Translations under genes and position numbers: made by a program
Assembly (NCBI GenBank): GCA_017397835.1
Contig: JAFQHV010000011.1
Span: 186,001 to 250,000 of the forward strand
Reading direction: 5' to 3'
Origin: Oscillospiraceae bacterium
Lineage (GTDB): Bacteria > Bacillota > Clostridia > Oscillospirales > Oscillospiraceae
Length of the DNA stretch: 64,000 bases
Part shown: one piece after another, positions 1-64,000 of the stretch
How the letters are laid out: every line of letters starts with the position of its first letter
How positions within the stretch are numbered: the stretch's first letter is position 1
Notes under the pieces: model-generated
The model's database searches: none
What the model was told of the DNA's origin: nothing
Seen by the model: only the letters and a program-made list of their open reading frames with translations

Positions 1-2167
1 CGTTCCCGTTCAGGGTAGGCAGCGCGTAGTGCTCATAGCTGACGGTGGTGTCCTTCTGGCTGGGATCCACGTACAGGTGCTGATAACCGTCGGCCTGTTT
101 CCAGGTCGCCTCGGCCGGGGTGTAGCGGAAGGTATAATCCTTGGTGGTCAGGTCGGTAGCGGTATCGCCGATGACCACGCTGGTACCAACCAGCTTCAGG
201 TTGCCGTACAGCTTGCTGGTGCCGCCGTCGTTGGTCAGCTTCAGCTCATAGGCAGTTTCGGCATTCAGACCGGTCAGGCCCACCTCGCTCAGGGGGATGG
301 CCCACTCCAAAGTCTGACCGCTGAGGTACAGCTTACCGGCAGAGGCACTCTCCGCCTGCAGGTCGGCAGTCATGGTCTTGCCGCCCACGGTCAGTTCCAG
401 CTTGTCGGCACGGGCGGTGGTGAAGATCTGACCGCCCAAATACAGGGTCTTGGCATCCCACTGGAAGCCGAACTCCGCACCGGCCGCAGCCTCATCGCCG
501 GCAGCCTTGTAGGGGGTGTACCACTGCAGATCCTTGATGCTGCCGTCCATCTTCAGACCGGCGGCATCCAGATAGGCCACGGCATCGTTCTTTCCGTCAC
601 CGGACTCGGGGGCGTACACCGTCTGGGTCAGAACCACACCGCCGCCCAGAACCAGCATAAAGGAACGGGTCTTGTCGCCGGAGGTCACGCTGACCGGAAC
701 CTTTTGTCCGGCAGGCGCGCCCTGCTGCAGCAGGTTCAGGGGAATGGCAATTTCATACTGATCCTTGCCGTTGGTCTTGATTTCGCTGCCCATGGTAAAG
801 CCAAGGGCAAAGGTGGGCTTCTTGCCCAGCTTGGCCGTGGCCTTTTGGGCGCCAAAGTTGAATACGATCTCTTTTTCCTTGCTGTCCAAAGCGATGTACA
901 GGTTTTCCTCATCGCACAGGGCACCGAAACGGGTGTCGCCCACTTTGCCGCCCATGGTCCAGAAGGACTCGTTGGGACTGCCGTCCACGGTCAGCATCCC
1001 CTTGGCCACCTGAGCACACTCCATCCGGGCAGGGGGCGCCGCCTGGGTGATGTACATATCATGCAGCAGCACGTCGTTCTTACGGGTAGCCGTCAGGTCC
1101 CGTCGGCCGGTGCTGGTCCAGATGTACAGACTGGCGTCGGAGTTCTTGGTAACACCGCCGCGGCTGGTGGTGGCAAACTGGGCCACGCTCTTGCCGTTAA
1201 CATAGACTTCCGCCTTGAACTCATCGTCAATTACGATGCGGATGTTCACATCCTTGGCGGGCAGGTCCAGGCCGGTGTCGAACTTCTTGGCGGCGGGGTG
1301 GTTATCCTCGTACTGGGCAACGTAGATGTTGCCGGCGGCATCGGCAACGAAACCGTGTCCGAAGATATAGCTCATGCAGTTGTACACAGAAAAACCGCCG
1401 ATACCCCAGTAGGCCTGCATATCCGCGGCAGGCACAATCAGGTCGTTGAAGTCCACGTTCATGACCATCTCATGACCCTTGGCGATGTCCAGGCCCGGAG
1501 CAAAACGCTCGGTCACCCAGCCCACACGGCTGGTATCGCTGGTGCCCTTTTCGGTCATGGTATTGGTCTTGTAGTGCAGGGAGCCGTTCTCCTCCACCAC
1601 GTAGCCCTCGTCGTTGACCTTGTTCAGCATGCTGAAGTAGGACTTATCCTTGGTGTTGGTGAAGTCGTCCACCATCAGCATGGCCTTGTGGGCAAAGTTC
1701 AGCTTACCATTAAAGCTATCGCTGCCGATCTTGGCCTCAAAGGTCAGGATCTGGCCGGGATCGTAGGCTACGCCCACGGTTTCCAGCTTGATCTGCACCT
1801 CGGCCGTGCCGGCGGCGGCATCCACCGCCGCGGTGCCGGCGTTGGCACCATTGGCCAGCACCGTGCCGGCGGTCAGGTCCGCCTTGACCGCCACACCGTT
1901 CAATGTAAACTCGACAGCCGTTTGCGCGGTCTGCATACCCACAAACAGGTTGTCCTCGTCACACAGCAACATAACGGGGGTGCTGCCGATTTTGTCCTTC
2001 AGCAGCCACTTCTCCTCGTCCAGTTTTCCATCCGTCGTCATTTCGACGTAGGTGTAGTAGGCCTCCAGCGTGCCGGTGGTCTCCGCCGCCGCTGCGGACA
2101 CAGCTGTGCCGGGCAGCATGGACACCAGCATCACCAGAGCCAGCAGGAACGATGTTGCTTTCTTCAT
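1..2167 (-). CDS. Secreted giant Asp-box-type protein, N-terminal 722 residues (3' end outside window)
   Basis: The reading frame starts at 2167 behind a strong AGAGGAGGAAG site and runs off the left edge, so only the first 722 residues are seen. It opens with a signal peptide (MKKATSFLLALVMLVSMLPG, cleavage after a SAAAAE-like stretch). The rest alternates CBM9-like modules (DGKLDEEKW near 45, repeated near 530 as DGSIKDLQWYTPYKAAG) with concanavalin/LamG-like segments. Over this length it closely parallels the SLH-anchored protein at 38995-45042, so the missing part probably holds Asp-box repeats; that part is inferred. It lies divergent to the AraC gene at 2627, with a paired 14-bp repeat between them, suggesting AraC control. 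The plus-strand frame over the same DNA is an antisense shadow. Confidence 0.85.
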   Translation of the reverse strand, partial: MKKATSFLLALVMLVSMLPGTAVSAAAAETTGTLEAYYTYVEMTTDGKLDEEKWLLKDKIGSTPVMLLCDEDNLFVGMQTAQTAVEFTLNGVAVKADLTAGTVLANGANAGTAAVDAAAGTAEVQIKLETVGVAYDPGQILTFEAKIGSDSFNGKLNFAHKAMLMVDDFTNTKDKSYFSMLNKVNDEGYVVEENGSLHYKTNTMTEKGTSDTSRVGWVTERFAPGLDIAKGHEMVMNVDFNDLIVPAADMQAYWGIGGFSVYNCMSYIFGHGFVADAAGNIYVAQYEDNHPAAKKFDTGLDLPAKDVNIRIVIDDEFKAEVYVNGKSVAQFATTSRGGVTKNSDASLYIWTSTGRRDLTATRKNDVLLHDMYITQAAPPARMECAQVAKGMLTVDGSPNESFWTMGGKVGDTRFGALCDEENLYIALDSKEKEIVFNFGAQKATAKLGKKPTFALGFTMGSEIKTNGKDQYEIAIPLNLLQQGAPAGQKVPVSVTSGDKTRSFMLVLGGGVVLTQTVYAPESGDGKNDAVAYLDAAGLKMDGSIKDLQWYTPYKAAGDEAAAGAEFGFQWDAKTLYLGGQIFTTARADKLELTVGGKTMTADLQAESASAGKLYLSGQTLEWAIPLSEVGLTGLNAETAYELKLTNDGGTSKLYGNLKLVGTSVVIGDTATDLTTKDYTFRYTPAEATWKQADGYQHLYVDPSQKDTTVSYEHYALPTLNGN

Positions 2168-2396
2168 GTTGCTTCCTCCTCTGTCTTTCCTTTGGTTTTG
2201 CGGGCAGGGTAACGTATGTCGCACCCTGTCGCCTTCGCCTTATAAAAAGTGTAGCATTCCGCGCTTGTGTCCGTCAACTTACAGATAGGTGCAAAAATTT
2301 TTTTCTGCACCAAAACGCAAAGAAAACCGGCCCTCGGCGCTGCCGCCACAAACTTTACTACACTATAATTCTACCTTATCCGCTCGCCCCATGTAC

Positions 2397-2431
2397 ATGG
2401 ATATTTTGCTGAAAAATATGGACATTTTGCT
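2397..2431. promoter_or_regulatory. Paired 14-bp direct repeat, putative AraC-type operator
   Basis: ATGGATATTTTGCT (2397-2410) and ATGGACATTTTGCT (2418-2431) differ at one base and start 21 bp apart, two helical turns, as in classical AraC-family sites. On the minus strand a TATAGT (2367-2362) could be the -10 for the 2167 gene. The position where a -35 belongs (2385-2390) is GC-rich and unlike consensus, so the repeats would sit at about -42 to -76 of an activator-dependent promoter. Confidence 0.55.
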
Positions 2432-2514
2432 ATCCCTGTCCCCGCTTACGGGTCAGTGGGATGGGGAACAGGCCCTCGAATCGGTGTCCTCCACTGCGAA
2501 CATAGCAAAAACAC

Positions 2515-2543
2515 TTGCCATCCCATTATTAGTGTAGTATATT
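2515..2543 (+). promoter_or_regulatory. Sigma-A-type promoter for the AraC gene
   Basis: TTGCCA at 2515-2520, a 17-bp spacer and TATATT at 2538-2543 lie about 80 bp before the AraC start at 2627. Confidence 0.5.
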
Positions 2544-2626
2544 TTGATTGTGTTTTCAATGCTATCCGTGTTCATACCACACAGCGTAATGACCTTTAAC
2601 AGCCTATTTTACAAGGAGGTTTTTGG

Positions 2627-3541
2627 ATGTTTTGGTTCCTGGAGCCCAATATCATCTGTGCCACTACCAATTTGGCCGGTCTGCACATTCAAACCATATT
2701 CAGCGCCGGCATCATGCGCCACCTTCCACCATCGCGGCCTTCCACTCCTCATACGCATCTGAATCACGAGCTTTTTTTCCTTGATCGGGGGCAATGCACC
2801 GCCCGCTGCGGCGAACAGGACTACGTCTGTAACCGTTCCGATATCCTGTTGGTGGGCGACGGTCTCCGGCACAATATATCACAGCTGTCACCGGATGCAG
2901 TTTTGTACTCGTTCCATTTCTCGTTTTTCCCCGACAGCAAGCAGGATGCTCCACTGCACTCCCGCCTGTTGGACAGGCTCTCCGCCCCGATCCTTCTGCG
3001 GGGGCAGGAAACGCTGCTGTCCACCCTGACTCTGATCCGGCAGGAGTTTGCTCTCCACCGGCCCATGTACGACTCCACCATCGACGCCCTGCTCCAGGTG
3101 TTTTACGCGCAGCTGCTGCGCTGTCTTTTGGACCCTCCCGCCTCCGCCCTGCCGCAGCCATTCACCATCGACCCGCCCAAGGAGCTGGAACATCGTCTGT
3201 GCGACAGTGTGCCGCAGATATTCTACACGGCGATTTTGGACAGCTTCTTCAACAGTCTCCCGATACAAAGCGCCACGCTCTCTCTGCTTGCCCTGTGTCT
3301 GCACCTCGGCACCGTCCAGACCCGCCGCGTGGTCAAGGCCTATTACGGCGTTTCCTTTCAGGAAAAGCTGATCCAAACCAAGCTGGAAAAGAGCAAGCTC
3401 CTTATGGACACCACCGACCTGCCCCTGAAGGCCATCGCGGAGCAGGCCGGATACAGTTCCTATCGCGCATTTTTCAATGCGTTCACCGCCCGCACCGGGC
3501 AGACGCCGTCTGAATACCGCCACTCCCGTACCAAAAAATAA
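2627..3541 (+). CDS. AraC-family transcriptional regulator
   Basis: A 304-residue regulator with a cupin-like N-terminal sensing half (HTHLNHELFFLDRG near 43-56) and a C-terminal double helix-turn-helix. The second HTH is the best conserved part (LPLKAIAEQAGYSSYRAFFN, then FTARTGQTPSEYR near 275-300). The start is set by an AAGGAGG motif about 8 bases upstream. It is divergent to the truncated Asp-box gene and convergent with the next one, and the 14-bp repeat pair lies in the divergent gap. It probably activates the secreted glycan-degradation gene in response to a sugar; the ligand cannot be told. The central region is less typical of AraC proteins than the ends. Confidence 0.85.
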   Translation: MFWFLEPNIICATTNLAGLHIQTIFSAGIMRHLPPSRPSTPHTHLNHELFFLDRGQCTARCGEQDYVCNRSDILLVGDGLRHNISQLSPDAVLYSFHFSFFPDSKQDAPLHSRLLDRLSAPILLRGQETLLSTLTLIRQEFALHRPMYDSTIDALLQVFYAQLLRCLLDPPASALPQPFTIDPPKELEHRLCDSVPQIFYTAILDSFFNSLPIQSATLSLLALCLHLGTVQTRRVVKAYYGVSFQEKLIQTKLEKSKLLMDTTDLPLKAIAEQAGYSSYRAFFNAFTARTGQTPSEYRHSRTKK

Positions 3542-3560
3542 AGCATTTCTCAACAGAGCA

Positions 3561-3594
3561 AAACCCCGCGGTTCTTTCGAACCGCGGGGTTTTG
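3561..3594. terminator. Bidirectional rho-independent terminator
   Basis: The stem AACCCCGCGGTTC / GAACCGCGGGGTT with a short loop is flanked by A-rich and T-rich tracts. It serves the convergent genes ending at 3541 and 3625. Confidence 0.85.
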
Positions 3595-3624
3595 ATTTGC
3601 GTTTGCAGTGTGTGATCTTGTGCC

Positions 3625-6600
3625 TTACAGACCGGGCACCCAACCCCACTCCACGATCTCCACTTCCTCTTCACCCATGGTGATGATCTTGCGGACGATG
3701 GCCATAAAGCGGCCCAGCGGGGTCTTACTCACAGTGTCCTCTTCCAGCGTGCGGCTGACCACAGGCAGCTCGTTGACGAAAAAGTCATCTGCGTACATAC
3801 AGTCGCCCACGTTGCTGGTTGCGGCCATTTGGTTGAACTGCACCGCGGTAACGCCGTGCATGGCGCCGCCGCTGGCCTGAACGTCGGGCAGGTCGAACTC
3901 ACTGCCGGCCAGCTTACCGTTGACGTACAGGGCACCCTTGCCGGTACTCACGTCGAAGGTCAGGGCGTAGTCGTTCCAGCTGCCGGCCACTACAGTGGTC
4001 AGGATGTGCTGGTTCTTGTCGGCATCCACATAGCCCACCGAGCCGCTGGGGGTAACGAAGATGGCGGCGACAGCGAACTTCATGTGATCGTAGTTGTAGG
4101 CCGCCTTCAGCTCCATCACAAAGGGAGCTTCATTGGTGGCGGGAACCATGATCTTGGCACCCACGGTACCGGACTTCAAAGAGGGGATCTGGCGCAGCGC
4201 ATGGGCCACACCACCGGCGCTTTCGTCCAGCACCTTCATGGAGTACTTGCCGGACACGGCCTGCTCACGGGTCAGCGCAATGCTGCCGTGGGCATCCACC
4301 AGCCAGCCCTGATACTTCAGAGAGGAGTCCTCAAAGTCGTCCCATGCACCCTTATTGCCATAGACCATCTGGTCAAATTCCTCGATGGCGATACCCATGG
4401 TGCCGCCCTTCTCCAGGAACTTACCGGCATCCACCTTCCAGGCGTTCTCGTTCGCGTGCCAGGTCTGATCGTAGTAGCTGACAAAGGCGGAGGTTCCGTC
4501 GGCCGAGATGCCCATACCCGTCTGGGTCTTGCGGCCCTCCGAAGCCTTGATGGTATCAAAGGCGGTGGCAAAGGTCAGGTCGATGATCTTGTCAAAGCTC
4601 TCGTATTCGTCGGTGGACAGACCCAGATGCAGGGGGGTACGGCGATAGGAGGTCTGACCCAAACCGGTACAGGCGGACCACATCTGCAGGCGGTCCTCAC
4701 CGTACTCGATCAGCATAGGAGCGGTGTTGGAAGAAATAACGTCGGAGTAATCGGCAGTCCAGGTCTTGCCGTAGTCTTCGGAAATACCCTCGTACAGGTA
4801 GTAGTTGCCTTCCTGCTGGGCACGGATGACCACGCGCAGGCGGCCGTCATCCAGCTGGGCAAAGCCGGCCTCGGTGGTGCCGTCCTCGGTGTTGCGGGAC
4901 AGATCCACACTGGGGATGGAGATCAGCGTATCGCTGCAGTACCACGTCTCGCCGCCGTCATCGGAGTACACGGCAGTCGTCGCGTTGCGCAGATACTTGG
5001 ACTTCTGATTTTCCTCAAGCACCTCGGTCACCGTTCCGGCAGAGAATACCGTGTCGCTGTGCATGATGACGTAACGGTCAAACTCGTTGCCGTTGGCGTC
5101 CTTGGCCTTGACCACCAGACCGTCACAGTAGGTGATGGCGCGCTTGGCCACCTCGGTGCCGGTCACACGCACCTTGGAATTCTCCAGCCAGGACACCGCA
5201 GATTCTGTGGTGCCCGTCTTGTAGATATCGTCCGAACCGGGCAGGCTCAGGAACTTCGGCTCGGACCAGGTACGGCCGTAGTCGTCGGAGTGCAGCACCA
5301 TAATGCGGTAGTCGGAGGTGTTGTTTCCCTTACCGCTGTAGGCCAGCAGGAACAGACGACCCTTGTAATTGTCGTTGGGGTTCTCGTCGTGCTCCCCATC
5401 CCACAGGTAGCCGCCAAAGCCGGAGCTGCGGCCCTTGGTGGCACCGGCCGTACTGGTGGAATAGGCCACCGAACCCACGTAGTCGCCGTCATTAAAGGCC
5501 AAATTGTCGAACTGGAAGGTATGGCCGCCATCGGTGGAGCGGAAAATAGCCATGTTGGAGGCCGCCTTCATGGTGCGGGCCACCACGATGATCTCGCCGT
5601 TGGGGAAAGTGAAGGGACGGCCGTGGCTCAGCATGGCCTTCTCCAGGTTGCCGCCGCTGGCCTCGTAGGTCTCGCGGCTGAGGTTGATCAGGGACACGTT
5701 GCCGTAGGTGACCTCAAACACCGCCTCGCCGTCGGAGTAATCCTCCGCCATACCGCAGCCCCAGTGGGCGGTGACGGTGGTGCTGCCGCCGGCGGGAATA
5801 GAGGGCACGCGGACATAGAAGCCATCGCTGCCGTTGTACCAGTGGGCCAGGGTGGTGTCGCCAATGGTAAAGCGGAAGTCGGCGCAGCCGTTCTTATACT
5901 GACCGGCAGCGGCGCCCAAAGTCGTCAGGCTGACGAAAACGGGGGCGTCCTTCTTCTCCTCCGCCGTGTTGTTGCTTGCCTCAAAGGTGGCGCTGTGCGC
6001 GAACTTGCCGTAGGCGCCGGGCAGGTTGCCCTCGTTGGACACCTTGATCATATCGGCCACCTTGTTATAGAAGGTGGGGCCCTCCACCAGATCCAGATCG
6101 TCGTGGTAGCAGTGGACCTTCACATACCGGGCAGTTTCCTCCAGGTTGTACAGGGTGTAGGTCCTGCCGGACTGATGCAGCATCCAGCCGGTGACCTTGG
6201 TCCAGTTCTGGCCGTCGTCACTGACAAACACGCCCAAATGGCGCTGGCTGACACGGGAGTACTCGTCGCTGTCACGCAGCACGATGCGGTTGAACTGTTT
6301 GCTGCTGCCCTGATCCAGCACAACACTGTTATGGGTGTTGTCCAGATAGGCATACACATCGCCGTCCCATGCAGTTGCCGCACCGGTGGCCGGATTGTCA
6401 TCATTGACGATCAGTGCCACGTTGCTTGCACCGGTCTGGGTGCCCTTGGTCTGGAAGGCAAACGTTTTGCTGGCTCTGGCGCCTTCGTAGCTGACGGTAG
6501 CCTTCAGATTAAAGGCCTGCATACCGGTCTGACGGGTCACCGTGCCATTGTCCACGTCCACCCCGTAGGCGGTGCGCCCGGTCAGGGTATCGATGGCGGA

Positions 6601-9600
6601 CCATGCCACGGAAACCGGCTCGCCGACGATATCCACTTCCATGGCGGTGGGCAGATTCATGGCGGTCACATCGCCCGGGTCGCCGCTGCCGATGATGCTC
6701 TCCTGAGTGATCTGCTCCAAAGCAGCCTGCAGGATCGCGTCGTTGTCGGAATAAGGCGTCTTGGTCAGGCGCAGGTCGTGGATGACCGCATCCACCACGC
6801 TCACACTGCCGTCCGCGTTCAGGCCGCGGTCGCTGTTGTAGACACCGATCATGAAGTGGGGCACAGGCAGGCCAACCGCAAGGGCAGTCAGGTCTCTGCG
6901 GTCGGTGGGGTCAAACGAGTGGACCAGATTCCCATTCACATACAGGCTGATGCTCTGCTTCTTATCCATGGAGAACCGGAACTCAACGGGTTCACCGGTA
7001 CCCACATCCACACCGGTGTCGCAGTGCTGGGTACCCAACTCACCGCGTTCATCCAGCCAGATGTTTCCGTTTTCATCCTTGCGAAGGGCAAAGACCGCAC
7101 GCATAACGTCGCCCACGATCTCAAAGGTCAGACCACGCATACCATAGGTTTCCACAACATTGGGCAGGTCGTTGATGGTCGCGGTCATGGTCAGTTCAAT
7201 GGCTCCGCGGGAATAGTCCACCGGGATGTTTTCCTCTCGGTAGAACGTGCCGGTAGCATATATGCTTCCGTCGGCCTTCAGGTCATTCAGGCCTTCCGCC
7301 GTCACAGTATAGCCGTCTTCAGAGCGCTCCCAGCGAATGTGGCCGTCGCCGCCGCCCATCTGGTAATCCGTACCATAGTAAGTGCGGCCGGTGTCACCCA
7401 TCAGCACCTGCTCGCCGGAGAAGTGCAGGGTGCCCGCCAGCGTGGAGAGCTCCTCCTGATGATTGTTGGTCAGAATGATCTCATACGACACGCTCTCGTT
7501 CAAAACGCCGTTGGGCAGTCCGAACCGGCTCAGGGGAATGGCCCACTCAAAGCCGGAATTGCTTGCTGCGTACTGGCCGGAAAGCGGCGCCTGATAGGGG
7601 CGCAGGTTGGCAACTACCTGCTGACCCGCGATTCTGACCACCGCGACTTCCGCTCTGGTGTCGCCGCCCACATACAGGTTGCCGTTACCCCAGGCGAAGC
7701 CGACCAGGCCGCCGGGTGCCTTTCCGGTACCGGAAACGGCGTAGGGGGTGTACCACTCCGCCTCGTTCAGCACGCCGTCCAGCTTGATTCCGTTGGGGTT
7801 GAGATAGGCGGTCATATCCACGCTGCTGTCGGCGGTCTTGGGATGCTCGTTCAGCGTGGGGGCGGGAACCTCCTGCATCAACATCAGGTTGTACAGCGTC
7901 ACATCGTTCACCCGGTCGGTAGCCGTGTCGCGGTGCAGCGTGCTGTTATAGAAGCGGTAATAGCCGCGGCCACCGGTCTTGGGGCAGAGCCAGTTGGGCG
8001 CGGGCAGCGTTTCCGCACAGGGTACGCCGTTGATATAGATGGTCGTCACACCGGTGTCATCAGAAGCCAGGCGCACATTGACATTGGTGGCGCCCACATC
8101 GATCCCGGTGTCCACGCGGGTGACATCCCCATAGCTGTTCATACGCTGGGTCACATAGATATTGCCCTCCGCATCGGCGTGGAACCCGTAGCGGCGGCAG
8201 GGGTCGGCACGCACTTCAACGCCGAAGCCGGCCGCGTACCAGTTGAACGGACTGCTTTCATTGACGACTTTGTCATCCCAGGTGCCCGGAAAGCGCCCCT
8301 CATCGATCGTGGGCACCACAGGCACAACCAGATCGTTAAAGTCGGCGGTAAACTCAAAGGTCACGCTCTCGGTGATCGCCATGGCAGAGGCATCGACTAT
8401 CCTGTGCTTCAGCGTCTGCTCACCGCCGGCGGAGTAGGTGCCGGTTTTCAGCGTAATGGCGCTGCCGCCGGCGCTCTGCACAGCATAAACTTCATTGGCG
8501 CTGCTGCCCAAACCGGACGCAGCACCCTCAAACCCGTCATAGGCCACCAGGGCGCGGCTGGCCAGCACGACGGCACCATCAAACTGGTCCCAGCTGTAGG
8601 TGAAGCCCACCTTCTGTCCCGGGGCGTAATCCAGACCCAGCACGGACTTCAGGGGGATCTTGATCTCGAATCTGCCGCCGGTTTTGGCCACGACACCCGC
8701 CCACTGACCGTTGCTGAGGGTCACATTGCCGGTGGTGGGATCGGCGGTCAGCGCCACGCCGTTGATGACGAAGTCGGGGTCGGGGTCCGAGTTGTTCAAA
8801 GCGATGTACAGATACTCCTCATCGCTCAGCAGGGCGACCCGGGCACCGTTGTCAAACGGCCAGTTGGCCTCATTGTGCGTGCCGTCGAGATAGGGGGCAT
8901 TGAAGGTATAGTACGCCTGCAGCTCGTCGGCCACAGGAGCCTGAGTCAGCCGCATATCATTCAAAACCACATCGTTAACGCGGCTGTCATCCACACGGTT
9001 CTTCGTGCCGGTGTACAGGACGAAGTGGTTGTTGGTGATGGTTTCACCGCTGTCAGTAAAACGACCGATGTAGCGGCCATCCACGATCACAGCGGAGTTC
9101 ATGTCGTCATCCACCACAATGCGGACGTTTACATACTTGTCGCCCAGATCGGCACCGGTATCAAAGCATACCGGCGCATCCAAATCGTACTGGGTAACAT
9201 AGATGTTGCCTGCCGCATCGGCAAAAAAGCTGTACCGGCAGCGGCTGGCGGCACGCACGTCCACAATAAAGCCGGAGAGAGTCTGGGCACTCAAAGCGGT
9301 ATTTGCAACCACCAGATCGTTGAAGGTGGCTTCAAATTTCACCTCAAAGCCGCGTTCGGGGTCAAAGGCGGTGGTGGCAAGGTCCTTGGATGCAAAGCCC
9401 TTGATCACGCCCTCCTCCGTCAACGTTCCGGTCTTGAGCTGGGCGGAGCTGGAACCCTGTACGGTATACTGTTCGTCCGCACTGGTGCCGTTAAGGCCCT
9501 TGGTAATACCGGTGTTGATGTTGTTGAACGATTCGTTCACAAGCACCGTGCTGTAGTAGTTGTTCTGCTTGGGCGCCGCAATTTCCTCCGCCGCCGACAC

Positions 9601-9672
9601 GGTCATCGCCGTACCGGGCAGCAAAGAGACGACCATTACCAGCGCAAGCAGGAACGAGGTTGCCTTCTTCAT
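3625..9672 (-). CDS. Giant secreted Asp-box (sialidase-like) multidomain protein, 2015 aa
   Basis: A signal peptide (residues 1-28, ending VSAAEE) is followed by repeated concanavalin/LamG-like and CBM9-like modules (about 40-1080), a discoidin (F5/8 type C)-like domain (about 1085-1215), and a six-bladed-propeller region with four Asp boxes: STDGGHTF near 1379, SDDYGRTW near 1462, SDDGGETW near 1570 and SEDYGKTW near 1631. A LamG-like domain ends the protein (about 1800-1985). Asp-box propellers are typical of sialidases and related exo-glycosidases; substrate specificity cannot be read here. There is no SLH, LPxTG or other anchor, so it is probably secreted free, unlike its paralogue at 38995. 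The start has an AGGAGG site. A good promoter lies at 9762-9790. Confidence 0.88.
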   Translation of the reverse strand: MKKATSFLLALVMVVSLLPGTAMTVSAAEEIAAPKQNNYYSTVLVNESFNNINTGITKGLNGTSADEQYTVQGSSSAQLKTGTLTEEGVIKGFASKDLATTAFDPERGFEVKFEATFNDLVVANTALSAQTLSGFIVDVRAASRCRYSFFADAAGNIYVTQYDLDAPVCFDTGADLGDKYVNVRIVVDDDMNSAVIVDGRYIGRFTDSGETITNNHFVLYTGTKNRVDDSRVNDVVLNDMRLTQAPVADELQAYYTFNAPYLDGTHNEANWPFDNGARVALLSDEEYLYIALNNSDPDPDFVINGVALTADPTTGNVTLSNGQWAGVVAKTGGRFEIKIPLKSVLGLDYAPGQKVGFTYSWDQFDGAVVLASRALVAYDGFEGAASGLGSSANEVYAVQSAGGSAITLKTGTYSAGGEQTLKHRIVDASAMAITESVTFEFTADFNDLVVPVVPTIDEGRFPGTWDDKVVNESSPFNWYAAGFGVEVRADPCRRYGFHADAEGNIYVTQRMNSYGDVTRVDTGIDVGATNVNVRLASDDTGVTTIYINGVPCAETLPAPNWLCPKTGGRGYYRFYNSTLHRDTATDRVNDVTLYNLMLMQEVPAPTLNEHPKTADSSVDMTAYLNPNGIKLDGVLNEAEWYTPYAVSGTGKAPGGLVGFAWGNGNLYVGGDTRAEVAVVRIAGQQVVANLRPYQAPLSGQYAASNSGFEWAIPLSRFGLPNGVLNESVSYEIILTNNHQEELSTLAGTLHFSGEQVLMGDTGRTYYGTDYQMGGGDGHIRWERSEDGYTVTAEGLNDLKADGSIYATGTFYREENIPVDYSRGAIELTMTATINDLPNVVETYGMRGLTFEIVGDVMRAVFALRKDENGNIWLDERGELGTQHCDTGVDVGTGEPVEFRFSMDKKQSISLYVNGNLVHSFDPTDRRDLTALAVGLPVPHFMIGVYNSDRGLNADGSVSVVDAVIHDLRLTKTPYSDNDAILQAALEQITQESIIGSGDPGDVTAMNLPTAMEVDIVGEPVSVAWSAIDTLTGRTAYGVDVDNGTVTRQTGMQAFNLKATVSYEGARASKTFAFQTKGTQTGASNVALIVNDDNPATGAATAWDGDVYAYLDNTHNSVVLDQGSSKQFNRIVLRDSDEYSRVSQRHLGVFVSDDGQNWTKVTGWMLHQSGRTYTLYNLEETARYVKVHCYHDDLDLVEGPTFYNKVADMIKVSNEGNLPGAYGKFAHSATFEASNNTAEEKKDAPVFVSLTTLGAAAGQYKNGCADFRFTIGDTTLAHWYNGSDGFYVRVPSIPAGGSTTVTAHWGCGMAEDYSDGEAVFEVTYGNVSLINLSRETYEASGGNLEKAMLSHGRPFTFPNGEIIVVARTMKAASNMAIFRSTDGGHTFQFDNLAFNDGDYVGSVAYSTSTAGATKGRSSGFGGYLWDGEHDENPNDNYKGRLFLLAYSGKGNNTSDYRIMVLHSDDYGRTWSEPKFLSLPGSDDIYKTGTTESAVSWLENSKVRVTGTEVAKRAITYCDGLVVKAKDANGNEFDRYVIMHSDTVFSAGTVTEVLEENQKSKYLRNATTAVYSDDGGETWYCSDTLISIPSVDLSRNTEDGTTEAGFAQLDDGRLRVVIRAQQEGNYYLYEGISEDYGKTWTADYSDVISSNTAPMLIEYGEDRLQMWSACTGLGQTSYRRTPLHLGLSTDEYESFDKIIDLTFATAFDTIKASEGRKTQTGMGISADGTSAFVSYYDQTWHANENAWKVDAGKFLEKGGTMGIAIEEFDQMVYGNKGAWDDFEDSSLKYQGWLVDAHGSIALTREQAVSGKYSMKVLDESAGGVAHALRQIPSLKSGTVGAKIMVPATNEAPFVMELKAAYNYDHMKFAVAAIFVTPSGSVGYVDADKNQHILTTVVAGSWNDYALTFDVSTGKGALYVNGKLAGSEFDLPDVQASGGAMHGVTAVQFNQMAATSNVGDCMYADDFFVNELPVVSRTLEEDTVSKTPLGRFMAIVRKIITMGEEEVEIVEWGWVPGL

Positions 9673-9761
9673 AGTTGTTTCCTCCTGTCATTGTCCGTTG
9701 CAAACATGGGACAGTTCTCCTTTAAGAATCTTTCTCCCAAAAGCAAGACTAAATCAGTTTC

Positions 9762-9790
9762 ATTATACCAATCACCTTATGCAAGGTCAA
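9762..9790 (-). promoter_or_regulatory. Sigma-A-type promoter for the 2015-aa Asp-box gene
   Basis: On the minus strand TTGACC (9790-9785), a 17-bp spacer and TATAAT (9767-9762) lie about 90 bp upstream of the start at 9672. This is close to consensus, unlike the putative activator-dependent promoter of the first paralogue. Confidence 0.7.
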
Positions 9791-9903
9791 TAGAAAACTG
9801 GTGTTTTTCGCCAATTTTTATTTCCCACATCCCCCATATTTTCGTTCGTTCCGCTCGTTCGTACCCCTCCGCGGCATTTCTCGTTTTTCTTTGTAAATGC
9901 GGC

Positions 9904-9932
9904 TTGTTTTTCTGCCCGGGACACTATATAAT
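9904..9932 (+). promoter_or_regulatory. Sigma-A-type promoter for the SDR gene
   Basis: TTGTTT at 9904-9909, a 17-bp spacer and TATAAT at 9927-9932, about 75 bp before the start at 10008. Confidence 0.6.
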
Positions 9933-10007
9933 ATACTGGACGGAAAGTAGGATCGCGGTCACCGCTTCGTCTGACCGCCACATCAAAGAGAAAAGAAGGT
10001 ATGCAAC

Positions 10008-10811
10008 ATGAAAAACCTGCGTGAGCTTTACGACCTGACCGGCAAGGTGGCCATTGTCACTGGCGGCCGCGGCCTGTACGGCGCCTCCATCTCCACCGGC
10101 CTGTGCGAAATGGGCGCCACCGTAGTCATCGCCTCCCGCAACGTGGAAAAGTGCGAGGAACTGGCCTCCGAGCTGCGCGCTCAGGGCTACAGCGCCTGCG
10201 GCATGGCTCTGGACCTGAGCAGCGACGAGTCAATCAAGGCGTTGGCCAAGAACGTGGCTGAAAAATACGGCAAGATCGACATCCTGGTCAACAACGCCGT
10301 GGATCGCCGCAATCTGACCGGCATGTCCGTGGCCACCCGCGAGAAGCTGACCGCCTCCGCCGAAACCAACCTGAACGGTCAGCTGCTGCTGAGCCAGGCG
10401 GTGCTGGAGTATATGCTCCCCGCCCATAGCGGCAGCATCATCAACATCAGCTCCATGCGCGGTCTGGACTGCCCCCACTTCCCCTTCTACCCCGAGGGAT
10501 TTGGCGAGCAGGCCGTCAACTACACCACCGAAAAGTGGGCCATGATCGGCATGACCAAGTATATGGCCGGCCGCTACGGCAAGGACGGCATCCGCGTCAA
10601 CGCCGTGGCCCCCGGCGGCTTCACCACCATGGGCAAGAACCCCACCCCCGCTCAGGCCCAGTTCTTGAAGAACTATGAGGAGCACTGCCCTCTGGGCCGC
10701 TTTGCCAACGATGACGACATCAAGGGCCCCGTGGCCTTCCTGGCCAGCGATGCCGCCGCCTACATCACCGGCGCCACCCTCGTCATGGACGGCGGCTGGA
10801 CCATCTGGTAA
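10008..10811 (+). CDS. Short-chain dehydrogenase/reductase (SDR)
   Basis: A 267-residue classical SDR. It carries the cofactor glycine motif TGGRGLYG (18-25), NNAV in place of the usual NNAG (about 95), the catalytic Ser in ISSMRG and the YTTEK catalytic pair (about 175-179). The C-terminal GATLVMDGGWTIW is typical of FabG-like oxidoreductases acting on sugars, polyols or acyl groups. No signal peptide is seen, so it is cytoplasmic. It is followed 17 bp later by a gene of unknown function, and both end at the terminator at 11779, so they form a two-gene operon. Substrate is not deducible. Confidence 0.88.
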   Translation: MKNLRELYDLTGKVAIVTGGRGLYGASISTGLCEMGATVVIASRNVEKCEELASELRAQGYSACGMALDLSSDESIKALAKNVAEKYGKIDILVNNAVDRRNLTGMSVATREKLTASAETNLNGQLLLSQAVLEYMLPAHSGSIINISSMRGLDCPHFPFYPEGFGEQAVNYTTEKWAMIGMTKYMAGRYGKDGIRVNAVAPGGFTTMGKNPTPAQAQFLKNYEEHCPLGRFANDDDIKGPVAFLASDAAAYITGATLVMDGGWTIW

Positions 10812-10828
10812 ATTAGGAGGAGTTTAAC

Positions 10829-11764
10829 ATGATTTCCTGTACCGAATTTATCCCCGCTTACAGCGAGCTGTTCCACTATTTGGACGAGACCTTCGGCCGT
10901 GACGAGATCGACCGCTATTGGGCCACCCTCTTCAAGCCTGACGGCAAGGGCGGCACCCTGATCAACGCCCTGCTGGCCGAGGGCATCCACGGCTGCTGGA
11001 CCCACTGGACCCACAGCCTGAACGAGGAGGCCGCCGACTTCGTCATGTACCTGAACGAAAAGCGCGGTTTCTTCTACAACGAGATGTTCTGGTGCCCCTC
11101 CAAGGGCAAGCTGCTCAAGCTGCAGGACGAGATCGGCCTGAAGCCCTACCCCGACTACTGCCTGCACTGCGACGGCTACCGCCTGGCGGTGGAGAAGGCC
11201 GGTCTGAAGTACATCTACAACTTCATCGGCACCGATAAGGCCGCCTGCTCCATGCTCATCTACGATCCCAACGTGTTTGACGGTCGTGTCATTTTGGATG
11301 AGGACACGCTGGTCATGCGCCGCAACGCCGCGGACAACGAGTACTTCCACCCCAGCTTCCACTTCAGCTTGAGCCGCTGCATCCACTACATCGGCGACAA
11401 TTACGGCATCGACCACGTCCGTGCCGCCATGACCCGCTACACCAAGAACGCCCTGTGCAAGACCATCGAAGCCATCAAGACGCAGGGTCTGGCCGCCATT
11501 CGGGACAAGATCGTGGAGAGCTACGAGCTGGACAAGGCTCCCGATGCCGTGACCTGCCAGCTGACCGGCAACACCCTGGACGTCACCGTCCACTACTGTC
11601 CCGCCATCAAGTGGCTGGTGGACAACGGCAAGTGGCTGTCTCCCTGGTTCCGCTACACCACCGAGTGCGTCATGGAGGTCCTGGCCGCCGAGGCCGGCGC
11701 CAAGTTCGAAATGGGCGCCTACGACGAGCAGACCGGCGCCTGCACCTACCGCTTTACCAAGTAA
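10829..11764 (+). CDS. Uncharacterised 311-aa protein in an SDR operon
   Basis: A soluble protein with no signal peptide or membrane segment, starting behind a good AGGAGG site. It is rich in Cys, Trp and His, with a notable CLHCDGY motif near residue 112 and HGCWTHWTHS near 55. The pattern recalls the L-2-amino-thiazoline-4-carboxylic acid hydrolase-like family, but this is a weak impression from motif style only. It shares an operon with the SDR, so it may act on the same substrate. I do not assign a function. Confidence 0.75.
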   Translation: MISCTEFIPAYSELFHYLDETFGRDEIDRYWATLFKPDGKGGTLINALLAEGIHGCWTHWTHSLNEEAADFVMYLNEKRGFFYNEMFWCPSKGKLLKLQDEIGLKPYPDYCLHCDGYRLAVEKAGLKYIYNFIGTDKAACSMLIYDPNVFDGRVILDEDTLVMRRNAADNEYFHPSFHFSLSRCIHYIGDNYGIDHVRAAMTRYTKNALCKTIEAIKTQGLAAIRDKIVESYELDKAPDAVTCQLTGNTLDVTVHYCPAIKWLVDNGKWLSPWFRYTTECVMEVLAAEAGAKFEMGAYDEQTGACTYRFTK

Positions 11765-11778
11765 ATCGTACAAGCAAA

Positions 11779-11812
11779 GCACCGCCCCGGGCCGAATGGC
11801 CCGGGGCGGTGC
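11779..11812. terminator. Rho-independent terminator
   Basis: A GC-rich inverted repeat (GCACCGCCCCGGGCC with its complement, GAAT loop) sits between the convergent stops at 11764 and 11820. Confidence 0.75.
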
Positions 11813-11819
11813 TGCATTT

Positions 11820-12761
11820 TCACTTCAAATCCAAAGCCGCCTTGACCTTGGCGATGATGTCCTGCCCGATGAGGTAGGCCGCATCCTGGGTCTGGGCGCC
11901 GATGTGGGGAGAAACAATAAAGTTTTCGCATTCAAACAAAGGGGAATCAAAGCTCGCACCGCGGGTCAGGCCGCCGTTGGCCAATTCCTCCTCCATCACG
12001 TCGGTGGCATAGCCGCCCAGTTGTCCGGTGGTCAGCGCTTGGTACATATCCGCCTCGTTGACGATGCCGCCCCGGGACATATTCAGCACGATCGCCCCGC
12101 TCTTCATCGTTCGGATGGAGTCGGCACAGATCAAATCCCGGGTCTCCGGCAGCAAAGGCAGGTGGATGGCCACGAAGTCGGATACCCGCAGCACCTCTTC
12201 CTTGCTCATTCCCTCGGCGAAGTTTTCTTTGAATTCTCTGTCGGCCACGAAAGGGTCGTAGGCCACGACGTTCATCTCAAACGCATCGGCCAGCTTTGCC
12301 ACGCGGCGGCCCACCCGGCCAAAGCCGAGGATGCCAAGGGTCTTTCCCCGCAGTTCCCGGCCATAGAACTTATATTTGTTCCATTGATGCTCGTCCTTGA
12401 CCTCCCGGTTGGCCTGCATGGTCCCCCGGGAAATATCCAGCATCTTGGCAATGGTCAGTTCCGCCACGGCGTTGTCGCTCCAGCCCGGGGCATTGAATAC
12501 CTGCACACCTTTTTCTTTGGCGTACTCCAAATCCACGTGGTTCAGACCCACGGCGCACACGCCGATAACCTTCAGCTTTTTGGCGGCATCCAGAATCGTC
12601 CTGTCGATGGCGGGGTCCACCCGCATCAGCAGCAGGTCGTACTCTCCGATGATCTCAGCCAGCCGCTGCTGCGTGGGCAGCAGTTCGGTATCCACCTGCA
12701 TATATTGTTCCAACTCATCTCGGATGGTGTGATGCACCACGTCAATGACCAGGCATTTCAT
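11820..12761 (-). CDS. D-isomer-specific 2-hydroxyacid dehydrogenase
   Basis: A 313-residue NAD-dependent enzyme of the phosphoglycerate/D-lactate dehydrogenase superfamily. Visible are the Rossmann motif GILGFGRVGRRVA, the conserved catalytic Arg segment NMSRGGIVNE and the catalytic His in SPHIGAQTQDA. Length fits the short class without an ACT domain, so it is not a full SerA. The start is taken at 12761 (MKCLVIDVV), preceded by AAGGAAGG; a longer in-frame extension reaches back into prfB and has no ribosome-binding site. It begins 22 bp after the prfB stop and is probably co-transcribed. The substrate keto acid is unknown. Confidence 0.85.
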   Translation of the reverse strand: MKCLVIDVVHHTIRDELEQYMQVDTELLPTQQRLAEIIGEYDLLLMRVDPAIDRTILDAAKKLKVIGVCAVGLNHVDLEYAKEKGVQVFNAPGWSDNAVAELTIAKMLDISRGTMQANREVKDEHQWNKYKFYGRELRGKTLGILGFGRVGRRVAKLADAFEMNVVAYDPFVADREFKENFAEGMSKEEVLRVSDFVAIHLPLLPETRDLICADSIRTMKSGAIVLNMSRGGIVNEADMYQALTTGQLGGYATDVMEEELANGGLTRGASFDSPLFECENFIVSPHIGAQTQDAAYLIGQDIIAKVKAALDLK

Positions 12762-12783
12762 GGATAACAATTCCTTCCTTTGT

Positions 12784-13905
12784 TTACTTGCTGGCCCAGT
12801 TACCCGTGGCCTCAGCGGTAAGGTAGGCATTGATAAAGCCGTCCAGATCGCCGTCCATCACGCCGTTGATGTTGCTGGTTTCAAAGGCGGTACGGGTGTC
12901 CTTTACCATCTGGTAAGGCATAAACACGTAGGAACGGATCTGGCTGCCCCACTCGATCTTCAGTTGCACGCCCTTCAGGTCGGAGATCTTCTCCGCCTTC
13001 TCCTGCATCTGCAGCTCCACCAGCTTGGCACGCAGCATCTTCATACAGTTGTCCTTGTTCTGGAACTGGGACCGTTCCTGCTGGCTGGCCACCACCACGC
13101 CGGTAGGCTTGTGGATCAGGCGCACGGCGGAGGAGGTCTTGTTCACGTGCTGGCCGCCGGCACCGCTGGCGCGGTAGACCTGCATCTCAATGTCCTCGGG
13201 CCGGATCTCGACCTCCACATCCTCCGGCAGGTCGGGCATAACTTCCACAGAGGCGAAGGAGGTCTGTCGCCGGGCGTTGGCATCAAAGGGGGACACCCGG
13301 ACCAGACGGTGCACGCCATGCTCGCCCCGCAGGTAGCCGTAGGCATTCTCGCCCTCGATCATAATGGTGGCAGACTTCAATCCGGCATCGTCCGCCTCCT
13401 GATAGTCCATGATGGTGTAGGTGAAGCCGTGGCGCTCGGTCCAGCGGGTGTACATGCGGTACAACATCTGGGCCCAGTCCTGAGCCTCGGTCCCGCCGGC
13501 GCCGGGATGGACAGTCAGGATAACGTTGCAGCTATCGTACTCGCCGGTCAGCAGGGTCTGCAGACGGGCAGACTCCATGTTGGCCTCCAGCTGGGCAAAC
13601 CCTTCCTCCAGTTCGGGGACAAGAGACTCGTCCTCAAACTCGTTGCCCATCTCGCACAGAGCCATCAGGTCATCCCACTGACTTTTGCGCCGGCGCTGTC
13701 CGTCCACCTTGTCCTGCAGGTTCTTGATACGCTGCTGCACCTTCTGGGCCTTGGCAAGGTTGTCCCAAAAACCGTCGGCGGCGGACTCCGCCTCCAGCAT
13801 ATCCAACTCCCGCTCCGCGCTCTCCAGGTCCAAAGCCGAAGCCAAAGACTCCAGCGCAGGCAGCAGGTTGTTCAGCTTCACCTTATATTCATCAAATTGG
13901 AGCAT
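12784..13905 (-). CDS. prfB: Peptide chain release factor 2
   Basis: A 373-residue class I release factor reading UAA and UGA. It has the SPF tripeptide anticodon-like motif (SPFDANARRQTSF) and the peptidyl-hydrolysis motif GGQ at 250-252. The chosen start (MLQFDEYK) has AGGAGAGAGG upstream; the ATG eight codons earlier lacks one. Many bacteria carry an in-frame UGA with a +1 shift near codon 26. Here the frame is continuous through that region (ALDLESAERE), so the autoregulatory frameshift is absent. Confidence 0.95.
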   Translation of the reverse strand: MLQFDEYKVKLNNLLPALESLASALDLESAERELDMLEAESAADGFWDNLAKAQKVQQRIKNLQDKVDGQRRRKSQWDDLMALCEMGNEFEDESLVPELEEGFAQLEANMESARLQTLLTGEYDSCNVILTVHPGAGGTEAQDWAQMLYRMYTRWTERHGFTYTIMDYQEADDAGLKSATIMIEGENAYGYLRGEHGVHRLVRVSPFDANARRQTSFASVEVMPDLPEDVEVEIRPEDIEMQVYRASGAGGQHVNKTSSAVRLIHKPTGVVVASQQERSQFQNKDNCMKMLRAKLVELQMQEKAEKISDLKGVQLKIEWGSQIRSYVFMPYQMVKDTRTAFETSNINGVMDGDLDGFINAYLTAEATGNWASK

Positions 13906-13973
13906 AAATATACCTCTCTCCTGTTCCATATTCTCTCAGCATAGTATTATATACAAGTTTTGCCCCAAAGTAA

Positions 13974-14018
13974 AGCAAAAACCCACCGCAGCCGCATTTT
14001 TTGCTGCTGTGGTGGGTT
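13974..14018 (-). terminator. Rho-independent terminator of the 37-aa small gene
   Basis: The stem AACCCACCGCAGC (13980-13992) pairs with 14006-14018. On the minus strand it is followed by TTTTTG, just after the small gene stop at 14028. Confidence 0.7.
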
Positions 14019-14027
14019 CGGCACGGG

Positions 14028-14141
14028 TCAGCGGTCGCTGGTCTGCCACTCCCGCTCATCCCGGAAAATCAAATCATCCACATCCCGCTCGCGGGGTGGG
14101 TTGCGCTTGGTGTCCTCCTGGGCACCGATGGGTTGGCACAT
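14028..14141 (-). CDS. 37-residue small protein upstream of prfB
   Basis: The minus-strand frame begins MCQPIGAQED, continues TKRNPPRERDVDDLIFRDER, and ends EWQTSDR before TGA. It has a strong AGGAGGAAGG ribosome-binding site seven bases upstream and is followed within 15 bases by a convincing terminator, so it looks like a self-contained monocistronic gene. The peptide is highly charged (many Asp, Glu, Arg), has no membrane segment and is probably soluble. I recognise no family. It lies between the divergent GH127 gene and prfB. Confidence 0.6.
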   Translation of the reverse strand: MCQPIGAQEDTKRNPPRERDVDDLIFRDEREWQTSDR

Positions 14142-14241
14142 GGGTCCTTCCTCCTGTCAAATAAACACTCCTCACCAGTATATGCAGCCGTTCCCCTCTC
14201 CATGCCCATTCTGCAAAAAAGATAATATTGTCCTAAAACTT

Positions 14242-14283
14242 GAGAATATTCTCCTTGTCTTTCCCCACCCCTTGTGCTATAAA
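14242..14283 (+). promoter_or_regulatory. Promoter and palindromic operator of the GH127 gene
   Basis: A perfect 12-bp palindrome GAGAATATTCTC (14242-14253) lies directly upstream of TTGTCT (14255-14260), a 17-bp spacer and an extended -10 (TGC then TATAAA, 14278-14283). The palindrome abuts the -35 and is a plausible repressor or activator site. Confidence 0.55.
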
Positions 14284-14328
14284 ATCCTTGTAAGCAGCCA
14301 TCCAGAGTTCAAAGGAGTTGGATCCACC

Positions 14329-16410
14329 ATGAAGACCTTCAGGGCAAACAACCCCAATATTATCTATATTGGCAGCTGGACCGATCAGGACATCGCCAAA
14401 ATCGCAAAATTCAATTACTGCAAATTTTTTATCATGTTCAAGGGTACTGCCCTTAAGATCAATGCCGAGGGCGACCTGTTGTGCAGCGTGGACGGCGGCG
14501 CCGACTGTGCCGAAACCGAGTTTTCTCTAGCCGGCGGTGTCCACACCCTGATGGTCACCGTCAACGCCGGTACAAGGCTGGACTCCATCGAAGCCGATGC
14601 TGTTCTGAACGTCAACGAAGAGCTGCAGCACGCCTTCAATGACGAACTGCTCTCCATCGTGCAGGGCCGCGAAGGTACCGACCCCGCCACCTGGCAGCCC
14701 GTGACCCCCGCCGCCCGCCGCCCGGAAACTGATGTGAAGCTGGGCGGTCTGTTCGGTCAGCTGTTTGAACAGAACGTGGCCCGCATCAAGCGCTGTGCCG
14801 CCGACCCGGACACCCTGGACCTGCCCGAGGGGGCCAAGCGTGATCTGGGCTGGGTGGACTGGCTGCCCGCCTCCCTGAAAGACGGCCGCATCATGGGTGG
14901 TGCCGCCAAGGCTCTGCGTTGGGGTGAAGATGCCGACCTGCGCACCATCGTGGATAACGCCATCGACCGCATCGAATCCACCATGCGCCCCGACGGTTGG
15001 TATAACTACTACCCCGAGTCGGAGTATGCCGTCAACTACTACCCCAACGCAGAAAACTCGGTGGATGTCATCCTCAGCAGCGAGAAAAAAAGCTTTGACC
15101 GCATCTTCTGGTCCTACGGCATGGTGGCCGCAGGCAAGGCCGGCAACGAAAAGGCCTACGGCCTGCTGCGCCGTATGTACGACTGGCTGGAGGCTTCCCC
15201 CTACGCCAACCAACTGCTGCTGGCCCACAACAGCACCAACTCCCTCACCGGCAACCTGGTGCTGGCCGAGTCCGTGGCAGGCAAAGTCGAAGATATGCTG
15301 TTCAGCCAAACCTGTCTGGATAAAAAGACCGTGCTGGACGGAATGGCCGCCCGCAATCCTGTCATCTTCAGCAACTATCCCGCCGACCGCCCCCACTGCT
15401 ACTGCATCATGGACATTTTGGCCGCTTTGAGTGAGTACCGCCTGACCGGCCAGCAGCGTTATCTGGATGCGGCCCTGGGCGGCTGGGACGTCTATAACCG
15501 CTACTACAAGCATCTGGGTGCCGTCACCGCCATCTGCGAGCAGGGCGGCCCCTACTACCCCGGCTCCTACCAGATGGACATCGGCCACACCGGCGAGACC
15601 TGCGGTACCATGTTCTGGTTATGGCTGAATCTGGAACTGCTGGAGCTGTTCCCCGACGAGGAGAAATACGCCGCCCAAATTGAGGAGGGTCTGCTCAACG
15701 TGCTGCCCTCCGCCTTCATGGCAGAGCGCGGTGTGCGCTATCACAACGTACTGCAGGGCCGCAAGGATGATCCCCCCGTCCCTGTGGGCGATGCCACCGG
15801 CTCCTGCTGCGAGATGACCACCACCCTCACCTTGGGCGACTGCCCCCAGTACACCTTCCTGTCCAATAAGGACGGTCTGTGGCTGCATCAGCTTATGTCC
15901 TATGATGCCAGGTGCGGCGACTGGGCTTTCTCCGTGGACAGCGATATCCCGCACAAGCATCAGCTGACCTTCACCGTCCGTTCCGCCCCCGCCCGGGAGC
16001 AGTTTGTCAAGCTGCGTGTCCCCGGTTGGGCGAAGGATGCCGAAATCCGCGTCAATGGCGAGGCTGCTTCCGCTGTCGCGGGTACGTTTGCGCAACTCAA
16101 GCGTGTCTGGCAGACCGGCGACACCGTCACCCTCACCTTCTCCCCCGCCCTGACCGTCCTGCCCTATACCGGCGTGGAGCAGGCGGAAAACGGCAAGGGC
16201 CGCTTCTGCGTGACCTACGGCCCCTACCTCATGGCTTTGACCGGCATTGGCGAGACCAAGCTGCCCACCGTCACCGCAGCGGTTGATGCCCTGTGTGCAG
16301 AGCAGACAGAAGCCTCCGTCGCAATCAAGGTCAACGACGGCATGGCGTTCGTCCCCTACTTCGAGGTAGCCGGAGATACCGCTTTCAACTGCTACCCCAT
16401 TTTCGAATGA
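14329..16410 (+). CDS. GH127-type beta-L-arabinofuranosidase (DUF1680 family)
   Basis: A 693-residue protein without signal peptide, so it works on imported oligosaccharides. It shows the Zn-thiolate active-site pattern of the GH127/GH146 clan: a GETCG motif with Glu423 and Cys425, and a GSCCEM motif with Cys493-Cys494. In characterised GH127 enzymes the equivalent Glu and three Cys bind zinc and one Cys is the nucleophile. The helical-barrel core spans about 130-480 and a beta-sandwich domain follows to the end. The start at 14329 has AAAGGAG upstream; the open frame extends further 5' without a usable site. It is monocistronic between its own promoter and terminator. Members of the clan vary in sugar specificity. 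Confidence 0.85.
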   Translation: MKTFRANNPNIIYIGSWTDQDIAKIAKFNYCKFFIMFKGTALKINAEGDLLCSVDGGADCAETEFSLAGGVHTLMVTVNAGTRLDSIEADAVLNVNEELQHAFNDELLSIVQGREGTDPATWQPVTPAARRPETDVKLGGLFGQLFEQNVARIKRCAADPDTLDLPEGAKRDLGWVDWLPASLKDGRIMGGAAKALRWGEDADLRTIVDNAIDRIESTMRPDGWYNYYPESEYAVNYYPNAENSVDVILSSEKKSFDRIFWSYGMVAAGKAGNEKAYGLLRRMYDWLEASPYANQLLLAHNSTNSLTGNLVLAESVAGKVEDMLFSQTCLDKKTVLDGMAARNPVIFSNYPADRPHCYCIMDILAALSEYRLTGQQRYLDAALGGWDVYNRYYKHLGAVTAICEQGGPYYPGSYQMDIGHTGETCGTMFWLWLNLELLELFPDEEKYAAQIEEGLLNVLPSAFMAERGVRYHNVLQGRKDDPPVPVGDATGSCCEMTTTLTLGDCPQYTFLSNKDGLWLHQLMSYDARCGDWAFSVDSDIPHKHQLTFTVRSAPAREQFVKLRVPGWAKDAEIRVNGEAASAVAGTFAQLKRVWQTGDTVTLTFSPALTVLPYTGVEQAENGKGRFCVTYGPYLMALTGIGETKLPTVTAAVDALCAEQTEASVAIKVNDGMAFVPYFEVAGDTAFNCYPIFE

Positions 16411-16431
16411 TTCCGGTTCGTGCATCCCTCC

Positions 16432-16464
16432 CCGGGCAGCGGTTTACGCCGCTGCCCGGTTTTT
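16432..16464 (+). terminator. Rho-independent terminator after the GH127 gene
   Basis: CCGGGCAGCG pairs with CGCTGCCCGG and is followed by TTTTT, 22 bp after the stop. Confidence 0.85.
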
Positions 16465-16500
16465 GCGGGAATCCGTCGAACACTTTCTTCTCTTTAGGGG

Positions 16501-16529
16501 TTGACACAGGCGTTTGTGTATGTTATTAT
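16501..16529 (+). promoter_or_regulatory. Promoter of the tRNA pair
   Basis: A consensus TTGACA, 17-bp spacer and TATTAT lie about 40 bp before tRNA-Leu. Confidence 0.75.
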
Positions 16530-16569
16530 GGTTAGGCTCTTTAGAGCAGGAGCAACCGGAGCCACCCTT

Positions 16570-16656
16570 GCCGGAGTGGCGGAATTGGCAGACGCCAGGG
16601 ACTTAAAATCCCTTGCTGGAAACAGCGTGCCGGTTCGATCCCGGTCTCCGGCACCA
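16570..16656 (+). tRNA. tRNA-Leu (anticodon UAA)
   Basis: The acceptor stem GCCGGAG pairs with CTCCGGC, with discriminator A and encoded CCA. It has a long class II variable arm, the TTCGATC T-loop and the anticodon TAA in CTTAAAA. Confidence 0.95.
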
Positions 16657-16659
16657 TAT

Positions 16660-16735
16660 CGCGGAGTAGAGCAGTTGGCAGCTCGTCGGGCTCATAACCC
16701 GGAGGTCGCAGGTTCAAGTCCTGCCTCCGCAACCA
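16660..16735 (+). tRNA. Initiator tRNA-fMet (anticodon CAU)
   Basis: The initiator hallmarks are visible: an unpaired C1/A72 at the end of the acceptor stem (C then GCGGAG, closing CTCCGC then A) and three G:C pairs in the anticodon stem around CTCATAA. CCA is encoded. Its 3' half is the integration target for the islands that follow. Confidence 0.93.
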
Positions 16736-16934
16736 TTAGGAAAGCCTCGCTATCTCAGGGTAGCGAGGCTTCTTTTTGCTCATTTTCCTGTTTTTTCGGT
16801 ACTTATTTGTAGTGATTCATAGTTGCGCCTATTCACGCCTATTTGTGCCTGTTCTGTCGCTATATCGTCGCTATGGCAACCCTTGCTCGTCGCTTCCGTC
16901 GATACGTCGTCGCCACGTCGTCGCTCTGGTCGGC
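16690..16934 (+). repeat. Attachment-site repeat, copy 1 (3' half of tRNA-fMet and downstream)
   Basis: This 245-bp segment begins at the tRNA anticodon and includes the tRNA 3' end, a terminator and a downstream stretch containing GCCTATTCACGCCTATTTG. It recurs almost identically (about five differences) at 23840-24084 and in diverged form from 33763. Confidence 0.85.
16744..16778 (+). terminator. Terminator of the tRNA operon (inside repeat copy 1)
   Basis: GCCTCGCTA pairs with TAGCGAGGC and is followed by a CTTTTT tract. Confidence 0.9.
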
Positions 16935-16961
16935 GGTACACTCCAAACATTACAACACAAA

Positions 16962-16993
16962 GACTCCCTGCCCAACAACCGGGCAGGGAGCCT
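16962..16993. terminator. Terminator-like hairpin of the CTCCCTGCCC family
   Basis: CTCCCTGCCC pairs with GGGCAGGGAG (loop AACAACC). It lies 3' of the minus-strand operon ending at 17036. Near-identical hairpins occur at 38943 and 46056. Confidence 0.65.
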
Positions 16994-17035
16994 TTGCTAT
17001 AAGGAACACAGAAAGAGTTTGTGTGTTCCTCTTTT

Positions 17036-17497
17036 TTAGAAATCAGCAACATACCAATTGCGGCCATCTTTAACCAAATACAACGTATCGCTATCCGAAC
17101 CCTCTTTCTTGTTCAGAAGGCCCGATCCTTTGTGTGTAACTTCGATTTCCGCCTTCATCATTTTACGGCCTTCATATTCATCGCTTATGGCCTCACATTC
17201 ATAGACATCTATAACGTGCACTTTGTATTTCCATCGTTTACCGTATATATCTTTATATCCTTCGATTGCATCATCGAAGTTTTCCTGCATGGAATGAATG
17301 GCAACCTTTTTTGTTTCATAAGGCAAGCTTTCTTTGAGTTCATCACTCATCAAGGAATATGCTTCTTTCGCATCTGCTTCCATTAAGCTTTTCATAAATT
17401 TGCTTGCCGTTTTTTCTGCGCTTCTTCCTCCAAACAGCAATGTACATATAATGATAAGCGCCCCTACGGTAGCAATCGGTTTAATCAGTTTGTTCAT
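17036..17497 (-). CDS. Membrane-anchored small protein, NTF2/DUF4878-like
   Basis: A 153-residue protein with an N-terminal hydrophobic segment (about 9-24, IATVGALIIICTLLFGG) that could be a signal anchor. The soluble domain starts KTASKFMKSLMEADAKEAYS, the style of DUF4878/NTF2-like domains found outside the membrane. There is no lipobox: a Cys occurs inside the hydrophobic stretch but without the usual context. The start at 17497 follows AAAGGAG and lies 11 bp after the stop of the zinc-ribbon gene, so it is the last gene of the five-gene operon. Family assignment is tentative. Confidence 0.7.
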   Translation of the reverse strand: MNKLIKPIATVGALIIICTLLFGGRSAEKTASKFMKSLMEADAKEAYSLMSDELKESLPYETKKVAIHSMQENFDDAIEGYKDIYGKRWKYKVHVIDVYECEAISDEYEGRKMMKAEIEVTHKGSGLLNKKEGSDSDTLYLVKDGRNWYVADF

Positions 17498-17508
17498 AAC
17501 AGTCTCCT

Positions 17509-19560
17509 TTACAGCTTTGTTCCGCAGCTTGAGCAAAACTTTGATATGCCATCCACTTTGGTGCCACAGGCAGAACAAAATTTTGCTCCCCCAACATTTT
17601 GCGCATCTTCAGATTGCTGATGCGCTTTGTTCCTTCCAAACCCAAAGCTAGATAAAAAACCAGCAGCTTTTTTGGCCTTGATGGATTCTTTTGCTTCAAG
17701 CACATCAGGATGTGCTACCTTCCCCCCTAAAGACAAATAATCGTACACATCTTTTTTGCCATGATTAAGCAGCGAAGCTATCATTCCACTTTCTTGCGCT
17801 GCAGCATATTTTGCTGCGGATTCAACATCAGCAGGATTCAGATGCGCAAATGCTACTATAAATCTGTCCCGCACATATTGTATCCTCGCTGTTTCCCTTA
17901 CAATCTTTTTGTTTTCCTCAATTTGCGAGACATTGGAGATACGCGTATTTATAAACATCTCAGTAAACCGTTCAAAATCCTCCGCTTCCCAGATTTCGCA
18001 AATCCGGTCTTCCACACGAGATAGAAACGGCTTTTTTATATTTTCAGACGCAGCATAGCACTTTACTTGTTCCCGAATACTCTCACACTCCCCTTCGCTC
18101 TTTTTTCCCAAATCGCAAAGCAGAGATTCTAGTTGTTCTTTATCAATTTCATCGATTCTGTTGTCTACGCGGGTTAGAAAGGCCCCCTTTGTCTCCACAG
18201 GTGCATCATAGTCGTCTATTTCTTTACGCACAGCCTTGCATTCTTCTTTGTTCTTCTGTCCCAAGTTGCAAAGCAACGCCTCAAAGTGTTCCCTATTTAT
18301 TTGATCGACTCTGTTGTCTATGCGAGCCCAAAACGCTTTCTTTGTGCTCACCGGTGCATCATAAGCATCTATTTTTTTGCGCACAACTTCGCACTCTTCT
18401 TTGTTCTTTTGGCCTAAATCACCAAGCAATGCTTCTAAGTTATCCCTATCTATTTGGAGAATTCTTTCGTCTAACAAACGGCGATGTTTCTCCTTTATTT
18501 CGGATGCACAGGTCATCCCTGCGATTTCCGCCAAACATTCTTTGCATCGTTCTTTGGTTGTTGTATTTTCATCTCCATACAGTTTTTTTATTTCCATATC
18601 AGCCTTTTCAGCTTGGGCTCGGAGCTCTCGACTCGCATATAAAACTCCGTCATACGTTCTCGCTTCAATATCAAACTCCCGAAGTTTTAGTTCAAGCGTC
18701 GTTTTCGCTGCGCAGTGTTTTACTTGGTATTTTTCCATGGCCTCTGCAAGTGTATCGATCAGCTGTTTGGCCTGTTCCTCGGATACCACATTTTTAGAGT
18801 CAAAGCGAGTATTGAGATCTTTTTCAATCATATCAGACAAATCAATGCTCAAATATTTGGCAATAGCCGCAATCTCATATTTGGCTTGTGGTAGTTTATA
18901 AAATATATACTCATAGTACGATTTGCATCGGGGATCAAGTTCAATCAATGATTTAGCCAATCTCTCTCGCTCTGATGCCGGAATATTTGACTCAAGCAAA
19001 TTTTTATATATGGCTTCTGCCTGCGACACCTCTTTTTCATAAATAAATTCAATAGGTGCTAATTTATTAGCATCCAAATATTCATTCACAAAATCACAAA
19101 GAGCCATTATGTCATTTCGTAGTGCACGGCTAAAATATCCCGATTCGAATTTAGCTTTCATTTTAGGAACAATATCTCTATCGGTTGTATCCTCCGAAAC
19201 ATTGTCAACAAGAAACTCCTCAAATCTATAGCGCAATCGAGATATTCCGTCATAGTCTCTAGTTATCTCTTCCCATATTTTTTCATCTGTTAATGTGTAT
19301 TCTCCAAATTTAGTCAAGTATTTTCTCGTTTCATACACATAAGTCTTAGCCTGCCCATCTAACATGCTGTCAGAGTATTTATTCATTGCTTTTTCCGCAT
19401 ATGAACTACTGAAAAAAGTAAGCGCAAACGAGTCCTCGTAATCCTTTTGGAAGGCCTTTTCAGCACGATTTGCCATCTCTTTGTAATCCGCAAGGATTTT
19501 CATGTAATTTTTTCGGCCCTCTGATATTTCAATTTTTTGGCCCAAAAGTTCAAATTCCAT
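17509..19560 (-). CDS. 683-aa zinc-ribbon protein with internal repeats
   Basis: A long, charged, mostly helical protein without signal peptide. A repeat of about 48 residues occurs three times in roughly the third quarter (units carrying LEALLGDLGQKNKEECE, FEALLCNLGQKNKEECK and LESLLCDLGKKSEGECE), each with an IDNRVDQI-like segment and DAPV. A single zinc ribbon ends the protein (FCSACGTKV, FCSSCGTKL). The start at 19560 is preceded by GAGAGGGG; the longer open frame overlaps the 51-residue gene upstream and is not used. I do not recognise the main body. It is the central gene of the operon, and zinc-ribbon tails of this sort often occur on membrane-associated or regulatory proteins. Confidence 0.75.
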   Translation of the reverse strand: MEFELLGQKIEISEGRKNYMKILADYKEMANRAEKAFQKDYEDSFALTFFSSSYAEKAMNKYSDSMLDGQAKTYVYETRKYLTKFGEYTLTDEKIWEEITRDYDGISRLRYRFEEFLVDNVSEDTTDRDIVPKMKAKFESGYFSRALRNDIMALCDFVNEYLDANKLAPIEFIYEKEVSQAEAIYKNLLESNIPASERERLAKSLIELDPRCKSYYEYIFYKLPQAKYEIAAIAKYLSIDLSDMIEKDLNTRFDSKNVVSEEQAKQLIDTLAEAMEKYQVKHCAAKTTLELKLREFDIEARTYDGVLYASRELRAQAEKADMEIKKLYGDENTTTKERCKECLAEIAGMTCASEIKEKHRRLLDERILQIDRDNLEALLGDLGQKNKEECEVVRKKIDAYDAPVSTKKAFWARIDNRVDQINREHFEALLCNLGQKNKEECKAVRKEIDDYDAPVETKGAFLTRVDNRIDEIDKEQLESLLCDLGKKSEGECESIREQVKCYAASENIKKPFLSRVEDRICEIWEAEDFERFTEMFINTRISNVSQIEENKKIVRETARIQYVRDRFIVAFAHLNPADVESAAKYAAAQESGMIASLLNHGKKDVYDYLSLGGKVAHPDVLEAKESIKAKKAAGFLSSFGFGRNKAHQQSEDAQNVGGAKFCSACGTKVDGISKFCSSCGTKL

Positions 19561-19580
19561 GGTTACTATCCCCTCTCTCA

Positions 19581-19736
19581 TTAATTTTTGAAAATTCTCA
19601 ATGCCCCACAAACGACTCCACCAATTGCCAAAATTTTGATGAGTCCAGGCAGTGCATCCCAAATCACAACCGCTACAGCAATTGCAATCAAGCACAAAAG
19701 AATAGTGTTGATCATTCTTCGCGTAAAACGTTCCAT
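19581..19736 (-). CDS. 51-residue double-span membrane protein
   Basis: The minus-strand frame starts MERFTRRMINTILLCLIAIA and ends GALRIFKN before TAA. AAAGGAGGG lies seven bases upstream of the ATG. Two hydrophobic stretches (about 10-25 and 29-46) are separated by WDALPG, and the first residues are basic, suggesting the N-terminus stays inside. It sits 3 bp after the preceding membrane gene and 20 bp before the zinc-ribbon gene. No family recognised. Confidence 0.7.
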   Translation of the reverse strand: MERFTRRMINTILLCLIAIAVAVVIWDALPGLIKILAIGGVVCGALRIFKN

Positions 19737-19739
19737 GTA

Positions 19740-19985
19740 TTACCCTCCTTTCCCCAGCAAGTTTCCCAATAGTGCAATCCCAATAATTAGCGCTAAACCT
19801 ATTAATGCAATCTTCAGCACCGGCCCCAACAGTTCAAGAACAAAAAAGGCCATCCCATATCCTATACCAAATGAAATCGCAGCTATAACGAGCAACGATG
19901 ACACACTAAAGAAGATTAAGCGTCCGTCGTTTAGGATAATCATAAACACAACAAAACCAAAAATAATTGCCAATGATAATTCCAC
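19740..19985 (-). CDS. 81-residue small membrane protein
   Basis: GTG start, with GGAGGAG overlapping the stop region of the upstream Mor-like gene (translational coupling likely). The sequence is almost entirely hydrophobic, with about three membrane spans (FGFVVFMIILND, SLLVIAAISFGIGYGMAFF, LKIALIGLALIIGIALLG) and a GKGG tail. Unrecognised family; probably a membrane partner of the next gene. Confidence 0.7.
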   Translation of the reverse strand: MELSLAIIFGFVVFMIILNDGRLIFFSVSSLLVIAAISFGIGYGMAFFVLELLGPVLKIALIGLALIIGIALLGNLLGKGG

Positions 19986-19988
19986 ACA

Positions 19989-20249
19989 TCACTCCTCCAA
20001 ACTATCTTTTATAAGTCTCCTTACTGTTTTCTCTGAATATCCGTACTTGATTGCCAACATCCTAATGTTAGTTCCGTCATATTCCTGCACGATGTTCCTT
20101 TGGATCCTGGCCGGGTTAAAGAAGCGTACAGGAAAGCTGATTTGCTGTCCTTTAAACATACGGTAGATTTCCATCGCCGTATCCATACCCAGCTTTTCGC
20201 TGACCTCTTTATAAACAGCATTCAGCAACTCAGGATCGTTTTCAGCCAT
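19989..20249 (-). CDS. Mor-like helix-turn-helix protein
   Basis: An 86-residue protein from MAENDPELLNAVYKEVSEKL, ending in a helix-turn-helix (NIRMLAIKYGYSEKTVRRLI). The layout matches the Mor transcription-activator-like family of phages and mobile elements: a helical dimerisation part, a beta linker near QISFPV, then the HTH. AGAGGTGA precedes the ATG at 20249. The frame is open further upstream but without a ribosome-binding site. It is the first gene of the five-gene operon and may regulate it. Confidence 0.75.
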   Translation of the reverse strand: MAENDPELLNAVYKEVSEKLGMDTAMEIYRMFKGQQISFPVRFFNPARIQRNIVQEYDGTNIRMLAIKYGYSEKTVRRLIKDSLEE

Positions 20250-20355
20250 CCGTATCACCTCTTTCGACAATTTTAGCGGATGGAAATGCTCAAGTAAAAT
20301 CCCATTGTCCTTGTGTTTGTCCCTCTGTTCTATATAGCTCATGTGGTGGCTCCAA

Positions 20356-20736
20356 TCAGAACAGCCGCATGAACAGCGCATGACCAATATCTGCCTCGGT
20401 GTAGTGCTCCGGCTCCCAAAACCGCTTTTGATAGCTTTCTCTCTTGTCTTTGGGCAGAGAAGTAAGATTGCCGTGACCATCCTCCCCCACTACATAGAAA
20501 ACTCCGGTAATAATGTCTTTGCCGATTTTGCGGTTCCCCTCAAGGCCAATGAGTTTGCCTTCTTCGTTGCAGACGAGACATACTCCGTCCTCAATGCCGA
20601 TGATTTCAATGAGGCCTTGGTAGTCAGCACCGATGCTAACAGCTTTCTGCAGAGCGTCAAGGTCATTCGCAATGGTTGTGATGGTCGGGTGCTTGTGCGG
20701 CTCAACCATCAAGACAGTAATTTCTTTCTCTTTCAC
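20356..20736 (-). CDS. DUF3846 domain protein
   Basis: A 126-residue protein with a GTG start behind GGAGGAAAG. It begins VKEKEITVLMVEPHKHP and carries the features of DUF3846: a VEP..P opening, an LDALQ..V segment, GVCLVCNEEGKLIGLEGNR and DIITGVFYVVGEDG. The family is common on integrative elements and phages of Firmicutes; function unknown. It is cytoplasmic. It lies upstream of the Mor-like gene with a 106-bp gap and divergent to the Fic gene. Confidence 0.85.
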   Translation of the reverse strand: MKEKEITVLMVEPHKHPTITTIANDLDALQKAVSIGADYQGLIEIIGIEDGVCLVCNEEGKLIGLEGNRKIGKDIITGVFYVVGEDGHGNLTSLPKDKRESYQKRFWEPEHYTEADIGHALFMRLF

Positions 20737-20937
20737 AGTTCTTTCCTCCAAACATAAAGATACCCAGTAGCGGCTCATAGCCACTACCGGGTTCAAATTT
20801 ATAATATATAAGCATCTAGGCTCAAAACACGCCTCAGCTAATTCTGTGGCATTATTCCGATTGGCGTGAAGTATCGTTCCTTTTCTTGCTATTGTTCCGA
20901 GTTTGTGGTATACTACATCCACGAAGGAGTGATTCCT

Positions 20938-21831
20938 ATGTTTATGACAGTTAAAGACACCGCAGCCAAGTGGGGCATTTCAGATCGACGGGTACGGATT
21001 TTGTGTAGTGAAGGTAAAATCCCCGGAGCTTTTCAGCAGGGTCACAGCTGGAAGATTCCGGAGAATGCCGTGAAGCCTGCCGATGGTCGCTACAAGACAT
21101 CTTCCTCCCTGCTGGAACTAATCGACAAAAAAAAGAAAGAGTTGGACTCTCGGCGTCCGCTGACCGAGGGTGAGGTCGCTCGTCTGAACGAAGACTTCGC
21201 CATCGAATATACCTACAACTCCAATGCTATCGAGGGCAATACTCTAACTCTGCGTGAGACTGATATGGTTCTACGCGGTTTGACCATCGACCAGAAACCC
21301 CTAAAGGAGCATATGGAAGTCGTTGGACACAAAGAGGCCTTTGACTTTGTGCGTGAGCTGGTGCAGAAAAACGAGTCTCTGTCCGAGCGCGTCATTCAGC
21401 AAATCCATTTCCTTGTCTTGGCCGACAAGCGAGAGGATCGAGGTGTTTACCGCCGTGTACCTGTCCGTATCATGGGTGCTCAGCACGAGCCGGTGCAGCC
21501 GTATATGATTCAGCCCAGCATGGAGCAGCTGATGATCCGCTATGCTGAAAGTGCTGAGCATATTGTCACTAAGCTGGCGCGATTCCATATTGAGTTTGAG
21601 GGTATCCATCCCTTTATTGATGGTAACGGTAGAACCGGTCGTCTCCTTGTTAATCTAGAACTGATGAAGGCCGGTTATCCCCCCATCGACATCAAATTCA
21701 CCGACCGCAAAGCTTATTACGAGGCCTTTGACGCTTACTATGTGAAGGGTAGCATTGCTCCGATGGAGAAACTGTTCGCAGGATATATAAACACTAGACT
21801 GGACCAGTACTTGAGTATGTTGTTAGGGTGA
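20938..21831 (+). CDS. Fic-domain protein with N-terminal HTH
   Basis: A 297-residue protein. An excisionase/MerR-style DNA-binding segment comes first (MTVKDTAAKWGISDRRVR, then a GKIPGAFQQGHSWKIP wing), followed by a Fic domain with the motif HPFIDGNGRTGRL (His224). Ser95-x3-Glu99-Gly-Asn (SNAIEGN) matches the class II inhibitory helix, so the protein carries its own brake on AMP transfer. Fic proteins of this build modify targets with AMP or phosphate; the target is unknown. AAGGAG sets the start at 20938. It ends at a bidirectional terminator at 21906 and stands alone in island A. Confidence 0.92.
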   Translation: MFMTVKDTAAKWGISDRRVRILCSEGKIPGAFQQGHSWKIPENAVKPADGRYKTSSSLLELIDKKKKELDSRRPLTEGEVARLNEDFAIEYTYNSNAIEGNTLTLRETDMVLRGLTIDQKPLKEHMEVVGHKEAFDFVRELVQKNESLSERVIQQIHFLVLADKREDRGVYRRVPVRIMGAQHEPVQPYMIQPSMEQLMIRYAESAEHIVTKLARFHIEFEGIHPFIDGNGRTGRLLVNLELMKAGYPPIDIKFTDRKAYYEAFDAYYVKGSIAPMEKLFAGYINTRLDQYLSMLLG

Positions 21832-21905
21832 GTTCAGTTGACCTGAAACACATCGCTGTTCTATCTGCTTACAAGCATCGCTAGCACAAGCCTTAATTAC
21901 CATAC

Positions 21906-21948
21906 AAAAATCCCGCATCATGCCTGGTACCCATGATGCGGGATTTTT
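21906..21948. terminator. Bidirectional terminator
   Basis: ATCCCGCATCATG pairs with CATGATGCGGGAT, flanked by A and T tracts, between the convergent genes ending at 21831 and 21955. Confidence 0.85.
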
Positions 21949-21954
21949 CATATA

Positions 21955-22179
21955 TTATCCTCTTGGAGGAAACGGATCATTGCCGTAAGAGTTTTTTTCT
22001 CTGATTCGACCATCAGTTCCGTGAATCACACACTCAGCACCTTGGTTAATGGCTATCTTGCGTGCAATCGCTGCCGCCTCCGCCTGCGTTTCCGTGCACC
22101 TAGTCGCTCTGGAATTACCTGCGCCGATAACCTGCCAACCACCATCCGGACGTGGTGTTACATGCTGGTTCTTACCCAT
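21955..22179 (-). CDS. DUF2188-like small protein
   Basis: A 74-residue protein starting MGKNQHVTPRPDGGWQVIGA, the typical opening of DUF2188 proteins, with the later conserved element GTDGRIREKNSYGNDPFPP. The ribosome-binding site GGAGGTGAG overlaps the stop of the upstream zinc-ribbon gene, so the two are translationally coupled. Function unknown. Confidence 0.85.
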   Translation of the reverse strand: MGKNQHVTPRPDGGWQVIGAGNSRATRCTETQAEAAAIARKIAINQGAECVIHGTDGRIREKNSYGNDPFPPRG

Positions 22180-22183
22180 ATTC

Positions 22184-22429
22184 TCACCTCCATTCCGGTT
22201 CAAGGCTGACGTTTCCCGTATGCCCACACTTCGGACAACGAGCGCTTCCGCCACGGACAACAATCACTGTCCCACAACCGCAGGAAGGGCACTTCCCCTG
22301 CAGTTCCTCTCCAACATGGTGGTCTAGGACCTTTTCCGGGTGCCTTTTCAAGTCTTTTTCAACCCCCTTTTTAATGTCTTTTTCCAGTTCCTTCATGAAC
22401 TTCTTGACATCAAAACTGTTCCTGCCCAT
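22184..22429 (-). CDS. Small zinc-ribbon protein
   Basis: An 81-residue protein. The N-terminal half is charged and helical (VKKFMKELEKDIKKGVEKDL). The C-terminal half is a zinc ribbon with two CxxC pairs (CPSCGCG and CPKCGHTG). Cytoplasmic. It lies between the DUF3892-like and DUF2188-like genes in a three-gene operon. Function unknown; zinc ribbons often bind nucleic acid or protein. Confidence 0.8.
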   Translation of the reverse strand: MGRNSFDVKKFMKELEKDIKKGVEKDLKRHPEKVLDHHVGEELQGKCPSCGCGTVIVVRGGSARCPKCGHTGNVSLEPEWR

Positions 22430-22441
22430 ATCGCCACCCCC

Positions 22442-22720
22442 TTACTCACGAGGCAGGTCAAGGAGATTGTCATAAGTATGGTCATTGGGCGCCGACCTCA
22501 CATACTTTTCCCCTTTAGGGCTGATAGCTGGAACAACCGCAGGGTAAGGTGAAATATTTACCTTAATCGTCCCCGGATTCTTCTTGAGGTGGTCGTAAAG
22601 AACCGCCTTTTTGAAAAAGCCCGGATTAGTGCACCCCTCAATATAGATTGAGTCGATTTCCAAAAGGTTCTGCGAGGTGTAGTGTCCTTGCTGCATTTTG
22701 ATTTTCGTTGCGTACATCAT
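22442..22720 (-). CDS. DUF3892-like protein
   Basis: A 92-residue protein starting MMYATKIKMQQGHYTSQNLL. The ending GEKYVRSAPNDHTYDNLLDL is characteristic of DUF3892, a family frequent on Firmicutes mobile elements. AAAGGAG lies before the ATG. It is first of a three-gene operon (22720 to 21955). Function unknown. Confidence 0.8.
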   Translation of the reverse strand: MMYATKIKMQQGHYTSQNLLEIDSIYIEGCTNPGFFKKAVLYDHLKKNPGTIKVNISPYPAVVPAISPKGEKYVRSAPNDHTYDNLLDLPRE

Positions 22721-22817
22721 GGTGTACCACTCCTTTTAACTGTTTTCATATAATATATATAAACAGCCATAAGAAAAACTCGGCCCCACGGGATCCACTT
22801 TTGGTAAAAATCCCATG

Positions 22818-22846
22818 TTGAACCGAGCTCAAATCCATGATATAAT
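22818..22846 (+). promoter_or_regulatory. Consensus promoter of the candidate small RNA
   Basis: TTGAAC (22818-22823), a 17-bp spacer and TATAAT (22841-22846). No plus-strand gene follows before a terminator at 22914. Confidence 0.65.
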
Positions 22847-22851
22847 GCTGA

Positions 22852-22948
22852 CATCTCCTTATGCACAGCAATATCGTGGCTTTGAGCTTCGTGTTCTGTG
22901 ACGGCACAAGGGACAGCGCAACGGGTACCAGCCGTTGCGCTGTTTTCT
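22852..22948 (+). ncRNA. Candidate small RNA of about 97 nt
   Basis: The interval runs from the expected start point of a consensus promoter to the T-tract of a strong terminator. The terminator is an 11-bp perfect stem CAGCGCAACGG / CCGTTGCGCTG (22914-22942) followed by TTTTCTT. It encodes no reading frame with a ribosome-binding site. An upstream CACAG/CTGTG pairing (about 22864-22900) could form a second hairpin. I recognise no known RNA family. It lies between the DUF3892 operon and the XRE regulator in island A. Confidence 0.5.
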
Positions 22949-23049
22949 TATGTCTGGAACTTTAGTTTACTATACCAGTCCACGCCCGTTCTGTCAAGTG
23001 CAAAGCACAAGATATTGTACATCTTTTTCGCTTCACACAACATCTTGCG

Positions 23050-23586
23050 TCACACGCCCTCCTCGATCTGTTCTAATAAATCAAGTAAAGTAGGTTCCCC
23101 TTTGCGTTCCTCTTGCTTCCGCAACTCAACAATCGCCTCTAGTCTGGCACCCATCTTTCTATTAATCAGAAGCGCCGTCTCTAGCTTGTCCAGCTTCCCG
23201 TTGTCGGCTGTGGCTAGCAACAGTTTCATGGAGAACATATACCTGTCCAAGGCTTCTTTGAAGTCAATCGACTCAAAAGCCCTGTGAAAATCGTCTTCCT
23301 TTACACGCTTTCCAGCCGTCTTCTCCAAAACCTCACGTGCTGTGATACCGCTTTGCACAACAATTTGGCGTGCGGTTTCATCGAGATCCTTGTCATAAAA
23401 GTACTCGGGGCCTATGCCGTAGTAGAGGGATAGCTTTTCTTGGTTGCTGCTAGATGCAACAGAGTTCCCGCTTTCCCAGTTAGCTACGGTGACACGATTT
23501 ACATTGACCGCAGTCGCAACCTGCTCTTGAGTTGCTCCATACAAATCCCGTATTAACTTTAGGTTATTTACCATAATGCTCACCAT
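23050..23586 (-). CDS. XRE-family transcriptional regulator
   Basis: A 178-residue protein. An N-terminal Cro/CI-type helix-turn-helix (LKLIRDLYGATQEQVATAVN, then VTVANWESGNS) spans residues 8-60. The C-terminal half is helical and probably mediates dimerisation or partner sensing. GGAGGAAAGG precedes the start. Directly upstream lie repeated GTAATATTT elements inside an inverted repeat, so it probably represses itself. The gene is at the right end of island A, where element regulators commonly lie. Confidence 0.88.
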   Translation of the reverse strand: MVSIMVNNLKLIRDLYGATQEQVATAVNVNRVTVANWESGNSVASSSNQEKLSLYYGIGPEYFYDKDLDETARQIVVQSGITAREVLEKTAGKRVKEDDFHRAFESIDFKEALDRYMFSMKLLLATADNGKLDKLETALLINRKMGARLEAIVELRKQEERKGEPTLLDLLEQIEEGV

Positions 23587-23622
23587 AACCTTTCCTCCGT
23601 ATCATACCAGACAGGACACAAA

Positions 23623-23672
23623 AAAACAACACCCTACAAAACTTTGTAATATTTTTGTAATATTTGTAGTGT
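23623..23672. promoter_or_regulatory. Repeat-containing operator region of the XRE gene
   Basis: The outer arms ACACCCTACAAA and TTTGTAGTGT are inverted. Between them two GTAATATTT units stand in direct repeat 11 bp apart. The region lies 40-85 bp upstream of the XRE start. Confidence 0.45.
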
Positions 23673-23839
23673 CTCCGTGCTTGTTGCGCCAAAGCTCTCC
23701 TCTAAAAAACAGCACTCTTCCGTAGCAACTTTTGCCTTCTCTGTTTTGGTCTCCGCCCGTCGCTATATGGTCGCTTTTTGTTGCTTTCAAAACCCGCAAA
23801 CGCCTACGCCAGTAAGGACAGAGTCAATGTCACCTCATA

Positions 23840-24084
23840 GCTCATAACCCGGAGGTCGCAGGTTCAAGTCCTGCCTCCGCAACCATTAGGAAAGCCTCGC
23901 TATCTCAGGATAGCGAGGCTTCTTTTTGCTCATTTTGCTGTTTTTCCGGTACTTATTTGTATTGATTCATAGTTGCGCCTATTCACGCCTATTTGTGCCT
24001 GTTCTGTCGCTATATCGTCGCTATGGCAACCCTTGCTCGTCGCTTCCGTCGATACGTCGTCGCCACGTCGTCGCTTTGGTCGGC
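23840..24084 (+). repeat. Attachment-site repeat, copy 2 (partial tRNA-fMet)
   Basis: Near-identical to 16690-16934, starting at the anticodon CTCATAACCC. The 5' half of the tRNA is missing, so it is not a working tRNA gene. The internal terminator hairpin is kept (23894-23927). Confidence 0.85.
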
Positions 24085-24196
24085 AATCCAAACCCTTGTC
24101 TTTTACATGATGCTTGTATAGCATTTCATCGCTCATTTCATCAATCATTCCGTGTTAGCAAATGAGCGATGATTTCTACCGCGCAAATAACAAAAT

Positions 24197-24233
24197 AACC
24201 GTAGGGCAAGTCGTATCGACTTGCCCTACGGTT
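24197..24233. terminator. Terminator of the pilus operon
   Basis: AACCGTAGGGCAAGTCG pairs perfectly with its complement around a TAT loop. On the minus strand it is followed by TTATTTTGTTATTT, 65 bp after the last sortase stop. Confidence 0.85.
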
Positions 24234-24297
24234 TTCTGTTTGATTGCGTATTGCAACACTTATGTCCAAATATGGATTGCCCTGTGCAATGAGAGAA

Positions 24298-24897
24298 TCA
24301 CTCGACTGGATCGCAGCGAACCACAAAGCGGCCATAACCGCCGGGAGTACAAGTAAAAATCGTCATCGCATGCGCCGAAGCGGTCAGTTCGTCCAATTGT
24401 GTGGGCTTTAAGACTTCGGTGACAGAAACTGCATAAGCATGTGCAGTGCCGCCAGCATCTAGAAACTCCATCCGGTCACCGGGTGAAACCTGGCGCAGAG
24501 GCGCAAAGTGTTTTTTATAATTATGCCCCATCAGGATCAGATCCTGCCCCTCTATGCTGCCGGAGTAGCGGCAGGGGGACAATTTCAGAAGGTCATAGCT
24601 CCAACTGTCCAGCACAGGCAGTTCCAAACCAACACCGGGAACACGGATGATGCCCACAAGGTCATAGCCCTGCAGCGAGGTCTGAAGCATCTGACCGGTA
24701 GACTGCTCCTGTACTGCCGTGTCGTATAGGTTCTGCTCCTGATTTTGCTCAATTTCCTCGGTTAGGGCTGCCAGTAGCTGCTGTGCGTTTTCACCCGCGA
24801 TCTCGGCCTCCTGCTCATACTGAGAGAAAAAATAGGCTGAGGTGAGGATCATTGACAGGCCCAAAAGGACCAATGCGACGGCACGGATCTGTTTCAT
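24298..24897 (-). CDS. Second sortase of the pilus operon
   Basis: A 199-residue sortase with one N-terminal membrane anchor (VALVLLGLSMILTSAYFF). It has the catalytic His in LMGHNYKKHF (His125), Cys in TIFTCTPGGYGRF (Cys183) and Arg a few residues later. There is no C-terminal membrane segment, unlike the class C enzyme, so it is probably a class B/D-like housekeeping-type sortase that attaches the finished pilus to the wall or handles the minor pilin. The start ATG overlaps the minor-pilin stop by ATGA, indicating translational coupling. Class assignment is tentative. Confidence 0.88.
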   Translation of the reverse strand: MKQIRAVALVLLGLSMILTSAYFFSQYEQEAEIAGENAQQLLAALTEEIEQNQEQNLYDTAVQEQSTGQMLQTSLQGYDLVGIIRVPGVGLELPVLDSWSYDLLKLSPCRYSGSIEGQDLILMGHNYKKHFAPLRQVSPGDRMEFLDAGGTAHAYAVSVTEVLKPTQLDELTASAHAMTIFTCTPGGYGRFVVRCDPVE

Positions 24898-26594
24898 GAC
24901 TTTTTCCTCCCCAAGTACAGATCCGCAAGGCCCAAAATCACCAGCAGCACACCCGCAGCCAACAGCAGCCAAAGGGGCCACAGCTGCACACCGGTCTGAG
25001 GTATGGTAGGCTGGGAGGGCTCTACGGGAACGGAAGGTTCATAAGGTGGCGGAGCTGGGGGCTGGGGAGGAGCGGGCGGATCGGAGGGTGTTTGGCTTCG
25101 GTAGGCGTTGATTACGGTGAACCCCTGTGATGCGCTGCCTTCGTAAGCGGTAGAATAACCATCTACCGACATCTGCCAGATGCTGTAGGCAAGATCAGCA
25201 GGAACATCGGCAAATGCGCCTTGCCAACCGTCAGCGGCGGTCAAATAGAGGGTGGAAACAATGTTGCCGGAGGAGATCAGGTAGACCGTGACCTGCTCCG
25301 GGCGGGCCTGCGGATGGTTTTTATCACCATGCCACACAACAACGACAGGAATATCAATGGTTTCGGGAACAGGCTCCACCGGGCCGGGGGGATCGGGATT
25401 GATTGGTTGGTCGGGGTGCTCGGGTTTGGTGTCGCTGCGGTTGGTAATGGTAATACCGGTGGCGGCATTGCCGCGATAATCAGGGGTGTAGCCGGGAACA
25501 GGAACCTCCCGAACCGTATAACTCGCCAGCGGATCCAACTCGTAGAAGGTATAACTCCATCTGTTGGCTGAAGAGAGGGCAGCCGTCTTCACCACCGTTC
25601 CCGCCCGAATCAGCTGAACAGTAATTTTATCGGGACGCGTACCGGCAGCATCGTTGTTATCGTCCCAGTTCTTGTACACGCTGACATGGCCTTTTCCCGG
25701 TGTGGGCGGTTTGGGCGGTGTGGGCGGTGTAGGCGGGTCGGGCGGTGTAGGCGGGTCGGGCGGTGTGGGTGGGTCGGGCGGTGTGGGCGGGTCGGGGATC
25801 GTGCCGCCGCCACCGCCTCCGTCATCGCCTCCGGTGTACTTGTTCAGGATAATGCAGGCGTCTCCCCGCAGGTCGTAAGAGGTGGTGTACTGCGAAATTG
25901 GGTCGATCTTCGCCGAGTATTCTCCACCCGTGGGCAGCTGATAGAACTGATGCTGCCAGCTATTGTCGGCACTGAGTGTTACTTTTCGAAATGGAATATT
26001 GTCCCGCAGCAGGGTTACCTCCACGCTGTTGGGGCGTTTGCCTGCCGCATTCATATTGTCTTCCCACAGCATGACCACGAGGAAGGGTTTGGTATCCGTT
26101 TCGGAGGTTTTAGGGCTGGAGGTCACATAATAGACCGGCTGCCCATCCACGGTCATAGGAAGGACGAGCAGATAGGGTTGGAAGGCCACTTTTTGTCCGC
26201 CTTCATCCAGTACCAGATAGATGCCTTGCTCCAAATCGCTGAATTCCGCATTGCCATTGGCGTTGGTAGTGTGTTTGGCGGTATAATCCACTTCCTGGGC
26301 AAAGACATACTGATAGACGATGTTGGCATGATCGGCACCGCTGTCGGCAAGCAGTTGGTCCGCACTCAGAGAAAGGTCGGCAAAGGGCTCGGTCAGCGTG
26401 GTAGTTCCATTCTTTGTGACAGCGACCTGATACAGATCCACATTGATGCCGGAGATCAGCTCGTCCGCATCGTTGCGTATCGTGACCCGCAGGGAGCAGG
26501 AGGCGGCTGCCTGTATCACTGTGATTCCAATCAGCATACAGACCATCAACAGGCACAGAAGCACTCTATTCGATTTTTGCATAAGGTTTTTCAT
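24894..26594 (-). CDS. Proline-rich minor pilin / surface anchor with IPQTG motif
   Basis: A 566-residue surface protein. A signal peptide comes first (MKNLMQKSNRVLLCLLMVCM), then a pilin-like domain and several CnaB/Cna-like repeats with VVMLWEDNMNAAGKRPNSV-, VYKNWDDNNDAAGTRPDKI- and VVVWHGDKNHPQARPEQV-type openings. A (DPPTPP)n linker lies near residue 275, and a sorting signal closes the protein: IPQTG, a hydrophobic span and GRKKS. Such modules build rigid fibres. Placed between the two sortases, it is a likely basal or anchoring pilin. The linker is encoded by four 18-bp tandem units (25723-25794). AGGAGAG sets the start. Confidence 0.88.
   Translation of the reverse strand: MKNLMQKSNRVLLCLLMVCMLIGITVIQAAASCSLRVTIRNDADELISGINVDLYQVAVTKNGTTTLTEPFADLSLSADQLLADSGADHANIVYQYVFAQEVDYTAKHTTNANGNAEFSDLEQGIYLVLDEGGQKVAFQPYLLVLPMTVDGQPVYYVTSSPKTSETDTKPFLVVMLWEDNMNAAGKRPNSVEVTLLRDNIPFRKVTLSADNSWQHQFYQLPTGGEYSAKIDPISQYTTSYDLRGDACIILNKYTGGDDGGGGGGTIPDPPTPPDPPTPPDPPTPPDPPTPPTPPKPPTPGKGHVSVYKNWDDNNDAAGTRPDKITVQLIRAGTVVKTAALSSANRWSYTFYELDPLASYTVREVPVPGYTPDYRGNAATGITITNRSDTKPEHPDQPINPDPPGPVEPVPETIDIPVVVVWHGDKNHPQARPEQVTVYLISSGNIVSTLYLTAADGWQGAFADVPADLAYSIWQMSVDGYSTAYEGSASQGFTVINAYRSQTPSDPPAPPQPPAPPPYEPSVPVEPSQPTIPQTGVQLWPLWLLLAAGVLLVILGLADLYLGRKKS
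25723..25794. repeat. Four 18-bp in-frame tandem repeats
   Basis: The unit GGCGGTGTAGGCGGGTCG (plus strand) occurs four times with one or two changes. It encodes PDPPTP-type hexapeptides of the minor-pilin linker. Copy-number change would lengthen or shorten the linker without breaking the frame. Confidence 0.8.
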
Positions 26595-26610
26595 AGCGTC
26601 TCTCCTGAAA

Positions 26611-27465
26611 TCAATTGCCGGCCTTTTTTTGCCGTTTATGCAACAAAACTCTGCGCAGTCCAAGGAACAGACCGGTGAGTGCGCCAAGGCCAACAAGGGT
26701 CAGCGGGATCACATACACCAGACTGACGGGGCGCAATTCGTTGGTAAGATACAACTGCCCGGAAGTTGCACCAGCGCTGTTTTGCATACGAGCACCCCGC
26801 ACCAGCAGGCGGTGGGAGTTGATACCGTACGGCGTGCAGGTGACGAGGGTCACATAGTCCTCCCCGGCCACCACCCGTAGGCGAGAAGTGTCGTTGGGCA
26901 GTACAACGGCGATATCGTCCACACGGTACTCCAATTCTTCGCCCAGAACATGGAGATAAAACTTGTCGCCGGTCTCCAGCCGGTCGATATGGGTCAGCAG
27001 TTCTGCCGATGGCAGACCACGGTGGCCGGAAATGACCGCGTGAGTGCTTGGACCACCTACAGGCAGACTGGTCCATTCCAGATGGCCCACCGCCACCTGC
27101 AGTACCGATTCGTCCGTGCCGTGGTAGATGGGCAGTTTGCAGTTGATGCAGGGGATGTCCACATAGCCCATAATGCCCGTGCCGGCCACATTCAAAAGCT
27201 CGGAATACTCCGCTTGCCAGGTTTCGTCCATGTCAACGGTTCCGGCCCGGGACAACAGGGAATCATTATAGCTTCTGGCCGCTGCCAGCATCTGCTCGGC
27301 CTGTGTCCGGTCACTGTTGTCGATTGCCTGAACGTAGTCGGCGATGGCATTGGATTGGACCCGTGCGTTCCAAAAGTTGCTGACCGCAGGATAGAGCAGC
27401 AAGGACAACCCTGCAAGAAAAATCAGTATGAGAGGGAGATTTCCCCCTGTTTTCTTGCCTTTCAT
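26611..27465 (-). CDS. Class C (pilus-polymerising) sortase
   Basis: A 284-residue sortase with an N-terminal membrane segment (LPLILIFLAGLSLLLYP) and a C-terminal one (LVYVIPLTLVGLGALTGLFL), the topology of class C enzymes. The catalytic residues are His148 (ISGHRGLPS), Cys210 (TLVTCTPYG) and the Arg in NSHRLLVRG. It joins LPxTG-type pilin subunits through isopeptide bonds. It lies directly after the backbone pilin, from which it is separated by a very stable hairpin, and 17 bp before the minor pilin. Confidence 0.95.
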   Translation of the reverse strand: MKGKKTGGNLPLILIFLAGLSLLLYPAVSNFWNARVQSNAIADYVQAIDNSDRTQAEQMLAAARSYNDSLLSRAGTVDMDETWQAEYSELLNVAGTGIMGYVDIPCINCKLPIYHGTDESVLQVAVGHLEWTSLPVGGPSTHAVISGHRGLPSAELLTHIDRLETGDKFYLHVLGEELEYRVDDIAVVLPNDTSRLRVVAGEDYVTLVTCTPYGINSHRLLVRGARMQNSAGATSGQLYLTNELRPVSLVYVIPLTLVGLGALTGLFLGLRRVLLHKRQKKAGN

Positions 27466-27482
27466 GCAGAACTCTCCTTACT

Positions 27483-27509
27483 GCCCCGGGGAGCAATGCT
27501 CCCCGGGGC
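27483..27509 (-). promoter_or_regulatory. Intercistronic hairpin between pilin and sortase genes
   Basis: A 12-bp perfect GC-rich stem GCCCCGGGGAGC / GCTCCCCGGGGC with an AAT loop lies 18 bp after the backbone pilin stop. On the coding strand no U-tract follows. It is thus better explained as an mRNA-stabilising or attenuating element than as a full terminator, and would lower sortase output relative to pilin. Confidence 0.6.
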
Positions 27510-27527
27510 CACAGGTTTGGTGAAAGC

Positions 27528-29081
27528 TTACTTGGTCTCGCGCTTTTTGGCGATGATAACGGCAGCGGCACCCAGCATCAGAACGATACCGGCCACGTAG
27601 AAGATGGTGGTACCGATACCACCGGTCTCGGGCAGGACCGCACCCTTGGTGTTGGTCACGGTCAGGTTGATGGCGCCGGTGTCCACATCGGTGGAAGAGG
27701 AACTGACGCCGGATACACTGGTGATGGTCAGCGCATTCAGCGTTCCGGTATCCTGGCTCAGGGAGCCGGAATACTGCACGATGATATCGGAGGTCAGCAG
27801 GTTATACTGGGCAGGCGCCACCTTTTCACGGATGTGATAGGTGCCGGAGGCCAGACCCTTTACAGACAGAAGGCCGTTTTCGTTCGTGGTAAAGCGGGTT
27901 GCGCTGTCCTCGCTGGCGGTGGTCCCGTTTACCACGCCGTTGGCGTCGGCGGTAAACCAGGTATACGTACTATCGCCGTTCTTATAGCCGAGAATGAACT
28001 GCGCACCCCGCAGTTTGGTTGCGGAGTCAGCGGCATCCACCTTGGTCAGATTAACCTGATAGGAGTACACGATGGCCTTGGCCTCGTTGGTAACACCAAC
28101 GCTTCCGGGGGTACCGGTGCCGGTATAATCCTCGTTGGGGTTGTTGGAGAAATACAGCTTTGCCTTATTCTCATTACCACCGCTGCCCAGAACCAGATTG
28201 CTGTTTACTTTCGTCTCGATCTCCACAACAATTTTGTCGCTGATAACCGTGGGAGAGTTGGTGGCTGCCCGAATCGCCGCATGAATATCCTGAATGGTCA
28301 CGTTCACGGCACCCGCGGTATCCACAGAATAGCTGCCGGGATCCATGGCATAAGAGGTGGTACCGCTCAGAACGGATACGGTTGCGCTTTCAAAGGTAAG
28401 ACCGGCGGGCAGCACATCTTCGAAGCGGAAATAGCACTTTTCGTAATCGTGCACATAAGTATGCAGAGAAGCAGTCAGCCTGAAGTACACCGTATCGCCC
28501 ACCGTTGCGCTGACGGCCTCTTTGTAAGTGCCGGCAGCACCCAGCTTTACTTCCTTGGACAGGGTGGGGACACCGGCCTTGGGGCTGAGCTCAACGTTGT
28601 TGACAATACGCAGCATATGTTTGCTGTAGGCGTGCTCGGAGCCGTTCATCTCACTGTCTGCGGTGGTCTCCACAATCAGGTAATATCCCGCTTCCAGGTC
28701 GGAAATCACAAACTGCTTGGTCGCGCTTTTATACTCGCCTTCTTCGCCGTTGCTTTCATTCAGATACTGGGCAACGTTTTCGGCAAAGGCGGCCACCGTA
28801 GTGTCGCTCAAGGTGCCGGCAATGCCGGAAGCATCCGACTTGCTGTAGAGCGTCTGCAACGCGGCCTGTCCCTCTACAGTAACACCGTTGCCCCACACAA
28901 GGTTGGACAGCACGCTGCCATCCAAAGTGCCGGTAAAAATTTGATATGCCGTATATTTGTGGGTATCGTGGTCGCTGTTGATTTTAATGGTGTAGCCGGC
29001 CGCCGAGGCAGGCAGAAGCAAGGTCGCAGCCAGCATCATAACAGCCAGCAGGCAGACAAACAGTTTCTTCATGGTTTTCAT
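27528..29081 (-). CDS. Backbone pilin with LPETG sorting signal
   Basis: A 517-residue pilin. It has a signal peptide (MKTMKKLFVCLLAVMMLAAT, mature from about ASAAGYT), an N-terminal pilin domain, then isopeptide-type domains (the C-terminal CnaB-like one near VNLTKVDAADSATKLRGAQF). It ends LPETGG, a hydrophobic span and KKRETK. SpaA/FimA-type major pilins have this layout. AAGGAGAG precedes the start. It lies between the adhesin and the class C sortase, the usual place for the polymerised subunit. The candidate pilin lysine lies somewhere in the N-terminal domain and is not assigned. Confidence 0.93.
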   Translation of the reverse strand: MKTMKKLFVCLLAVMMLAATLLLPASAAGYTIKINSDHDTHKYTAYQIFTGTLDGSVLSNLVWGNGVTVEGQAALQTLYSKSDASGIAGTLSDTTVAAFAENVAQYLNESNGEEGEYKSATKQFVISDLEAGYYLIVETTADSEMNGSEHAYSKHMLRIVNNVELSPKAGVPTLSKEVKLGAAGTYKEAVSATVGDTVYFRLTASLHTYVHDYEKCYFRFEDVLPAGLTFESATVSVLSGTTSYAMDPGSYSVDTAGAVNVTIQDIHAAIRAATNSPTVISDKIVVEIETKVNSNLVLGSGGNENKAKLYFSNNPNEDYTGTGTPGSVGVTNEAKAIVYSYQVNLTKVDAADSATKLRGAQFILGYKNGDSTYTWFTADANGVVNGTTASEDSATRFTTNENGLLSVKGLASGTYHIREKVAPAQYNLLTSDIIVQYSGSLSQDTGTLNALTITSVSGVSSSSTDVDTGAINLTVTNTKGAVLPETGGIGTTIFYVAGIVLMLGAAAVIIAKKRETK

Positions 29082-29145
29082 GGTTTTCTCTCCTTTGTCC
29101 TTGTTTGTACGGTCGATTTCAGATTGTATAACCTACATTTCAGTA

Positions 29146-32100
29146 TTAATCGTTGGATCGCAACCGCCTCCTTTTTCTGTGATAAGGAAGCGTCCAAAGC
29201 CAAGCCGCGCCGAGCATCAGCAGCAGGCCAAGGCCGTGGTATATCCCCGGTCCACTGCCTCCGGTAGAGGGCAGGGGCCGCTTGGGAACATTCATAACCT
29301 GAATCGTATAGGCCGTGGCACCGGCCTGTGCGTAGGTATGGCCATCCACCACAATGGTGCCGTCCTCCCGAATGGTCAGGAATACGGGGTCAAGCAACTG
29401 CTCGTACCCGCCGGGAGGCGAGGTTTCCATCAGTCGGTAATACCCATACAGCAGGTTGTCGAAGGTCAGGGTACCGTCCGACCCCGTGGTAGCGGTACGG
29501 GTCACAAAGGTGGGGTCGGCCACATATCCGCCGCTTGCGTCCGAAACAAGATGCTGCAGGGTGAACGTAGCTCCGGGCAGCCGCAGAGTGCCGGATAGAT
29601 TGGTTTTTGTCAGACGCAGCAGGGTGCGCCGGGTATCATTCTGGATGGTGAAGGCGGTGTTGGTTACCTTTCCGCTGCCGTCCCTGGTATAGGTCGGGTC
29701 GGAGTAGCTTACCAGCCAGTTGGCGAAGGTGAAGTCCGGCTTGCAGTTTTCTGTACCGATCCTGGTTTCACGCACGGACCAGGTAATGGAGGTGCCGTTG
29801 GCATAGGCAGGCAGGCCGCTCCATGTGGCCCGGTAGCCGTTGGCCGCCGTCAGCTGCACCGTGGGCTCCACGCCGGGGATCAGGGAGGAGACCAGATGAC
29901 CGTTGGCCAGCAGCTGCACCGTCACGTCAGCCCAGTCTGCTTCGGGACACAGCCATTGCTTGGTAACAGTGACGGAGGTGTTCTCTGTGGTGTTCTCCAC
30001 GATCAGCAGGCCATCATGGTAGGATGCCAGAGGCGAGGTGCTCAAAATTCCGATCTGGTCTGTTAGCTGGCCCGTGTCCAAATCGGGCAGATAGCCGATA
30101 ATGATGTTTTCGATGGGAGTATAGCCGGAAGGCGGCTGCAGCTCCTGCACCACCACGTTGCCGGCGTCGTAGCTGAAACCGGAAATGACCAGTTCGTAAT
30201 AGCCGGTAGTAGAGCCGGATAGCTCCGTTATACTGCCCTGTGTGTCATAGATGTATTGGTTCTTTGCACTATCATAAGTAAAGGTCAGGGGCAGTTCGTT
30301 CTGCAGCAGCTGGAACGTGGCTCCCGCCAGCGGATTTCCGGTGCGGGCATCTTCCTTTTTGATGATGATGGAGTCGCTGGTGTGGTACACATTGGTGAAC
30401 TCCACGCGCATGATCTGGTCGGTACCTGCATCCAGTGCATAGGTTTGACCGACAATGTCCACCGTAGTGCCCGGACCGTTTTTATTCTGCTGATTAAACG
30501 CATCCACGACGCTGTATTCGGAATAGCCGTGATAATTGATTCCGCCCGGGTTATTCACCTCGTTATAGGTGTGTTCGGTGAGCGTCCATGGTTCGCCATA
30601 GTCCAGACCGTTTACTTCCCAGGTATAGGTATCGGTAGCCGGATCATAGCCGGCGGCGCTGTTCAGCGTCAGAGTGTGCTGCTTGGTTCCGGCCCCATTG
30701 GCCGCGGTGATGGAGAAGTCCTGCTTGGCCAACGCAACACCGTCCATGTTGCCCGCAAAGGACTTTTTCACATAGACGATGCCCTGTTTTTTCACCAAAC
30801 GACCGTCGATGTGCCAGGCATCGCTCTGGGCCTTGAACACATACCAGCGGATGGCATAGGCCTCCGCATGCAGATTTTCCGGATCCACCGGCTCGCCATC
30901 CACCTCAAGCTGGCGGTTTTGAGCATGGGTGATCAGCTTTTGGAATATCTCCTCGTCGTCCGGGAAACTTTGCAGCCAAATACCCGGCTGCTCACCGTAC
31001 AGGGCACGGATTCGCTGGTCAGCACCAAAGGAGTTATCCGCGGTAGTGTCGGCGATATAGTATTTATCGTTCAGCTCGTTTACGGACAAGCTTGTCGTAT
31101 CTGTACCGCCCACGTGAGTAGCAAACAGTTCGGGGGTGTAGTCGGTGACCGAACCGCCCACCACGCCGCCGCCCTGGGTGTCGATGGGTTTAGAGTCATA
31201 TCGGACAAAGAAGCTGACCGTTTGCAGGGGCGAGGTCTCCCACACGGCGGTGAGATTGAGCCGGTTCCCGCTGGCGAAGGATTGCAGCTCGTCCCAGTTC
31301 AGGGTGGAGTTGGGGCTGAGGATGGTGTCGGAAGTGCCCACCCGCCAGCCGGAAAAGCGAATGATGCGGGTGTTGCCGTCGGACAGCTTGCCCGGCACCT
31401 CGTGCTGAGAGACATTGCGGATAAGTGCAGAACCGTTTTCATCCACCGTATCGGTCAATGTGGTCTCAACGGTGCCGTAGATCGTAGGTCTAGTGGACAC
31501 GGTTACACCGCTTACTGTGGGGAACGCGATGTTATAAACGATACGCAAGGTGCCGTTGTCCTCCCTGGCGGTAAAGGTCTTGGGTCCGTTGATGGTCACG
31601 GTTTGACCGCCGGTATATTGGGCACTTCCGTCGCTCCACACGTAGTCGCCCGAAAGGGTGACGGAGCTGCCGCTGAGAACGTATTGCGTGTCGGAGGAGC
31701 CGTCCGGGTACTCAAAGGTCACGGTGTAGAATTGCAGCGGATTTCCGGAGTCGTCCATCAGGAACACGTACTTGGCACTGCGTGCGGAAGTGGCGGTGAA
31801 ATAGTTGCTGTTTCCGTTGCGGAAGGTCATCGTGGTCCGGGAGATGGTAATGTCGTTCCATATACTTGGATTTTGAGAGTCGGCCCACTGCAAATTCAGT
31901 TCGCTCCAGCTATAGTCAGTCCCCAGATTGTCGTTAATCAGATCCACCGCATCGCCGGTATCCAGCCGGACGGTTTGCCGCCAACTTGAGCCGGAGGTGG
32001 TAAAGGTCAGCTTGCCGAAACAGACCCCCTGCTCATTGTCCAGCCAAATACAGAAGTTGGCACTGTAGTTGTCGGTGCTGGCACTTTCCCCCACAGCCAG

Positions 32101-32745
32101 GGTGGATATCCCACTGTCCGATCCTGCTGCAAGCAAAGTAGTCGTGTCCGTTGGAAGAGTCAGATCGCTGGGGCCTGCAGCGAGGGTGGATGCCTTGTAC
32201 AGATTCTCGTTCAGCACCAGTCCGGGCTCTACGTTGTTTTCAGCAATCGCCTCGTTCAGAGCGGATACATTCAGCTGAGAAGGCTCTTCTTCCGGTTCAG
32301 GCGGTTCGGCCTGCGTAGTGGTGTTATTCAACAAAACTACCTGCACGTCATGAACATTATCGTTCTGTTGTGAAAGAGGGGTGATCGTTCCGCTGAGTTG
32401 GGCAGCGGTATCCACCGTATCGGAAATAACGGTCTCCAGATTGTTGCCGGAACTGGCATCCACCTGAGCAAGCAGGCTGTTGATGTCATTGTCCCGAAGC
32501 AGGACGAGATAACAGTTTTCCGTGTGGGTGTGCTGGGGCTGAAGGCAGGTCAGCCGACTGCCGGTATAGCAGGCCGAATTGTGAGTGTGCTCCTGCATTC
32601 CGCAGCGGGCGGACTGCTCCAGTGCCACCGCGCTGACCATGTTGCTGCGCAGGGATAACAGGGAGAGCAACAGGAAAACAACAACTCCGGCGGCGATCCA
32701 TATTCGATTGTTCGGACGCAAGCCGATTGTTTTCACATGCTTCAT
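29146..32745 (-). CDS. Large tip adhesin of the pilus, LPSTG-anchored
   Basis: A 1199-residue surface protein. An N-terminal signal anchor (VVVFLLLSLLSL) is followed by a short Cys/His cluster: CGMQEHTHNSACY near 48, then CLQPQHTHTENCY near 68. A long beta-rich body follows, with Cna-type repeats in the last third (KKEDARTGNPLAGATF, LTKTNLSGTLRLPGATF), and the sorting signal LPSTGG plus RKRRRLRSND closes it. It is the largest pilin of the operon and sits before the backbone pilin, as tip adhesins usually do. The ribosome-binding site is weak (GCAAAGAAG directly before ATG), suggesting low expression. Ligand unknown. Confidence 0.88.
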   Translation of the reverse strand: MKHVKTIGLRPNNRIWIAAGVVVFLLLSLLSLRSNMVSAVALEQSARCGMQEHTHNSACYTGSRLTCLQPQHTHTENCYLVLLRDNDINSLLAQVDASSGNNLETVISDTVDTAAQLSGTITPLSQQNDNVHDVQVVLLNNTTTQAEPPEPEEEPSQLNVSALNEAIAENNVEPGLVLNENLYKASTLAAGPSDLTLPTDTTTLLAAGSDSGISTLAVGESASTDNYSANFCIWLDNEQGVCFGKLTFTTSGSSWRQTVRLDTGDAVDLINDNLGTDYSWSELNLQWADSQNPSIWNDITISRTTMTFRNGNSNYFTATSARSAKYVFLMDDSGNPLQFYTVTFEYPDGSSDTQYVLSGSSVTLSGDYVWSDGSAQYTGGQTVTINGPKTFTAREDNGTLRIVYNIAFPTVSGVTVSTRPTIYGTVETTLTDTVDENGSALIRNVSQHEVPGKLSDGNTRIIRFSGWRVGTSDTILSPNSTLNWDELQSFASGNRLNLTAVWETSPLQTVSFFVRYDSKPIDTQGGGVVGGSVTDYTPELFATHVGGTDTTSLSVNELNDKYYIADTTADNSFGADQRIRALYGEQPGIWLQSFPDDEEIFQKLITHAQNRQLEVDGEPVDPENLHAEAYAIRWYVFKAQSDAWHIDGRLVKKQGIVYVKKSFAGNMDGVALAKQDFSITAANGAGTKQHTLTLNSAAGYDPATDTYTWEVNGLDYGEPWTLTEHTYNEVNNPGGINYHGYSEYSVVDAFNQQNKNGPGTTVDIVGQTYALDAGTDQIMRVEFTNVYHTSDSIIIKKEDARTGNPLAGATFQLLQNELPLTFTYDSAKNQYIYDTQGSITELSGSTTGYYELVISGFSYDAGNVVVQELQPPSGYTPIENIIIGYLPDLDTGQLTDQIGILSTSPLASYHDGLLIVENTTENTSVTVTKQWLCPEADWADVTVQLLANGHLVSSLIPGVEPTVQLTAANGYRATWSGLPAYANGTSITWSVRETRIGTENCKPDFTFANWLVSYSDPTYTRDGSGKVTNTAFTIQNDTRRTLLRLTKTNLSGTLRLPGATFTLQHLVSDASGGYVADPTFVTRTATTGSDGTLTFDNLLYGYYRLMETSPPGGYEQLLDPVFLTIREDGTIVVDGHTYAQAGATAYTIQVMNVPKRPLPSTGGSGPGIYHGLGLLLMLGAAWLWTLPYHRKRRRLRSND

Positions 32746-32770
32746 CTTCTTTGCTTCGTCAACGTGTATT

Positions 32771-32811
32771 GTGCTCTATCGATAGAACACAAGTCAGGGG
32801 CCCCTGACTTG
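32771..32811. promoter_or_regulatory. Two adjoining DNA palindromes upstream of the adhesin gene
   Basis: GTGCTCTATC/GATAGAACAC (32771-32790, one mismatch) abuts the perfect 22-bp palindrome CAAGTCAGGGG/CCCCTGACTTG (32790-32811). They fill most of the 89-bp gap between the signal-peptidase-like gene and the adhesin. They may be an operator pair or an RNA attenuator; no U-tract is present. Confidence 0.5.
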
Positions 32812-32834
32812 ATAGTCTGGTTACGTGGGCTGGG

Positions 32835-33350
32835 TCAAAGAACCTTTCCCAGTATGCGGTCGGCGGGGACAGTCCCGATTTCGGAAAGGCGGCTGTCCAT
32901 GGAAATAGAACGGTTGTCCCCCATGACAAAATAATGTCCGTAGGGAACGTGATATGGGAAGGAGATGTTGTACTGACCGATGGAGGGGGTCTGTACATAC
33001 GGCTCGGAAAGAACCGTGCCGTCAATGGTGACGGTCCCGCTCTCCTCCAGCGAGATGCTGTAACCGCCCTCGCAGATCACCCGGCGTACCAGCACCTTGT
33101 TGTTGTAATAGAATGCGATAATATCGCCCGACTGTACCTTGTCCGTTTTCAGCAGTACAAGCAGCTGGCGGTCGGAAAGAGATGGCTCCATTCCGTCCCC
33201 ATAATACCGGACGACCATAAACACATGGGTGAACAGGTTGACCAGCAGCAAAACCACGACCAACAGCACCGCAGCCAGCCGCAGGACAATTTTCCCGTAG
33301 GGAGGGCTGGGCAAAACGCGCTTCCCCTTTGTTGAAATAAGCGTTTTCAT
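32835..33350 (-). CDS. Signal peptidase I homologue lacking the catalytic dyad (SipA-like pilus chaperone)
   Basis: A 171-residue S26-family protein. One membrane span (VLRLAAVLLVVVLLLVNLF) is followed by the SPase fold, with the box E motif GDNRSISMDSR intact. The catalytic Ser normally found just before MEP is Gly53 (YYGDGMEPSL), and the catalytic Lys of the next box is Arg89 (KVLVRRVICEGG). Codons GGA and CGC are read directly. The same kind of loss is known in SipA of streptococcal pilus loci, which assists pilus assembly without peptidase activity. GGAGGTGAGG sets the start at 33350. It is the first gene of the pilus operon. Confidence 0.88.
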   Translation of the reverse strand: MKTLISTKGKRVLPSPPYGKIVLRLAAVLLVVVLLLVNLFTHVFMVVRYYGDGMEPSLSDRQLLVLLKTDKVQSGDIIAFYYNNKVLVRRVICEGGYSISLEESGTVTIDGTVLSEPYVQTPSIGQYNISFPYHVPYGHYFVMGDNRSISMDSRLSEIGTVPADRILGKVL

Positions 33351-33762
33351 ATTGCCCTCACCTCCCCCAAAATATGGTATACATAAAAACGCGAAATCCC
33401 ATTTTACGGTAGCACTTTTTCCCTTTGTTGTCAAGCATTTCATGCCATTAGAGCTATTGCAGCAGTCAACAGAATTCCGCAAGGAAAAATCCGCGTGGTT
33501 TTCTTGATTACAGCAGCGCACAATATGATGCAGCCGTGGACATCGTGGTGCATCGCATATCCCCCTCCGCTCCGCCAAAGGGCGCCTCGACGCCCTCGTG
33601 TTCGAAGTCGGTCGTTGCGGCACCGTTTTGACCCATTTTTTGACCCAGAATAGAAAATTCCCCTGTGGAAGCAACGGAGAAGAGAGGGTCAAAGACCATT
33701 CCGCACCGGGGGATAAAGGCCTGGAAAGGGCTATAAACCTCCCTATGGAACCTCCGGCCGCA
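33351..33762. other. Gene-poor region upstream of the pilus operon
   Basis: Four hundred bases without a supportable gene. The part near 33429-33434 holds a minus-strand TTGACA, but no good -10 follows at the right distance. The stretch 33560-33740 is rich in short inverted and direct elements (two TTTGACCC copies at 33626 and 33638). Open frames here have no ribosome-binding site. The pilus operon promoter must lie in this region. Confidence 0.5.
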
Positions 33763-33957
33763 GCTCATAACCCGGAGGTTGCAGGTTCAAGTCCTGCCTC
33801 CGCAACCACAAGGAAAGCCTCGCTATCTCAGGATAGCGAGGCTTCTTTTTGCTCATTTTAGTGTTTTTTCGGTACTTATTCCTGTTTATTGATAGTTGCG
33901 CCTATTTATACCTGTTTATGCCTGTTCTGTCGCTATATCGTCGCTACGGCAACCTTT
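33763..33957 (+). repeat. Attachment-site repeat, copy 3 (partial, diverged tRNA-fMet)
   Basis: It starts at the tRNA anticodon segment and keeps the T-arm, CCA-like end, terminator hairpin (33817-33842) and the GTTCTGTCGCTATATCGTCGCTA stretch, with more changes than copies 1 and 2. It marks the right end of island B. Confidence 0.8.
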
Positions 33958-34006
33958 GCGACGACACCGTCGTCGATGCGGTCGACGGGAACAGCAAGCA
34001 TGGACT

Positions 34007-35392
34007 TTAACCGGGCATATCTTGTTTCGCCAGCTCCTCCAGCGCTCTTCGGAACCCGTTCACACAGATGGCATCCACACCGAGTTTGGGGCGGCCTTTC
34101 AGCCGATACTCCAAATCAGCGCTCTCACCGGCCTCATACCCGCCTTCGGCAATCACTTTGTCACTGGGAATGTAGGCAATGGCATCATTGTAACCAAAGC
34201 ACAAAATCTGCTTATCGGGAAACGCTTCACGCAACACAGTCTGCAAACTGACCACCGGCTCGCCACCCACGGAAAAGAGGTAGAAATCCGGATTCAGCCG
34301 CACCACACCGCAGTTCAGGGTAATGGTGTCGGGCAGGCTGTCATAGTTTTCCGCCACGTAGTCGGCACAGGACCACATCAGGCGGAAGCTGTTTTCAGCG
34401 GTTTGGCCTGCGTTCTCCGTGGGGACAAATCCCTCGCCGGGGTGGCCCGATCGCCCGCTGCACTTTGCCCGTTCCATTTCATAAAACTCCCTGCCGTTAG
34501 GCTCCAGCGGCAGCTCCACCGTAAAGGCTTTGCCGCCCAGCATAAGGGGTACCGCCTGCCAACCGCCGCAGGTCAACCGTACCTGTACGGCATCGGCCAT
34601 AAAACCGGCCACCTCATCCAGTTGTTCATAGGACAGCGGAATAAACTTATCCTCCACCGCGCCCTTTTTCAGCTTGGTGTCGGCACCGAAACCCTGGAAA
34701 AACAAGGCGGTGCAGCCGGGATACCGCTGCTCCAGCAGGGTACACAGCCGTCCGGGATATTCCGCCGATACAGCGTTCAGCTCTGCCAAATTGGAGGGGT
34801 GGCAGGCAAAGCTGGTCAGCAAAGCACGCAGATCGCCCCCCTTATCCCGCAGACGCAGCAAATAGAGGTTTGGGTCCCGATCCCCCTCCGGGTTGGGGGC
34901 AAATTTGGTCTTTCCGTTCCCTTGAGGCAGCCGGCGGGACATATTCCAATCTCCCTCCACGGCGGCAAACTCCACAGTTCCCTCACAGGTGTCCAAAAAC
35001 GCCCGGTCCATGCAGGCACAGCACCGTTCCAGCAAAAACGCCTCGTAGCTGTCGGTGTGGTAGTGCCGGTCATAGCCTCTGACCGCCGGGGCGAAATGGG
35101 TGTGCGAGTAGTTGACGTGCAGATTGCCCGGCTTCACGGCGTACTTCTCCTGCGCGTAGGCCCGCAGCCGTTCCGTCAGGGTATCATCGTGGAACAACAG
35201 GTCAAACCCCATCAGCACCACCCGCTCCCCTTGTCCGTCCTCCAGCATCAGGGTGCGGACATAGAGGTCATCGTGAACGCACTCAAAGGGCACACCAAAT
35301 ACCGGGCCAAACCCAATGAGGGTGGTCCGCTCACTCGGAGTAATGCACTCCTTTGCTGCGCCAAAGGTCACAATTCCGGTCGATTCCCTCAT
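34007..35392 (-). CDS. Neutral/alkaline ceramidase-like protein (N-terminal ceramidase domain family)
   Basis: A 461-residue protein without signal peptide. The opening GAAKECITP..RTTLIGFG, the metal-ligand-like NYSHTHFAPAVRG and the later FACHPSNLAEL are features of the neutral ceramidase-like hydrolase family, whose bacterial members are often linked to carbohydrate loci rather than to lipids. It is therefore probably a zinc amidase or hydrolase of an unknown substrate. The start at 35392 has GAGGTG upstream; a longer start would overlap the preceding gene. It is the last gene of a four-gene operon (38667 to 34007). Confidence 0.75.
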   Translation of the reverse strand: MRESTGIVTFGAAKECITPSERTTLIGFGPVFGVPFECVHDDLYVRTLMLEDGQGERVVLMGFDLLFHDDTLTERLRAYAQEKYAVKPGNLHVNYSHTHFAPAVRGYDRHYHTDSYEAFLLERCCACMDRAFLDTCEGTVEFAAVEGDWNMSRRLPQGNGKTKFAPNPEGDRDPNLYLLRLRDKGGDLRALLTSFACHPSNLAELNAVSAEYPGRLCTLLEQRYPGCTALFFQGFGADTKLKKGAVEDKFIPLSYEQLDEVAGFMADAVQVRLTCGGWQAVPLMLGGKAFTVELPLEPNGREFYEMERAKCSGRSGHPGEGFVPTENAGQTAENSFRLMWSCADYVAENYDSLPDTITLNCGVVRLNPDFYLFSVGGEPVVSLQTVLREAFPDKQILCFGYNDAIAYIPSDKVIAEGGYEAGESADLEYRLKGRPKLGVDAICVNGFRRALEELAKQDMPG

Positions 35393-35414
35393 TCCAAACA
35401 CCTCACCGGTCCAT

Positions 35415-36428
35415 TCAGCTCCGCTCACAGCCAAAGCGGTAAATATCTTCGATGATGCCCACGGCGCGGCTGCCCTCGGCCGCGGTCAGCAGCAGCTTCT
35501 GCTCGCCGTGGATGGCGCCGATGAAGTTGCCAAGCTGCCAGGTGTACGGCTCCCATGCAGGGACCGTGTTACCGCCCGCCGTGCTGGCGGCAGCCGCATC
35601 ATCGCTATCGATTCGTATTTCCCCATCCACGATCAGCTTGTGGATGCGCCCCTCCACCAGCACCATGGCGCCCCGGGTGCCGTTGATCTCTATGCGGCGC
35701 TCAAATCCGGGATTGGCGCAGGTGGACGCCTCAATGGTACCCATAGCACCATTTTCAAATTCCAGCACCGCCACCGAGGCATCTTCCACCTCAATGTCGT
35801 GGAAACGGGTGCAATTCTTGGCATAGACCACCTTGCCGTCACCCACCATATACAGCAGCAGATCCACCCCGTGAATACCCTGATTCATCAGGGCACCGCC
35901 TCCGTCCAAAGCCCGGGTGCCACGCCAGTTGCTGCCGGCAAAGTAGGCCGGGTCGCGCCAGTACTTCATGGACAGGTCGCAGAACACCAGCTTGCCCAGC
36001 ATCCCGTCTTCCACAATTTTTTTGGCTTTCTGTACATCAGGGAAAAAGCGCAGCTGGCAAATGGTAGTCAGCACACGGCCGCTTTTTTCCGCCTCCCGCT
36101 GAATTTCAGCCGCCTCAGCCCGGGTGAACGCCATGGGCTTTTCCAGCACCACGTGCTTCTTGGCACGCAAGGCCTGAAGGGCATTCTCCTTGTGAAATCC
36201 GCTGGGGGTGCAGATACATACGGCATCCACACGCTCATCAGCCAGCATACTCTCGAAATCAGGGTAGCAGTGGATGGCGTACGTTTGAGCGAACTTCTCG
36301 GCTCCGGGCAGGTCCACGGAGGTCACGCCCACCAGTTCGGCGGTATCCATTCTCTGAATGGCCTCGGCGTGGGCGTTGGAGATGACCCCGCTGCCCAAAA
36401 TGCCAAAGCGAATGATATTGTCAGACAT
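35415..36428 (-). CDS. Gfo/Idh/MocA-family oxidoreductase
   Basis: A 337-residue NAD(P)-dependent oxidoreductase. It has an N-terminal Rossmann fold (RFGILGSGVISNAHAEAI), the family motif EKP (HVVLEKPMAF near 95) and a C-terminal alpha/beta domain with GGGALMNQGIHGVDLLLYM. The family oxidises or reduces sugar or inositol hydroxyls. Cytoplasmic. It starts 3 bp after the AraC stop, indicating one transcript with the aminotransferase upstream and the ceramidase-like gene downstream. The combination of aminotransferase plus Gfo/Idh suggests amino- or keto-sugar (or inositol) metabolism. Confidence 0.9.
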   Translation of the reverse strand: MSDNIIRFGILGSGVISNAHAEAIQRMDTAELVGVTSVDLPGAEKFAQTYAIHCYPDFESMLADERVDAVCICTPSGFHKENALQALRAKKHVVLEKPMAFTRAEAAEIQREAEKSGRVLTTICQLRFFPDVQKAKKIVEDGMLGKLVFCDLSMKYWRDPAYFAGSNWRGTRALDGGGALMNQGIHGVDLLLYMVGDGKVVYAKNCTRFHDIEVEDASVAVLEFENGAMGTIEASTCANPGFERRIEINGTRGAMVLVEGRIHKLIVDGEIRIDSDDAAAASTAGGNTVPAWEPYTWQLGNFIGAIHGEQKLLLTAAEGSRAVGIIEDIYRFGCERS

Positions 36429-36430
36429 TG

Positions 36431-37282
36431 TTATCCGTCCAATCTGTCATTAAGATCGCGAGCCCGGCTTTGGGACGGGGTCTCGCCGTAGTGCTGCTTA
36501 TAGCAGCGGGAAAAATAGTTTTGATTCTCAAATCCGCAGCTGACGGCAATCTCCGCAATTCCCCGGTTCGTTCCGGTCAGCAGGGCGTTGGCCACCCGCA
36601 GGCGGAAATGGCGCAGGTACTCCATAGCGCTTTTCCCCGTAACCAGTTTGAAGCTGCGGCAAAAGTAGTGCTTGCTCACCCCGCACAACGCAGCAAGCTG
36701 CTCCACGGTCAGGGGCTCGGCATAAGAAGCTTTGATACACCGCATAGCCGGGTCAATGACCGGGTACCGTCGCAAAACACCCTTTTCCGGCAGGGGGCGC
36801 CCCTCCTGTGCAAGGCCCCGCCGCAGCAGCAGGGCGAACAGTTGGGCAAGCAACCCTTTGATCATCACATCTCGGGCGGGTTGGTCCTGCTGCGCCTCCC
36901 AAGCGGCCTGCATCAGCAACCCATACATTTCCTTGTCACCGGAGAAGTGGTGTTCAAAGGCCTGTTCCCGGGTCAAAAGCAATTCCTGCAGTTCGAGGCC
37001 CGGTATACCGGCAAAATAGTTCAACGGCAGCATAAACAAGTGGTACTTGCCCCGCTCCGCCCCGGTGTCCACCGTGGCGTGAAACTCGTAGGGATTGATG
37101 ACCACCACATCCCCGGCCTTAACGCATACCGTTTGGGACTCCACGAGCAGAGTAGCCGAGCCCTCGTAAAAACACTTGATCTCGATTTCTTCATGCAAGG
37201 CAGTCCGGTTGGATATGGTTTCCTGCCGGTCGATATAGGCCACCTTTTCGGTGTCGATGAGATAAGGTTTCACCTGGGGCAT
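36431..37282 (-). CDS. AraC-family transcriptional regulator
   Basis: A 283-residue regulator with an N-terminal cupin sensing domain (LHEEIEIKCFYEGSATLLVE, VVVINPYEFHA) and a C-terminal double HTH (TVEQLAALCGVSKHYFCRSF; GIAEIAVSCGFENQNYFSRC). An in-frame GTG nine bases upstream is an alternative start; neither has a strong site. It is embedded within the operon it presumably controls. Its ligand is probably the operon's substrate. Confidence 0.88.
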   Translation of the reverse strand: MPQVKPYLIDTEKVAYIDRQETISNRTALHEEIEIKCFYEGSATLLVESQTVCVKAGDVVVINPYEFHATVDTGAERGKYHLFMLPLNYFAGIPGLELQELLLTREQAFEHHFSGDKEMYGLLMQAAWEAQQDQPARDVMIKGLLAQLFALLLRRGLAQEGRPLPEKGVLRRYPVIDPAMRCIKASYAEPLTVEQLAALCGVSKHYFCRSFKLVTGKSAMEYLRHFRLRVANALLTGTNRGIAEIAVSCGFENQNYFSRCYKQHYGETPSQSRARDLNDRLDG

Positions 37283-37317
37283 AGAACTCACTTCTTTTCT
37301 GCCGGGGTGCCCGGCGT

Positions 37318-38667
37318 TTATTGGTTTTCGAACCCGTACCAGCGACCGGCCTGTGTACCGTCCAGCCCACTCCCGCCCGCCGGCTGCCGCATCAGCTGGT
37401 CACGGTTTTCGATCACATTGCGGAACACCTGCACGTACCGGTCGATCAGTTCCTTGTCAAACTTCTTGATCCAGGGCATGGACACGCAGAATTTCTGCTC
37501 TATGTCATCTAACACACCATCCAGCTCCCGCACGTCACGCTCGGCGTTCTCCAGACGGGAGGGGCCGCCGCAGTGATTGAAATCAAAGGTTTTGAAGTAG
37601 TTATGACGGTGCAGGGAGTAGTTCACGCCGTCATAACAACTGCCGCCCCAACCCATTTCCTCGCTGACCGCCTTGGCAAAGGCCTTGACGGGCAGACCGT
37701 CCAGCTCCTCGGGGTAGTAGCGGGCAATGGGAGCGTAGAAGCCGGCCATATTGGAGCCGGTGGTCTCGTCCACCCGCAGCGGTTTCAGACCGGGCAGCTG
37801 CTCCAGCCGGTCATAAAAATAGTTCATGGCTTTGCGAATTTCGGCACAGCGCTCATCATAATACTTCAGCTGTACCCGCCCCATAGCGGCGCACAGTTGG
37901 TTCACGCGGCCCTTTACACCGCCCAGAGCGATGTGGAAGTAGGGCTCCAGCTCCTCACTCTTAATGTACTTGCCATTGTTGCGGTCGTAGTGGCCGTAGG
38001 CCATGACCCGCTCATAGATCTTGGTGTCGTTGGTCACCACCATGCCCATCTCGCCGGCGGCAAAGGACTTGGTACTCATCAGGGACATAGCGGCCACATC
38101 GCCGAAGGTGCCCAATTTCCTGCCCTTATACAGGCCGCCCTGAGCGTGGGACACGTCCTCAATGACCTTCAGCCCGTACTTTTTGGCAATGGCCATGATG
38201 GGGTCCATGTCACAGGGGTAGCCCAAATAGTGGACCACCACAATGGCTTTTGTTTTGGCAGAAATCAGCCGCTCCAAATCCTTGGGGTCCATGCTGATGT
38301 TCTCGTCCACGTTGCAGAACACGGCGGTGGCGCCGAACATGGTGGCCGGTACCACGCTGGCCCAGTAAGTCTTGGTGGTGCAGATGATCTCATCGCCCTT
38401 GCCAAGGCCGATGCCAAACATGGCGGCCGCCAGTGCCATAGTGCCGTTACAGTAGGCCACGGCGTGCTTCGTTCCGTTCCACGCGGCAAACTCCCGCTCA
38501 AACTTCTCGGTAATATCGGTGCCGGAGAAATTGTTGGTGCGGATAACCTCCAGCGCCGCCGCCTCGTCCTCCTCGGTGATGATGGGCCACCGTTTGGCCT
38601 CGTTCAGCCGTTCCCGGTCCGCCTCGGTAAATACAGGCTCCCCACCCTGAATTGCCAGTTTTTTCAT
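37318..38667 (-). CDS. DegT/DnrJ/EryC1/StrS-family PLP aminotransferase
   Basis: A 449-residue sugar aminotransferase-type enzyme. It begins MKKLAIQGGEPVF and carries the PLP lysine in MSTKSFAAGEMG (Lys200). EDVSHAQGG holds the PLP-ring contact and RVNQLCAAMGRVQL is characteristic of the family. These enzymes usually transaminate keto sugars; some dehydrate or act on scyllo-inosose. AGGAGG sets the start; a frame extension upstream is unsupported. First gene of the operon, with TATAAT and TTGTGT (16-bp spacing) upstream. Confidence 0.9.
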   Translation of the reverse strand: MKKLAIQGGEPVFTEADRERLNEAKRWPIITEEDEAAALEVIRTNNFSGTDITEKFEREFAAWNGTKHAVAYCNGTMALAAAMFGIGLGKGDEIICTTKTYWASVVPATMFGATAVFCNVDENISMDPKDLERLISAKTKAIVVVHYLGYPCDMDPIMAIAKKYGLKVIEDVSHAQGGLYKGRKLGTFGDVAAMSLMSTKSFAAGEMGMVVTNDTKIYERVMAYGHYDRNNGKYIKSEELEPYFHIALGGVKGRVNQLCAAMGRVQLKYYDERCAEIRKAMNYFYDRLEQLPGLKPLRVDETTGSNMAGFYAPIARYYPEELDGLPVKAFAKAVSEEMGWGGSCYDGVNYSLHRHNYFKTFDFNHCGGPSRLENAERDVRELDGVLDDIEQKFCVSMPWIKKFDKELIDRYVQVFRNVIENRDQLMRQPAGGSGLDGTQAGRWYGFENQ

Positions 38668-38994
38668 ACAAAAATCCTCCTGTCGCCAACGGCGCAAGCT
38701 TTGGTTTTCTGTATTTATTATAGACCCGACACCTCAAAACACAATGTTCCCCATTGCCTCAAGTTAGCACTGTATTGACTTTTTGTCAATCATCCTCCCC
38801 AGCTCCGGGTACATCTCGTTCCATGTTCACATAACAAGGCCCCACGACACCATTTTTCTATCCTCAAAGGGAGGGAACGCCCCTGCGGGTCAGGGCCGGG
38901 AGAAACAGGTTTGCGACGGTACCCCCACAAGTTTATTGCATCAAAAACTCCCTGCCCGATCGTTGGGCAGGGAGTTTTTGTCTTTGCAATGAAT
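38668..38994. other. Intergenic region with promoter and inverted repeat
   Basis: No gene seen. On the minus strand TTGTGT (38744-38739), a 16-bp spacer and TATAAT (38722-38717) form a promoter for the aminotransferase operon. An inverted repeat ATTGAC-N5-GTCAAT (38774-38790) lies about 30 bp further upstream and may be the AraC or another regulator site. The right end holds the terminator at 38943. Confidence 0.55.
38943..38979. terminator. Terminator of the SLH Asp-box gene (CTCCCTGCCC family)
   Basis: AAAAACTCCCTGCCC pairs with GGGCAGGGAGTTTTT around GATCGTT. It lies 16 bp after the gene's stop at 38995 on the minus strand. Confidence 0.85.
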
Positions 38995-41900
38995 TCAGTT
39001 GCCGCGCAGGTAGTTGGTCAGCATCTGGGCTGTTTGGGCGCGGGTGGCCTGTTCGGTGGCGTTGGTGAAGGGTACATTCGCAAGAATGCCCTTTTCCACC
39101 GCCCACTTCAGGGCATCGGCGGCCCAGTCACTGTGCTGGCCCACCTTGGACAGATTGCCACTTCCGTTGGGCGAACCGGAGTAGTTGCGGAGAATGACCG
39201 CCACCTGCTCGATGGTCACGGCATCTTCCGGCTTGAACACACCGCCGCCGTAGCCGCTGACTACCCCGCGGTTGGAACCCCAAGTCACGGCGTTGTTGCA
39301 CCACTGGCTGGCAGGCACGTCGGAGAAGCTGTGGGTCTGGCCGTTCAGGTCGGGCTGACCCTCCTTGTTGTAGAGGACCTGCACCACCATGGCCCGGTTC
39401 AGGGTGTCGTTGGGGCCGAACTTGTCGGAGCTGTAGCCGCTCATAATGCCGTTGGCGGTGGCGTAGGCCACGGCCTCGTAGAACCAGTCGCCGCTCTTCA
39501 CGTCGGCAAAGGTCAGCTCGTTCTTGGGTTCATCCTTGGGGGGCTCCACCACAGCCGCACCGCTGCGATTCAGGGGAGTAGTCAGTTCGATGGCGTAGAA
39601 GTCATCCACGTACAGGCAGTCGCCGGTGGCCTTGGTGGCTTCCACCTGACCGAACTGAACGGCGCAGATTTCCTGAATCACGTCCTCATGCTTCACGGGC
39701 AGCTGCTGATTGTTCTTGTCCAGAGGATAGATGGTCTGGTCGAGCTTGAGCTTGATGTCGCTGATCGCCTTGCCGTTGACATACAGCTTGCCCTGATTGG
39801 CAGCGATGTCAAAGCTGATGGCGATGTCGTTCCAAACACCGACCTCTACCTTGCCCACAGCCACCTTGCCGTCCTCGTAGCACAGGCTGAGGGTGCCGTC
39901 GGGAGCGATGGCCAGCGTGGTCAGAGCCAGCACCAGATAGTCAAAGCCGTAGGCAGAGCGCAGTTCAAAGGTAAAGGCATCCTTGTTGCCCTCCGGCACC
40001 ATGATTTTGGCACCCACGGTACCGGCCTTCATAGAAGGCACCTGCCGCACCGCGTTGGCGGTGGCCACACCGGTGACATCCTCCACCTTCATGGCCTGCA
40101 GGCCGGTGGCAACCACATCCCGGGTCAGCTCCACCTTACCGTTCTTGTTCACCAGCCAGCCCATGTACTTCAGAGAGCTGTCCTCAAAGTCCTCATAGCC
40201 GCCCTTGTTGCCGTAGATCATCTGGTCAAAGTCCTCGATGGCGATGCCTACGGTGGTCTTTCCCATGTAATCGACGTCATTGTAGATCTGATCGTACCAG
40301 CAGCCAAACAGTTCCTTTCCGTCGGGGGAAACGCCAACGCCGATTTGAGTCACACGGCTGTCCTTGTCGTTGATGCTGTCGAAGGAGGTACCGAAGGTCA
40401 CGTCCAACACATTGTCATAGGTTTCGTAGTTATCGCTGGACAGGCCCATGTACAGGGGCGAACGGAGGTAGGTCGTCGTGCCCTCGCCGGTACGGGTACC
40501 GTAGGCAATCAGGCGGTCGTTGCCGTACTTGTACAGCGTAGGGGACGTGTTGGAGGCAGGCACCTTGGAGTAGTCCGCCGTCCAGGTCTTGCCGCCGTCG
40601 GTGGAGCGGCCCTCATAGAAGTAGATATTGCCATACTGCTGGGCGCGCATGATGAGGTACAGGCTGCCGTCATCCAGCTGGGCAAAGCCGGTTTCGGAGA
40701 AGCCCTGCTCGGGCAGCATGGTCAAAGTACCGTTGTAGTCGGCAATGCCCGTGCCGGGCAGATCCATATACAGAGGCTTGTCGCTGGCGGCCCAGCTCTT
40801 GCCGCCGTCGGCGGAGTAGGTAGCGGAGACCACACTGCGGTCATTCTTCAGGTCGGACAGGTAGTGGATGATGACGTAGTCCACATTGGGACCGTCGCCG
40901 TCCGCCTCCTTCAGCTTCAGGCCGTCGCAGACGGTGATCGCACGTTGGAGGCCATCACCGTAGCCCTTGGTCATCACATAGTCGTTGTCCTTGACCTTCT
41001 CCAGAGCGGGATCGGTGATGTGCCGGGGCTCGGACCAGGTGTAGCCATAGTCATCGGAGTAGGTCAGCAGCAGGCGGTAGTCGTTGCTGTCATAGACGCT
41101 GCCGGTGTAGCCGACGATGTACAGACGGCCCTTATCGCCCACGCTCTCGTCCCAAATGAAGCCGCCGAAGCCGGAGGCACGCATAATACCGCTCTTGATT
41201 TCCGTGGTGTCGTCATAGGCAAGGACGGGCTTGGTGGTAAAGGTGTGGCCGCCGTCGGTGGAGCGGTACACCGCGATGTCGGCATCCAGGGTCTTGCGGC
41301 GACCCACGGCGATGACATCCCCGTTGGGGAAGACGAAGGGTCGGCCGTGAGAGGTCATTGCATCGGCGGTGCCGAAATTCTCCGCCGTTTCCTTGGAGAT
41401 GTTGATCAGCGCCACGTTGCCGTAGGCCACCTCGAACACCGCCTCGGGGTCGGAAAAGTCCTTTGCAGAGGCGCAGCCCCAGTGGGCGGTGACCGTCGCA
41501 GGAGCGGAGGGCACCCGGACATAGAAGCCGTCCACGCCGTTATACCAGTGTGCCAAGGTCTTACCGTCTGCAGTGAAACGGAAGTCGCTGGCGTCGGCCT
41601 TGTACTGACCGGCCTTGGCACCCAGCGAGGCGATGGACACGAACACGGGGACGTCCTTGCCGCTGTCGGTCACCTTGACCTCCGCCTTGTGAGCGAAGGC
41701 GCCGCCGGCGAGGGGCAGGCTCTGCTCGTTGCTCACCGTCATCATGGACTGGATGGCGTTGTAGAAGGTGGGGTCACCCAAGCCGCTCATGTCCATGGTA
41801 TCGTGATAGGTGTGCACCTTCACATACCGGGCGGTCTCATTCAGGTTGTAGAGGGTGTACTCCTTGCCGTCCTGATGGAGCAGCCAGCCGGTGACCTTGG

Positions 41901-44900
41901 TCCACTCCTTGCCGTCCTCGCTGACAAATACACCCAAATGACGCTGACCCAAACGGGAGTACTCGTCCAAATCGTACAGCTTGATGGTGTTAAAGGCCTT
42001 GGAACCGCCCTGGTCATAGACCAGGCTGTTGTGGTTGGTGTCAAACCACTCAAAGCTGTCGGTGGAGAAGTCGCCGGCGCTGCCGGTCAGGGGGTTGGCA
42101 TCGTCCACGATCAGCGCCACCTTACCGGCGGCATTGCTGCCCTTGGTGGTCAGGGTAATGGTATTGCTCAGCGTAACGCCGCCGTAGCTGGCGGTGGCGA
42201 TCAGGTCAAAGGCAACCGCCTTGCTGCTGCGGGTGATGACACCGGTGTTAGTATTAACATTGGCCGCAGACTGACCGGTGGTCTTGTCCAGCACCTTCCA
42301 GGTCACGGGGACGGTGATGCCGCTGGCGGCGAAGCTCACCTGCTTGGGCAGGGTCAATCGCAGAGCATCCTCCACGGTGCCCTCGGCCAGCACGCCCTCC
42401 GCCGTCAGGGAATCCAGAGCGGTGTTGACGGTGGCCTGCGCGTCCACAAAGTAGTTCTGGGTCCACAGAGTACTGAAAATATCTACGTTGATGCCCAAAT
42501 ACTTCCCCTCGTCATTGGGCAAGGCATCGCGATTGAGCGCGTCAACGCGCAGCTGAGGGAAGGGGAAATCGTCCACCACGGTAAAGGTGGTGCGGTCCAG
42601 CTTTTGGAAGGTGTGGACCCACTGGCCGTCGATGTACATACTGGGCACATCGTTCTTGTCCATGGAAATGGTAAAGGTGAACCGGTCGCCCAGCTTCTTG
42701 CCCGTGGGGACAGACTCAACAACGGAGTAGTACAGCATATCGCAGACAATGCTGCCGTCGCCGCCATCGCGCAGTCCAAAGCGGCCCTGCAGGTCGGCCT
42801 GACGGATCTCCCAGCACAGGCTGCGCCAGGCCAGATAGCCGTTTAGGATGGGCAGTCCGTGGGGCTGCAGATCCACCGTGAACTCATAGGCGTGTCCCAT
42901 CATGGTGGGGAATGCGACATGGCCGTAGTTGTCGATGGCATCTCCCAGCGCCGGGTCGGTGCGCAGCTGCTGATAGCCGTCCGCCTGAGTCCAGCTGGTC
43001 ATCTTGGGGTTATAGTCGCGGATGGTATAGTCCTTGGTGGTGAAGTCGGTGGCGGTGTCGCCGATAATCACGCTGGTACCGATCAGTTCCAGTGCGCCAT
43101 ACAGCCGGGTGGTACCGTCGGCGTTGGTCACCTTGATCTCATAATCGCTCTTACTGCCCATACCGGACAGGCCGATCTCACTCTGGGGAATGGCCCACTC
43201 CACACTCTGGCCGCTGACGTACACCTGACCGACGGAGGCGGTGCCCGCCTGCAGGTCGGCAGCCAGGGTCTTGCCGCCCACGGTCAGTTCCAGCTTGTCG
43301 GCACGGATCGCGGTAAAGATCTGTCCACCCACGTACAGGTTCTTGGCATCCCACTGGAAGCCAAATTCCGCGCCGGGGCCCTTGGAGCCGGCCGCCTTGT
43401 AGGGAGTGTACCACTGCAGGTCACGGATGTCGCCGTCCAGCTTCAGCCCGGCCACGTCCAGGTAGGCTACGGCATCGTTCTTGCCGTCACCGGAAACGGG
43501 AGCGTAGATCGTTTGGGTCAGCACCGTGCCGCCGCCCAGCGTCAGCGTAAATCTGCGGGTAGTTTCGCCGGCGGCAACGCTCATGTCCAGCTTCTGCCCG
43601 GCGGGTGCGGTCTGGTGCAGCAGGTTCAGAGGGACGGAAATCTCATACTGTCCCTTTCCATTTCCCTTGATGGTGCTGCCCATGGTGTAGCCCAGTTCAA
43701 ACTTGGGCTGCTTGCCCAGCTTGGCCGTGGCCGTGAGCGCTCCAAAGGTAAAGTCCACGCTGCCCGCCCGGGAATCCAGGGCAAGGTACAGGTTCTCCTC
43801 ATCCACCAGCGCGCCAAAGCGGGTATCCTCCACACTGCCGTCCAGGGTCCAAAAGGACTCGTTGGCCGCGCCGTCCACCTTCAGCAGGCCGTTAGCCACG
43901 GCGGAGGCCTTCAGTTCGGGAGCGGGAGCGGCCTGCAGCAGGCAGAAGTCGTGCAGCAGCACGTCATTCTTCCGGGTGGCGGTCAGGTCGCGATTGCTGG
44001 TAGCGCTCCAAAGATACAATGCATTTTTGGCGCCGGAGCCGCTGGTGGTGGGGAAGGCACCCACCTTCTTGCCGTTGACGTGAACCTCCACCTCAAAATC
44101 ATCGTTGGCCGCCAGGCGGATGTTGGCGTTCTTGGCAGGCAGGTCCAGTCCGGTGTCAATCTTTTTGACAAGGGCGTGGGACTTCTCATACTGGGACACA
44201 TAGATGTTGCCCGCCGCATCGGCGTGGAAGCCGATGGAGATGATGGCGTTGGTAGCATAGTACACACTAAAGCCGGTCATGCCCCAGTAGGCCGCCTTAT
44301 CCTCCGCCACCACGATCAGGTCGTTGAAGTCCACGTTCATGACCATGTCATAACCCTTGGTGAAGTCCACCTCGGAGGCAACCTTGTTGGGCACGTAGGT
44401 AATGCGGCCGTCGGCACCCTTGTCGGTCATGGTGTCCCCGGTCTTGAAACGCAGGGAGCCGTTCTCCTCCACCACGTAGGCCTCAGCCGAGGTCTTGCCC
44501 AGTTCGGCGGCGTAGGTCTTGCTTGCGGTGTTGGTATAGTCGTCGGAAATCAGCAGAGCCTTGTGGGCGAAATTCAGCTTGCCGTTGAAGCTGTCACCGC
44601 CCATCTTGGCCACGAAATCATAGGTCTGGCCGGGGTCATAGACCATGCCAAGTGCGGCCAGGCTGATCTGCGCCTCGACCGTCCCGGCAGCGGTATTCAC
44701 CGCCACGGAGCCGGCGGAGACACCGTCGGCCACCACGGAACCGGCGGCCATATCAATGGCAACCGTCACACCGTTCAGGGTGACTTCGGCACCGGTGGCC
44801 ACGGTCTGCAAACCAAGATACAGATTTTCCGCATCACACAGCAGGGCCGCCGGGGTGCTGCCAATTTTCTCAGTCAGCATCCACTTACCGTCGTCCAGCT

Positions 44901-45042
44901 TGCCATCCACTGCAATGGCGGTGTAGGTATAGTAGGCATTCAGTGTGCCGGTGCTCTCCGCCGCTGCCACAGACAGACTCGCGGCGGGCAGCATACCCAC
45001 CAGCATCACCAAAGTCAGCAGAAACGATGTCGCTTTCTTCAT
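38995..45042 (-). CDS. SLH-anchored giant Asp-box (sialidase-like) protein, 2015 aa
   Basis: A signal peptide (residues 1-28) is followed by CBM9-like and LamG-like modules (to about 900), a discoidin-like domain (about 970-1090), an Asp-box propeller (STDGGHTF near 1261, SDDYGYTW near 1329, SADGGKSW near 1410, STDGGKTW near 1480), a LamG-like domain and three SLH domains (about 1843-2015: FADVKSGDWFYEAVAYA, FSDVPASQWCNNAVTWG, HSDWAADALKWAVEKG). It is thus tethered to the surface layer. Its length equals that of the unanchored paralogue at 3625, which uses its residues differently. A GAGGAGG site sets the start. A fair promoter (TTTACT-17-CATAAT) lies at 45129-45101. Substrate is unknown; the family points to terminal sugars of glycans. 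Confidence 0.9.
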   Translation of the reverse strand: MKKATSFLLTLVMLVGMLPAASLSVAAAESTGTLNAYYTYTAIAVDGKLDDGKWMLTEKIGSTPAALLCDAENLYLGLQTVATGAEVTLNGVTVAIDMAAGSVVADGVSAGSVAVNTAAGTVEAQISLAALGMVYDPGQTYDFVAKMGGDSFNGKLNFAHKALLISDDYTNTASKTYAAELGKTSAEAYVVEENGSLRFKTGDTMTDKGADGRITYVPNKVASEVDFTKGYDMVMNVDFNDLIVVAEDKAAYWGMTGFSVYYATNAIISIGFHADAAGNIYVSQYEKSHALVKKIDTGLDLPAKNANIRLAANDDFEVEVHVNGKKVGAFPTTSGSGAKNALYLWSATSNRDLTATRKNDVLLHDFCLLQAAPAPELKASAVANGLLKVDGAANESFWTLDGSVEDTRFGALVDEENLYLALDSRAGSVDFTFGALTATAKLGKQPKFELGYTMGSTIKGNGKGQYEISVPLNLLHQTAPAGQKLDMSVAAGETTRRFTLTLGGGTVLTQTIYAPVSGDGKNDAVAYLDVAGLKLDGDIRDLQWYTPYKAAGSKGPGAEFGFQWDAKNLYVGGQIFTAIRADKLELTVGGKTLAADLQAGTASVGQVYVSGQSVEWAIPQSEIGLSGMGSKSDYEIKVTNADGTTRLYGALELIGTSVIIGDTATDFTTKDYTIRDYNPKMTSWTQADGYQQLRTDPALGDAIDNYGHVAFPTMMGHAYEFTVDLQPHGLPILNGYLAWRSLCWEIRQADLQGRFGLRDGGDGSIVCDMLYYSVVESVPTGKKLGDRFTFTISMDKNDVPSMYIDGQWVHTFQKLDRTTFTVVDDFPFPQLRVDALNRDALPNDEGKYLGINVDIFSTLWTQNYFVDAQATVNTALDSLTAEGVLAEGTVEDALRLTLPKQVSFAASGITVPVTWKVLDKTTGQSAANVNTNTGVITRSSKAVAFDLIATASYGGVTLSNTITLTTKGSNAAGKVALIVDDANPLTGSAGDFSTDSFEWFDTNHNSLVYDQGGSKAFNTIKLYDLDEYSRLGQRHLGVFVSEDGKEWTKVTGWLLHQDGKEYTLYNLNETARYVKVHTYHDTMDMSGLGDPTFYNAIQSMMTVSNEQSLPLAGGAFAHKAEVKVTDSGKDVPVFVSIASLGAKAGQYKADASDFRFTADGKTLAHWYNGVDGFYVRVPSAPATVTAHWGCASAKDFSDPEAVFEVAYGNVALINISKETAENFGTADAMTSHGRPFVFPNGDVIAVGRRKTLDADIAVYRSTDGGHTFTTKPVLAYDDTTEIKSGIMRASGFGGFIWDESVGDKGRLYIVGYTGSVYDSNDYRLLLTYSDDYGYTWSEPRHITDPALEKVKDNDYVMTKGYGDGLQRAITVCDGLKLKEADGDGPNVDYVIIHYLSDLKNDRSVVSATYSADGGKSWAASDKPLYMDLPGTGIADYNGTLTMLPEQGFSETGFAQLDDGSLYLIMRAQQYGNIYFYEGRSTDGGKTWTADYSKVPASNTSPTLYKYGNDRLIAYGTRTGEGTTTYLRSPLYMGLSSDNYETYDNVLDVTFGTSFDSINDKDSRVTQIGVGVSPDGKELFGCWYDQIYNDVDYMGKTTVGIAIEDFDQMIYGNKGGYEDFEDSSLKYMGWLVNKNGKVELTRDVVATGLQAMKVEDVTGVATANAVRQVPSMKAGTVGAKIMVPEGNKDAFTFELRSAYGFDYLVLALTTLAIAPDGTLSLCYEDGKVAVGKVEVGVWNDIAISFDIAANQGKLYVNGKAISDIKLKLDQTIYPLDKNNQQLPVKHEDVIQEICAVQFGQVEATKATGDCLYVDDFYAIELTTPLNRSGAAVVEPPKDEPKNELTFADVKSGDWFYEAVAYATANGIMSGYSSDKFGPNDTLNRAMVVQVLYNKEGQPDLNGQTHSFSDVPASQWCNNAVTWGSNRGVVSGYGGGVFKPEDAVTIEQVAVILRNYSGSPNGSGNLSKVGQHSDWAADALKWAVEKGILANVPFTNATEQATRAQTAQMLTNYLRGN

Positions 45043-45182
45043 GTCGCTTCCTCCTCGTTTTGTTCAAAATCCACACATTTCAATCCTTACCGATATATTC
45101 ATTATGCACACCCACCATTGGAAAGTAAATATTCCGTTCTGCTATTTAGATACGCAAATGTGATATTTCTTTTTGTATTTTA

Positions 45183-45211
45183 TTGACAATTCCCTATGCG
45201 GACTTTATACT
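45183..45211 (+). promoter_or_regulatory. Consensus promoter giving a leaderless AraC mRNA
   Basis: TTGACA (45183-45188), a 17-bp spacer and TATACT (45206-45211). The expected start point, seven bases past the -10, is the A of the ATG at 45218. Confidence 0.7.
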
Positions 45212-45217
45212 GTGGTT

Positions 45218-45964
45218 ATGATTACATTTCAGAGATTTCACAACTTATTTGCGGCGGAAGCCTATACCCACGAAAATTGGATGTATACGGAGTGTTTGGG
45301 GTATTCACGGCTATATTACATCGTCGACGGGGAAGGCTATTATGAGGAGGATGGCCGGGTAACGAGATTTAAGAAAAACCATCTTTATCTCACCCCTGTC
45401 AAACGGACGTATTCACTCTATGACAATCCCCAAAACAAGCTGCTGCATACCTTTTCCCACTTTTACACCACCCCGGCCGTCACCCGACTGATGGAAGTGG
45501 AGGTGGTCCCGGGCACCATTTTGGCCGACGCGGTGGGGCTGTATCGCAAGTACATTTCCGCCGACGCCACCACTCTGGCCCGGGCCATCCATTTCGTGCT
45601 GTCCTGCCTGGACCAGCCCCCCACGACCCAAACCGTGGCGGAACGGGCCCGGGCCTATTTGGACGGGCTGGACGATTTCTCCTTCGATATGGCCACCCTC
45701 GCCCACACCCTCGGCTACAGCCGGGAGCACATCACCCGCAGCTTTCTGGATTCCTATCAGGTCACCCCAAAGCAGTATTTCAACCAGCTTCGCATGAATG
45801 CCGCCCTGCACCAGCTTTTACAGGGCAAGAAGGTCGCCGAGGTGGCGGAGAGCCTGCACTTCTCCTCCCCTTACGCATTCAGCAACGCCTACAAGCTGCA
45901 TTTCGGCAAGCCGCCGAAGAAGCATTCGAGTTTGCTCGCCCTGAAAGGCAGCGCCCTGAAATGA
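45218..45964 (+). CDS. AraC-family transcriptional regulator (probably leaderless)
   Basis: A 248-residue regulator with an N-terminal sensing half (YIVDGEGYYEEDGRVTRFKK) and a C-terminal double HTH (DMATLAHTLGYSREHITRSF; KVAEVAESLHFSSPYAFSNA, then KLHFGKPPKKH). No ribosome-binding site precedes the ATG at 45218. The open frame extends upstream through the promoter itself, so that part cannot be translated from this promoter. Divergent to the SLH Asp-box gene, it is the likely regulator of that gene, mirroring the arrangement at 2167/2627. Confidence 0.85.
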   Translation: MITFQRFHNLFAAEAYTHENWMYTECLGYSRLYYIVDGEGYYEEDGRVTRFKKNHLYLTPVKRTYSLYDNPQNKLLHTFSHFYTTPAVTRLMEVEVVPGTILADAVGLYRKYISADATTLARAIHFVLSCLDQPPTTQTVAERARAYLDGLDDFSFDMATLAHTLGYSREHITRSFLDSYQVTPKQYFNQLRMNAALHQLLQGKKVAEVAESLHFSSPYAFSNAYKLHFGKPPKKHSSLLALKGSALK

Positions 45965-46055
45965 CCCCTTCCAAACGTCAACCCCCATGCTGACCTGCCG
46001 GGGCGGTACGAACGGCCTCAACGGACCACAGACCAACCTTCATAATAAACATAAT

Positions 46056-46092
46056 AAAAACTCCCTGCCCGGCAACCGGGCAGGGAGTTTTT
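46056..46092. terminator. Terminator of the thiolase gene (CTCCCTGCCC family)
   Basis: AAAAACTCCCTGCCCGG pairs with CCGGGCAGGGAGTTTTT. It lies between the convergent genes ending at 45964 and 46152. Confidence 0.85.
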
Positions 46093-46151
46093 CGTATTTC
46101 GGCTTACAGCAAACTTCGTGCTCTCTGCGTTCCTGCTTGCTGATTTTATCC

Positions 46152-47354
46152 TCAGCGGCGCAGGTTCTCGATGATGGTGGTCACACCCAGACCGCCGCCG
46201 CAGCAGGAGGTGAACAGACCGTACTTGCCGCCGTTGCGCTCCAGCTCGCGCATGGCAAACTGGCACACACGGCCGCCGGAGGCGCCGTTGGGGTGGCCAA
46301 AGGAAATGGCGCCGCCGTTGGGGTTCCACTTGCTCTGGTCGATGGTGCAGCCGGTGGCCTGCTCCAGACCGCGGATCACGCCCAGGTTTTGGGCGGCGAA
46401 GGCCTCGTTGCACTCCCACACGTCGATGTCGGCAATGGTCAGGCCGGCCTTTTTCAGGGCGTCCAGACTGGCGTTGACGGGGCCCAGACCCATGACCTTG
46501 GGGTCCAGGGCGGCGTTGCCCGCCATGACGAAGCGGGCGTAGGGGGTGTAGCCCAGCTCGGCAGCCTTTTCCTCGCTCATCAGCAGCACCATGGCCGCGC
46601 CGTCGTTGCGGCCGGAGGCGTTGCCCGCGGTGGTGACACCGCCGGGCTGCACGCTGCGCAGAGCGGACAGGCCCTCCATGGTGGTGTTGGGACGCAGGAA
46701 TTCGTCGCTGGCGTAGACAATTTCCGGGGTCTTGCGGGTGGCGGGAATGACCACGGGGACGATCTCATCCTTAAAGTAGCCCTTCTCGGTGGCGGCGGCA
46801 GCACGCATCTGGCTGCGGTAGGCAAATTCGTCGCACTCCTGACGGGTGATGTTATACATCCGGGCCACGTTCTCGGCGGTGGTGATCATGTCGCAGTCGT
46901 CCTCCGCCACGGGAGCCAACTGCTGGGTGATGGGCATGGGGGGAATGAGCTTGTACGGCTCCACGCACATGGAGAACTTGCTGTACAGCTGGCTGTAGGA
47001 CTCGCTGCCGCCGGCGATCATAATGTCGGCCGTGCCGATCATAATGGCGGCGGCGGCGTGGTTGATGGAGTCAATGGCGGAGCCGCACTGCCGCTCCACG
47101 TAGCTGGTCCACACGTCGTAGCCCAGCTTGGACTTGAGCACGCTCATACGGGCCGGGGCCAGGGTGGCATGGTCGTGCAGGGCGCTGCCCATATAGACGC
47201 CGTCCACCTTACCGCCCCGCTCCAAAAACTGGGTCTTGTCCAGCAGGCCGTCGATGGCCTTGGCCGCCAGATCGGACAGGCTGAACTGGCGCAGGCTGCC
47301 GCCCATCTTACCAAATCCGGTGCGGACACCGTCTACAATGACTACATTACGCAT
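46152..47354 (-). CDS. Thiolase family protein (acetyl-CoA acyltransferase)
   Basis: A 400-residue thiolase with the nucleophilic Cys90 (VERQCGSAIDS), the His of GHPNGASGGR and a C-terminal FTSCCGGGLGV with the second active-site Cys. It interconverts acetyl-CoA plus acyl-CoA with 3-ketoacyl-CoA in the cytoplasm. Start taken at 47354 (MRNVVIVDG) with GGAGAG eight bases upstream; an ATG two codons earlier is too close to the site. It is divergent to the CoA-transferase operon, and the four genes together provide activation, two oxidoreductases and thiolysis. Biosynthetic and degradative thiolases are not separable here. Confidence 0.9.
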   Translation of the reverse strand: MRNVVIVDGVRTGFGKMGGSLRQFSLSDLAAKAIDGLLDKTQFLERGGKVDGVYMGSALHDHATLAPARMSVLKSKLGYDVWTSYVERQCGSAIDSINHAAAAIMIGTADIMIAGGSESYSQLYSKFSMCVEPYKLIPPMPITQQLAPVAEDDCDMITTAENVARMYNITRQECDEFAYRSQMRAAAATEKGYFKDEIVPVVIPATRKTPEIVYASDEFLRPNTTMEGLSALRSVQPGGVTTAGNASGRNDGAAMVLLMSEEKAAELGYTPYARFVMAGNAALDPKVMGLGPVNASLDALKKAGLTIADIDVWECNEAFAAQNLGVIRGLEQATGCTIDQSKWNPNGGAISFGHPNGASGGRVCQFAMRELERNGGKYGLFTSCCGGGLGVTTIIENLRR

Positions 47355-47559
47355 ATACATCTCTCCATATTTCAAATATTTTGGTTTGTGCTGTTTGGGG
47401 TTCATGCGGAAAGAGTATCACTTTGCAATGCAATTGTCAATACAAAGCTTATTAATTCGTAGTTATTATGGAAATAAACAAATATTTATCAAAACGGCGC
47501 GGGAGAAGTTGAGAAAGACGGCTCCGCCAATTAAATTTACAAATATTTATGTTTGTGCG

Positions 47560-47588
47560 TTGACATTTTTCATGGGCCTGCTTATAAT
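47560..47588 (+). promoter_or_regulatory. Perfect consensus promoter of the CoA-transferase operon
   Basis: TTGACA (47560-47565), exactly 17 bp, TATAAT (47583-47588). The start codon is 31 bp downstream. Confidence 0.85.
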
Positions 47589-47618
47589 TGGGGATACAAA
47601 ACCCAAAGGAGTGATTTT

Positions 47619-48839
47619 ATGAACAAGCCCCTTGCCGGCATCAAGGTGGTGGAACTGTCCACCTTTGTGGCCGGCCCGGTTTCGGCACGTCTTCTGTCCG
47701 ATCTGGGTGCTGAGGTTATCAAGATCGAGCGGCCCGAGGGCGACACCTGGCGTCTGACCGGTGTCAGCTACATACCCGACCGCTTCTGCGAGGATGAAAA
47801 CCCCATTTTTGATATCTACAACGCAGGCAAAAAGCATATTGCCCTGAACCTGAAAGACCCGGCGGGTATGGAAGTGCTTCACCGCCTGCTGGCCGAGGCC
47901 GACGTGTTCATCACCAACACCCGGCCCAAGGCGCTCAAGCGGCTGGGTCTTTCCTACGAGGATATCAAGGACAAGTACCCCTCTCTGATCTACGCCATCC
48001 TGCTGGGCTACGGTGAAAACGGTCCCGAGGCAGACAAGCCTGCCTTTGATACCAGTGCGTTCTGGGCAAAAAGTGGCTTTTTGCGCGACTTGGCTCTGAA
48101 GCAAGAGAATTACACCCCTGTACAGCCTCCCTACAGCATGGGCGATACCATTACCGGCTATATGCTGTTGGCTCAGATTTGCGCCGCCCTGTACCGCAAG
48201 AAGGAGACCGGCCTTGGCGACTACGTCCGTGCCGGCCTGTACCACACCGCCATCTTCACTATGGGCACCATGGCCATTTATACCCAGCCGCCCTTCGGCT
48301 ATACCGGCTACCCCACCGACCGTGAAAGCCGTGCCGACCCCAGCGGCGAGTATCAGTGCGGTGACGGCGAGTGGGTGTTCCTGTCCGGTTACAGTGCCGC
48401 CATGCTGTCCCGACTTTACACCCTGTTGGGGCGCGAGGACATTTTGGAAGACCCCCGCTTCGACACCCCGGAGCATCGCCTTGCCAACGCCTACGCCTAT
48501 ATCGGCGAACTGCAGAAGGCGTTCAAGACCCAGCCGGCCGCCCATTGGCTGGCCCGTGCTGAGGAGATGGATTTGCCCATGATCCGCATGGGTCACTTCT
48601 CTGACATCGCCACCGACGAGCAGGCGTGGGCCAACGGTTATCTGGAGCATGTGGAGTTCCGCAGCGGCAACGTGGATGTGATGCCCCGCAGTCCCATCGA
48701 GATGGACTCCGTGGGCGAGTTGGTTACCGTCCCCGCGCCCAGCGCCGGTGCAGACAGCGCGGAAATTTTGAAAAAATTGGGCTATACGGATGCGCAGCTG
48801 GAGCAGATGCAGGCCTCCGGCGCCGTGCGCATCGACTAA
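47619..48839 (+). CDS. CaiB/BaiF-type family III CoA-transferase
   Basis: A 406-residue enzyme moving CoA between carboxylic acids. The opening PLAGIKVVELSTFVAGPVSARLLSDLGAEVIKIE-type N-terminus is diagnostic, as is NLKDPAG. The catalytic Asp is expected in KPAFDTSAFWAKSGF near 150. AAAGGAG precedes the start. It is first in a three-gene operon with a 3-hydroxyacyl-CoA dehydrogenase (16-bp gap) and an SDR. It would activate the substrate acid without ATP; the acid is unknown. Relatives act on carnitine, bile acids and aryl-propionates. Confidence 0.92.
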   Translation: MNKPLAGIKVVELSTFVAGPVSARLLSDLGAEVIKIERPEGDTWRLTGVSYIPDRFCEDENPIFDIYNAGKKHIALNLKDPAGMEVLHRLLAEADVFITNTRPKALKRLGLSYEDIKDKYPSLIYAILLGYGENGPEADKPAFDTSAFWAKSGFLRDLALKQENYTPVQPPYSMGDTITGYMLLAQICAALYRKKETGLGDYVRAGLYHTAIFTMGTMAIYTQPPFGYTGYPTDRESRADPSGEYQCGDGEWVFLSGYSAAMLSRLYTLLGREDILEDPRFDTPEHRLANAYAYIGELQKAFKTQPAAHWLARAEEMDLPMIRMGHFSDIATDEQAWANGYLEHVEFRSGNVDVMPRSPIEMDSVGELVTVPAPSAGADSAEILKKLGYTDAQLEQMQASGAVRID

Positions 48840-48855
48840 GAAAGGAGCTAACAAA

Positions 48856-49710
48856 ATGGAAATCAAAAAGCTTTGTGTGGCCGGCGGCGGCCGGATGGGG
48901 CGTCAGATCGCCATGTGCGCGGCCATCTACGGCGTGGACGCCACGGTGTACGACGTGATCGAGCCCGTTCTGACCGACGTGGAGCAGTGGGCGGACGAGT
49001 ACTTGGCCGGCCGTGTGGCAAAGGCCCGCATGACCCAGGAACAGACGGACGCTGTCCGCGCCCGGTTCCGCACCGAAAAGGACCTGGGCGAAGCGGTCCG
49101 TGACGTGGATTGTGTTGTTGAGTGTATTCTGGAAGAGGAGGCGCTGAAGCGTGACTTCTTCAAGCAGTTGGATGCGGTCGTGGGCGAAAACGTGATTTTG
49201 GCTACCAACTCCAGCTTTATGGTGTCCTCGCTCTTTGCCGACTGTGTGAAGAACCCCGCCCGGCTGTGCAATATGCATTTCTACAACCCCGCCCTTGTCA
49301 TGAAGTTCGTGGAGGTGGTGCAGGGTCCCCACACCAGCACCGAAACCGCTCAGGCGGTCTACGACCTGTGCCTGAAGATGGAGAAAAAACCCATCTGGCA
49401 GAAGAAGGAGATCCCCGGCTTTGCGGGCAACTACCTCATCGCCGGCCTGTACGAGCGGGCGAGATACCTGGTGGAGCACGGCTACTGCACCTGTGAAGAG
49501 GTTGACATTGCCATGGAGTACGGTTTCAGCCACAAGATGGGCCCATTCCGCCTGAACGACCTGACCGGCGTAGACCTGACCTTCACTATGATGAAGGAGA
49601 AATACGAGCAAACCGGTATCAAGGACGATATGTATGACATTTATGAGAAAATGGTGCAGGAAGGCCGACTGGGCATCAAGACCGGCCGCGGCTTCTACGA
49701 CTACGAATAA
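48856..49710 (+). CDS. 3-hydroxyacyl-CoA dehydrogenase
   Basis: A 284-residue single-domain enzyme of the FadB/Hbd family. The NAD motif is VAGGGRMGRQIA near the start. The catalytic His lies in NMHFYNPALVMKFVEVV, Asn in ATNSSFMVSS. A C-terminal helical domain (FAGNYLIAGLYERARYLVEHG, then GPFRLNDLTGVDLTF) closes it. It oxidises (S)-3-hydroxyacyl-CoA to the ketoacyl form, or the reverse. Second gene of the CoA-transferase operon with AAAGGAG upstream. GxGxMG reads GGGRMG. Confidence 0.93.
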   Translation: MEIKKLCVAGGGRMGRQIAMCAAIYGVDATVYDVIEPVLTDVEQWADEYLAGRVAKARMTQEQTDAVRARFRTEKDLGEAVRDVDCVVECILEEEALKRDFFKQLDAVVGENVILATNSSFMVSSLFADCVKNPARLCNMHFYNPALVMKFVEVVQGPHTSTETAQAVYDLCLKMEKKPIWQKKEIPGFAGNYLIAGLYERARYLVEHGYCTCEEVDIAMEYGFSHKMGPFRLNDLTGVDLTFTMMKEKYEQTGIKDDMYDIYEKMVQEGRLGIKTGRGFYDYE

Positions 49711-49725
49711 CGGAGGAAACACAAG

Positions 49726-50472
49726 ATGAAGAACCTGGAAGGTAAGTTTTGTATTGTGACTGGTGCCGGTAAGGGCATCGGAAAGGCAATTGCCAAGCGT
49801 TTTTTGGATGAGCAGGCCGCCGGCGTGGCCATTTTGGAGTGGAATCTGGAACTGGCGGAGGCGACCGCCAAGGAGCTGGACCCCACCGGTGAGAAGGTCA
49901 TCGCCGTTCAATGCAACGTGGCCGACTCCCAGCAGGTGAAAGAGGCTATTGACCAAACCGTTGCCGCCTTCGGCCGCATCGACGTGCTGGTCAACAACGC
50001 CGGCATCACCCGGGACCGCATCTTCCACAAGATGACCGACGACGAGTGGCACGCGGTCATCGACGTCAACCTCAACGGCGTGTACAACACCTGCAAATAC
50101 GTGGTGCCCATGATGCGCAATCAGGAAAGCGGTTCCATCATCAACCTCTCCTCCACCTCCCTGATGGGCAACCCCGGTCAGGCCAACTACGCCGCCACCA
50201 AGGCCGCCCTGCAGGGCTTCACCCGCACCGTGGCCAAGGAGCTGGCCCGCAAGAACGTGCGTATGAACTGCGTGGCCCCGGCCTACGTGGACACGGAGAT
50301 GATGCGTGCCATCGGCGAGGAACTACTGACTCAAGCGCTCAGCAACACCCCCGCCCAGCGCATGTGTGCCCCGGAGGAGATCGCCTCCGTGGTGGCCTTC
50401 CTGGCCACCGAGGATGCCAGCTGGGTGACCGGTCAGACCATTTATGCCAGCGGCGGCTGTGTGTGCAGTTGA
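49726..50472 (+). CDS. SDR, FabG-like 3-oxoacyl reductase
   Basis: A 248-residue classical SDR with TGAGKGIG (glycine motif), NNAGITRD, the catalytic Ser in INLSSTSLMG and YAATK. The FabG-like ending is GQTIYASGGCVCS. It is likely an NAD(P)-dependent 3-ketoacyl-CoA (or -ACP) reductase or the oxidase of a hydroxyacyl intermediate. Third gene of the operon, 15 bp after the dehydrogenase, with GGAGG upstream. Having both this SDR and an Hbd-type enzyme suggests two hydroxyl oxidation steps or opposite stereochemistry. Confidence 0.9.
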   Translation: MKNLEGKFCIVTGAGKGIGKAIAKRFLDEQAAGVAILEWNLELAEATAKELDPTGEKVIAVQCNVADSQQVKEAIDQTVAAFGRIDVLVNNAGITRDRIFHKMTDDEWHAVIDVNLNGVYNTCKYVVPMMRNQESGSIINLSSTSLMGNPGQANYAATKAALQGFTRTVAKELARKNVRMNCVAPAYVDTEMMRAIGEELLTQALSNTPAQRMCAPEEIASVVAFLATEDASWVTGQTIYASGGCVCS

Positions 50473-50482
50473 TTGCTTATTG

Positions 50483-50523
50483 CAAAAAAAGACTTCAAGC
50501 CATTTGGCTTGAAGTCTTTTTTT
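50483..50523. terminator. Bidirectional terminator
   Basis: AAAAAAAGACTTCAAGCC pairs with GGCTTGAAGTCTTTTTTT, between the convergent stops at 50472 and 50522. Confidence 0.9.
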
Positions 50524-51439
50524 ACTCTTTGCTCTCGGATAAATCCAACTGCTGAATCATTTCCGGTGTGATGGTCTTGCGCGCCAGAACGCTGTACATA
50601 AAAGCGTCGGTGTGGGTGGGGGCGTCCGTGACCCCGGGGCCGGACAGAACGTTGGCCGGGTAGGCGCGGCGGCATTGACCGGGGGTGATGCCCACATACT
50701 TCAGGAATACCCGGTTGAAGTTGCTGGCCGAGGTGAATCCGCACATCTCTGCCACCTGAGCCAGACTATGCTCACTGTAGACCAGCAATTCGGCGGCACG
50801 GCGGATGCGGATGGTGTTCAGGCAGTCCAAGATGGTCAGGTGCGTGTCCTTCTTAAACGCTACGCACAGATAGCTTTTGTTGTAGTCCAGCGCCGCGGAA
50901 AGCTGGTCCAAAGACAGATCCTCGGCGTAATGTTCCTCCAGATACTGGACGACCCGCTGGGTCAATTCCGTGCAGGAAGAGGTGTCTACATAACGGAATT
51001 GCTGTTTTTGCGCGCGCTCGGTTTCGTCCAAGGCGTAGAGAAGAGCGGAAAGGTACGCGGCGGCGGATTCATCAGCAAGACTGCCCAGTGCGGAATACTC
51101 GTTCAGGATCTGCTCAAACAGCAAGCCGACCAAGGGACTGTCCGATACCTGGACGCCCTTGTTGACCAGCTGGGTGTTCAAAGCGGAGTGGGGCAGAGAG
51201 AATTTGATTTCCAGAAAATCGATGGGGGAGTCGCTGTCGTTGAAATACGCGTGCTCCTGACCGCTTGGAACCAGCAGGCAGTGCCCCGGATGCAGCAGGT
51301 GAACTGCGTCGCCTGTGACCATACGGCAGCCGCCTGCCGCAATGTAAAACATATGGAAGTACGGGTGGATATGCTTTTTTACTTCCAGGCCGGGCAATGC
51401 GTCGGCGCGGGAAACCCAAAGAATTTGTGGCCGCTCCAT
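50522..51439 (-). CDS. AraC-family transcriptional regulator
   Basis: A 305-residue regulator with an N-terminal cupin (VKKHIHPYFHMFYIAAGGCR; LLHPGHCLLVPSGQEH) and a C-terminal double HTH (SLDQLSAALDYNKSYLCVAF; SLAQVAEMCGFTSASNFNRV, then KYVGITPGQCRRAY). AAAGGAGGTG sets the start at 51439. Its stop overlaps the shared terminator by two bases. Adjacent to the acyl-CoA operon (convergent) and divergent to the LarA-like gene, which is its most likely target. Confidence 0.9.
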   Translation of the reverse strand: MERPQILWVSRADALPGLEVKKHIHPYFHMFYIAAGGCRMVTGDAVHLLHPGHCLLVPSGQEHAYFNDSDSPIDFLEIKFSLPHSALNTQLVNKGVQVSDSPLVGLLFEQILNEYSALGSLADESAAAYLSALLYALDETERAQKQQFRYVDTSSCTELTQRVVQYLEEHYAEDLSLDQLSAALDYNKSYLCVAFKKDTHLTILDCLNTIRIRRAAELLVYSEHSLAQVAEMCGFTSASNFNRVFLKYVGITPGQCRRAYPANVLSGPGVTDAPTHTDAFMYSVLARKTITPEMIQQLDLSESKE

Positions 51440-51622
51440 AGGACACCTCCTTTGCGAATGCTTTATTTTATTATTATATCCCAGACTGCCGGGACAGGTC
51501 AATGGCATTTCTAACGCTTTCACATCTGAAAGATATTTTCCGCCCCAGCGTAAAAGAATATTGCCTTTGCGCACGCAGGGTGATATGATACATTACACAG
51601 AAACAGCGAAAAGAGGGATATT

Positions 51623-52900
51623 ATGAACGACATCATCCGAAATCTTCTCAAGGACGTGGAGATCCCCAAATTCGTCAAGGTAAAGCAGACCTTCGATTCC
51701 ACCCACATCCCCGCCGAACGCATCCGGGAAACGGTATTTGATATTCTGTCCCGCCCGGACCTTGCCGCCCGCATCCGTCCCGGTATGCGTATCTGCCTGA
51801 CCTGCGGTAGCCGCGGTATCGACAACATCGTGGAGATCGTCGCCTCCGTGGCCGAATTCTGCAAGCAGCGGGGCGCCCTGCCCTTCGCCATCCCCGCCAT
51901 GGGCAGCCACGGCGGCGCCACCGCCGAGGGCCAGCTGGAGGTTTTGCACTCCTTCGGCATCACCGAGCAGAGCATCGGCTGTCCCATCATCTCCTCCATG
52001 GAAACCAAGCTCATCGGCCAGACCGAGGAGGGCCACCCCGTCCAGATCGACCGCAACGCGGCGGAGGCGGACGGCATTATCGTCATCAACCGCATCAAGC
52101 CCCACACCTCGTTCCGCGGCACTTACGAAAGCGGTCTGATGAAGATGATGGCCATCGGTTTAGGCAAGCAGAAGGGTGCCGAGGTGTGCCACGCCGCCGG
52201 CTTCCCCAAAATGCACCACATGGTCCCCTTGTTCGGCAAGGCCATTTTGAAGTACGCCCCCGTCCTGTGCGGTGTGGGCATCATCGAAAACGCCTTTGAT
52301 CACACCGCCCATCTGGAGGCGCTGCTGGCCGAGGAGTTCGAGGAAAAGGAACCCGCCCTGCTGAAAAAAGCCTTCTCTCTGATGCCCGGCATCGGATTCG
52401 AGTCCTGCGACGTGCTGGTGGTGGACGAAATCGGCAAGAACATCAGCGGCTGCGGCATGGATCCCAACATCTCCGGTGTCTTTGCCACCCCCGGCATGAC
52501 CGGCGGCATTCAGGCTCAGCGCCGCTGCATCCTCGGCCTGACCGAGGAGACCCACGGCAACGGCTACGGCATGGGCGCTGCCGACGCCATCAGTGAGCGG
52601 TTCTACCGTGAGCTGGATCTGGACAAAGTATACCCCAACACCATCACCTCCACCTCTCTCGGTTTTTCCAAGGTACCGGTGATCATGGACAGCGACCTGA
52701 ACACCATCCGCCTGTGCATTCGCACCTGCAACGAAAAGCACCCCGAGGGCGTGCGCATCGTCCGCATCCGCAATACCCTGTCTCTGAGCGAGTTCGAGAT
52801 TTCCAAGGCCATGATTCCCGAAGCGCAAGCGAAGGACACCTTCGAGATCCTCACCGAGCCCTACGAGCTGCCCTTCAACGAAGAGGGCAACCTCTGGTGA
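51623..52900 (+). CDS. LarA-like (nickel-pincer racemase superfamily) protein
   Basis: A 425-residue cytoplasmic protein. AMGSHGGATAEGQLEVL (near 95) and NRIKPHTSFRGTYESGLMKM (about 155), together with HHMVPLFGKAILKYAP, fit the lactate-racemase N-terminal domain superfamily: a phosphate-binding loop and His/Lys residues that hold the Ni-pincer cofactor in LarA. Members racemise or epimerise 2-hydroxy acids. Whether this one carries the cofactor is open, since no larB/C/E genes are in the window. It lies divergent to an AraC gene, with a 183-bp gap. Confidence 0.75.
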   Translation: MNDIIRNLLKDVEIPKFVKVKQTFDSTHIPAERIRETVFDILSRPDLAARIRPGMRICLTCGSRGIDNIVEIVASVAEFCKQRGALPFAIPAMGSHGGATAEGQLEVLHSFGITEQSIGCPIISSMETKLIGQTEEGHPVQIDRNAAEADGIIVINRIKPHTSFRGTYESGLMKMMAIGLGKQKGAEVCHAAGFPKMHHMVPLFGKAILKYAPVLCGVGIIENAFDHTAHLEALLAEEFEEKEPALLKKAFSLMPGIGFESCDVLVVDEIGKNISGCGMDPNISGVFATPGMTGGIQAQRRCILGLTEETHGNGYGMGAADAISERFYRELDLDKVYPNTITSTSLGFSKVPVIMDSDLNTIRLCIRTCNEKHPEGVRIVRIRNTLSLSEFEISKAMIPEAQAKDTFEILTEPYELPFNEEGNLW

Positions 52901-52917
52901 TCCCCAAAACGAACCAA

Positions 52918-52949
52918 ACCCCCACAGCCAAACGGCTGTGGGGGTTTTT
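52918..52949. terminator. Bidirectional terminator
   Basis: ACCCCCACAGCC pairs with GGCTGTGGGGGT (loop AAAC), with a T-tract after, between the convergent stops at 52900 and 52952. Confidence 0.85.
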
Positions 52950-52951
52950 AT

Positions 52952-53887
52952 TTACCAACCGGCTTTTACCGTTTCAATGGCACGGATACCGGCCACGGAA
53001 AGCTCTTCGGTAACCACAGGGCTGTTCAGCAGGCCCTTTTCCATGCATTCGGCGATATGCTCTACCTCGTAAACCAGTTCATGTTCACAGGGGAACTCCA
53101 GTGTTTGGGTCTCTCCGTCGATGTGGAAAATTGCTTTTCTCGCTTTCCAGTAGCTGGGCAGCTCCACAAAGCCGTTTTCGCCAAAAATGCGGCAGGTGTT
53201 GTCCAGCACCGCCCGGGTACTGTTTTTGGCGGAGAACAGCACCCCCTGCTCCGTCCGGCCGGTCAGAACGTACTGCCACTCCACGCCGTTGTCCATCTTG
53301 CTTGCTGTGCCGCGGATGTCCGTGATCTCACCGAACAGCCAGCTGACAAGCTGCACGGCGTAAATACCGCTGCTTAAAAGGGGGCCGCCGCCGGCCTCCC
53401 TGTCAAACATCCATCCGTTGTAGGTGGCCTTGAAGCTGTGACTGAGGTCCACCATGGTGATCTGACCCAATTCGGCAAGCCGCTGGCGCACCGCCAGCAC
53501 CGCAGGCAGGAACAGCATTTTCTGGGCCTCCATGAAAAACAGTCCCTGCTCCCGGGCCAGCGCATACAGCTCTTTGGTCTGCACCTCAGAGGTGGTGCAG
53601 GGCTTTTCACAAATCACATGCTTGCCCGCCAGCAGCGCAGCCTTTGCCCAGGGGTAGTGCTGGGCATTCACGTTGGAAATATAGACGATATTCACGTCCT
53701 CATCCCGCAGCAGCTCCCCGTGGGAACCGTAGGCCGTTGGAATGTCCCACTGAGCCGCTTTTTCCCGTGCTTTCTCCACTGTTCGGGAGGACAGAGCCAC
53801 AATTTGTCCCTTTCCGCAGGCGCGCACGGCCGCGATAAACCGCGGTGCGATGGACGATGTACTTAAAATACCATAGTGAAGGTCCAT
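52952..53887 (-). CDS. Gfo/Idh/MocA-family oxidoreductase
   Basis: A 311-residue NAD(P)-dependent oxidoreductase with the EKP motif (HVICEKPCTT) and the substrate-domain signature AGGGPLLSSGIYAVQLVSW. The nucleotide-binding turn reads GILSTSSIAPRF, in which the usual second and third glycines are replaced by Ser/Thr; this is common in the subfamily of short Gfo/Idh proteins. AAGGAG sets the start. Monocistronic, divergent to the glutamine synthetase gene. Substrate unknown. Confidence 0.88.
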   Translation of the reverse strand: MDLHYGILSTSSIAPRFIAAVRACGKGQIVALSSRTVEKAREKAAQWDIPTAYGSHGELLRDEDVNIVYISNVNAQHYPWAKAALLAGKHVICEKPCTTSEVQTKELYALAREQGLFFMEAQKMLFLPAVLAVRQRLAELGQITMVDLSHSFKATYNGWMFDREAGGGPLLSSGIYAVQLVSWLFGEITDIRGTASKMDNGVEWQYVLTGRTEQGVLFSAKNSTRAVLDNTCRIFGENGFVELPSYWKARKAIFHIDGETQTLEFPCEHELVYEVEHIAECMEKGLLNSPVVTEELSVAGIRAIETVKAGW

Positions 53888-53969
53888 ATCACATTCTCCT
53901 TACCGATTTGCATAACAAACGTTTTCCGGGCCACCCTATTATAACACGGCAAAACGCCATAATCCATCG

Positions 53970-53999
53970 TTGACAGAAAATATAAATCTCTGTTATAGT
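53970..53999 (+). promoter_or_regulatory. Promoter of the glutamine synthetase gene
   Basis: TTGACA (53970-53975), an 18-bp spacer and TATAGT (53994-53999), 36 bp before the start at 54036. Confidence 0.7.
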
Positions 54000-54035
54000 T
54001 TAGGTACCAATATAAACACAGAAGAGGTGTTATTT

Positions 54036-55460
54036 ATGGCAAAAACAGTGAAAGATATCCTTGCAATGATAAAGAAGCACGACATTAAGATGGTGGACTT
54101 CAAGATGGTGGACATCAACGGTCAGTACCGCCACGTCACCATCCCCGCCGAAAACTTCTCCGAAGACACCATGAAAAGCGGCATCGGCTTCGATGCCTCC
54201 AACTACGGCTACGCCGTGGTGGAAAAGAGCGACATGGTCTTTATCCCCGACCCCGACACCGCCGTCATCGACCCGTTCTGCGACATCCCCACCCTGTCCA
54301 TGACCGGCAACGCCATGATCATCGACACGCCGGAAAACCGCCCCCTGGCCCAGTACCCCCGCAACATCATCAAGGCCGCCGTCCAGTACATGAAGGACAG
54401 CGGCATTGCCGACGAGATGAAAATTCTGCCCGAGTTCGAATTTTATCTGTTCGATGACGTGACCTGGAGCGTGGACGGCCGCTATATCGGCGCCACCGTG
54501 GATGCCAGCCAGTCCTACTGGAACAGCGCCACCGAGGGTCACGGCGTGGTGGTCCCCAAGCAGAAGAACTACCACATTGCCAAGCCCTTCGACACCTCTT
54601 ACGAGTGCCGCAGCGAGATGTGCCTGCTGATGAAAGAGGCCGGCATCGACATCAACTACCACCACCCCGAAGTGGCCGCCTCCGGCCAGTACGAGATCGA
54701 GCCCCAGCTGGGCGAGGTGGTCCACATGGCCGATGCCACCATGATGATCAAGTATATCATCCACAACGTGGCCCTGAAGTACGGCAAGAGCGCCACCTTC
54801 ATGCCCAAACCCATTTACGGCGAGGCCGGCAGCGGTATGCACGTGCACATGATTCTGTTCAAGGATGGCCAGCCCGTCTTCTCCGACGACAACGGCTACT
54901 CCCACCTGAGCGAAACTGCCCACTACTTTATGGGCGGTCTGCTCAAGCACATCGGCTCTCTGTGCGCCATCACCAACCCCAGCACCAACTCCTTCAAGCG
55001 TCTGGTTCCCGGCTTCGAGGCTCCCGTCACCGTGGGTTACGCCACCTCCAACCGCAGCGCAGTCATCCGTATCCCCGCCTATGCCAAGAGTCCCGACAAG
55101 CGCCGCTTCGAGCTGCGCAACCCCGACGCCACCTGCAACCCCTATTTCTGCTACGCCGCCATCCTCATGGCCGGTCTGGACGGCATCAAGAACAAGATCG
55201 ACCCCCACGCCAACGGCTGGGGCCCTTACGACATGAACCTGTACCACCTGCCCGAGGAGGAGAAAGCCAAGCTGCAGGGTCTGCCCACCTCGCTGAACGA
55301 GGCCCTGGACTGCCTGGAAAAGGACTACGCCTACCTGACCGAGGGCGGCGTCTTCCCCGAGGAGTTGCTGCGCAACTTCATCAAGGGCAAGCGTGCCGAG
55401 TGCGCCGAGATGGCCAAGATTCCCCACCCCGCCGAGTTCGACAAGTACTACAACCTGTAA
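54036..55460 (+). CDS. glnA: Type I glutamine synthetase
   Basis: A 474-residue GSI forming glutamine from glutamate, ammonia and ATP. Visible are the metal-binding Glu segment LPEFEFYLFDDV, the GSGMHVHMILF motif (His for metal/ATP), NPSTNSFKRLVPGFEAPV (Asn for glutamate and the latch), RSAVIRIPAY, and the ELRNPDATCNPYF segment with the R/E active-site residues. The Tyr of the NLYHLP segment corresponds to the adenylylation loop of GSI-beta, but the flanking residues differ. AGAGGTG precedes the start; the frame extension upstream lies in the promoter. Confidence 0.95.
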   Translation: MAKTVKDILAMIKKHDIKMVDFKMVDINGQYRHVTIPAENFSEDTMKSGIGFDASNYGYAVVEKSDMVFIPDPDTAVIDPFCDIPTLSMTGNAMIIDTPENRPLAQYPRNIIKAAVQYMKDSGIADEMKILPEFEFYLFDDVTWSVDGRYIGATVDASQSYWNSATEGHGVVVPKQKNYHIAKPFDTSYECRSEMCLLMKEAGIDINYHHPEVAASGQYEIEPQLGEVVHMADATMMIKYIIHNVALKYGKSATFMPKPIYGEAGSGMHVHMILFKDGQPVFSDDNGYSHLSETAHYFMGGLLKHIGSLCAITNPSTNSFKRLVPGFEAPVTVGYATSNRSAVIRIPAYAKSPDKRRFELRNPDATCNPYFCYAAILMAGLDGIKNKIDPHANGWGPYDMNLYHLPEEEKAKLQGLPTSLNEALDCLEKDYAYLTEGGVFPEELLRNFIKGKRAECAEMAKIPHPAEFDKYYNL

Positions 55461-55469
55461 GCCACCACC

Positions 55470-55506
55470 AAAAGCCTGCGTTCGGTTTCGAACGCAGGCT
55501 TTTTCT
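55470..55506 (+). terminator. Terminator after glnA
   Basis: AAAGCCTGCGTTCG pairs with CGAACGCAGGCTTT, followed by TTTC. Confidence 0.85.
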
Positions 55507-55557
55507 TTGTCCCCCGCTGTGGTATAATAGGCACAAACCGTTCTCAGGAGGTATTCC

Positions 55558-56334
55558 ATGAAAGCATTGATCACCGGCGCAAGCTCCGGCCTTGGTCGGG
55601 ATATGGCCATTTCTCTGTCCAAACGGGGCTATGACATCATCGCCGTGGCAAGACGGCAAGATCGTTTGGAAGCCCTAAAAGCAGAATTGGAAACCAATGT
55701 GGAAATCCTCTGCCTCGATGTTACCCGTGCCGAGGGTGTGGAGAAAATTGCCGCCCGGCTGGACGAGGTGGATGTGTTTATCAACAACGCCGGTTTTGGT
55801 GTGTTCGGCGATCTGTGTTCCTCCGATCTGGATGCGGAACTTGCCATGCTCGACACCAACGTGAAGGCCGTCCACATCCTGACCAAGCTGGCGGCGCAGA
55901 AGTTCAAGGCCCGCAATCACGGCCACATTCTGAACGTGGCCTCCATCGCCGCCTTCTTCCCCGGCCCCCTGTTCTCCGCCTATTACGGCTCCAAGGCCTA
56001 CGTCTTCCGCCTGACCCAGGCCCTTTGGGAGGAGCTGCGGCGGGCAAAATCCGCCGTGAAAGTCAGCGTCCTGTGCCCCGGCCCGGTGAGAACCGAGTTC
56101 GAACAGGTGGCCAAGGTCAGCTTCGGTCGGGGCGACGAGCCGGGCCGCGACCTCATCATCGCCGACAGCCGCAAGGTGGCGGAGTACGCCATCCGTCAAA
56201 TGCTCCGGGGCAAACTCATCATCGTCCCCGGTACGCTGATGAAAATCGCCGTCTTCTTCCGCCGGATTTTGTCGGAGAAGATGCTGTCCCGCGTGCTCTA
56301 CCTGCTGCAGAGCAAAAAGTTTGTCCGGCACTAA
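55558..56334 (+). CDS. SDR-family oxidoreductase
   Basis: A 258-residue SDR of the DltE/YqjQ-like group: LITGASSGLG glycine motif, DVFINNAGFGVFG, NVASIAAFFPGP and YYGSKAYVFRLTQALWEEL with the catalytic YxxxK (here YYGSK). The C-terminal LIIVPGTLMKIAVFFRRILS is hydrophobic and may bind the membrane, as in related proteins. CAGGAGG precedes the start, and an extended -10 (TGG then TATAAT, 55523-55528) lies upstream. Monocistronic. Substrate unknown. Confidence 0.88.
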   Translation: MKALITGASSGLGRDMAISLSKRGYDIIAVARRQDRLEALKAELETNVEILCLDVTRAEGVEKIAARLDEVDVFINNAGFGVFGDLCSSDLDAELAMLDTNVKAVHILTKLAAQKFKARNHGHILNVASIAAFFPGPLFSAYYGSKAYVFRLTQALWEELRRAKSAVKVSVLCPGPVRTEFEQVAKVSFGRGDEPGRDLIIADSRKVAEYAIRQMLRGKLIIVPGTLMKIAVFFRRILSEKMLSRVLYLLQSKKFVRH

Positions 56335-56373
56335 AAAAAGCCTCGCAATCCGACGGATTGCGAGGCTTTTTCA
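56333..56373. terminator. Bidirectional terminator
   Basis: AAAAAAGCCTCGCAATCCG pairs with CGGATTGCGAGGCTTTTT between the convergent stops at 56334 and 56371. Confidence 0.9.
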
Positions 56374-57162
56374 CTTCTTTCCCCCCGCGCTTCGGTAGAC
56401 CCGGGGACTTACCCCCATCTCCACCCGGAACACCCGGTTGAAGTTGCGGATGGAGCCAAACCCCAGCTCCGCCGCGATTTGCGCCATGGACAGGTCGGTT
56501 TCCAACAGCATGGCCGAGGCATCGTACACCCGTAAGGCACCCAAATACTTGGGCAGCGTGGTGTTCAGCGTTTCCGCAAATATGTGGGACACATAGTTCT
56601 CGTGATACCCCACCGCCCGGGCCACCTCTCCGCGGGTCAGGGGGCGGCGATAATTCTCTCCCAAAAACTCCAGCAGTATGCGCACCGCCTCGTCCTTGCC
56701 CTCCTCCGCCCGGCACAGGGACAGCAGGGGCAGGAGCTTGCCGAAAATCACCTGCATATAGGCCTGCATCACCTCGGGCAGAGCGGTTTCCTTGTCCCGG
56801 AACGCCTGCTCCACCAACGTGCGCAGGCCGGTGTGCTCCCACGTTCCCGCTTCCATACGCCCCCGCTCCAACCGCTGTTTGGCAAAGGCGTATCCAAAGG
56901 GGGCAAGGCAGGGTTTGGCCGGCAAAATCAGCAGATAGTACCGGGTGTCCCGGCTTTGCTCGTAGCTGTGCACCTCGTTGGGAAAGGACACGAACACGTC
57001 CCCGGCGGAAAGCTCCACCCGCTCTTTTCCGCGCCAGGCCACGCTGCTGCCCACCAGCAGAAAGACGATCTCCACCGCGTTGTGGATGTGGGCGGGGTAG
57101 TCCAGTGCCCCCTCGTGATAGTCAAAATAAAATCCACTGCGCTGCTGATAAAACAGTTTCAT
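56371..57162 (-). CDS. AraC-family transcriptional regulator
   Basis: A 263-residue regulator. The N-terminal cupin has YPAHIHNAVEIVFLLVGSSV and VFVSFPNEVHSYEQ. The C-terminal double HTH has TRGEVARAVGYHENYVSHIF and SMAQIAAELGFGSIRNFNRV. AAGGTGAAG sets the start at 57162; the frame extension upstream overlaps the divergent promoter. It is divergent to the GH3 operon across a 95-bp gap and is its likely regulator. The gap holds an inverted CTTGTAT/ATACAAG pair. Confidence 0.9.
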   Translation of the reverse strand: MKLFYQQRSGFYFDYHEGALDYPAHIHNAVEIVFLLVGSSVAWRGKERVELSAGDVFVSFPNEVHSYEQSRDTRYYLLILPAKPCLAPFGYAFAKQRLERGRMEAGTWEHTGLRTLVEQAFRDKETALPEVMQAYMQVIFGKLLPLLSLCRAEEGKDEAVRILLEFLGENYRRPLTRGEVARAVGYHENYVSHIFAETLNTTLPKYLGALRVYDASAMLLETDLSMAQIAAELGFGSIRNFNRVFRVEMGVSPRVYRSAGGKK

Positions 57163-57204
57163 GCGCTTCACCTTACATTCTGTCCTGTTTTTGCTGGTTT
57201 CTTT

Positions 57205-57239
57205 CTTGTATGGTAGCACATTGTGTCTTATAATACAAG
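57205..57239 (+). promoter_or_regulatory. Promoter of the GH3 operon within an inverted repeat
   Basis: TTGTAT (57206-57211), a 17-bp spacer and TATAAT (57229-57234). CTTGTAT (57205-57211) and ATACAAG (57233-57239) flank the spacer as an inverted pair, so a bound protein would cover both promoter elements. Confidence 0.55.
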
Positions 57240-57257
57240 ACAAAGGAGTGTTGCATT

Positions 57258-59579
57258 ATGATTCGCTTTTTCCGTTTTCGCTATCAGCCTGTCAGCCCCT
57301 TGGGCAAGGGTGGCCGCCGCATCACCGGCTGTGCCGCCCACCGCAGTCTGAGCAAAACCATCGCCGCCGAAGGCACCGTCCTGCTGAAAAACGACGGCAC
57401 CCTGCCCCTGTCCGCCGGCACGAAGCTCTGCCCCTTCGGCCCCGGCTTTTCCGACTTCCTGTTCGGCGGCGGCGGTTCCGCGTGGATGGAGACCCCGGAT
57501 AAGATTTCTTTCTCCGACGGTCTGCGCCAATACCACGCTGACGGGCAGCTGAACGTCTTTACCCCCCTGCTGGACTTCTACAACGCCCACACCCAAAACC
57601 TGGGCGATATGTGCAACCCCGCCACCTACAGCCTGAAAGAGGTGGTCCGCCTGCCCATCCTGCCCGAGGAGCTGTATCAGCAGGCGAAACAGTTTGGCGG
57701 CACCGCCCTGTTCTGCCTGAGCCGCTTCTCCGGCGAGAGCAACCTCAACGACCGGGACGGTCACGAGGGCGGCTTCCTGCTGACCGCCGACGAGCAGGCC
57801 CTGTTCGACCGCCTGTGCGCGGATTTCGAGCGGGTCGTGGTGGTGCTCAACTGCTGTGGCCCCGTGGCCGCCGGCCAGTTCCGGGACAACCCTAAGGTGG
57901 CCGCCGTCCTCTACCCCATGTACAGCGGCGGCACCGCCGGCGAGGTACTGTGCGAGCTGTTGTTGGGCAAGCGCCACCCCTCCGGCCACCTGCAGGACTC
58001 CTTCGCCGAAACCATCGAGGACTACCCCTGCACCGCCAACTTCGAGCAGTACGCCGACCACGTGGACTACGAGGAGGATATCTTCGTGGGCTACCGCTAT
58101 TTCGAAACCTTTTCCCCGGAAAAGGTGGTCTATCCCTTCGGTTTTGGCCTGAGTTACACCCAATTTGACGTGGTGTACGGCAAAGCCGCCCGTTCCGGCG
58201 ACACCGTCCGCCTTTCCGCCACCGTCACCAACACCGGCAATTTCCCCGGCAAGGAAGTGGTGCAGGCCTACCTCTCCGCCCCCCAGGGCAAACTGGGCAA
58301 GGCCGCCAAGGTACTGACCGCCTTCGCCAAGACCCGGGAACTGCTTCCCGGTCAAAGCTGCCGGGTGAACCTCTCCTTCAACCTGCGGGACTTCGGCTCC
58401 TTCGACGATGCCGGCAAGGTGTGTAAGAGCGCTTTTGTGCTGGAAAAGGGTCAGTATATCGTCCATATGGGCACCAATTCCCGGGATTGCACCCCCGTTT
58501 TGGCCTTCCTGCTGGACGAGGACGTTGTTTGCCGCCAGTGCCACAGCTACATGGCCCCCACCCAGCTCAAGCGCCGACTCACCGCCGACGGCAGCTACGA
58601 GTCCCTGCCCACGGCCGAGCCCCACGACCAACCCGCCCCCACCTACTCCACCACCCAGCCGCCCGAAACCATCACCCTGGAACAGGCGCTGGAGGAGGAT
58701 AAAATCGACGCCCTGCTGGCCTCCATGTCCAACGCCGATTTGGGCGACCTACTCCACGGCCACCCCATCCTGAACGCCTCGGACACCAGCGGCATCGGCG
58801 CCACCAACCTGCACCGCGCCCCCGACCCCAAAATTCCCGTGGTGCCCACCGCCGACGGCGGTGCCGGCTACCGCATCAACTACGGACTGGAAATGACCAC
58901 CACCTTCTTCGCCTGCTCCACCACCCTGGCCCAGACCTGGAACCTGAAGCTGGCCGAGAAGATGGGCACCGCCTGTGCCCTGGAGCTGAAGGAAAACAAC
59001 GCCGGCATCTTCCTGGCCCCCGGCATGAACATCCACCGCGGCCCCCTGTGCGGACGCAACTTCGAGTACTACTCTGAGGATCCCCTGTCCGCAGGTCTGT
59101 TCGCCGCCGCTTACGTCCGGGGCATCCAGTCCCAGCGCATCGCCGCCACCATCAAGCACTTCTGCTGCAACAACAAGGAGGTCAACCGCAAGTGCTCCGA
59201 CTCCCGGGTGTCCGAGCGTGCGCTGCGTGAAATCTACCTGCGCTGCTTCGAGATCGCCATCGAGCACGGCGACCCCTGGGCGCTGATGACCGCCTACAAC
59301 CTGGTCAACGGCCAGCAGAGCAGCACCAACTGGGACGCCATGGAGGGCATCCTGCGCCGGGATTGGGGCTACGAGGGCCTGATCATGACCGATTGGAACG
59401 CTTACTCCGCCATCGAGAACGAGATGGCCGCCGGCAGCAACGTGAAGATGCCCTTCCCCGTCACCGAGGACACCGCCTCGTTTGACTTCGACAAGGCCGT
59501 GGCCGACGGTATCGTCAAGCGCGAAACTCTGCTTTTCCACGCCAAAAAGGTGCTGGAATTCCTCGGCCATTTGGAGTGA
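57258..59579 (+). CDS. GH3 beta-glycosidase with permuted domain order
   Basis: A 773-residue enzyme without signal peptide, acting on imported beta-linked sugars. The GH3 C-terminal domain comes first (EGTVLLKNDGTLPL near 40, VVVVLNCCGPVAAGQF, GYRYFETFSPEKVVYPFGFGL), then a fibronectin III-like domain (NTGNFPGKEVVQAYLSAP) and last the catalytic barrel, with ATIKHFCCNNKEVNR and the nucleophile Asp712 in GLIMTDWNAY. This reversed order is known from Ruminococcus albus and Butyrivibrio beta-glucosidases and is real, since one open frame spans it. AAAGGAG sets the start. First gene of the operon running to 63193. Confidence 0.93.
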   Translation: MIRFFRFRYQPVSPLGKGGRRITGCAAHRSLSKTIAAEGTVLLKNDGTLPLSAGTKLCPFGPGFSDFLFGGGGSAWMETPDKISFSDGLRQYHADGQLNVFTPLLDFYNAHTQNLGDMCNPATYSLKEVVRLPILPEELYQQAKQFGGTALFCLSRFSGESNLNDRDGHEGGFLLTADEQALFDRLCADFERVVVVLNCCGPVAAGQFRDNPKVAAVLYPMYSGGTAGEVLCELLLGKRHPSGHLQDSFAETIEDYPCTANFEQYADHVDYEEDIFVGYRYFETFSPEKVVYPFGFGLSYTQFDVVYGKAARSGDTVRLSATVTNTGNFPGKEVVQAYLSAPQGKLGKAAKVLTAFAKTRELLPGQSCRVNLSFNLRDFGSFDDAGKVCKSAFVLEKGQYIVHMGTNSRDCTPVLAFLLDEDVVCRQCHSYMAPTQLKRRLTADGSYESLPTAEPHDQPAPTYSTTQPPETITLEQALEEDKIDALLASMSNADLGDLLHGHPILNASDTSGIGATNLHRAPDPKIPVVPTADGGAGYRINYGLEMTTTFFACSTTLAQTWNLKLAEKMGTACALELKENNAGIFLAPGMNIHRGPLCGRNFEYYSEDPLSAGLFAAAYVRGIQSQRIAATIKHFCCNNKEVNRKCSDSRVSERALREIYLRCFEIAIEHGDPWALMTAYNLVNGQQSSTNWDAMEGILRRDWGYEGLIMTDWNAYSAIENEMAAGSNVKMPFPVTEDTASFDFDKAVADGIVKRETLLFHAKKVLEFLGHLE

Positions 59580-59599
59580 CCCACCCCGCCGCCTGTATC

Positions 59600-59624
59600 C
59601 CGTCCGGGATCCGGGCGGTTTTTT
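59600..59624 (+). terminator. Possible terminator after the GH3 gene
   Basis: CCGTCCGG pairs imperfectly with CCGGGCGG and is followed by TTTTTT. An interrupted repeat CAAAAATA/ATATTTTG lies at 59638-59664, so the following genes may have a separate promoter. Confidence 0.5.
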
Positions 59625-59741
59625 CTGTGAAATCGATTCAAAAATACGGAATCTCCATATTTTGATATGTAAAGTCCATGGACTGTGCCTATGATAATGC
59701 GATAAAATGAAGTAGATATCCATATAAAGGAGGTCCCCTTC

Positions 59742-61832
59742 TTGCCCACCGATACCAACACCATTTTCCGCTGCGCGGACTGGATCTTCGCCGCAAACAC
59801 CTCGCTTGACGTGGTCAACACCTACTTTGATTATCAGGCGGAGTTCTCCGTGGACCGTGCCGCCGACCTGACCCTGCATCTGTGCGCCAGCACCCTGTAC
59901 GCCGTCTACGTCAACGACAAATTCGTGGACTGCGGCCAGTACGCCGGGTACGAGAACTATCAGGTTTACGACAGTCTGGATATTTCCGACTTTGTCCACC
60001 CCGGTGAGAACACGCTGAAAATCGTCCATTACGTCACGGGCAAGGACTTTCTCACCGTCCGCAAGCAGACCCCCGGTATCATCTTCGCCCTTTGGCAGGG
60101 GGACACCTGCCTGTTGAACAGCACCCCCGACGTGCCGTCCCGCAAGAACACCCACTACAAAGACGGGGAGATGGAACTGGTCAACGACGTGCTGGGTTTT
60201 GTATTCAAGTACGATGCCTGCGCCGAGGAACTCCCCTACGCCAAGAGCGTTTTGGCCGGAAAGGAAAAGCTCCTGTTCCCCCGTCCCATCAAAAAGTGCA
60301 TGGTGGACGAGCACACCTCCGGCATCCGAAAAACGCAGGGTGTCTTCATCGCCGACCGCAGCCGCGTGCCCGTCGCCAAGACCATGCTGAAGGACTACCT
60401 GTCCGACCGCCTTGAGCGGGAGCTGCTCTTCTCCACCGACGCGGGCACCGCCTGGCAGGTGAAGGAGGACGAGGTAGCCGACGGTGTCTACTTCGTCTTT
60501 GACATGGAGCAGGAGTCCGCCGGTTACCTGAATCTGGACTTTGATGTGCCCGAGGAATGTGACGTGTACATCGGCTGGGGCGAACATTTGGAGGACCTGC
60601 GTGTCCGTTCCCACATCAGCAGCCGCAACTTCGCCGTCACCTACCACGCCAAACCCGGCCGCAACCGCTTCTTCGATCCTTTCCTGCGCATGGGTCTGCG
60701 CTATCTGCAGGTACATATCCACAGCCGCAGCGGCGTGCTCCGCGAGGCGGGCATCCGTTTTGCCGACTACCCCATAAACATCAAGCCCAATCCCATCCGG
60801 GACGGCCTGCACCGTAAGATCTACGACGTGGCCGTGCGCACCCTGCACATGTGTTTTCACGAGCACCACGAGGACTGCCCCTGGCGGGAACAGTCCCTGT
60901 ACACCTTCGACAGCCGGGTGCAGATGCTGGCCGGCTACTACGCCTTTGACAACGAATTTGAAATCGTGCGCGAATCCCTGCGTCTGCTGGGTATGAGCCT
61001 GCGCGAGGATGGCCATTTGGAGCTGGGTGCCCCCGGCAAATTCCCCATCACCATCCCCTCCTTCACCTCCATTTACATCCGTCAGCTGATGGAGTACATG
61101 GAGTATTCCGGGGATAAGGACTTCATCCGTGAGATGTTCCCCGTGGCCAAGACGGTCACCGAGATGCTGGAGCGGCAGATGGACGAAACCGGCCTGCTGC
61201 CCAGCTTCGTGGGCAAGCAGTACTGGAACTTCTACTCCTGGAACCCCGGCCTTGGCGGTTTGGAGAAGTTCTTGGAGACAGCCCCCTACGAGTGCGCCAT
61301 GAACGCATTTGCCTCCGACAGCTTCCGCTGCTTTGCCCGTCTGTGCGACGTGGTGCAGCCGGAACTGGCCGCCCACTACGACGACCTGCACGCCAGACTG
61401 AACGAGAACCTGCACAAGGCCTTCTTCGACCCCCAGCGCAACGTGTACATGGCCCGCACCGACGGTGCCAATCCGACGCTGTACACCTTCCTGCAGGTGC
61501 TGCCCCTGTACGTAGGCGCCACCCCCGGACATCTGCGCGCCACCGTTATTGAGAACATGCTCAAGCCGGAGATGGTCCCCTGTATGCTCAGCGCTCGCAC
61601 CTACGAGTACGACGTGCTGCTGCAGGAGGACGACAAGTACCGCCAGTTCGTCCGCCGGGACGTGGAGGAGACTTGGGGCGGCATGCTCTTCGCCGGTGCC
61701 ACTTCTTTCTGGGAGGTCGCCGGGATCAAGACCACGGAAATGTTCAGCTTTAGCCGGGACGGCTCCCTGTGCCACGGCTGGTCCGGCATGCCCATCTATC
61801 TGTACGGCAAATACGATCTTTTGAACGAATAA
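59742..61832 (+). CDS. GH78-like alpha-L-rhamnosidase family protein
   Basis: A 696-residue protein with a TTG start (59742) behind a strong AAGGAGG at 59727. An N-terminal beta-sandwich (about 1-330) precedes an alpha/alpha barrel. Typical GH78 elements are present: EDCPWREQSLYTFDSR (acid/base region, about 375), GATSFWEV (near 650) and SLCHGWSG near the end. There is no signal peptide, so it is cytoplasmic. It releases terminal L-rhamnose or a related sugar from imported oligosaccharides or glycosides; exact sugar unknown. It overlaps nothing and is followed after 14 bp by the SGNH hydrolase. Confidence 0.85.
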   Translation: MPTDTNTIFRCADWIFAANTSLDVVNTYFDYQAEFSVDRAADLTLHLCASTLYAVYVNDKFVDCGQYAGYENYQVYDSLDISDFVHPGENTLKIVHYVTGKDFLTVRKQTPGIIFALWQGDTCLLNSTPDVPSRKNTHYKDGEMELVNDVLGFVFKYDACAEELPYAKSVLAGKEKLLFPRPIKKCMVDEHTSGIRKTQGVFIADRSRVPVAKTMLKDYLSDRLERELLFSTDAGTAWQVKEDEVADGVYFVFDMEQESAGYLNLDFDVPEECDVYIGWGEHLEDLRVRSHISSRNFAVTYHAKPGRNRFFDPFLRMGLRYLQVHIHSRSGVLREAGIRFADYPINIKPNPIRDGLHRKIYDVAVRTLHMCFHEHHEDCPWREQSLYTFDSRVQMLAGYYAFDNEFEIVRESLRLLGMSLREDGHLELGAPGKFPITIPSFTSIYIRQLMEYMEYSGDKDFIREMFPVAKTVTEMLERQMDETGLLPSFVGKQYWNFYSWNPGLGGLEKFLETAPYECAMNAFASDSFRCFARLCDVVQPELAAHYDDLHARLNENLHKAFFDPQRNVYMARTDGANPTLYTFLQVLPLYVGATPGHLRATVIENMLKPEMVPCMLSARTYEYDVLLQEDDKYRQFVRRDVEETWGGMLFAGATSFWEVAGIKTTEMFSFSRDGSLCHGWSGMPIYLYGKYDLLNE

Positions 61833-61846
61833 AGGAGTGTATCAGT

Positions 61847-62569
61847 GTGCGTTTCACAGAAATTCTGAACCGGAAAACCAAGGACAACCAGGGCACCCGT
61901 TCCCCCTTCATCGCCTTTTTGGGTGACAGCGTGACCCAGGGCGTGTTTGAGGTCTACGAGAAGAACAACCAGATGAAGTGCGTCTTTGACAGTATGTACG
62001 GCTACCCCGAGAAGCTCCGGGAACTGCTGGCCATGCTGTGGCCCAACGCCCCCGTGTCCATCTTCAACGCCGGCGTGGACGGCAGCGGCGCCCCCAAGGG
62101 ATGGGAGCGGTTCCAGCGGGACGTGCTGCCCCTGAAGCCCGACCTGCTCATCGTGTGCTTCGGTCTGAACGACGTGCACTACCTCAACGAGGGTCTTGCC
62201 AAATATAAAGAGGCTCTGCACAATATCTTCTCCGCAGCCAAGCAGGCGGATATTGAGGTCATTTTTATGACCCCAAACATGATGAACACCCACTCCGAGT
62301 ACGTGGGCGAAGGGCCCATTTTGGCCCCCCACGGCCCCATGTTTGCCGAGCGGCAGCTCAACGGCGAGTTCGACGCCTACATCGATGCCGCCCGCCAGGT
62401 GTGCAGGGAGGAAAACGTCATCCTGTGCGACTGCTACGCCATCTGGAAAAATATGTACGAAAAGGGCGTGGACACCTCCGCCCTGCTGTGCAACGGTCTG
62501 AACCATCCCACGCGCAAAATGCACGAGCTGTTCGCCTGGCAGCTGGTGCACACCATACTCAACAACTGA
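61847..62569 (+). CDS. SGNH/GDSL-family hydrolase
   Basis: A 240-residue esterase-type protein starting at GTG 61847, with AAAGGAG nine bases upstream. It shows the nucleophile block FLGDSVTQG (GDS), the Gly of NAGVDGSGAP, the Asn of FGLNDVHYL and the C-terminal acid/base pair in GLNHPTRKMHELFA (His of block V). Such enzymes remove acetyl or other acyl groups from sugars. No signal peptide, hence cytoplasmic. It fits a role in deacylating decorated oligosaccharides before the GH78 and GH3 enzymes act. Confidence 0.9.
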   Translation: MRFTEILNRKTKDNQGTRSPFIAFLGDSVTQGVFEVYEKNNQMKCVFDSMYGYPEKLRELLAMLWPNAPVSIFNAGVDGSGAPKGWERFQRDVLPLKPDLLIVCFGLNDVHYLNEGLAKYKEALHNIFSAAKQADIEVIFMTPNMMNTHSEYVGEGPILAPHGPMFAERQLNGEFDAYIDAARQVCREENVILCDCYAIWKNMYEKGVDTSALLCNGLNHPTRKMHELFAWQLVHTILNN

Positions 62570-62587
62570 TTCAAGGAGGAACCTTCA

Positions 62588-63193
62588 ATGAAAATGGTAA
62601 AAGACAAGCAGCTTCTCATGGCCGCCGATTTCGCCGGCTACCCCCTGAAGGAGGCCATCAAGGAGTACCTGGAGAAAAAGGGCTGGACCATCACCGACAT
62701 CGGCGTCAAGGCCGACTCCGACCCCAACGATACCGAGCTGATGTTCCACCGCATCGGTCTGCGGGTGGGCGCCATGATCGCCGAGCAGGAGTTTGAGCGC
62801 GCCATGATCTTCTGCGGCACCGGCATGGGCATCCACATCGCCGCCAGCAAGTGCCCCGGTGTCCACGCCGGCGTGGTGGAGTCCGTCCCCGCCGCCTTCC
62901 GCGCCATCTCCGGCAACGGCGTGAACGTGCTGGCCATGGGTGCCTTCTACGTCACCCCCGAGCTGGGCAAGCAGTGCGCCGATGCCTACCTGTACAACGA
63001 CTTCGGCAGCGGCTGGGAGTGGTGGCCCGACTTCGACCGCTTCCATCAGATCGCCATCGACGAGCTCAACGCCTTTGACTACGAGGCGTACAAGGCCAAC
63101 GGCTTCAAGCTGAACCATCTGGACGACTGCGGCTGCCAGCTGTACGACCGTCCCGAGGGTCTGTCCCCCATCCCCATGACCCGCCAGCGCTGA
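62588..63193 (+). CDS. RpiB/LacAB-family sugar-phosphate isomerase
   Basis: A 201-residue protein, longer than the usual 145-150 because of a C-terminal extension (WWPDFDRFHQIAIDELNAFD onwards). The fold signature is AADFAGYPLKEAIKEYL and the active-site elements are CGTGMGIHIAASKCPGVHA (Cys of the CGTG/S motif) and AFRAISGNGVNVLAMGA. It probably isomerises the sugar phosphate released by the operon; the extension recalls DUF3666-like variants. AAGGAGG sets the start, 18 bp after the SGNH gene. Specificity unknown. Confidence 0.85.
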   Translation: MKMVKDKQLLMAADFAGYPLKEAIKEYLEKKGWTITDIGVKADSDPNDTELMFHRIGLRVGAMIAEQEFERAMIFCGTGMGIHIAASKCPGVHAGVVESVPAAFRAISGNGVNVLAMGAFYVTPELGKQCADAYLYNDFGSGWEWWPDFDRFHQIAIDELNAFDYEAYKANGFKLNHLDDCGCQLYDRPEGLSPIPMTRQR

Positions 63194-63207
63194 ACAAACC
63201 AACACGT

Positions 63208-63239
63208 CCCCGCAGCCTTCGGACTGCGGGGTCTTTTTA
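63208..63239 (+). terminator. Terminator of the GH3 operon
   Basis: CCCCGCAG pairs with CTGCGGGG (loop CCTTCGGA), followed by TCTTTTT. Confidence 0.85.
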
Positions 63240-63331
63240 TGGAACAAGTACGGCTGATTTCGCCAAAAAGCACCCTTTCTTTGGATAAACGACCAAATTT
63301 CGCAAACTCCGTTTTTCATAAATGCAAAGTA

Positions 63332-63360
63332 TTGATTTCGTGAGCAAAAACTGTTACAAT
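63332..63360 (+). promoter_or_regulatory. Promoter of pckA
   Basis: TTGATT (63332-63337), a 17-bp spacer and TACAAT (63355-63360). The predicted leader of about 130 nt holds two TGTTAACA boxes (63380-63387, 63396-63403) and a GATGCACCGCC/GGGCGGCATC hairpin (63404-63451). Confidence 0.6.
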
Positions 63361-63496
63361 ACCTAAGATGGGTATAGAATGTTAACATCATCCGTTGTTA
63401 ACACGATGCACCGCCGCTCCGGCGTATGCAACTGCGCTCCGGGCGGCATCCTAATACGTGAAACATTAAATTTTTTATAGGAAAGAGGTAATCACT

Positions 63497-64000
63497 ATGA
63501 ATCTGGATCTGACCAAGTATGGCATTACCGGCGCCACCGAGATCGTCCACAACCCCAGCTTTGAGGAGCTCTTTGTCGCCGAGACCGATCCCGCCCTGAC
63601 CGGCTTTGAAAAGGGTCAGGTGACCGAGCTGGGCGCCGTCAACGTGATGACCGGCATCTACACCGGCCGTTCCCCCAAGGATAAGTTCATCGTCATGGAC
63701 GACACCTCCAAGAACACCGTGTGGTGGACCAGTGACGAGTTCAAGAACGACAACAAGCCCGCCTCCATCGAGGCCTGGGACGAGTGCAAGCGTCTGGCCA
63801 TCGAGCAGCTGTCCAACAAGAAGCTGTACGTCATGGACGTGTTCTGCGGCACCAACAAGGACAGCCGCATGGCCATCCGTTTCATCATGGAAGTGGCCTG
63901 GCAGGCTCACTTCGTCAAGAATATGTTCATCGCCCCCACCGCCGAGGAGCTCGAGAACTTCGAGCCTGATTTCGTCTCCTACAACGCCGCCAAGGCCAAG
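63497..64000 (+). CDS. pckA: Phosphoenolpyruvate carboxykinase (ATP), N-terminal part
   Basis: The first 168 residues of an ATP-type PEPCK; the gene continues beyond the window. It starts [20 protein letters not shown] behind AGAGGTAA. The [14 protein letters not shown] segment (substrate-binding Arg), [15 protein letters not shown] and [20 protein letters not shown] are characteristic. The enzyme interconverts oxaloacetate and PEP; in anaerobic gut bacteria it usually runs toward oxaloacetate with ATP gain. Separate promoter and a long structured leader precede it. Confidence 0.95.

Follow-up and report, generated by a model that had tools for sequence, protein, structure and literature searches.

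How did two blocks of accessory genes come to stand one behind the other at an initiator tRNA gene, bounded by three copies of its 3' half, when neither block encodes an integrase? The window (the whole stretch of 64,000 nucleotides analysed) comes from an uncultured member of the Oscillospiraceae, here genome G000. An earlier note on its sequence had described direct copies at 16690, 23840 and 33763, with intervals of 7.15 and 9.9 kb, and had proposed that the intervals are two cis-mobilisable elements, moved by an integrase encoded elsewhere. The description proved accurate: the spacings are 7150 bp (copies 1 to 2) and 9923 bp (copies 2 to 3), copies 1 and 2 are 98% identical over the 245-bp unit, and copy 3 is more diverged (BLAST 90% over 197 bp, reaching 33959; 75% ungapped over the 245 nt of 33763-34007). 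Our answer, to which we give a probability of about 0.83, is a serial accretion of integrase-less elements at tRNA-fMet, in which island 1 (copy 1 to copy 2) would be movable and island 2 (copy 2 to copy 3) would be a composite. Features are listed in Table 1.

Table 1. Features of the tRNA-fMet array and its surroundings, in window coordinates.
Feature	Position	Strand	Remarks
tRNA-fMet, target gene	16660-16735	+	ARAGORN; 3' part from anticodon loop (16691) is the att core
Copy 1	16690-16934	+	Core, terminator at about 16738-16775, P' arm, B-type site 16856-16872 (+165 from core)
Terminator-like remnant	16950-16996	+	Also inside the arm of SLH-protein islands of G064 (85% over 47 bp) and G065
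Island 1 genes	17036-23586		Accessory cargo, low GC, no integrase
B-type site, P arm of island 1	23759-23775	+	82 bp before core 2; equal spacing in G064
Copy 2	23840-24084	+	Core, terminator, P' arm with B-type site 24006-24022
Island 2, sortase-assembled pilus operon	24298-33395	-	Pfam
Sortase	24298-24981	-	Island 2
Cna_B protein	24894-26696	-	Island 2
Class C sortase	26611-27465	-	Island 2
Major pilin, SpaH/EbpB-type	27528-29081	-	Island 2
Adhesin	29146-32745	-	Island 2
Signal peptidase I	32835-33395	-	Island 2
P arm of island 2, A-type	33624-33763	+	TGACCCA pair 33629-33647, at -135/-123 from core 3
Copy 3	33763-33959	+	Core, terminator, P' arm with B-type site 33929-33945
Genes after copy 3	34007-38667	-	454-aa protein without Pfam match, GFO_IDH_MocA, AraC, DegT-type aminotransferase
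Likely native right flank	52952-55460		GFO_IDH_MocA 52952-53887 (-); glutamine synthetase 54036-55460 (+)

The target gene is clear. ARAGORN finds a tRNA-Leu at 16570-16656 followed by a tRNA-Met(cat), in which the features of an initiator (a C1:A72 mismatch and three G:C pairs in the anticodon stem) can be read from the sequence. The anticodon loop is a common crossover point, and the repeat starts one base before it. From there it runs through the 3' half of the tRNA and the terminator and then for some 160 bp beyond. Its length of 245 bp is thus accounted for by a tRNA core, a terminator and an integrase-arm region in series. A 38-bp core pattern with up to 3 mismatches has three matches in the window, with 0.00 expected, and neither this pattern nor local alignment in five intergenic stretches yielded a fourth core.

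In the G000 assembly (1.84 Mb, 43 contigs, 96% complete), a BLAST search with a 401-bp query spanning copy 1 finds the repeat at these three places only, which rules out the ordinary dispersed repeat that the earlier note had allowed for. Three further matches of 32-43 bp fall in the last, terminator-like part of the query, outside the repeat. A plasmid or phage source was also considered: no plasmid match among the 20 listed of 258 covers 80% of the unit (best 29%), and no phage match among the 20 listed of 39 does so (best 22%). Four fecal records named 'Bacteriophage sp.' contain the core, with no TGACCCA at the arms. One 'Bacteriophage sp.' record from human feces (MT837313.1) carries the whole tRNA-fMet and a 187-aa ORF that matches our integrase profile with 133 bits, and may therefore be host chromosome.

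Tyrosine integrases are found at this site in other members of the genus. We define the clade of the window as G000, G064, G065, G066, G067, G024 and G032, the last included on close gene content and having no arm match; these genomes are 78-98% complete, and the relatives are mostly draft assemblies. Taking contigs with two copies within 30 kb, an integrase lies in 11 of 12 copy-to-copy intervals of the other genus members and in none of the clade's 8, one of which is only 271 bp long; five of these integrases, four from counted intervals, went into the profile, and one locus (L060) was selected because its integrase was already known. Ten of the twelve are alike in arrangement, the integrase starting 154-194 bp from the core and convergent with the tRNA. 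The two others are G086, with an integrase, and G005, an 18.7-kb interval with no match to the profile inside. The ten integrases are related, eight being 76-97% alike and two standing at 31-42% to the rest, and that of G007 has the domains PF00589 and PF14659. It belongs to a compact 7.4-kb element (3134-10642 of its locus) of an integrase and one 1479-aa SLH protein, in which we noticed no transfer genes. The lack of an integrase is therefore not peculiar to the clade: besides the G005 interval, copy pairs outside the genus, in G053 (3.0 kb) and G043 (0.3 kb), have none.

The window contig has no PF00589 gene, in agreement with the earlier note; the four in the assembly are on contigs C1 (two), C40 and C13, and none is found on the att contigs of the clade. 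The clade's best matches to a congener integrase reach 45% (G065) or less, compared with 74-100% for the family members found at tRNA-fMet.

What the islands do have is attachment arms, and these are of two types. In the integrase-arm region, GTCGCTATATCGTCGCT stands at a fixed +165 from the core. The B-type site, GTCGCTATATNGTCGCT, occurs at +165 of all three window copies and at -82 of copy 2, and in G064 at +165 of the second copy and -82 of the last. The 64 kb contain four exact B sites, where chance would give 0.19 per window even if 3 mismatches were allowed; three of the four sit inside the repeat and count once. A single B-like site with 3 mismatches lies at 54478, away from any copy. 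Of 394 genomes of the order, a sample with four members of the genus and without the clade relatives that have the site, G000 alone contains the exact pattern; viral contigs yielded no match, and no B-type integrase turned up in either set.

The A-type arm is marked by pairs of TGACCCA. In a survey of 71 distinct cores (sequence duplicates removed; 44 of them within whole tRNA genes), the ten integrase-bearing congener intervals have such pairs at +129/130 and +141/142 of eight left-hand cores, and at -134/-122 or -135/-123 of seven right-hand cores, one more having a single site; the background is 0.05 per 460 bp. The two intervals lacking the pairs are those with the two divergent integrases. 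Arm-type sites outside the repeat of the window lie at 23759 and 33629, and the second of these is A-type. The arm before copy 3 aligns with that of G007 over 135 bp with a score of 39.5 (300 shuffles, at most 17.0) and with G024 at 79% over 228 bp, core included. An island of 16.4 kb in G024 lacks an integrase and has TGACCCA arms on either side, and the integrase-less G005 interval has TGACCCA at its right-hand end only. The P' arms of the A- and B-types align weakly and unevenly, 1 to 72 of 300 shuffles being equally good, and for this reason we do not claim common descent.

On the basis of these observations, we propose that tRNA-fMet would be the attachment site for a group of tyrosine integrases recombining at the anticodon loop, at which elements integrated successively. 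A 3' tRNA copy and, behind it, the P' arm of the following element should therefore remain at every junction. The elements of the window and its close relatives have attachment arms but no integrase; the enzyme, we infer, either worked in trans or disappeared at a later stage.

Island 1 has the appearance of a cis-mobilisable element. Its GC content is low, 38-49% in 1-kb bins at 17-24 kb compared with 57-62% at 10-17 kb. It encodes a secreted-type 180-aa protein, a zinc-ribbon 728-aa protein, a Mor-like activator, DUF3846, an HTH-Fic protein (on the + strand), DUF2188, DUF3892 and an XRE regulator; the Fic protein matches the PADLOC candidate family PDC-S04. Pfam identifies no recombinase and no relaxase or conjugation family among the nine of its proteins that were scanned. 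It appears to keep both attL and attR, with cores at 16691 and 23841 and B-type arms at +165 and -82, so it should move if a B-type integrase were supplied. Judged by its sequence, it would fit a CIME in every feature tested: no integration genes, no transfer genes, attL and attR kept.

Island 2 is different, and here the proposal of two mobilisable elements does not hold. The proteins scanned are those of the pilus operon only, with no integration or transfer genes among them, and the GC content (52-59%) is not lowered. The P' arm after copy 2 is B-type and the P arm before copy 3 is A-type, so that its ends would not suit a single integrase as attL and attR. It is better read as a fused composite or remnant, predicted not to excise alone, which most likely arose by deletion or recombination between neighbouring elements. 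Its A-type arm would most likely be that used by the integrase family of the congeners, of about 388 aa. The major pilin has 41% (G065) and 37% (G032) identity to its counterparts, compared with 79-95% for its operon neighbours, and looks exchanged or fast-evolving. A related pilus operon is found in G032 (contig C36) some 6 kb upstream of tRNA-fMet and has no adjacent att copy; the operon therefore need not have arrived by the att route.

The most serious alternative is plain decay, in which each island had its own integrase that was later deleted, and all islands are now fixed remnants. We consider this a real possibility, with odds somewhat short of even. CIMEs are regarded as decayed ICEs or IMEs in the relevant part of the literature (PMC5704250), decay is visible at the tRNA-fMet site itself as partial arms and cores in G065 and G032, and the mixed arms of island 2 are consistent with deletions. 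However, no integrase remnant is found beside the arms in the clade contigs, where two tblastn matches (E 0.36 and 0.82) are at chance level, and copies 1 and 2 both have complete P' arms, which are 97% alike.

That likeness bears on a second alternative, which is that integrases merely founded the array and homologous recombination among att copies then shuffled the cargo. Copy 1 is less similar to its G065 counterpart (arm 92%, upstream 391 bp 88%) than to copy 2; the likeness of copies 1 and 2 therefore postdates the split of the lineages, and may come from recent integration or from gene conversion, as the alternative would have it. The remnant just inside copy 1 is a terminator of another island type, and suggests a trace of a replaced earlier occupant, although the window contig has terminators like it at three further places. 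The mixed arms of island 2 agree with such recombination too. It leaves unexplained, however, why island 1 and the 16.4-kb island of G024 each end on both sides in matched arms of fixed spacing, and we regard it as unlikely.

Serial accretion, our preferred reading, is further supported by the comparison of relatives. tRNA-fMet is matched in 46 of 64 genus genomes (E<=1e-5), many of which have extra partial tRNA copies starting at tRNA position 30-35, and the arm part (199 bp, E<=0.01) is matched in 7 of 64, that of G014 over no more than 28 bp. A scan for the pattern in named genomes led to Oscillospiraceae metagenome assemblies with goat cecum, sheep colon and yak cecum in their titles, and to two SIG assemblies with no stated source. 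The window, G064 and G065 have a common upstream flank, with 80-99% protein identity over five genes, behind which the cargo differs. In G064, the tRNA is followed by a block of methyltransferases and a TdeIII-like fragment, a block with an SLH surface protein and a GH116 enzyme, and a block of type I restriction genes with a Fic protein. In G065, an SLH-protein block comes first, followed by the pilus operon (five of its proteins 83-95% identical to those of the window, the major pilin 41%), a GH20/AraC block, a decayed arm, and the genes located behind copy 3 of the window. At their right ends, the SLH blocks of G064 and G065 are 90% identical over 180 bp. The locus is therefore an accretion hotspot and not a block held in one order by its relatives, and the different cargo at one flank, the fixed arm geometry and the integrase-bearing congeners uphold the earlier proposal of accretion by an integrase encoded elsewhere. 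The empty sites that the earlier note had hoped to see were not found, at least in clean form, in the seven clade genomes. That metagenome assembly misjoined unrelated segments at the repeat is very improbable: the named relatives are metagenome assemblies and a 245-bp repeat could mislead an assembler, but G065 has the same order from core 2 to the pilus operon, and G064 and G024 likewise have arrays of several copies.

The array may extend further to the right. Copy 3 is not simply the chromosomal end, because an arm region follows it too, and the block after it, which recurs in G065 behind the decayed arm, is possibly an older insertion. In G024, an att copy with a terminator adjoins a homologue of the GFO_IDH_MocA gene of the right flank, and in G067 an att copy lies just before a homologue of its glutamine synthetase; the native right border is therefore probably at 52.9-54.0 kb. 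No right-hand neighbour common to the whole genus was seen. A 'ceramidase' label for the gene at 34007-35371 was discarded, having no Pfam support. In G053, outside the genus, a gene matching PF04734 (ceramidase) lies between two tRNA-fMet copies (4808-6145) and has a distant likeness to the window gene after copy 3 (22% over 199 aa). The window also encodes two giant surface-type proteins of 2015 aa (3625-9672 and 38995-45042), both containing BNR (sialidase-like) repeats. One of them also has SLH domains, and its gene matches at the 3' end the termini of the G064 and G065 SLH islands.

For many genomic islands, no mover can be recognised. Here, arm-site spacing links such orphans to a type of integrase and predicts which of them can and cannot excise. 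The locus also illustrates how a single tRNA gene of gut bacteria gathers pili, surface proteins and restriction systems. A bolder version, speculative and rather doubtful, is that the tRNA-fMet islands of the clade form an integrase-free, cassette-like system, moved only in trans by the integrases of visiting elements. Each cargo block would carry a small attP module of about 150-245 bp, and two or more arm codes would set which enzyme pairs with which block.

Our literature search found no paper on this tRNA-fMet site, but the array is a clear case of a known kind, CIME-like accretion. An autonomous integrative element (ICE or IME) has its own integrase, which the window islands do not. In the account of ICESt1-related elements, as far as it concerns us here (PMC5704250), a CIME has lost its genes for integration and transfer but retains attL and attR, and such elements stack by accretion. 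The window islands are like these in having no such genes, in being bounded by att sites and in being stacked in one target gene; they differ in that the window has no adjacent ICE or IME, that one of the two islands has two arm types, and that the site is tRNA-fMet in an uncultured member of the Oscillospiraceae. Closest in sequence are the tRNA-fMet elements of the congeners, such as the 7.4-kb element of G007 with its integrase and SLH protein, which have the same core and the TGACCCA geometry of the left arm of island 2 but, unlike the window islands, carry an integrase. The ssrA islands of Dehalococcoides, 15 of which lack an integration module in the relevant section of their description (PMC3146451), also stand in tandem, many at a single RNA gene, with 3' repeats; there, a serine recombinase acts and the repeats are of 20 bp, whereas in the window the arms of a tyrosine integrase stretch the repeat to 245 bp. 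CALINs, on the points of their description taken up here (PMC11389934), are likewise cargo with recombination sites that depends on an outside enzyme, and differ from the window islands in recombinase, site and cassette structure.
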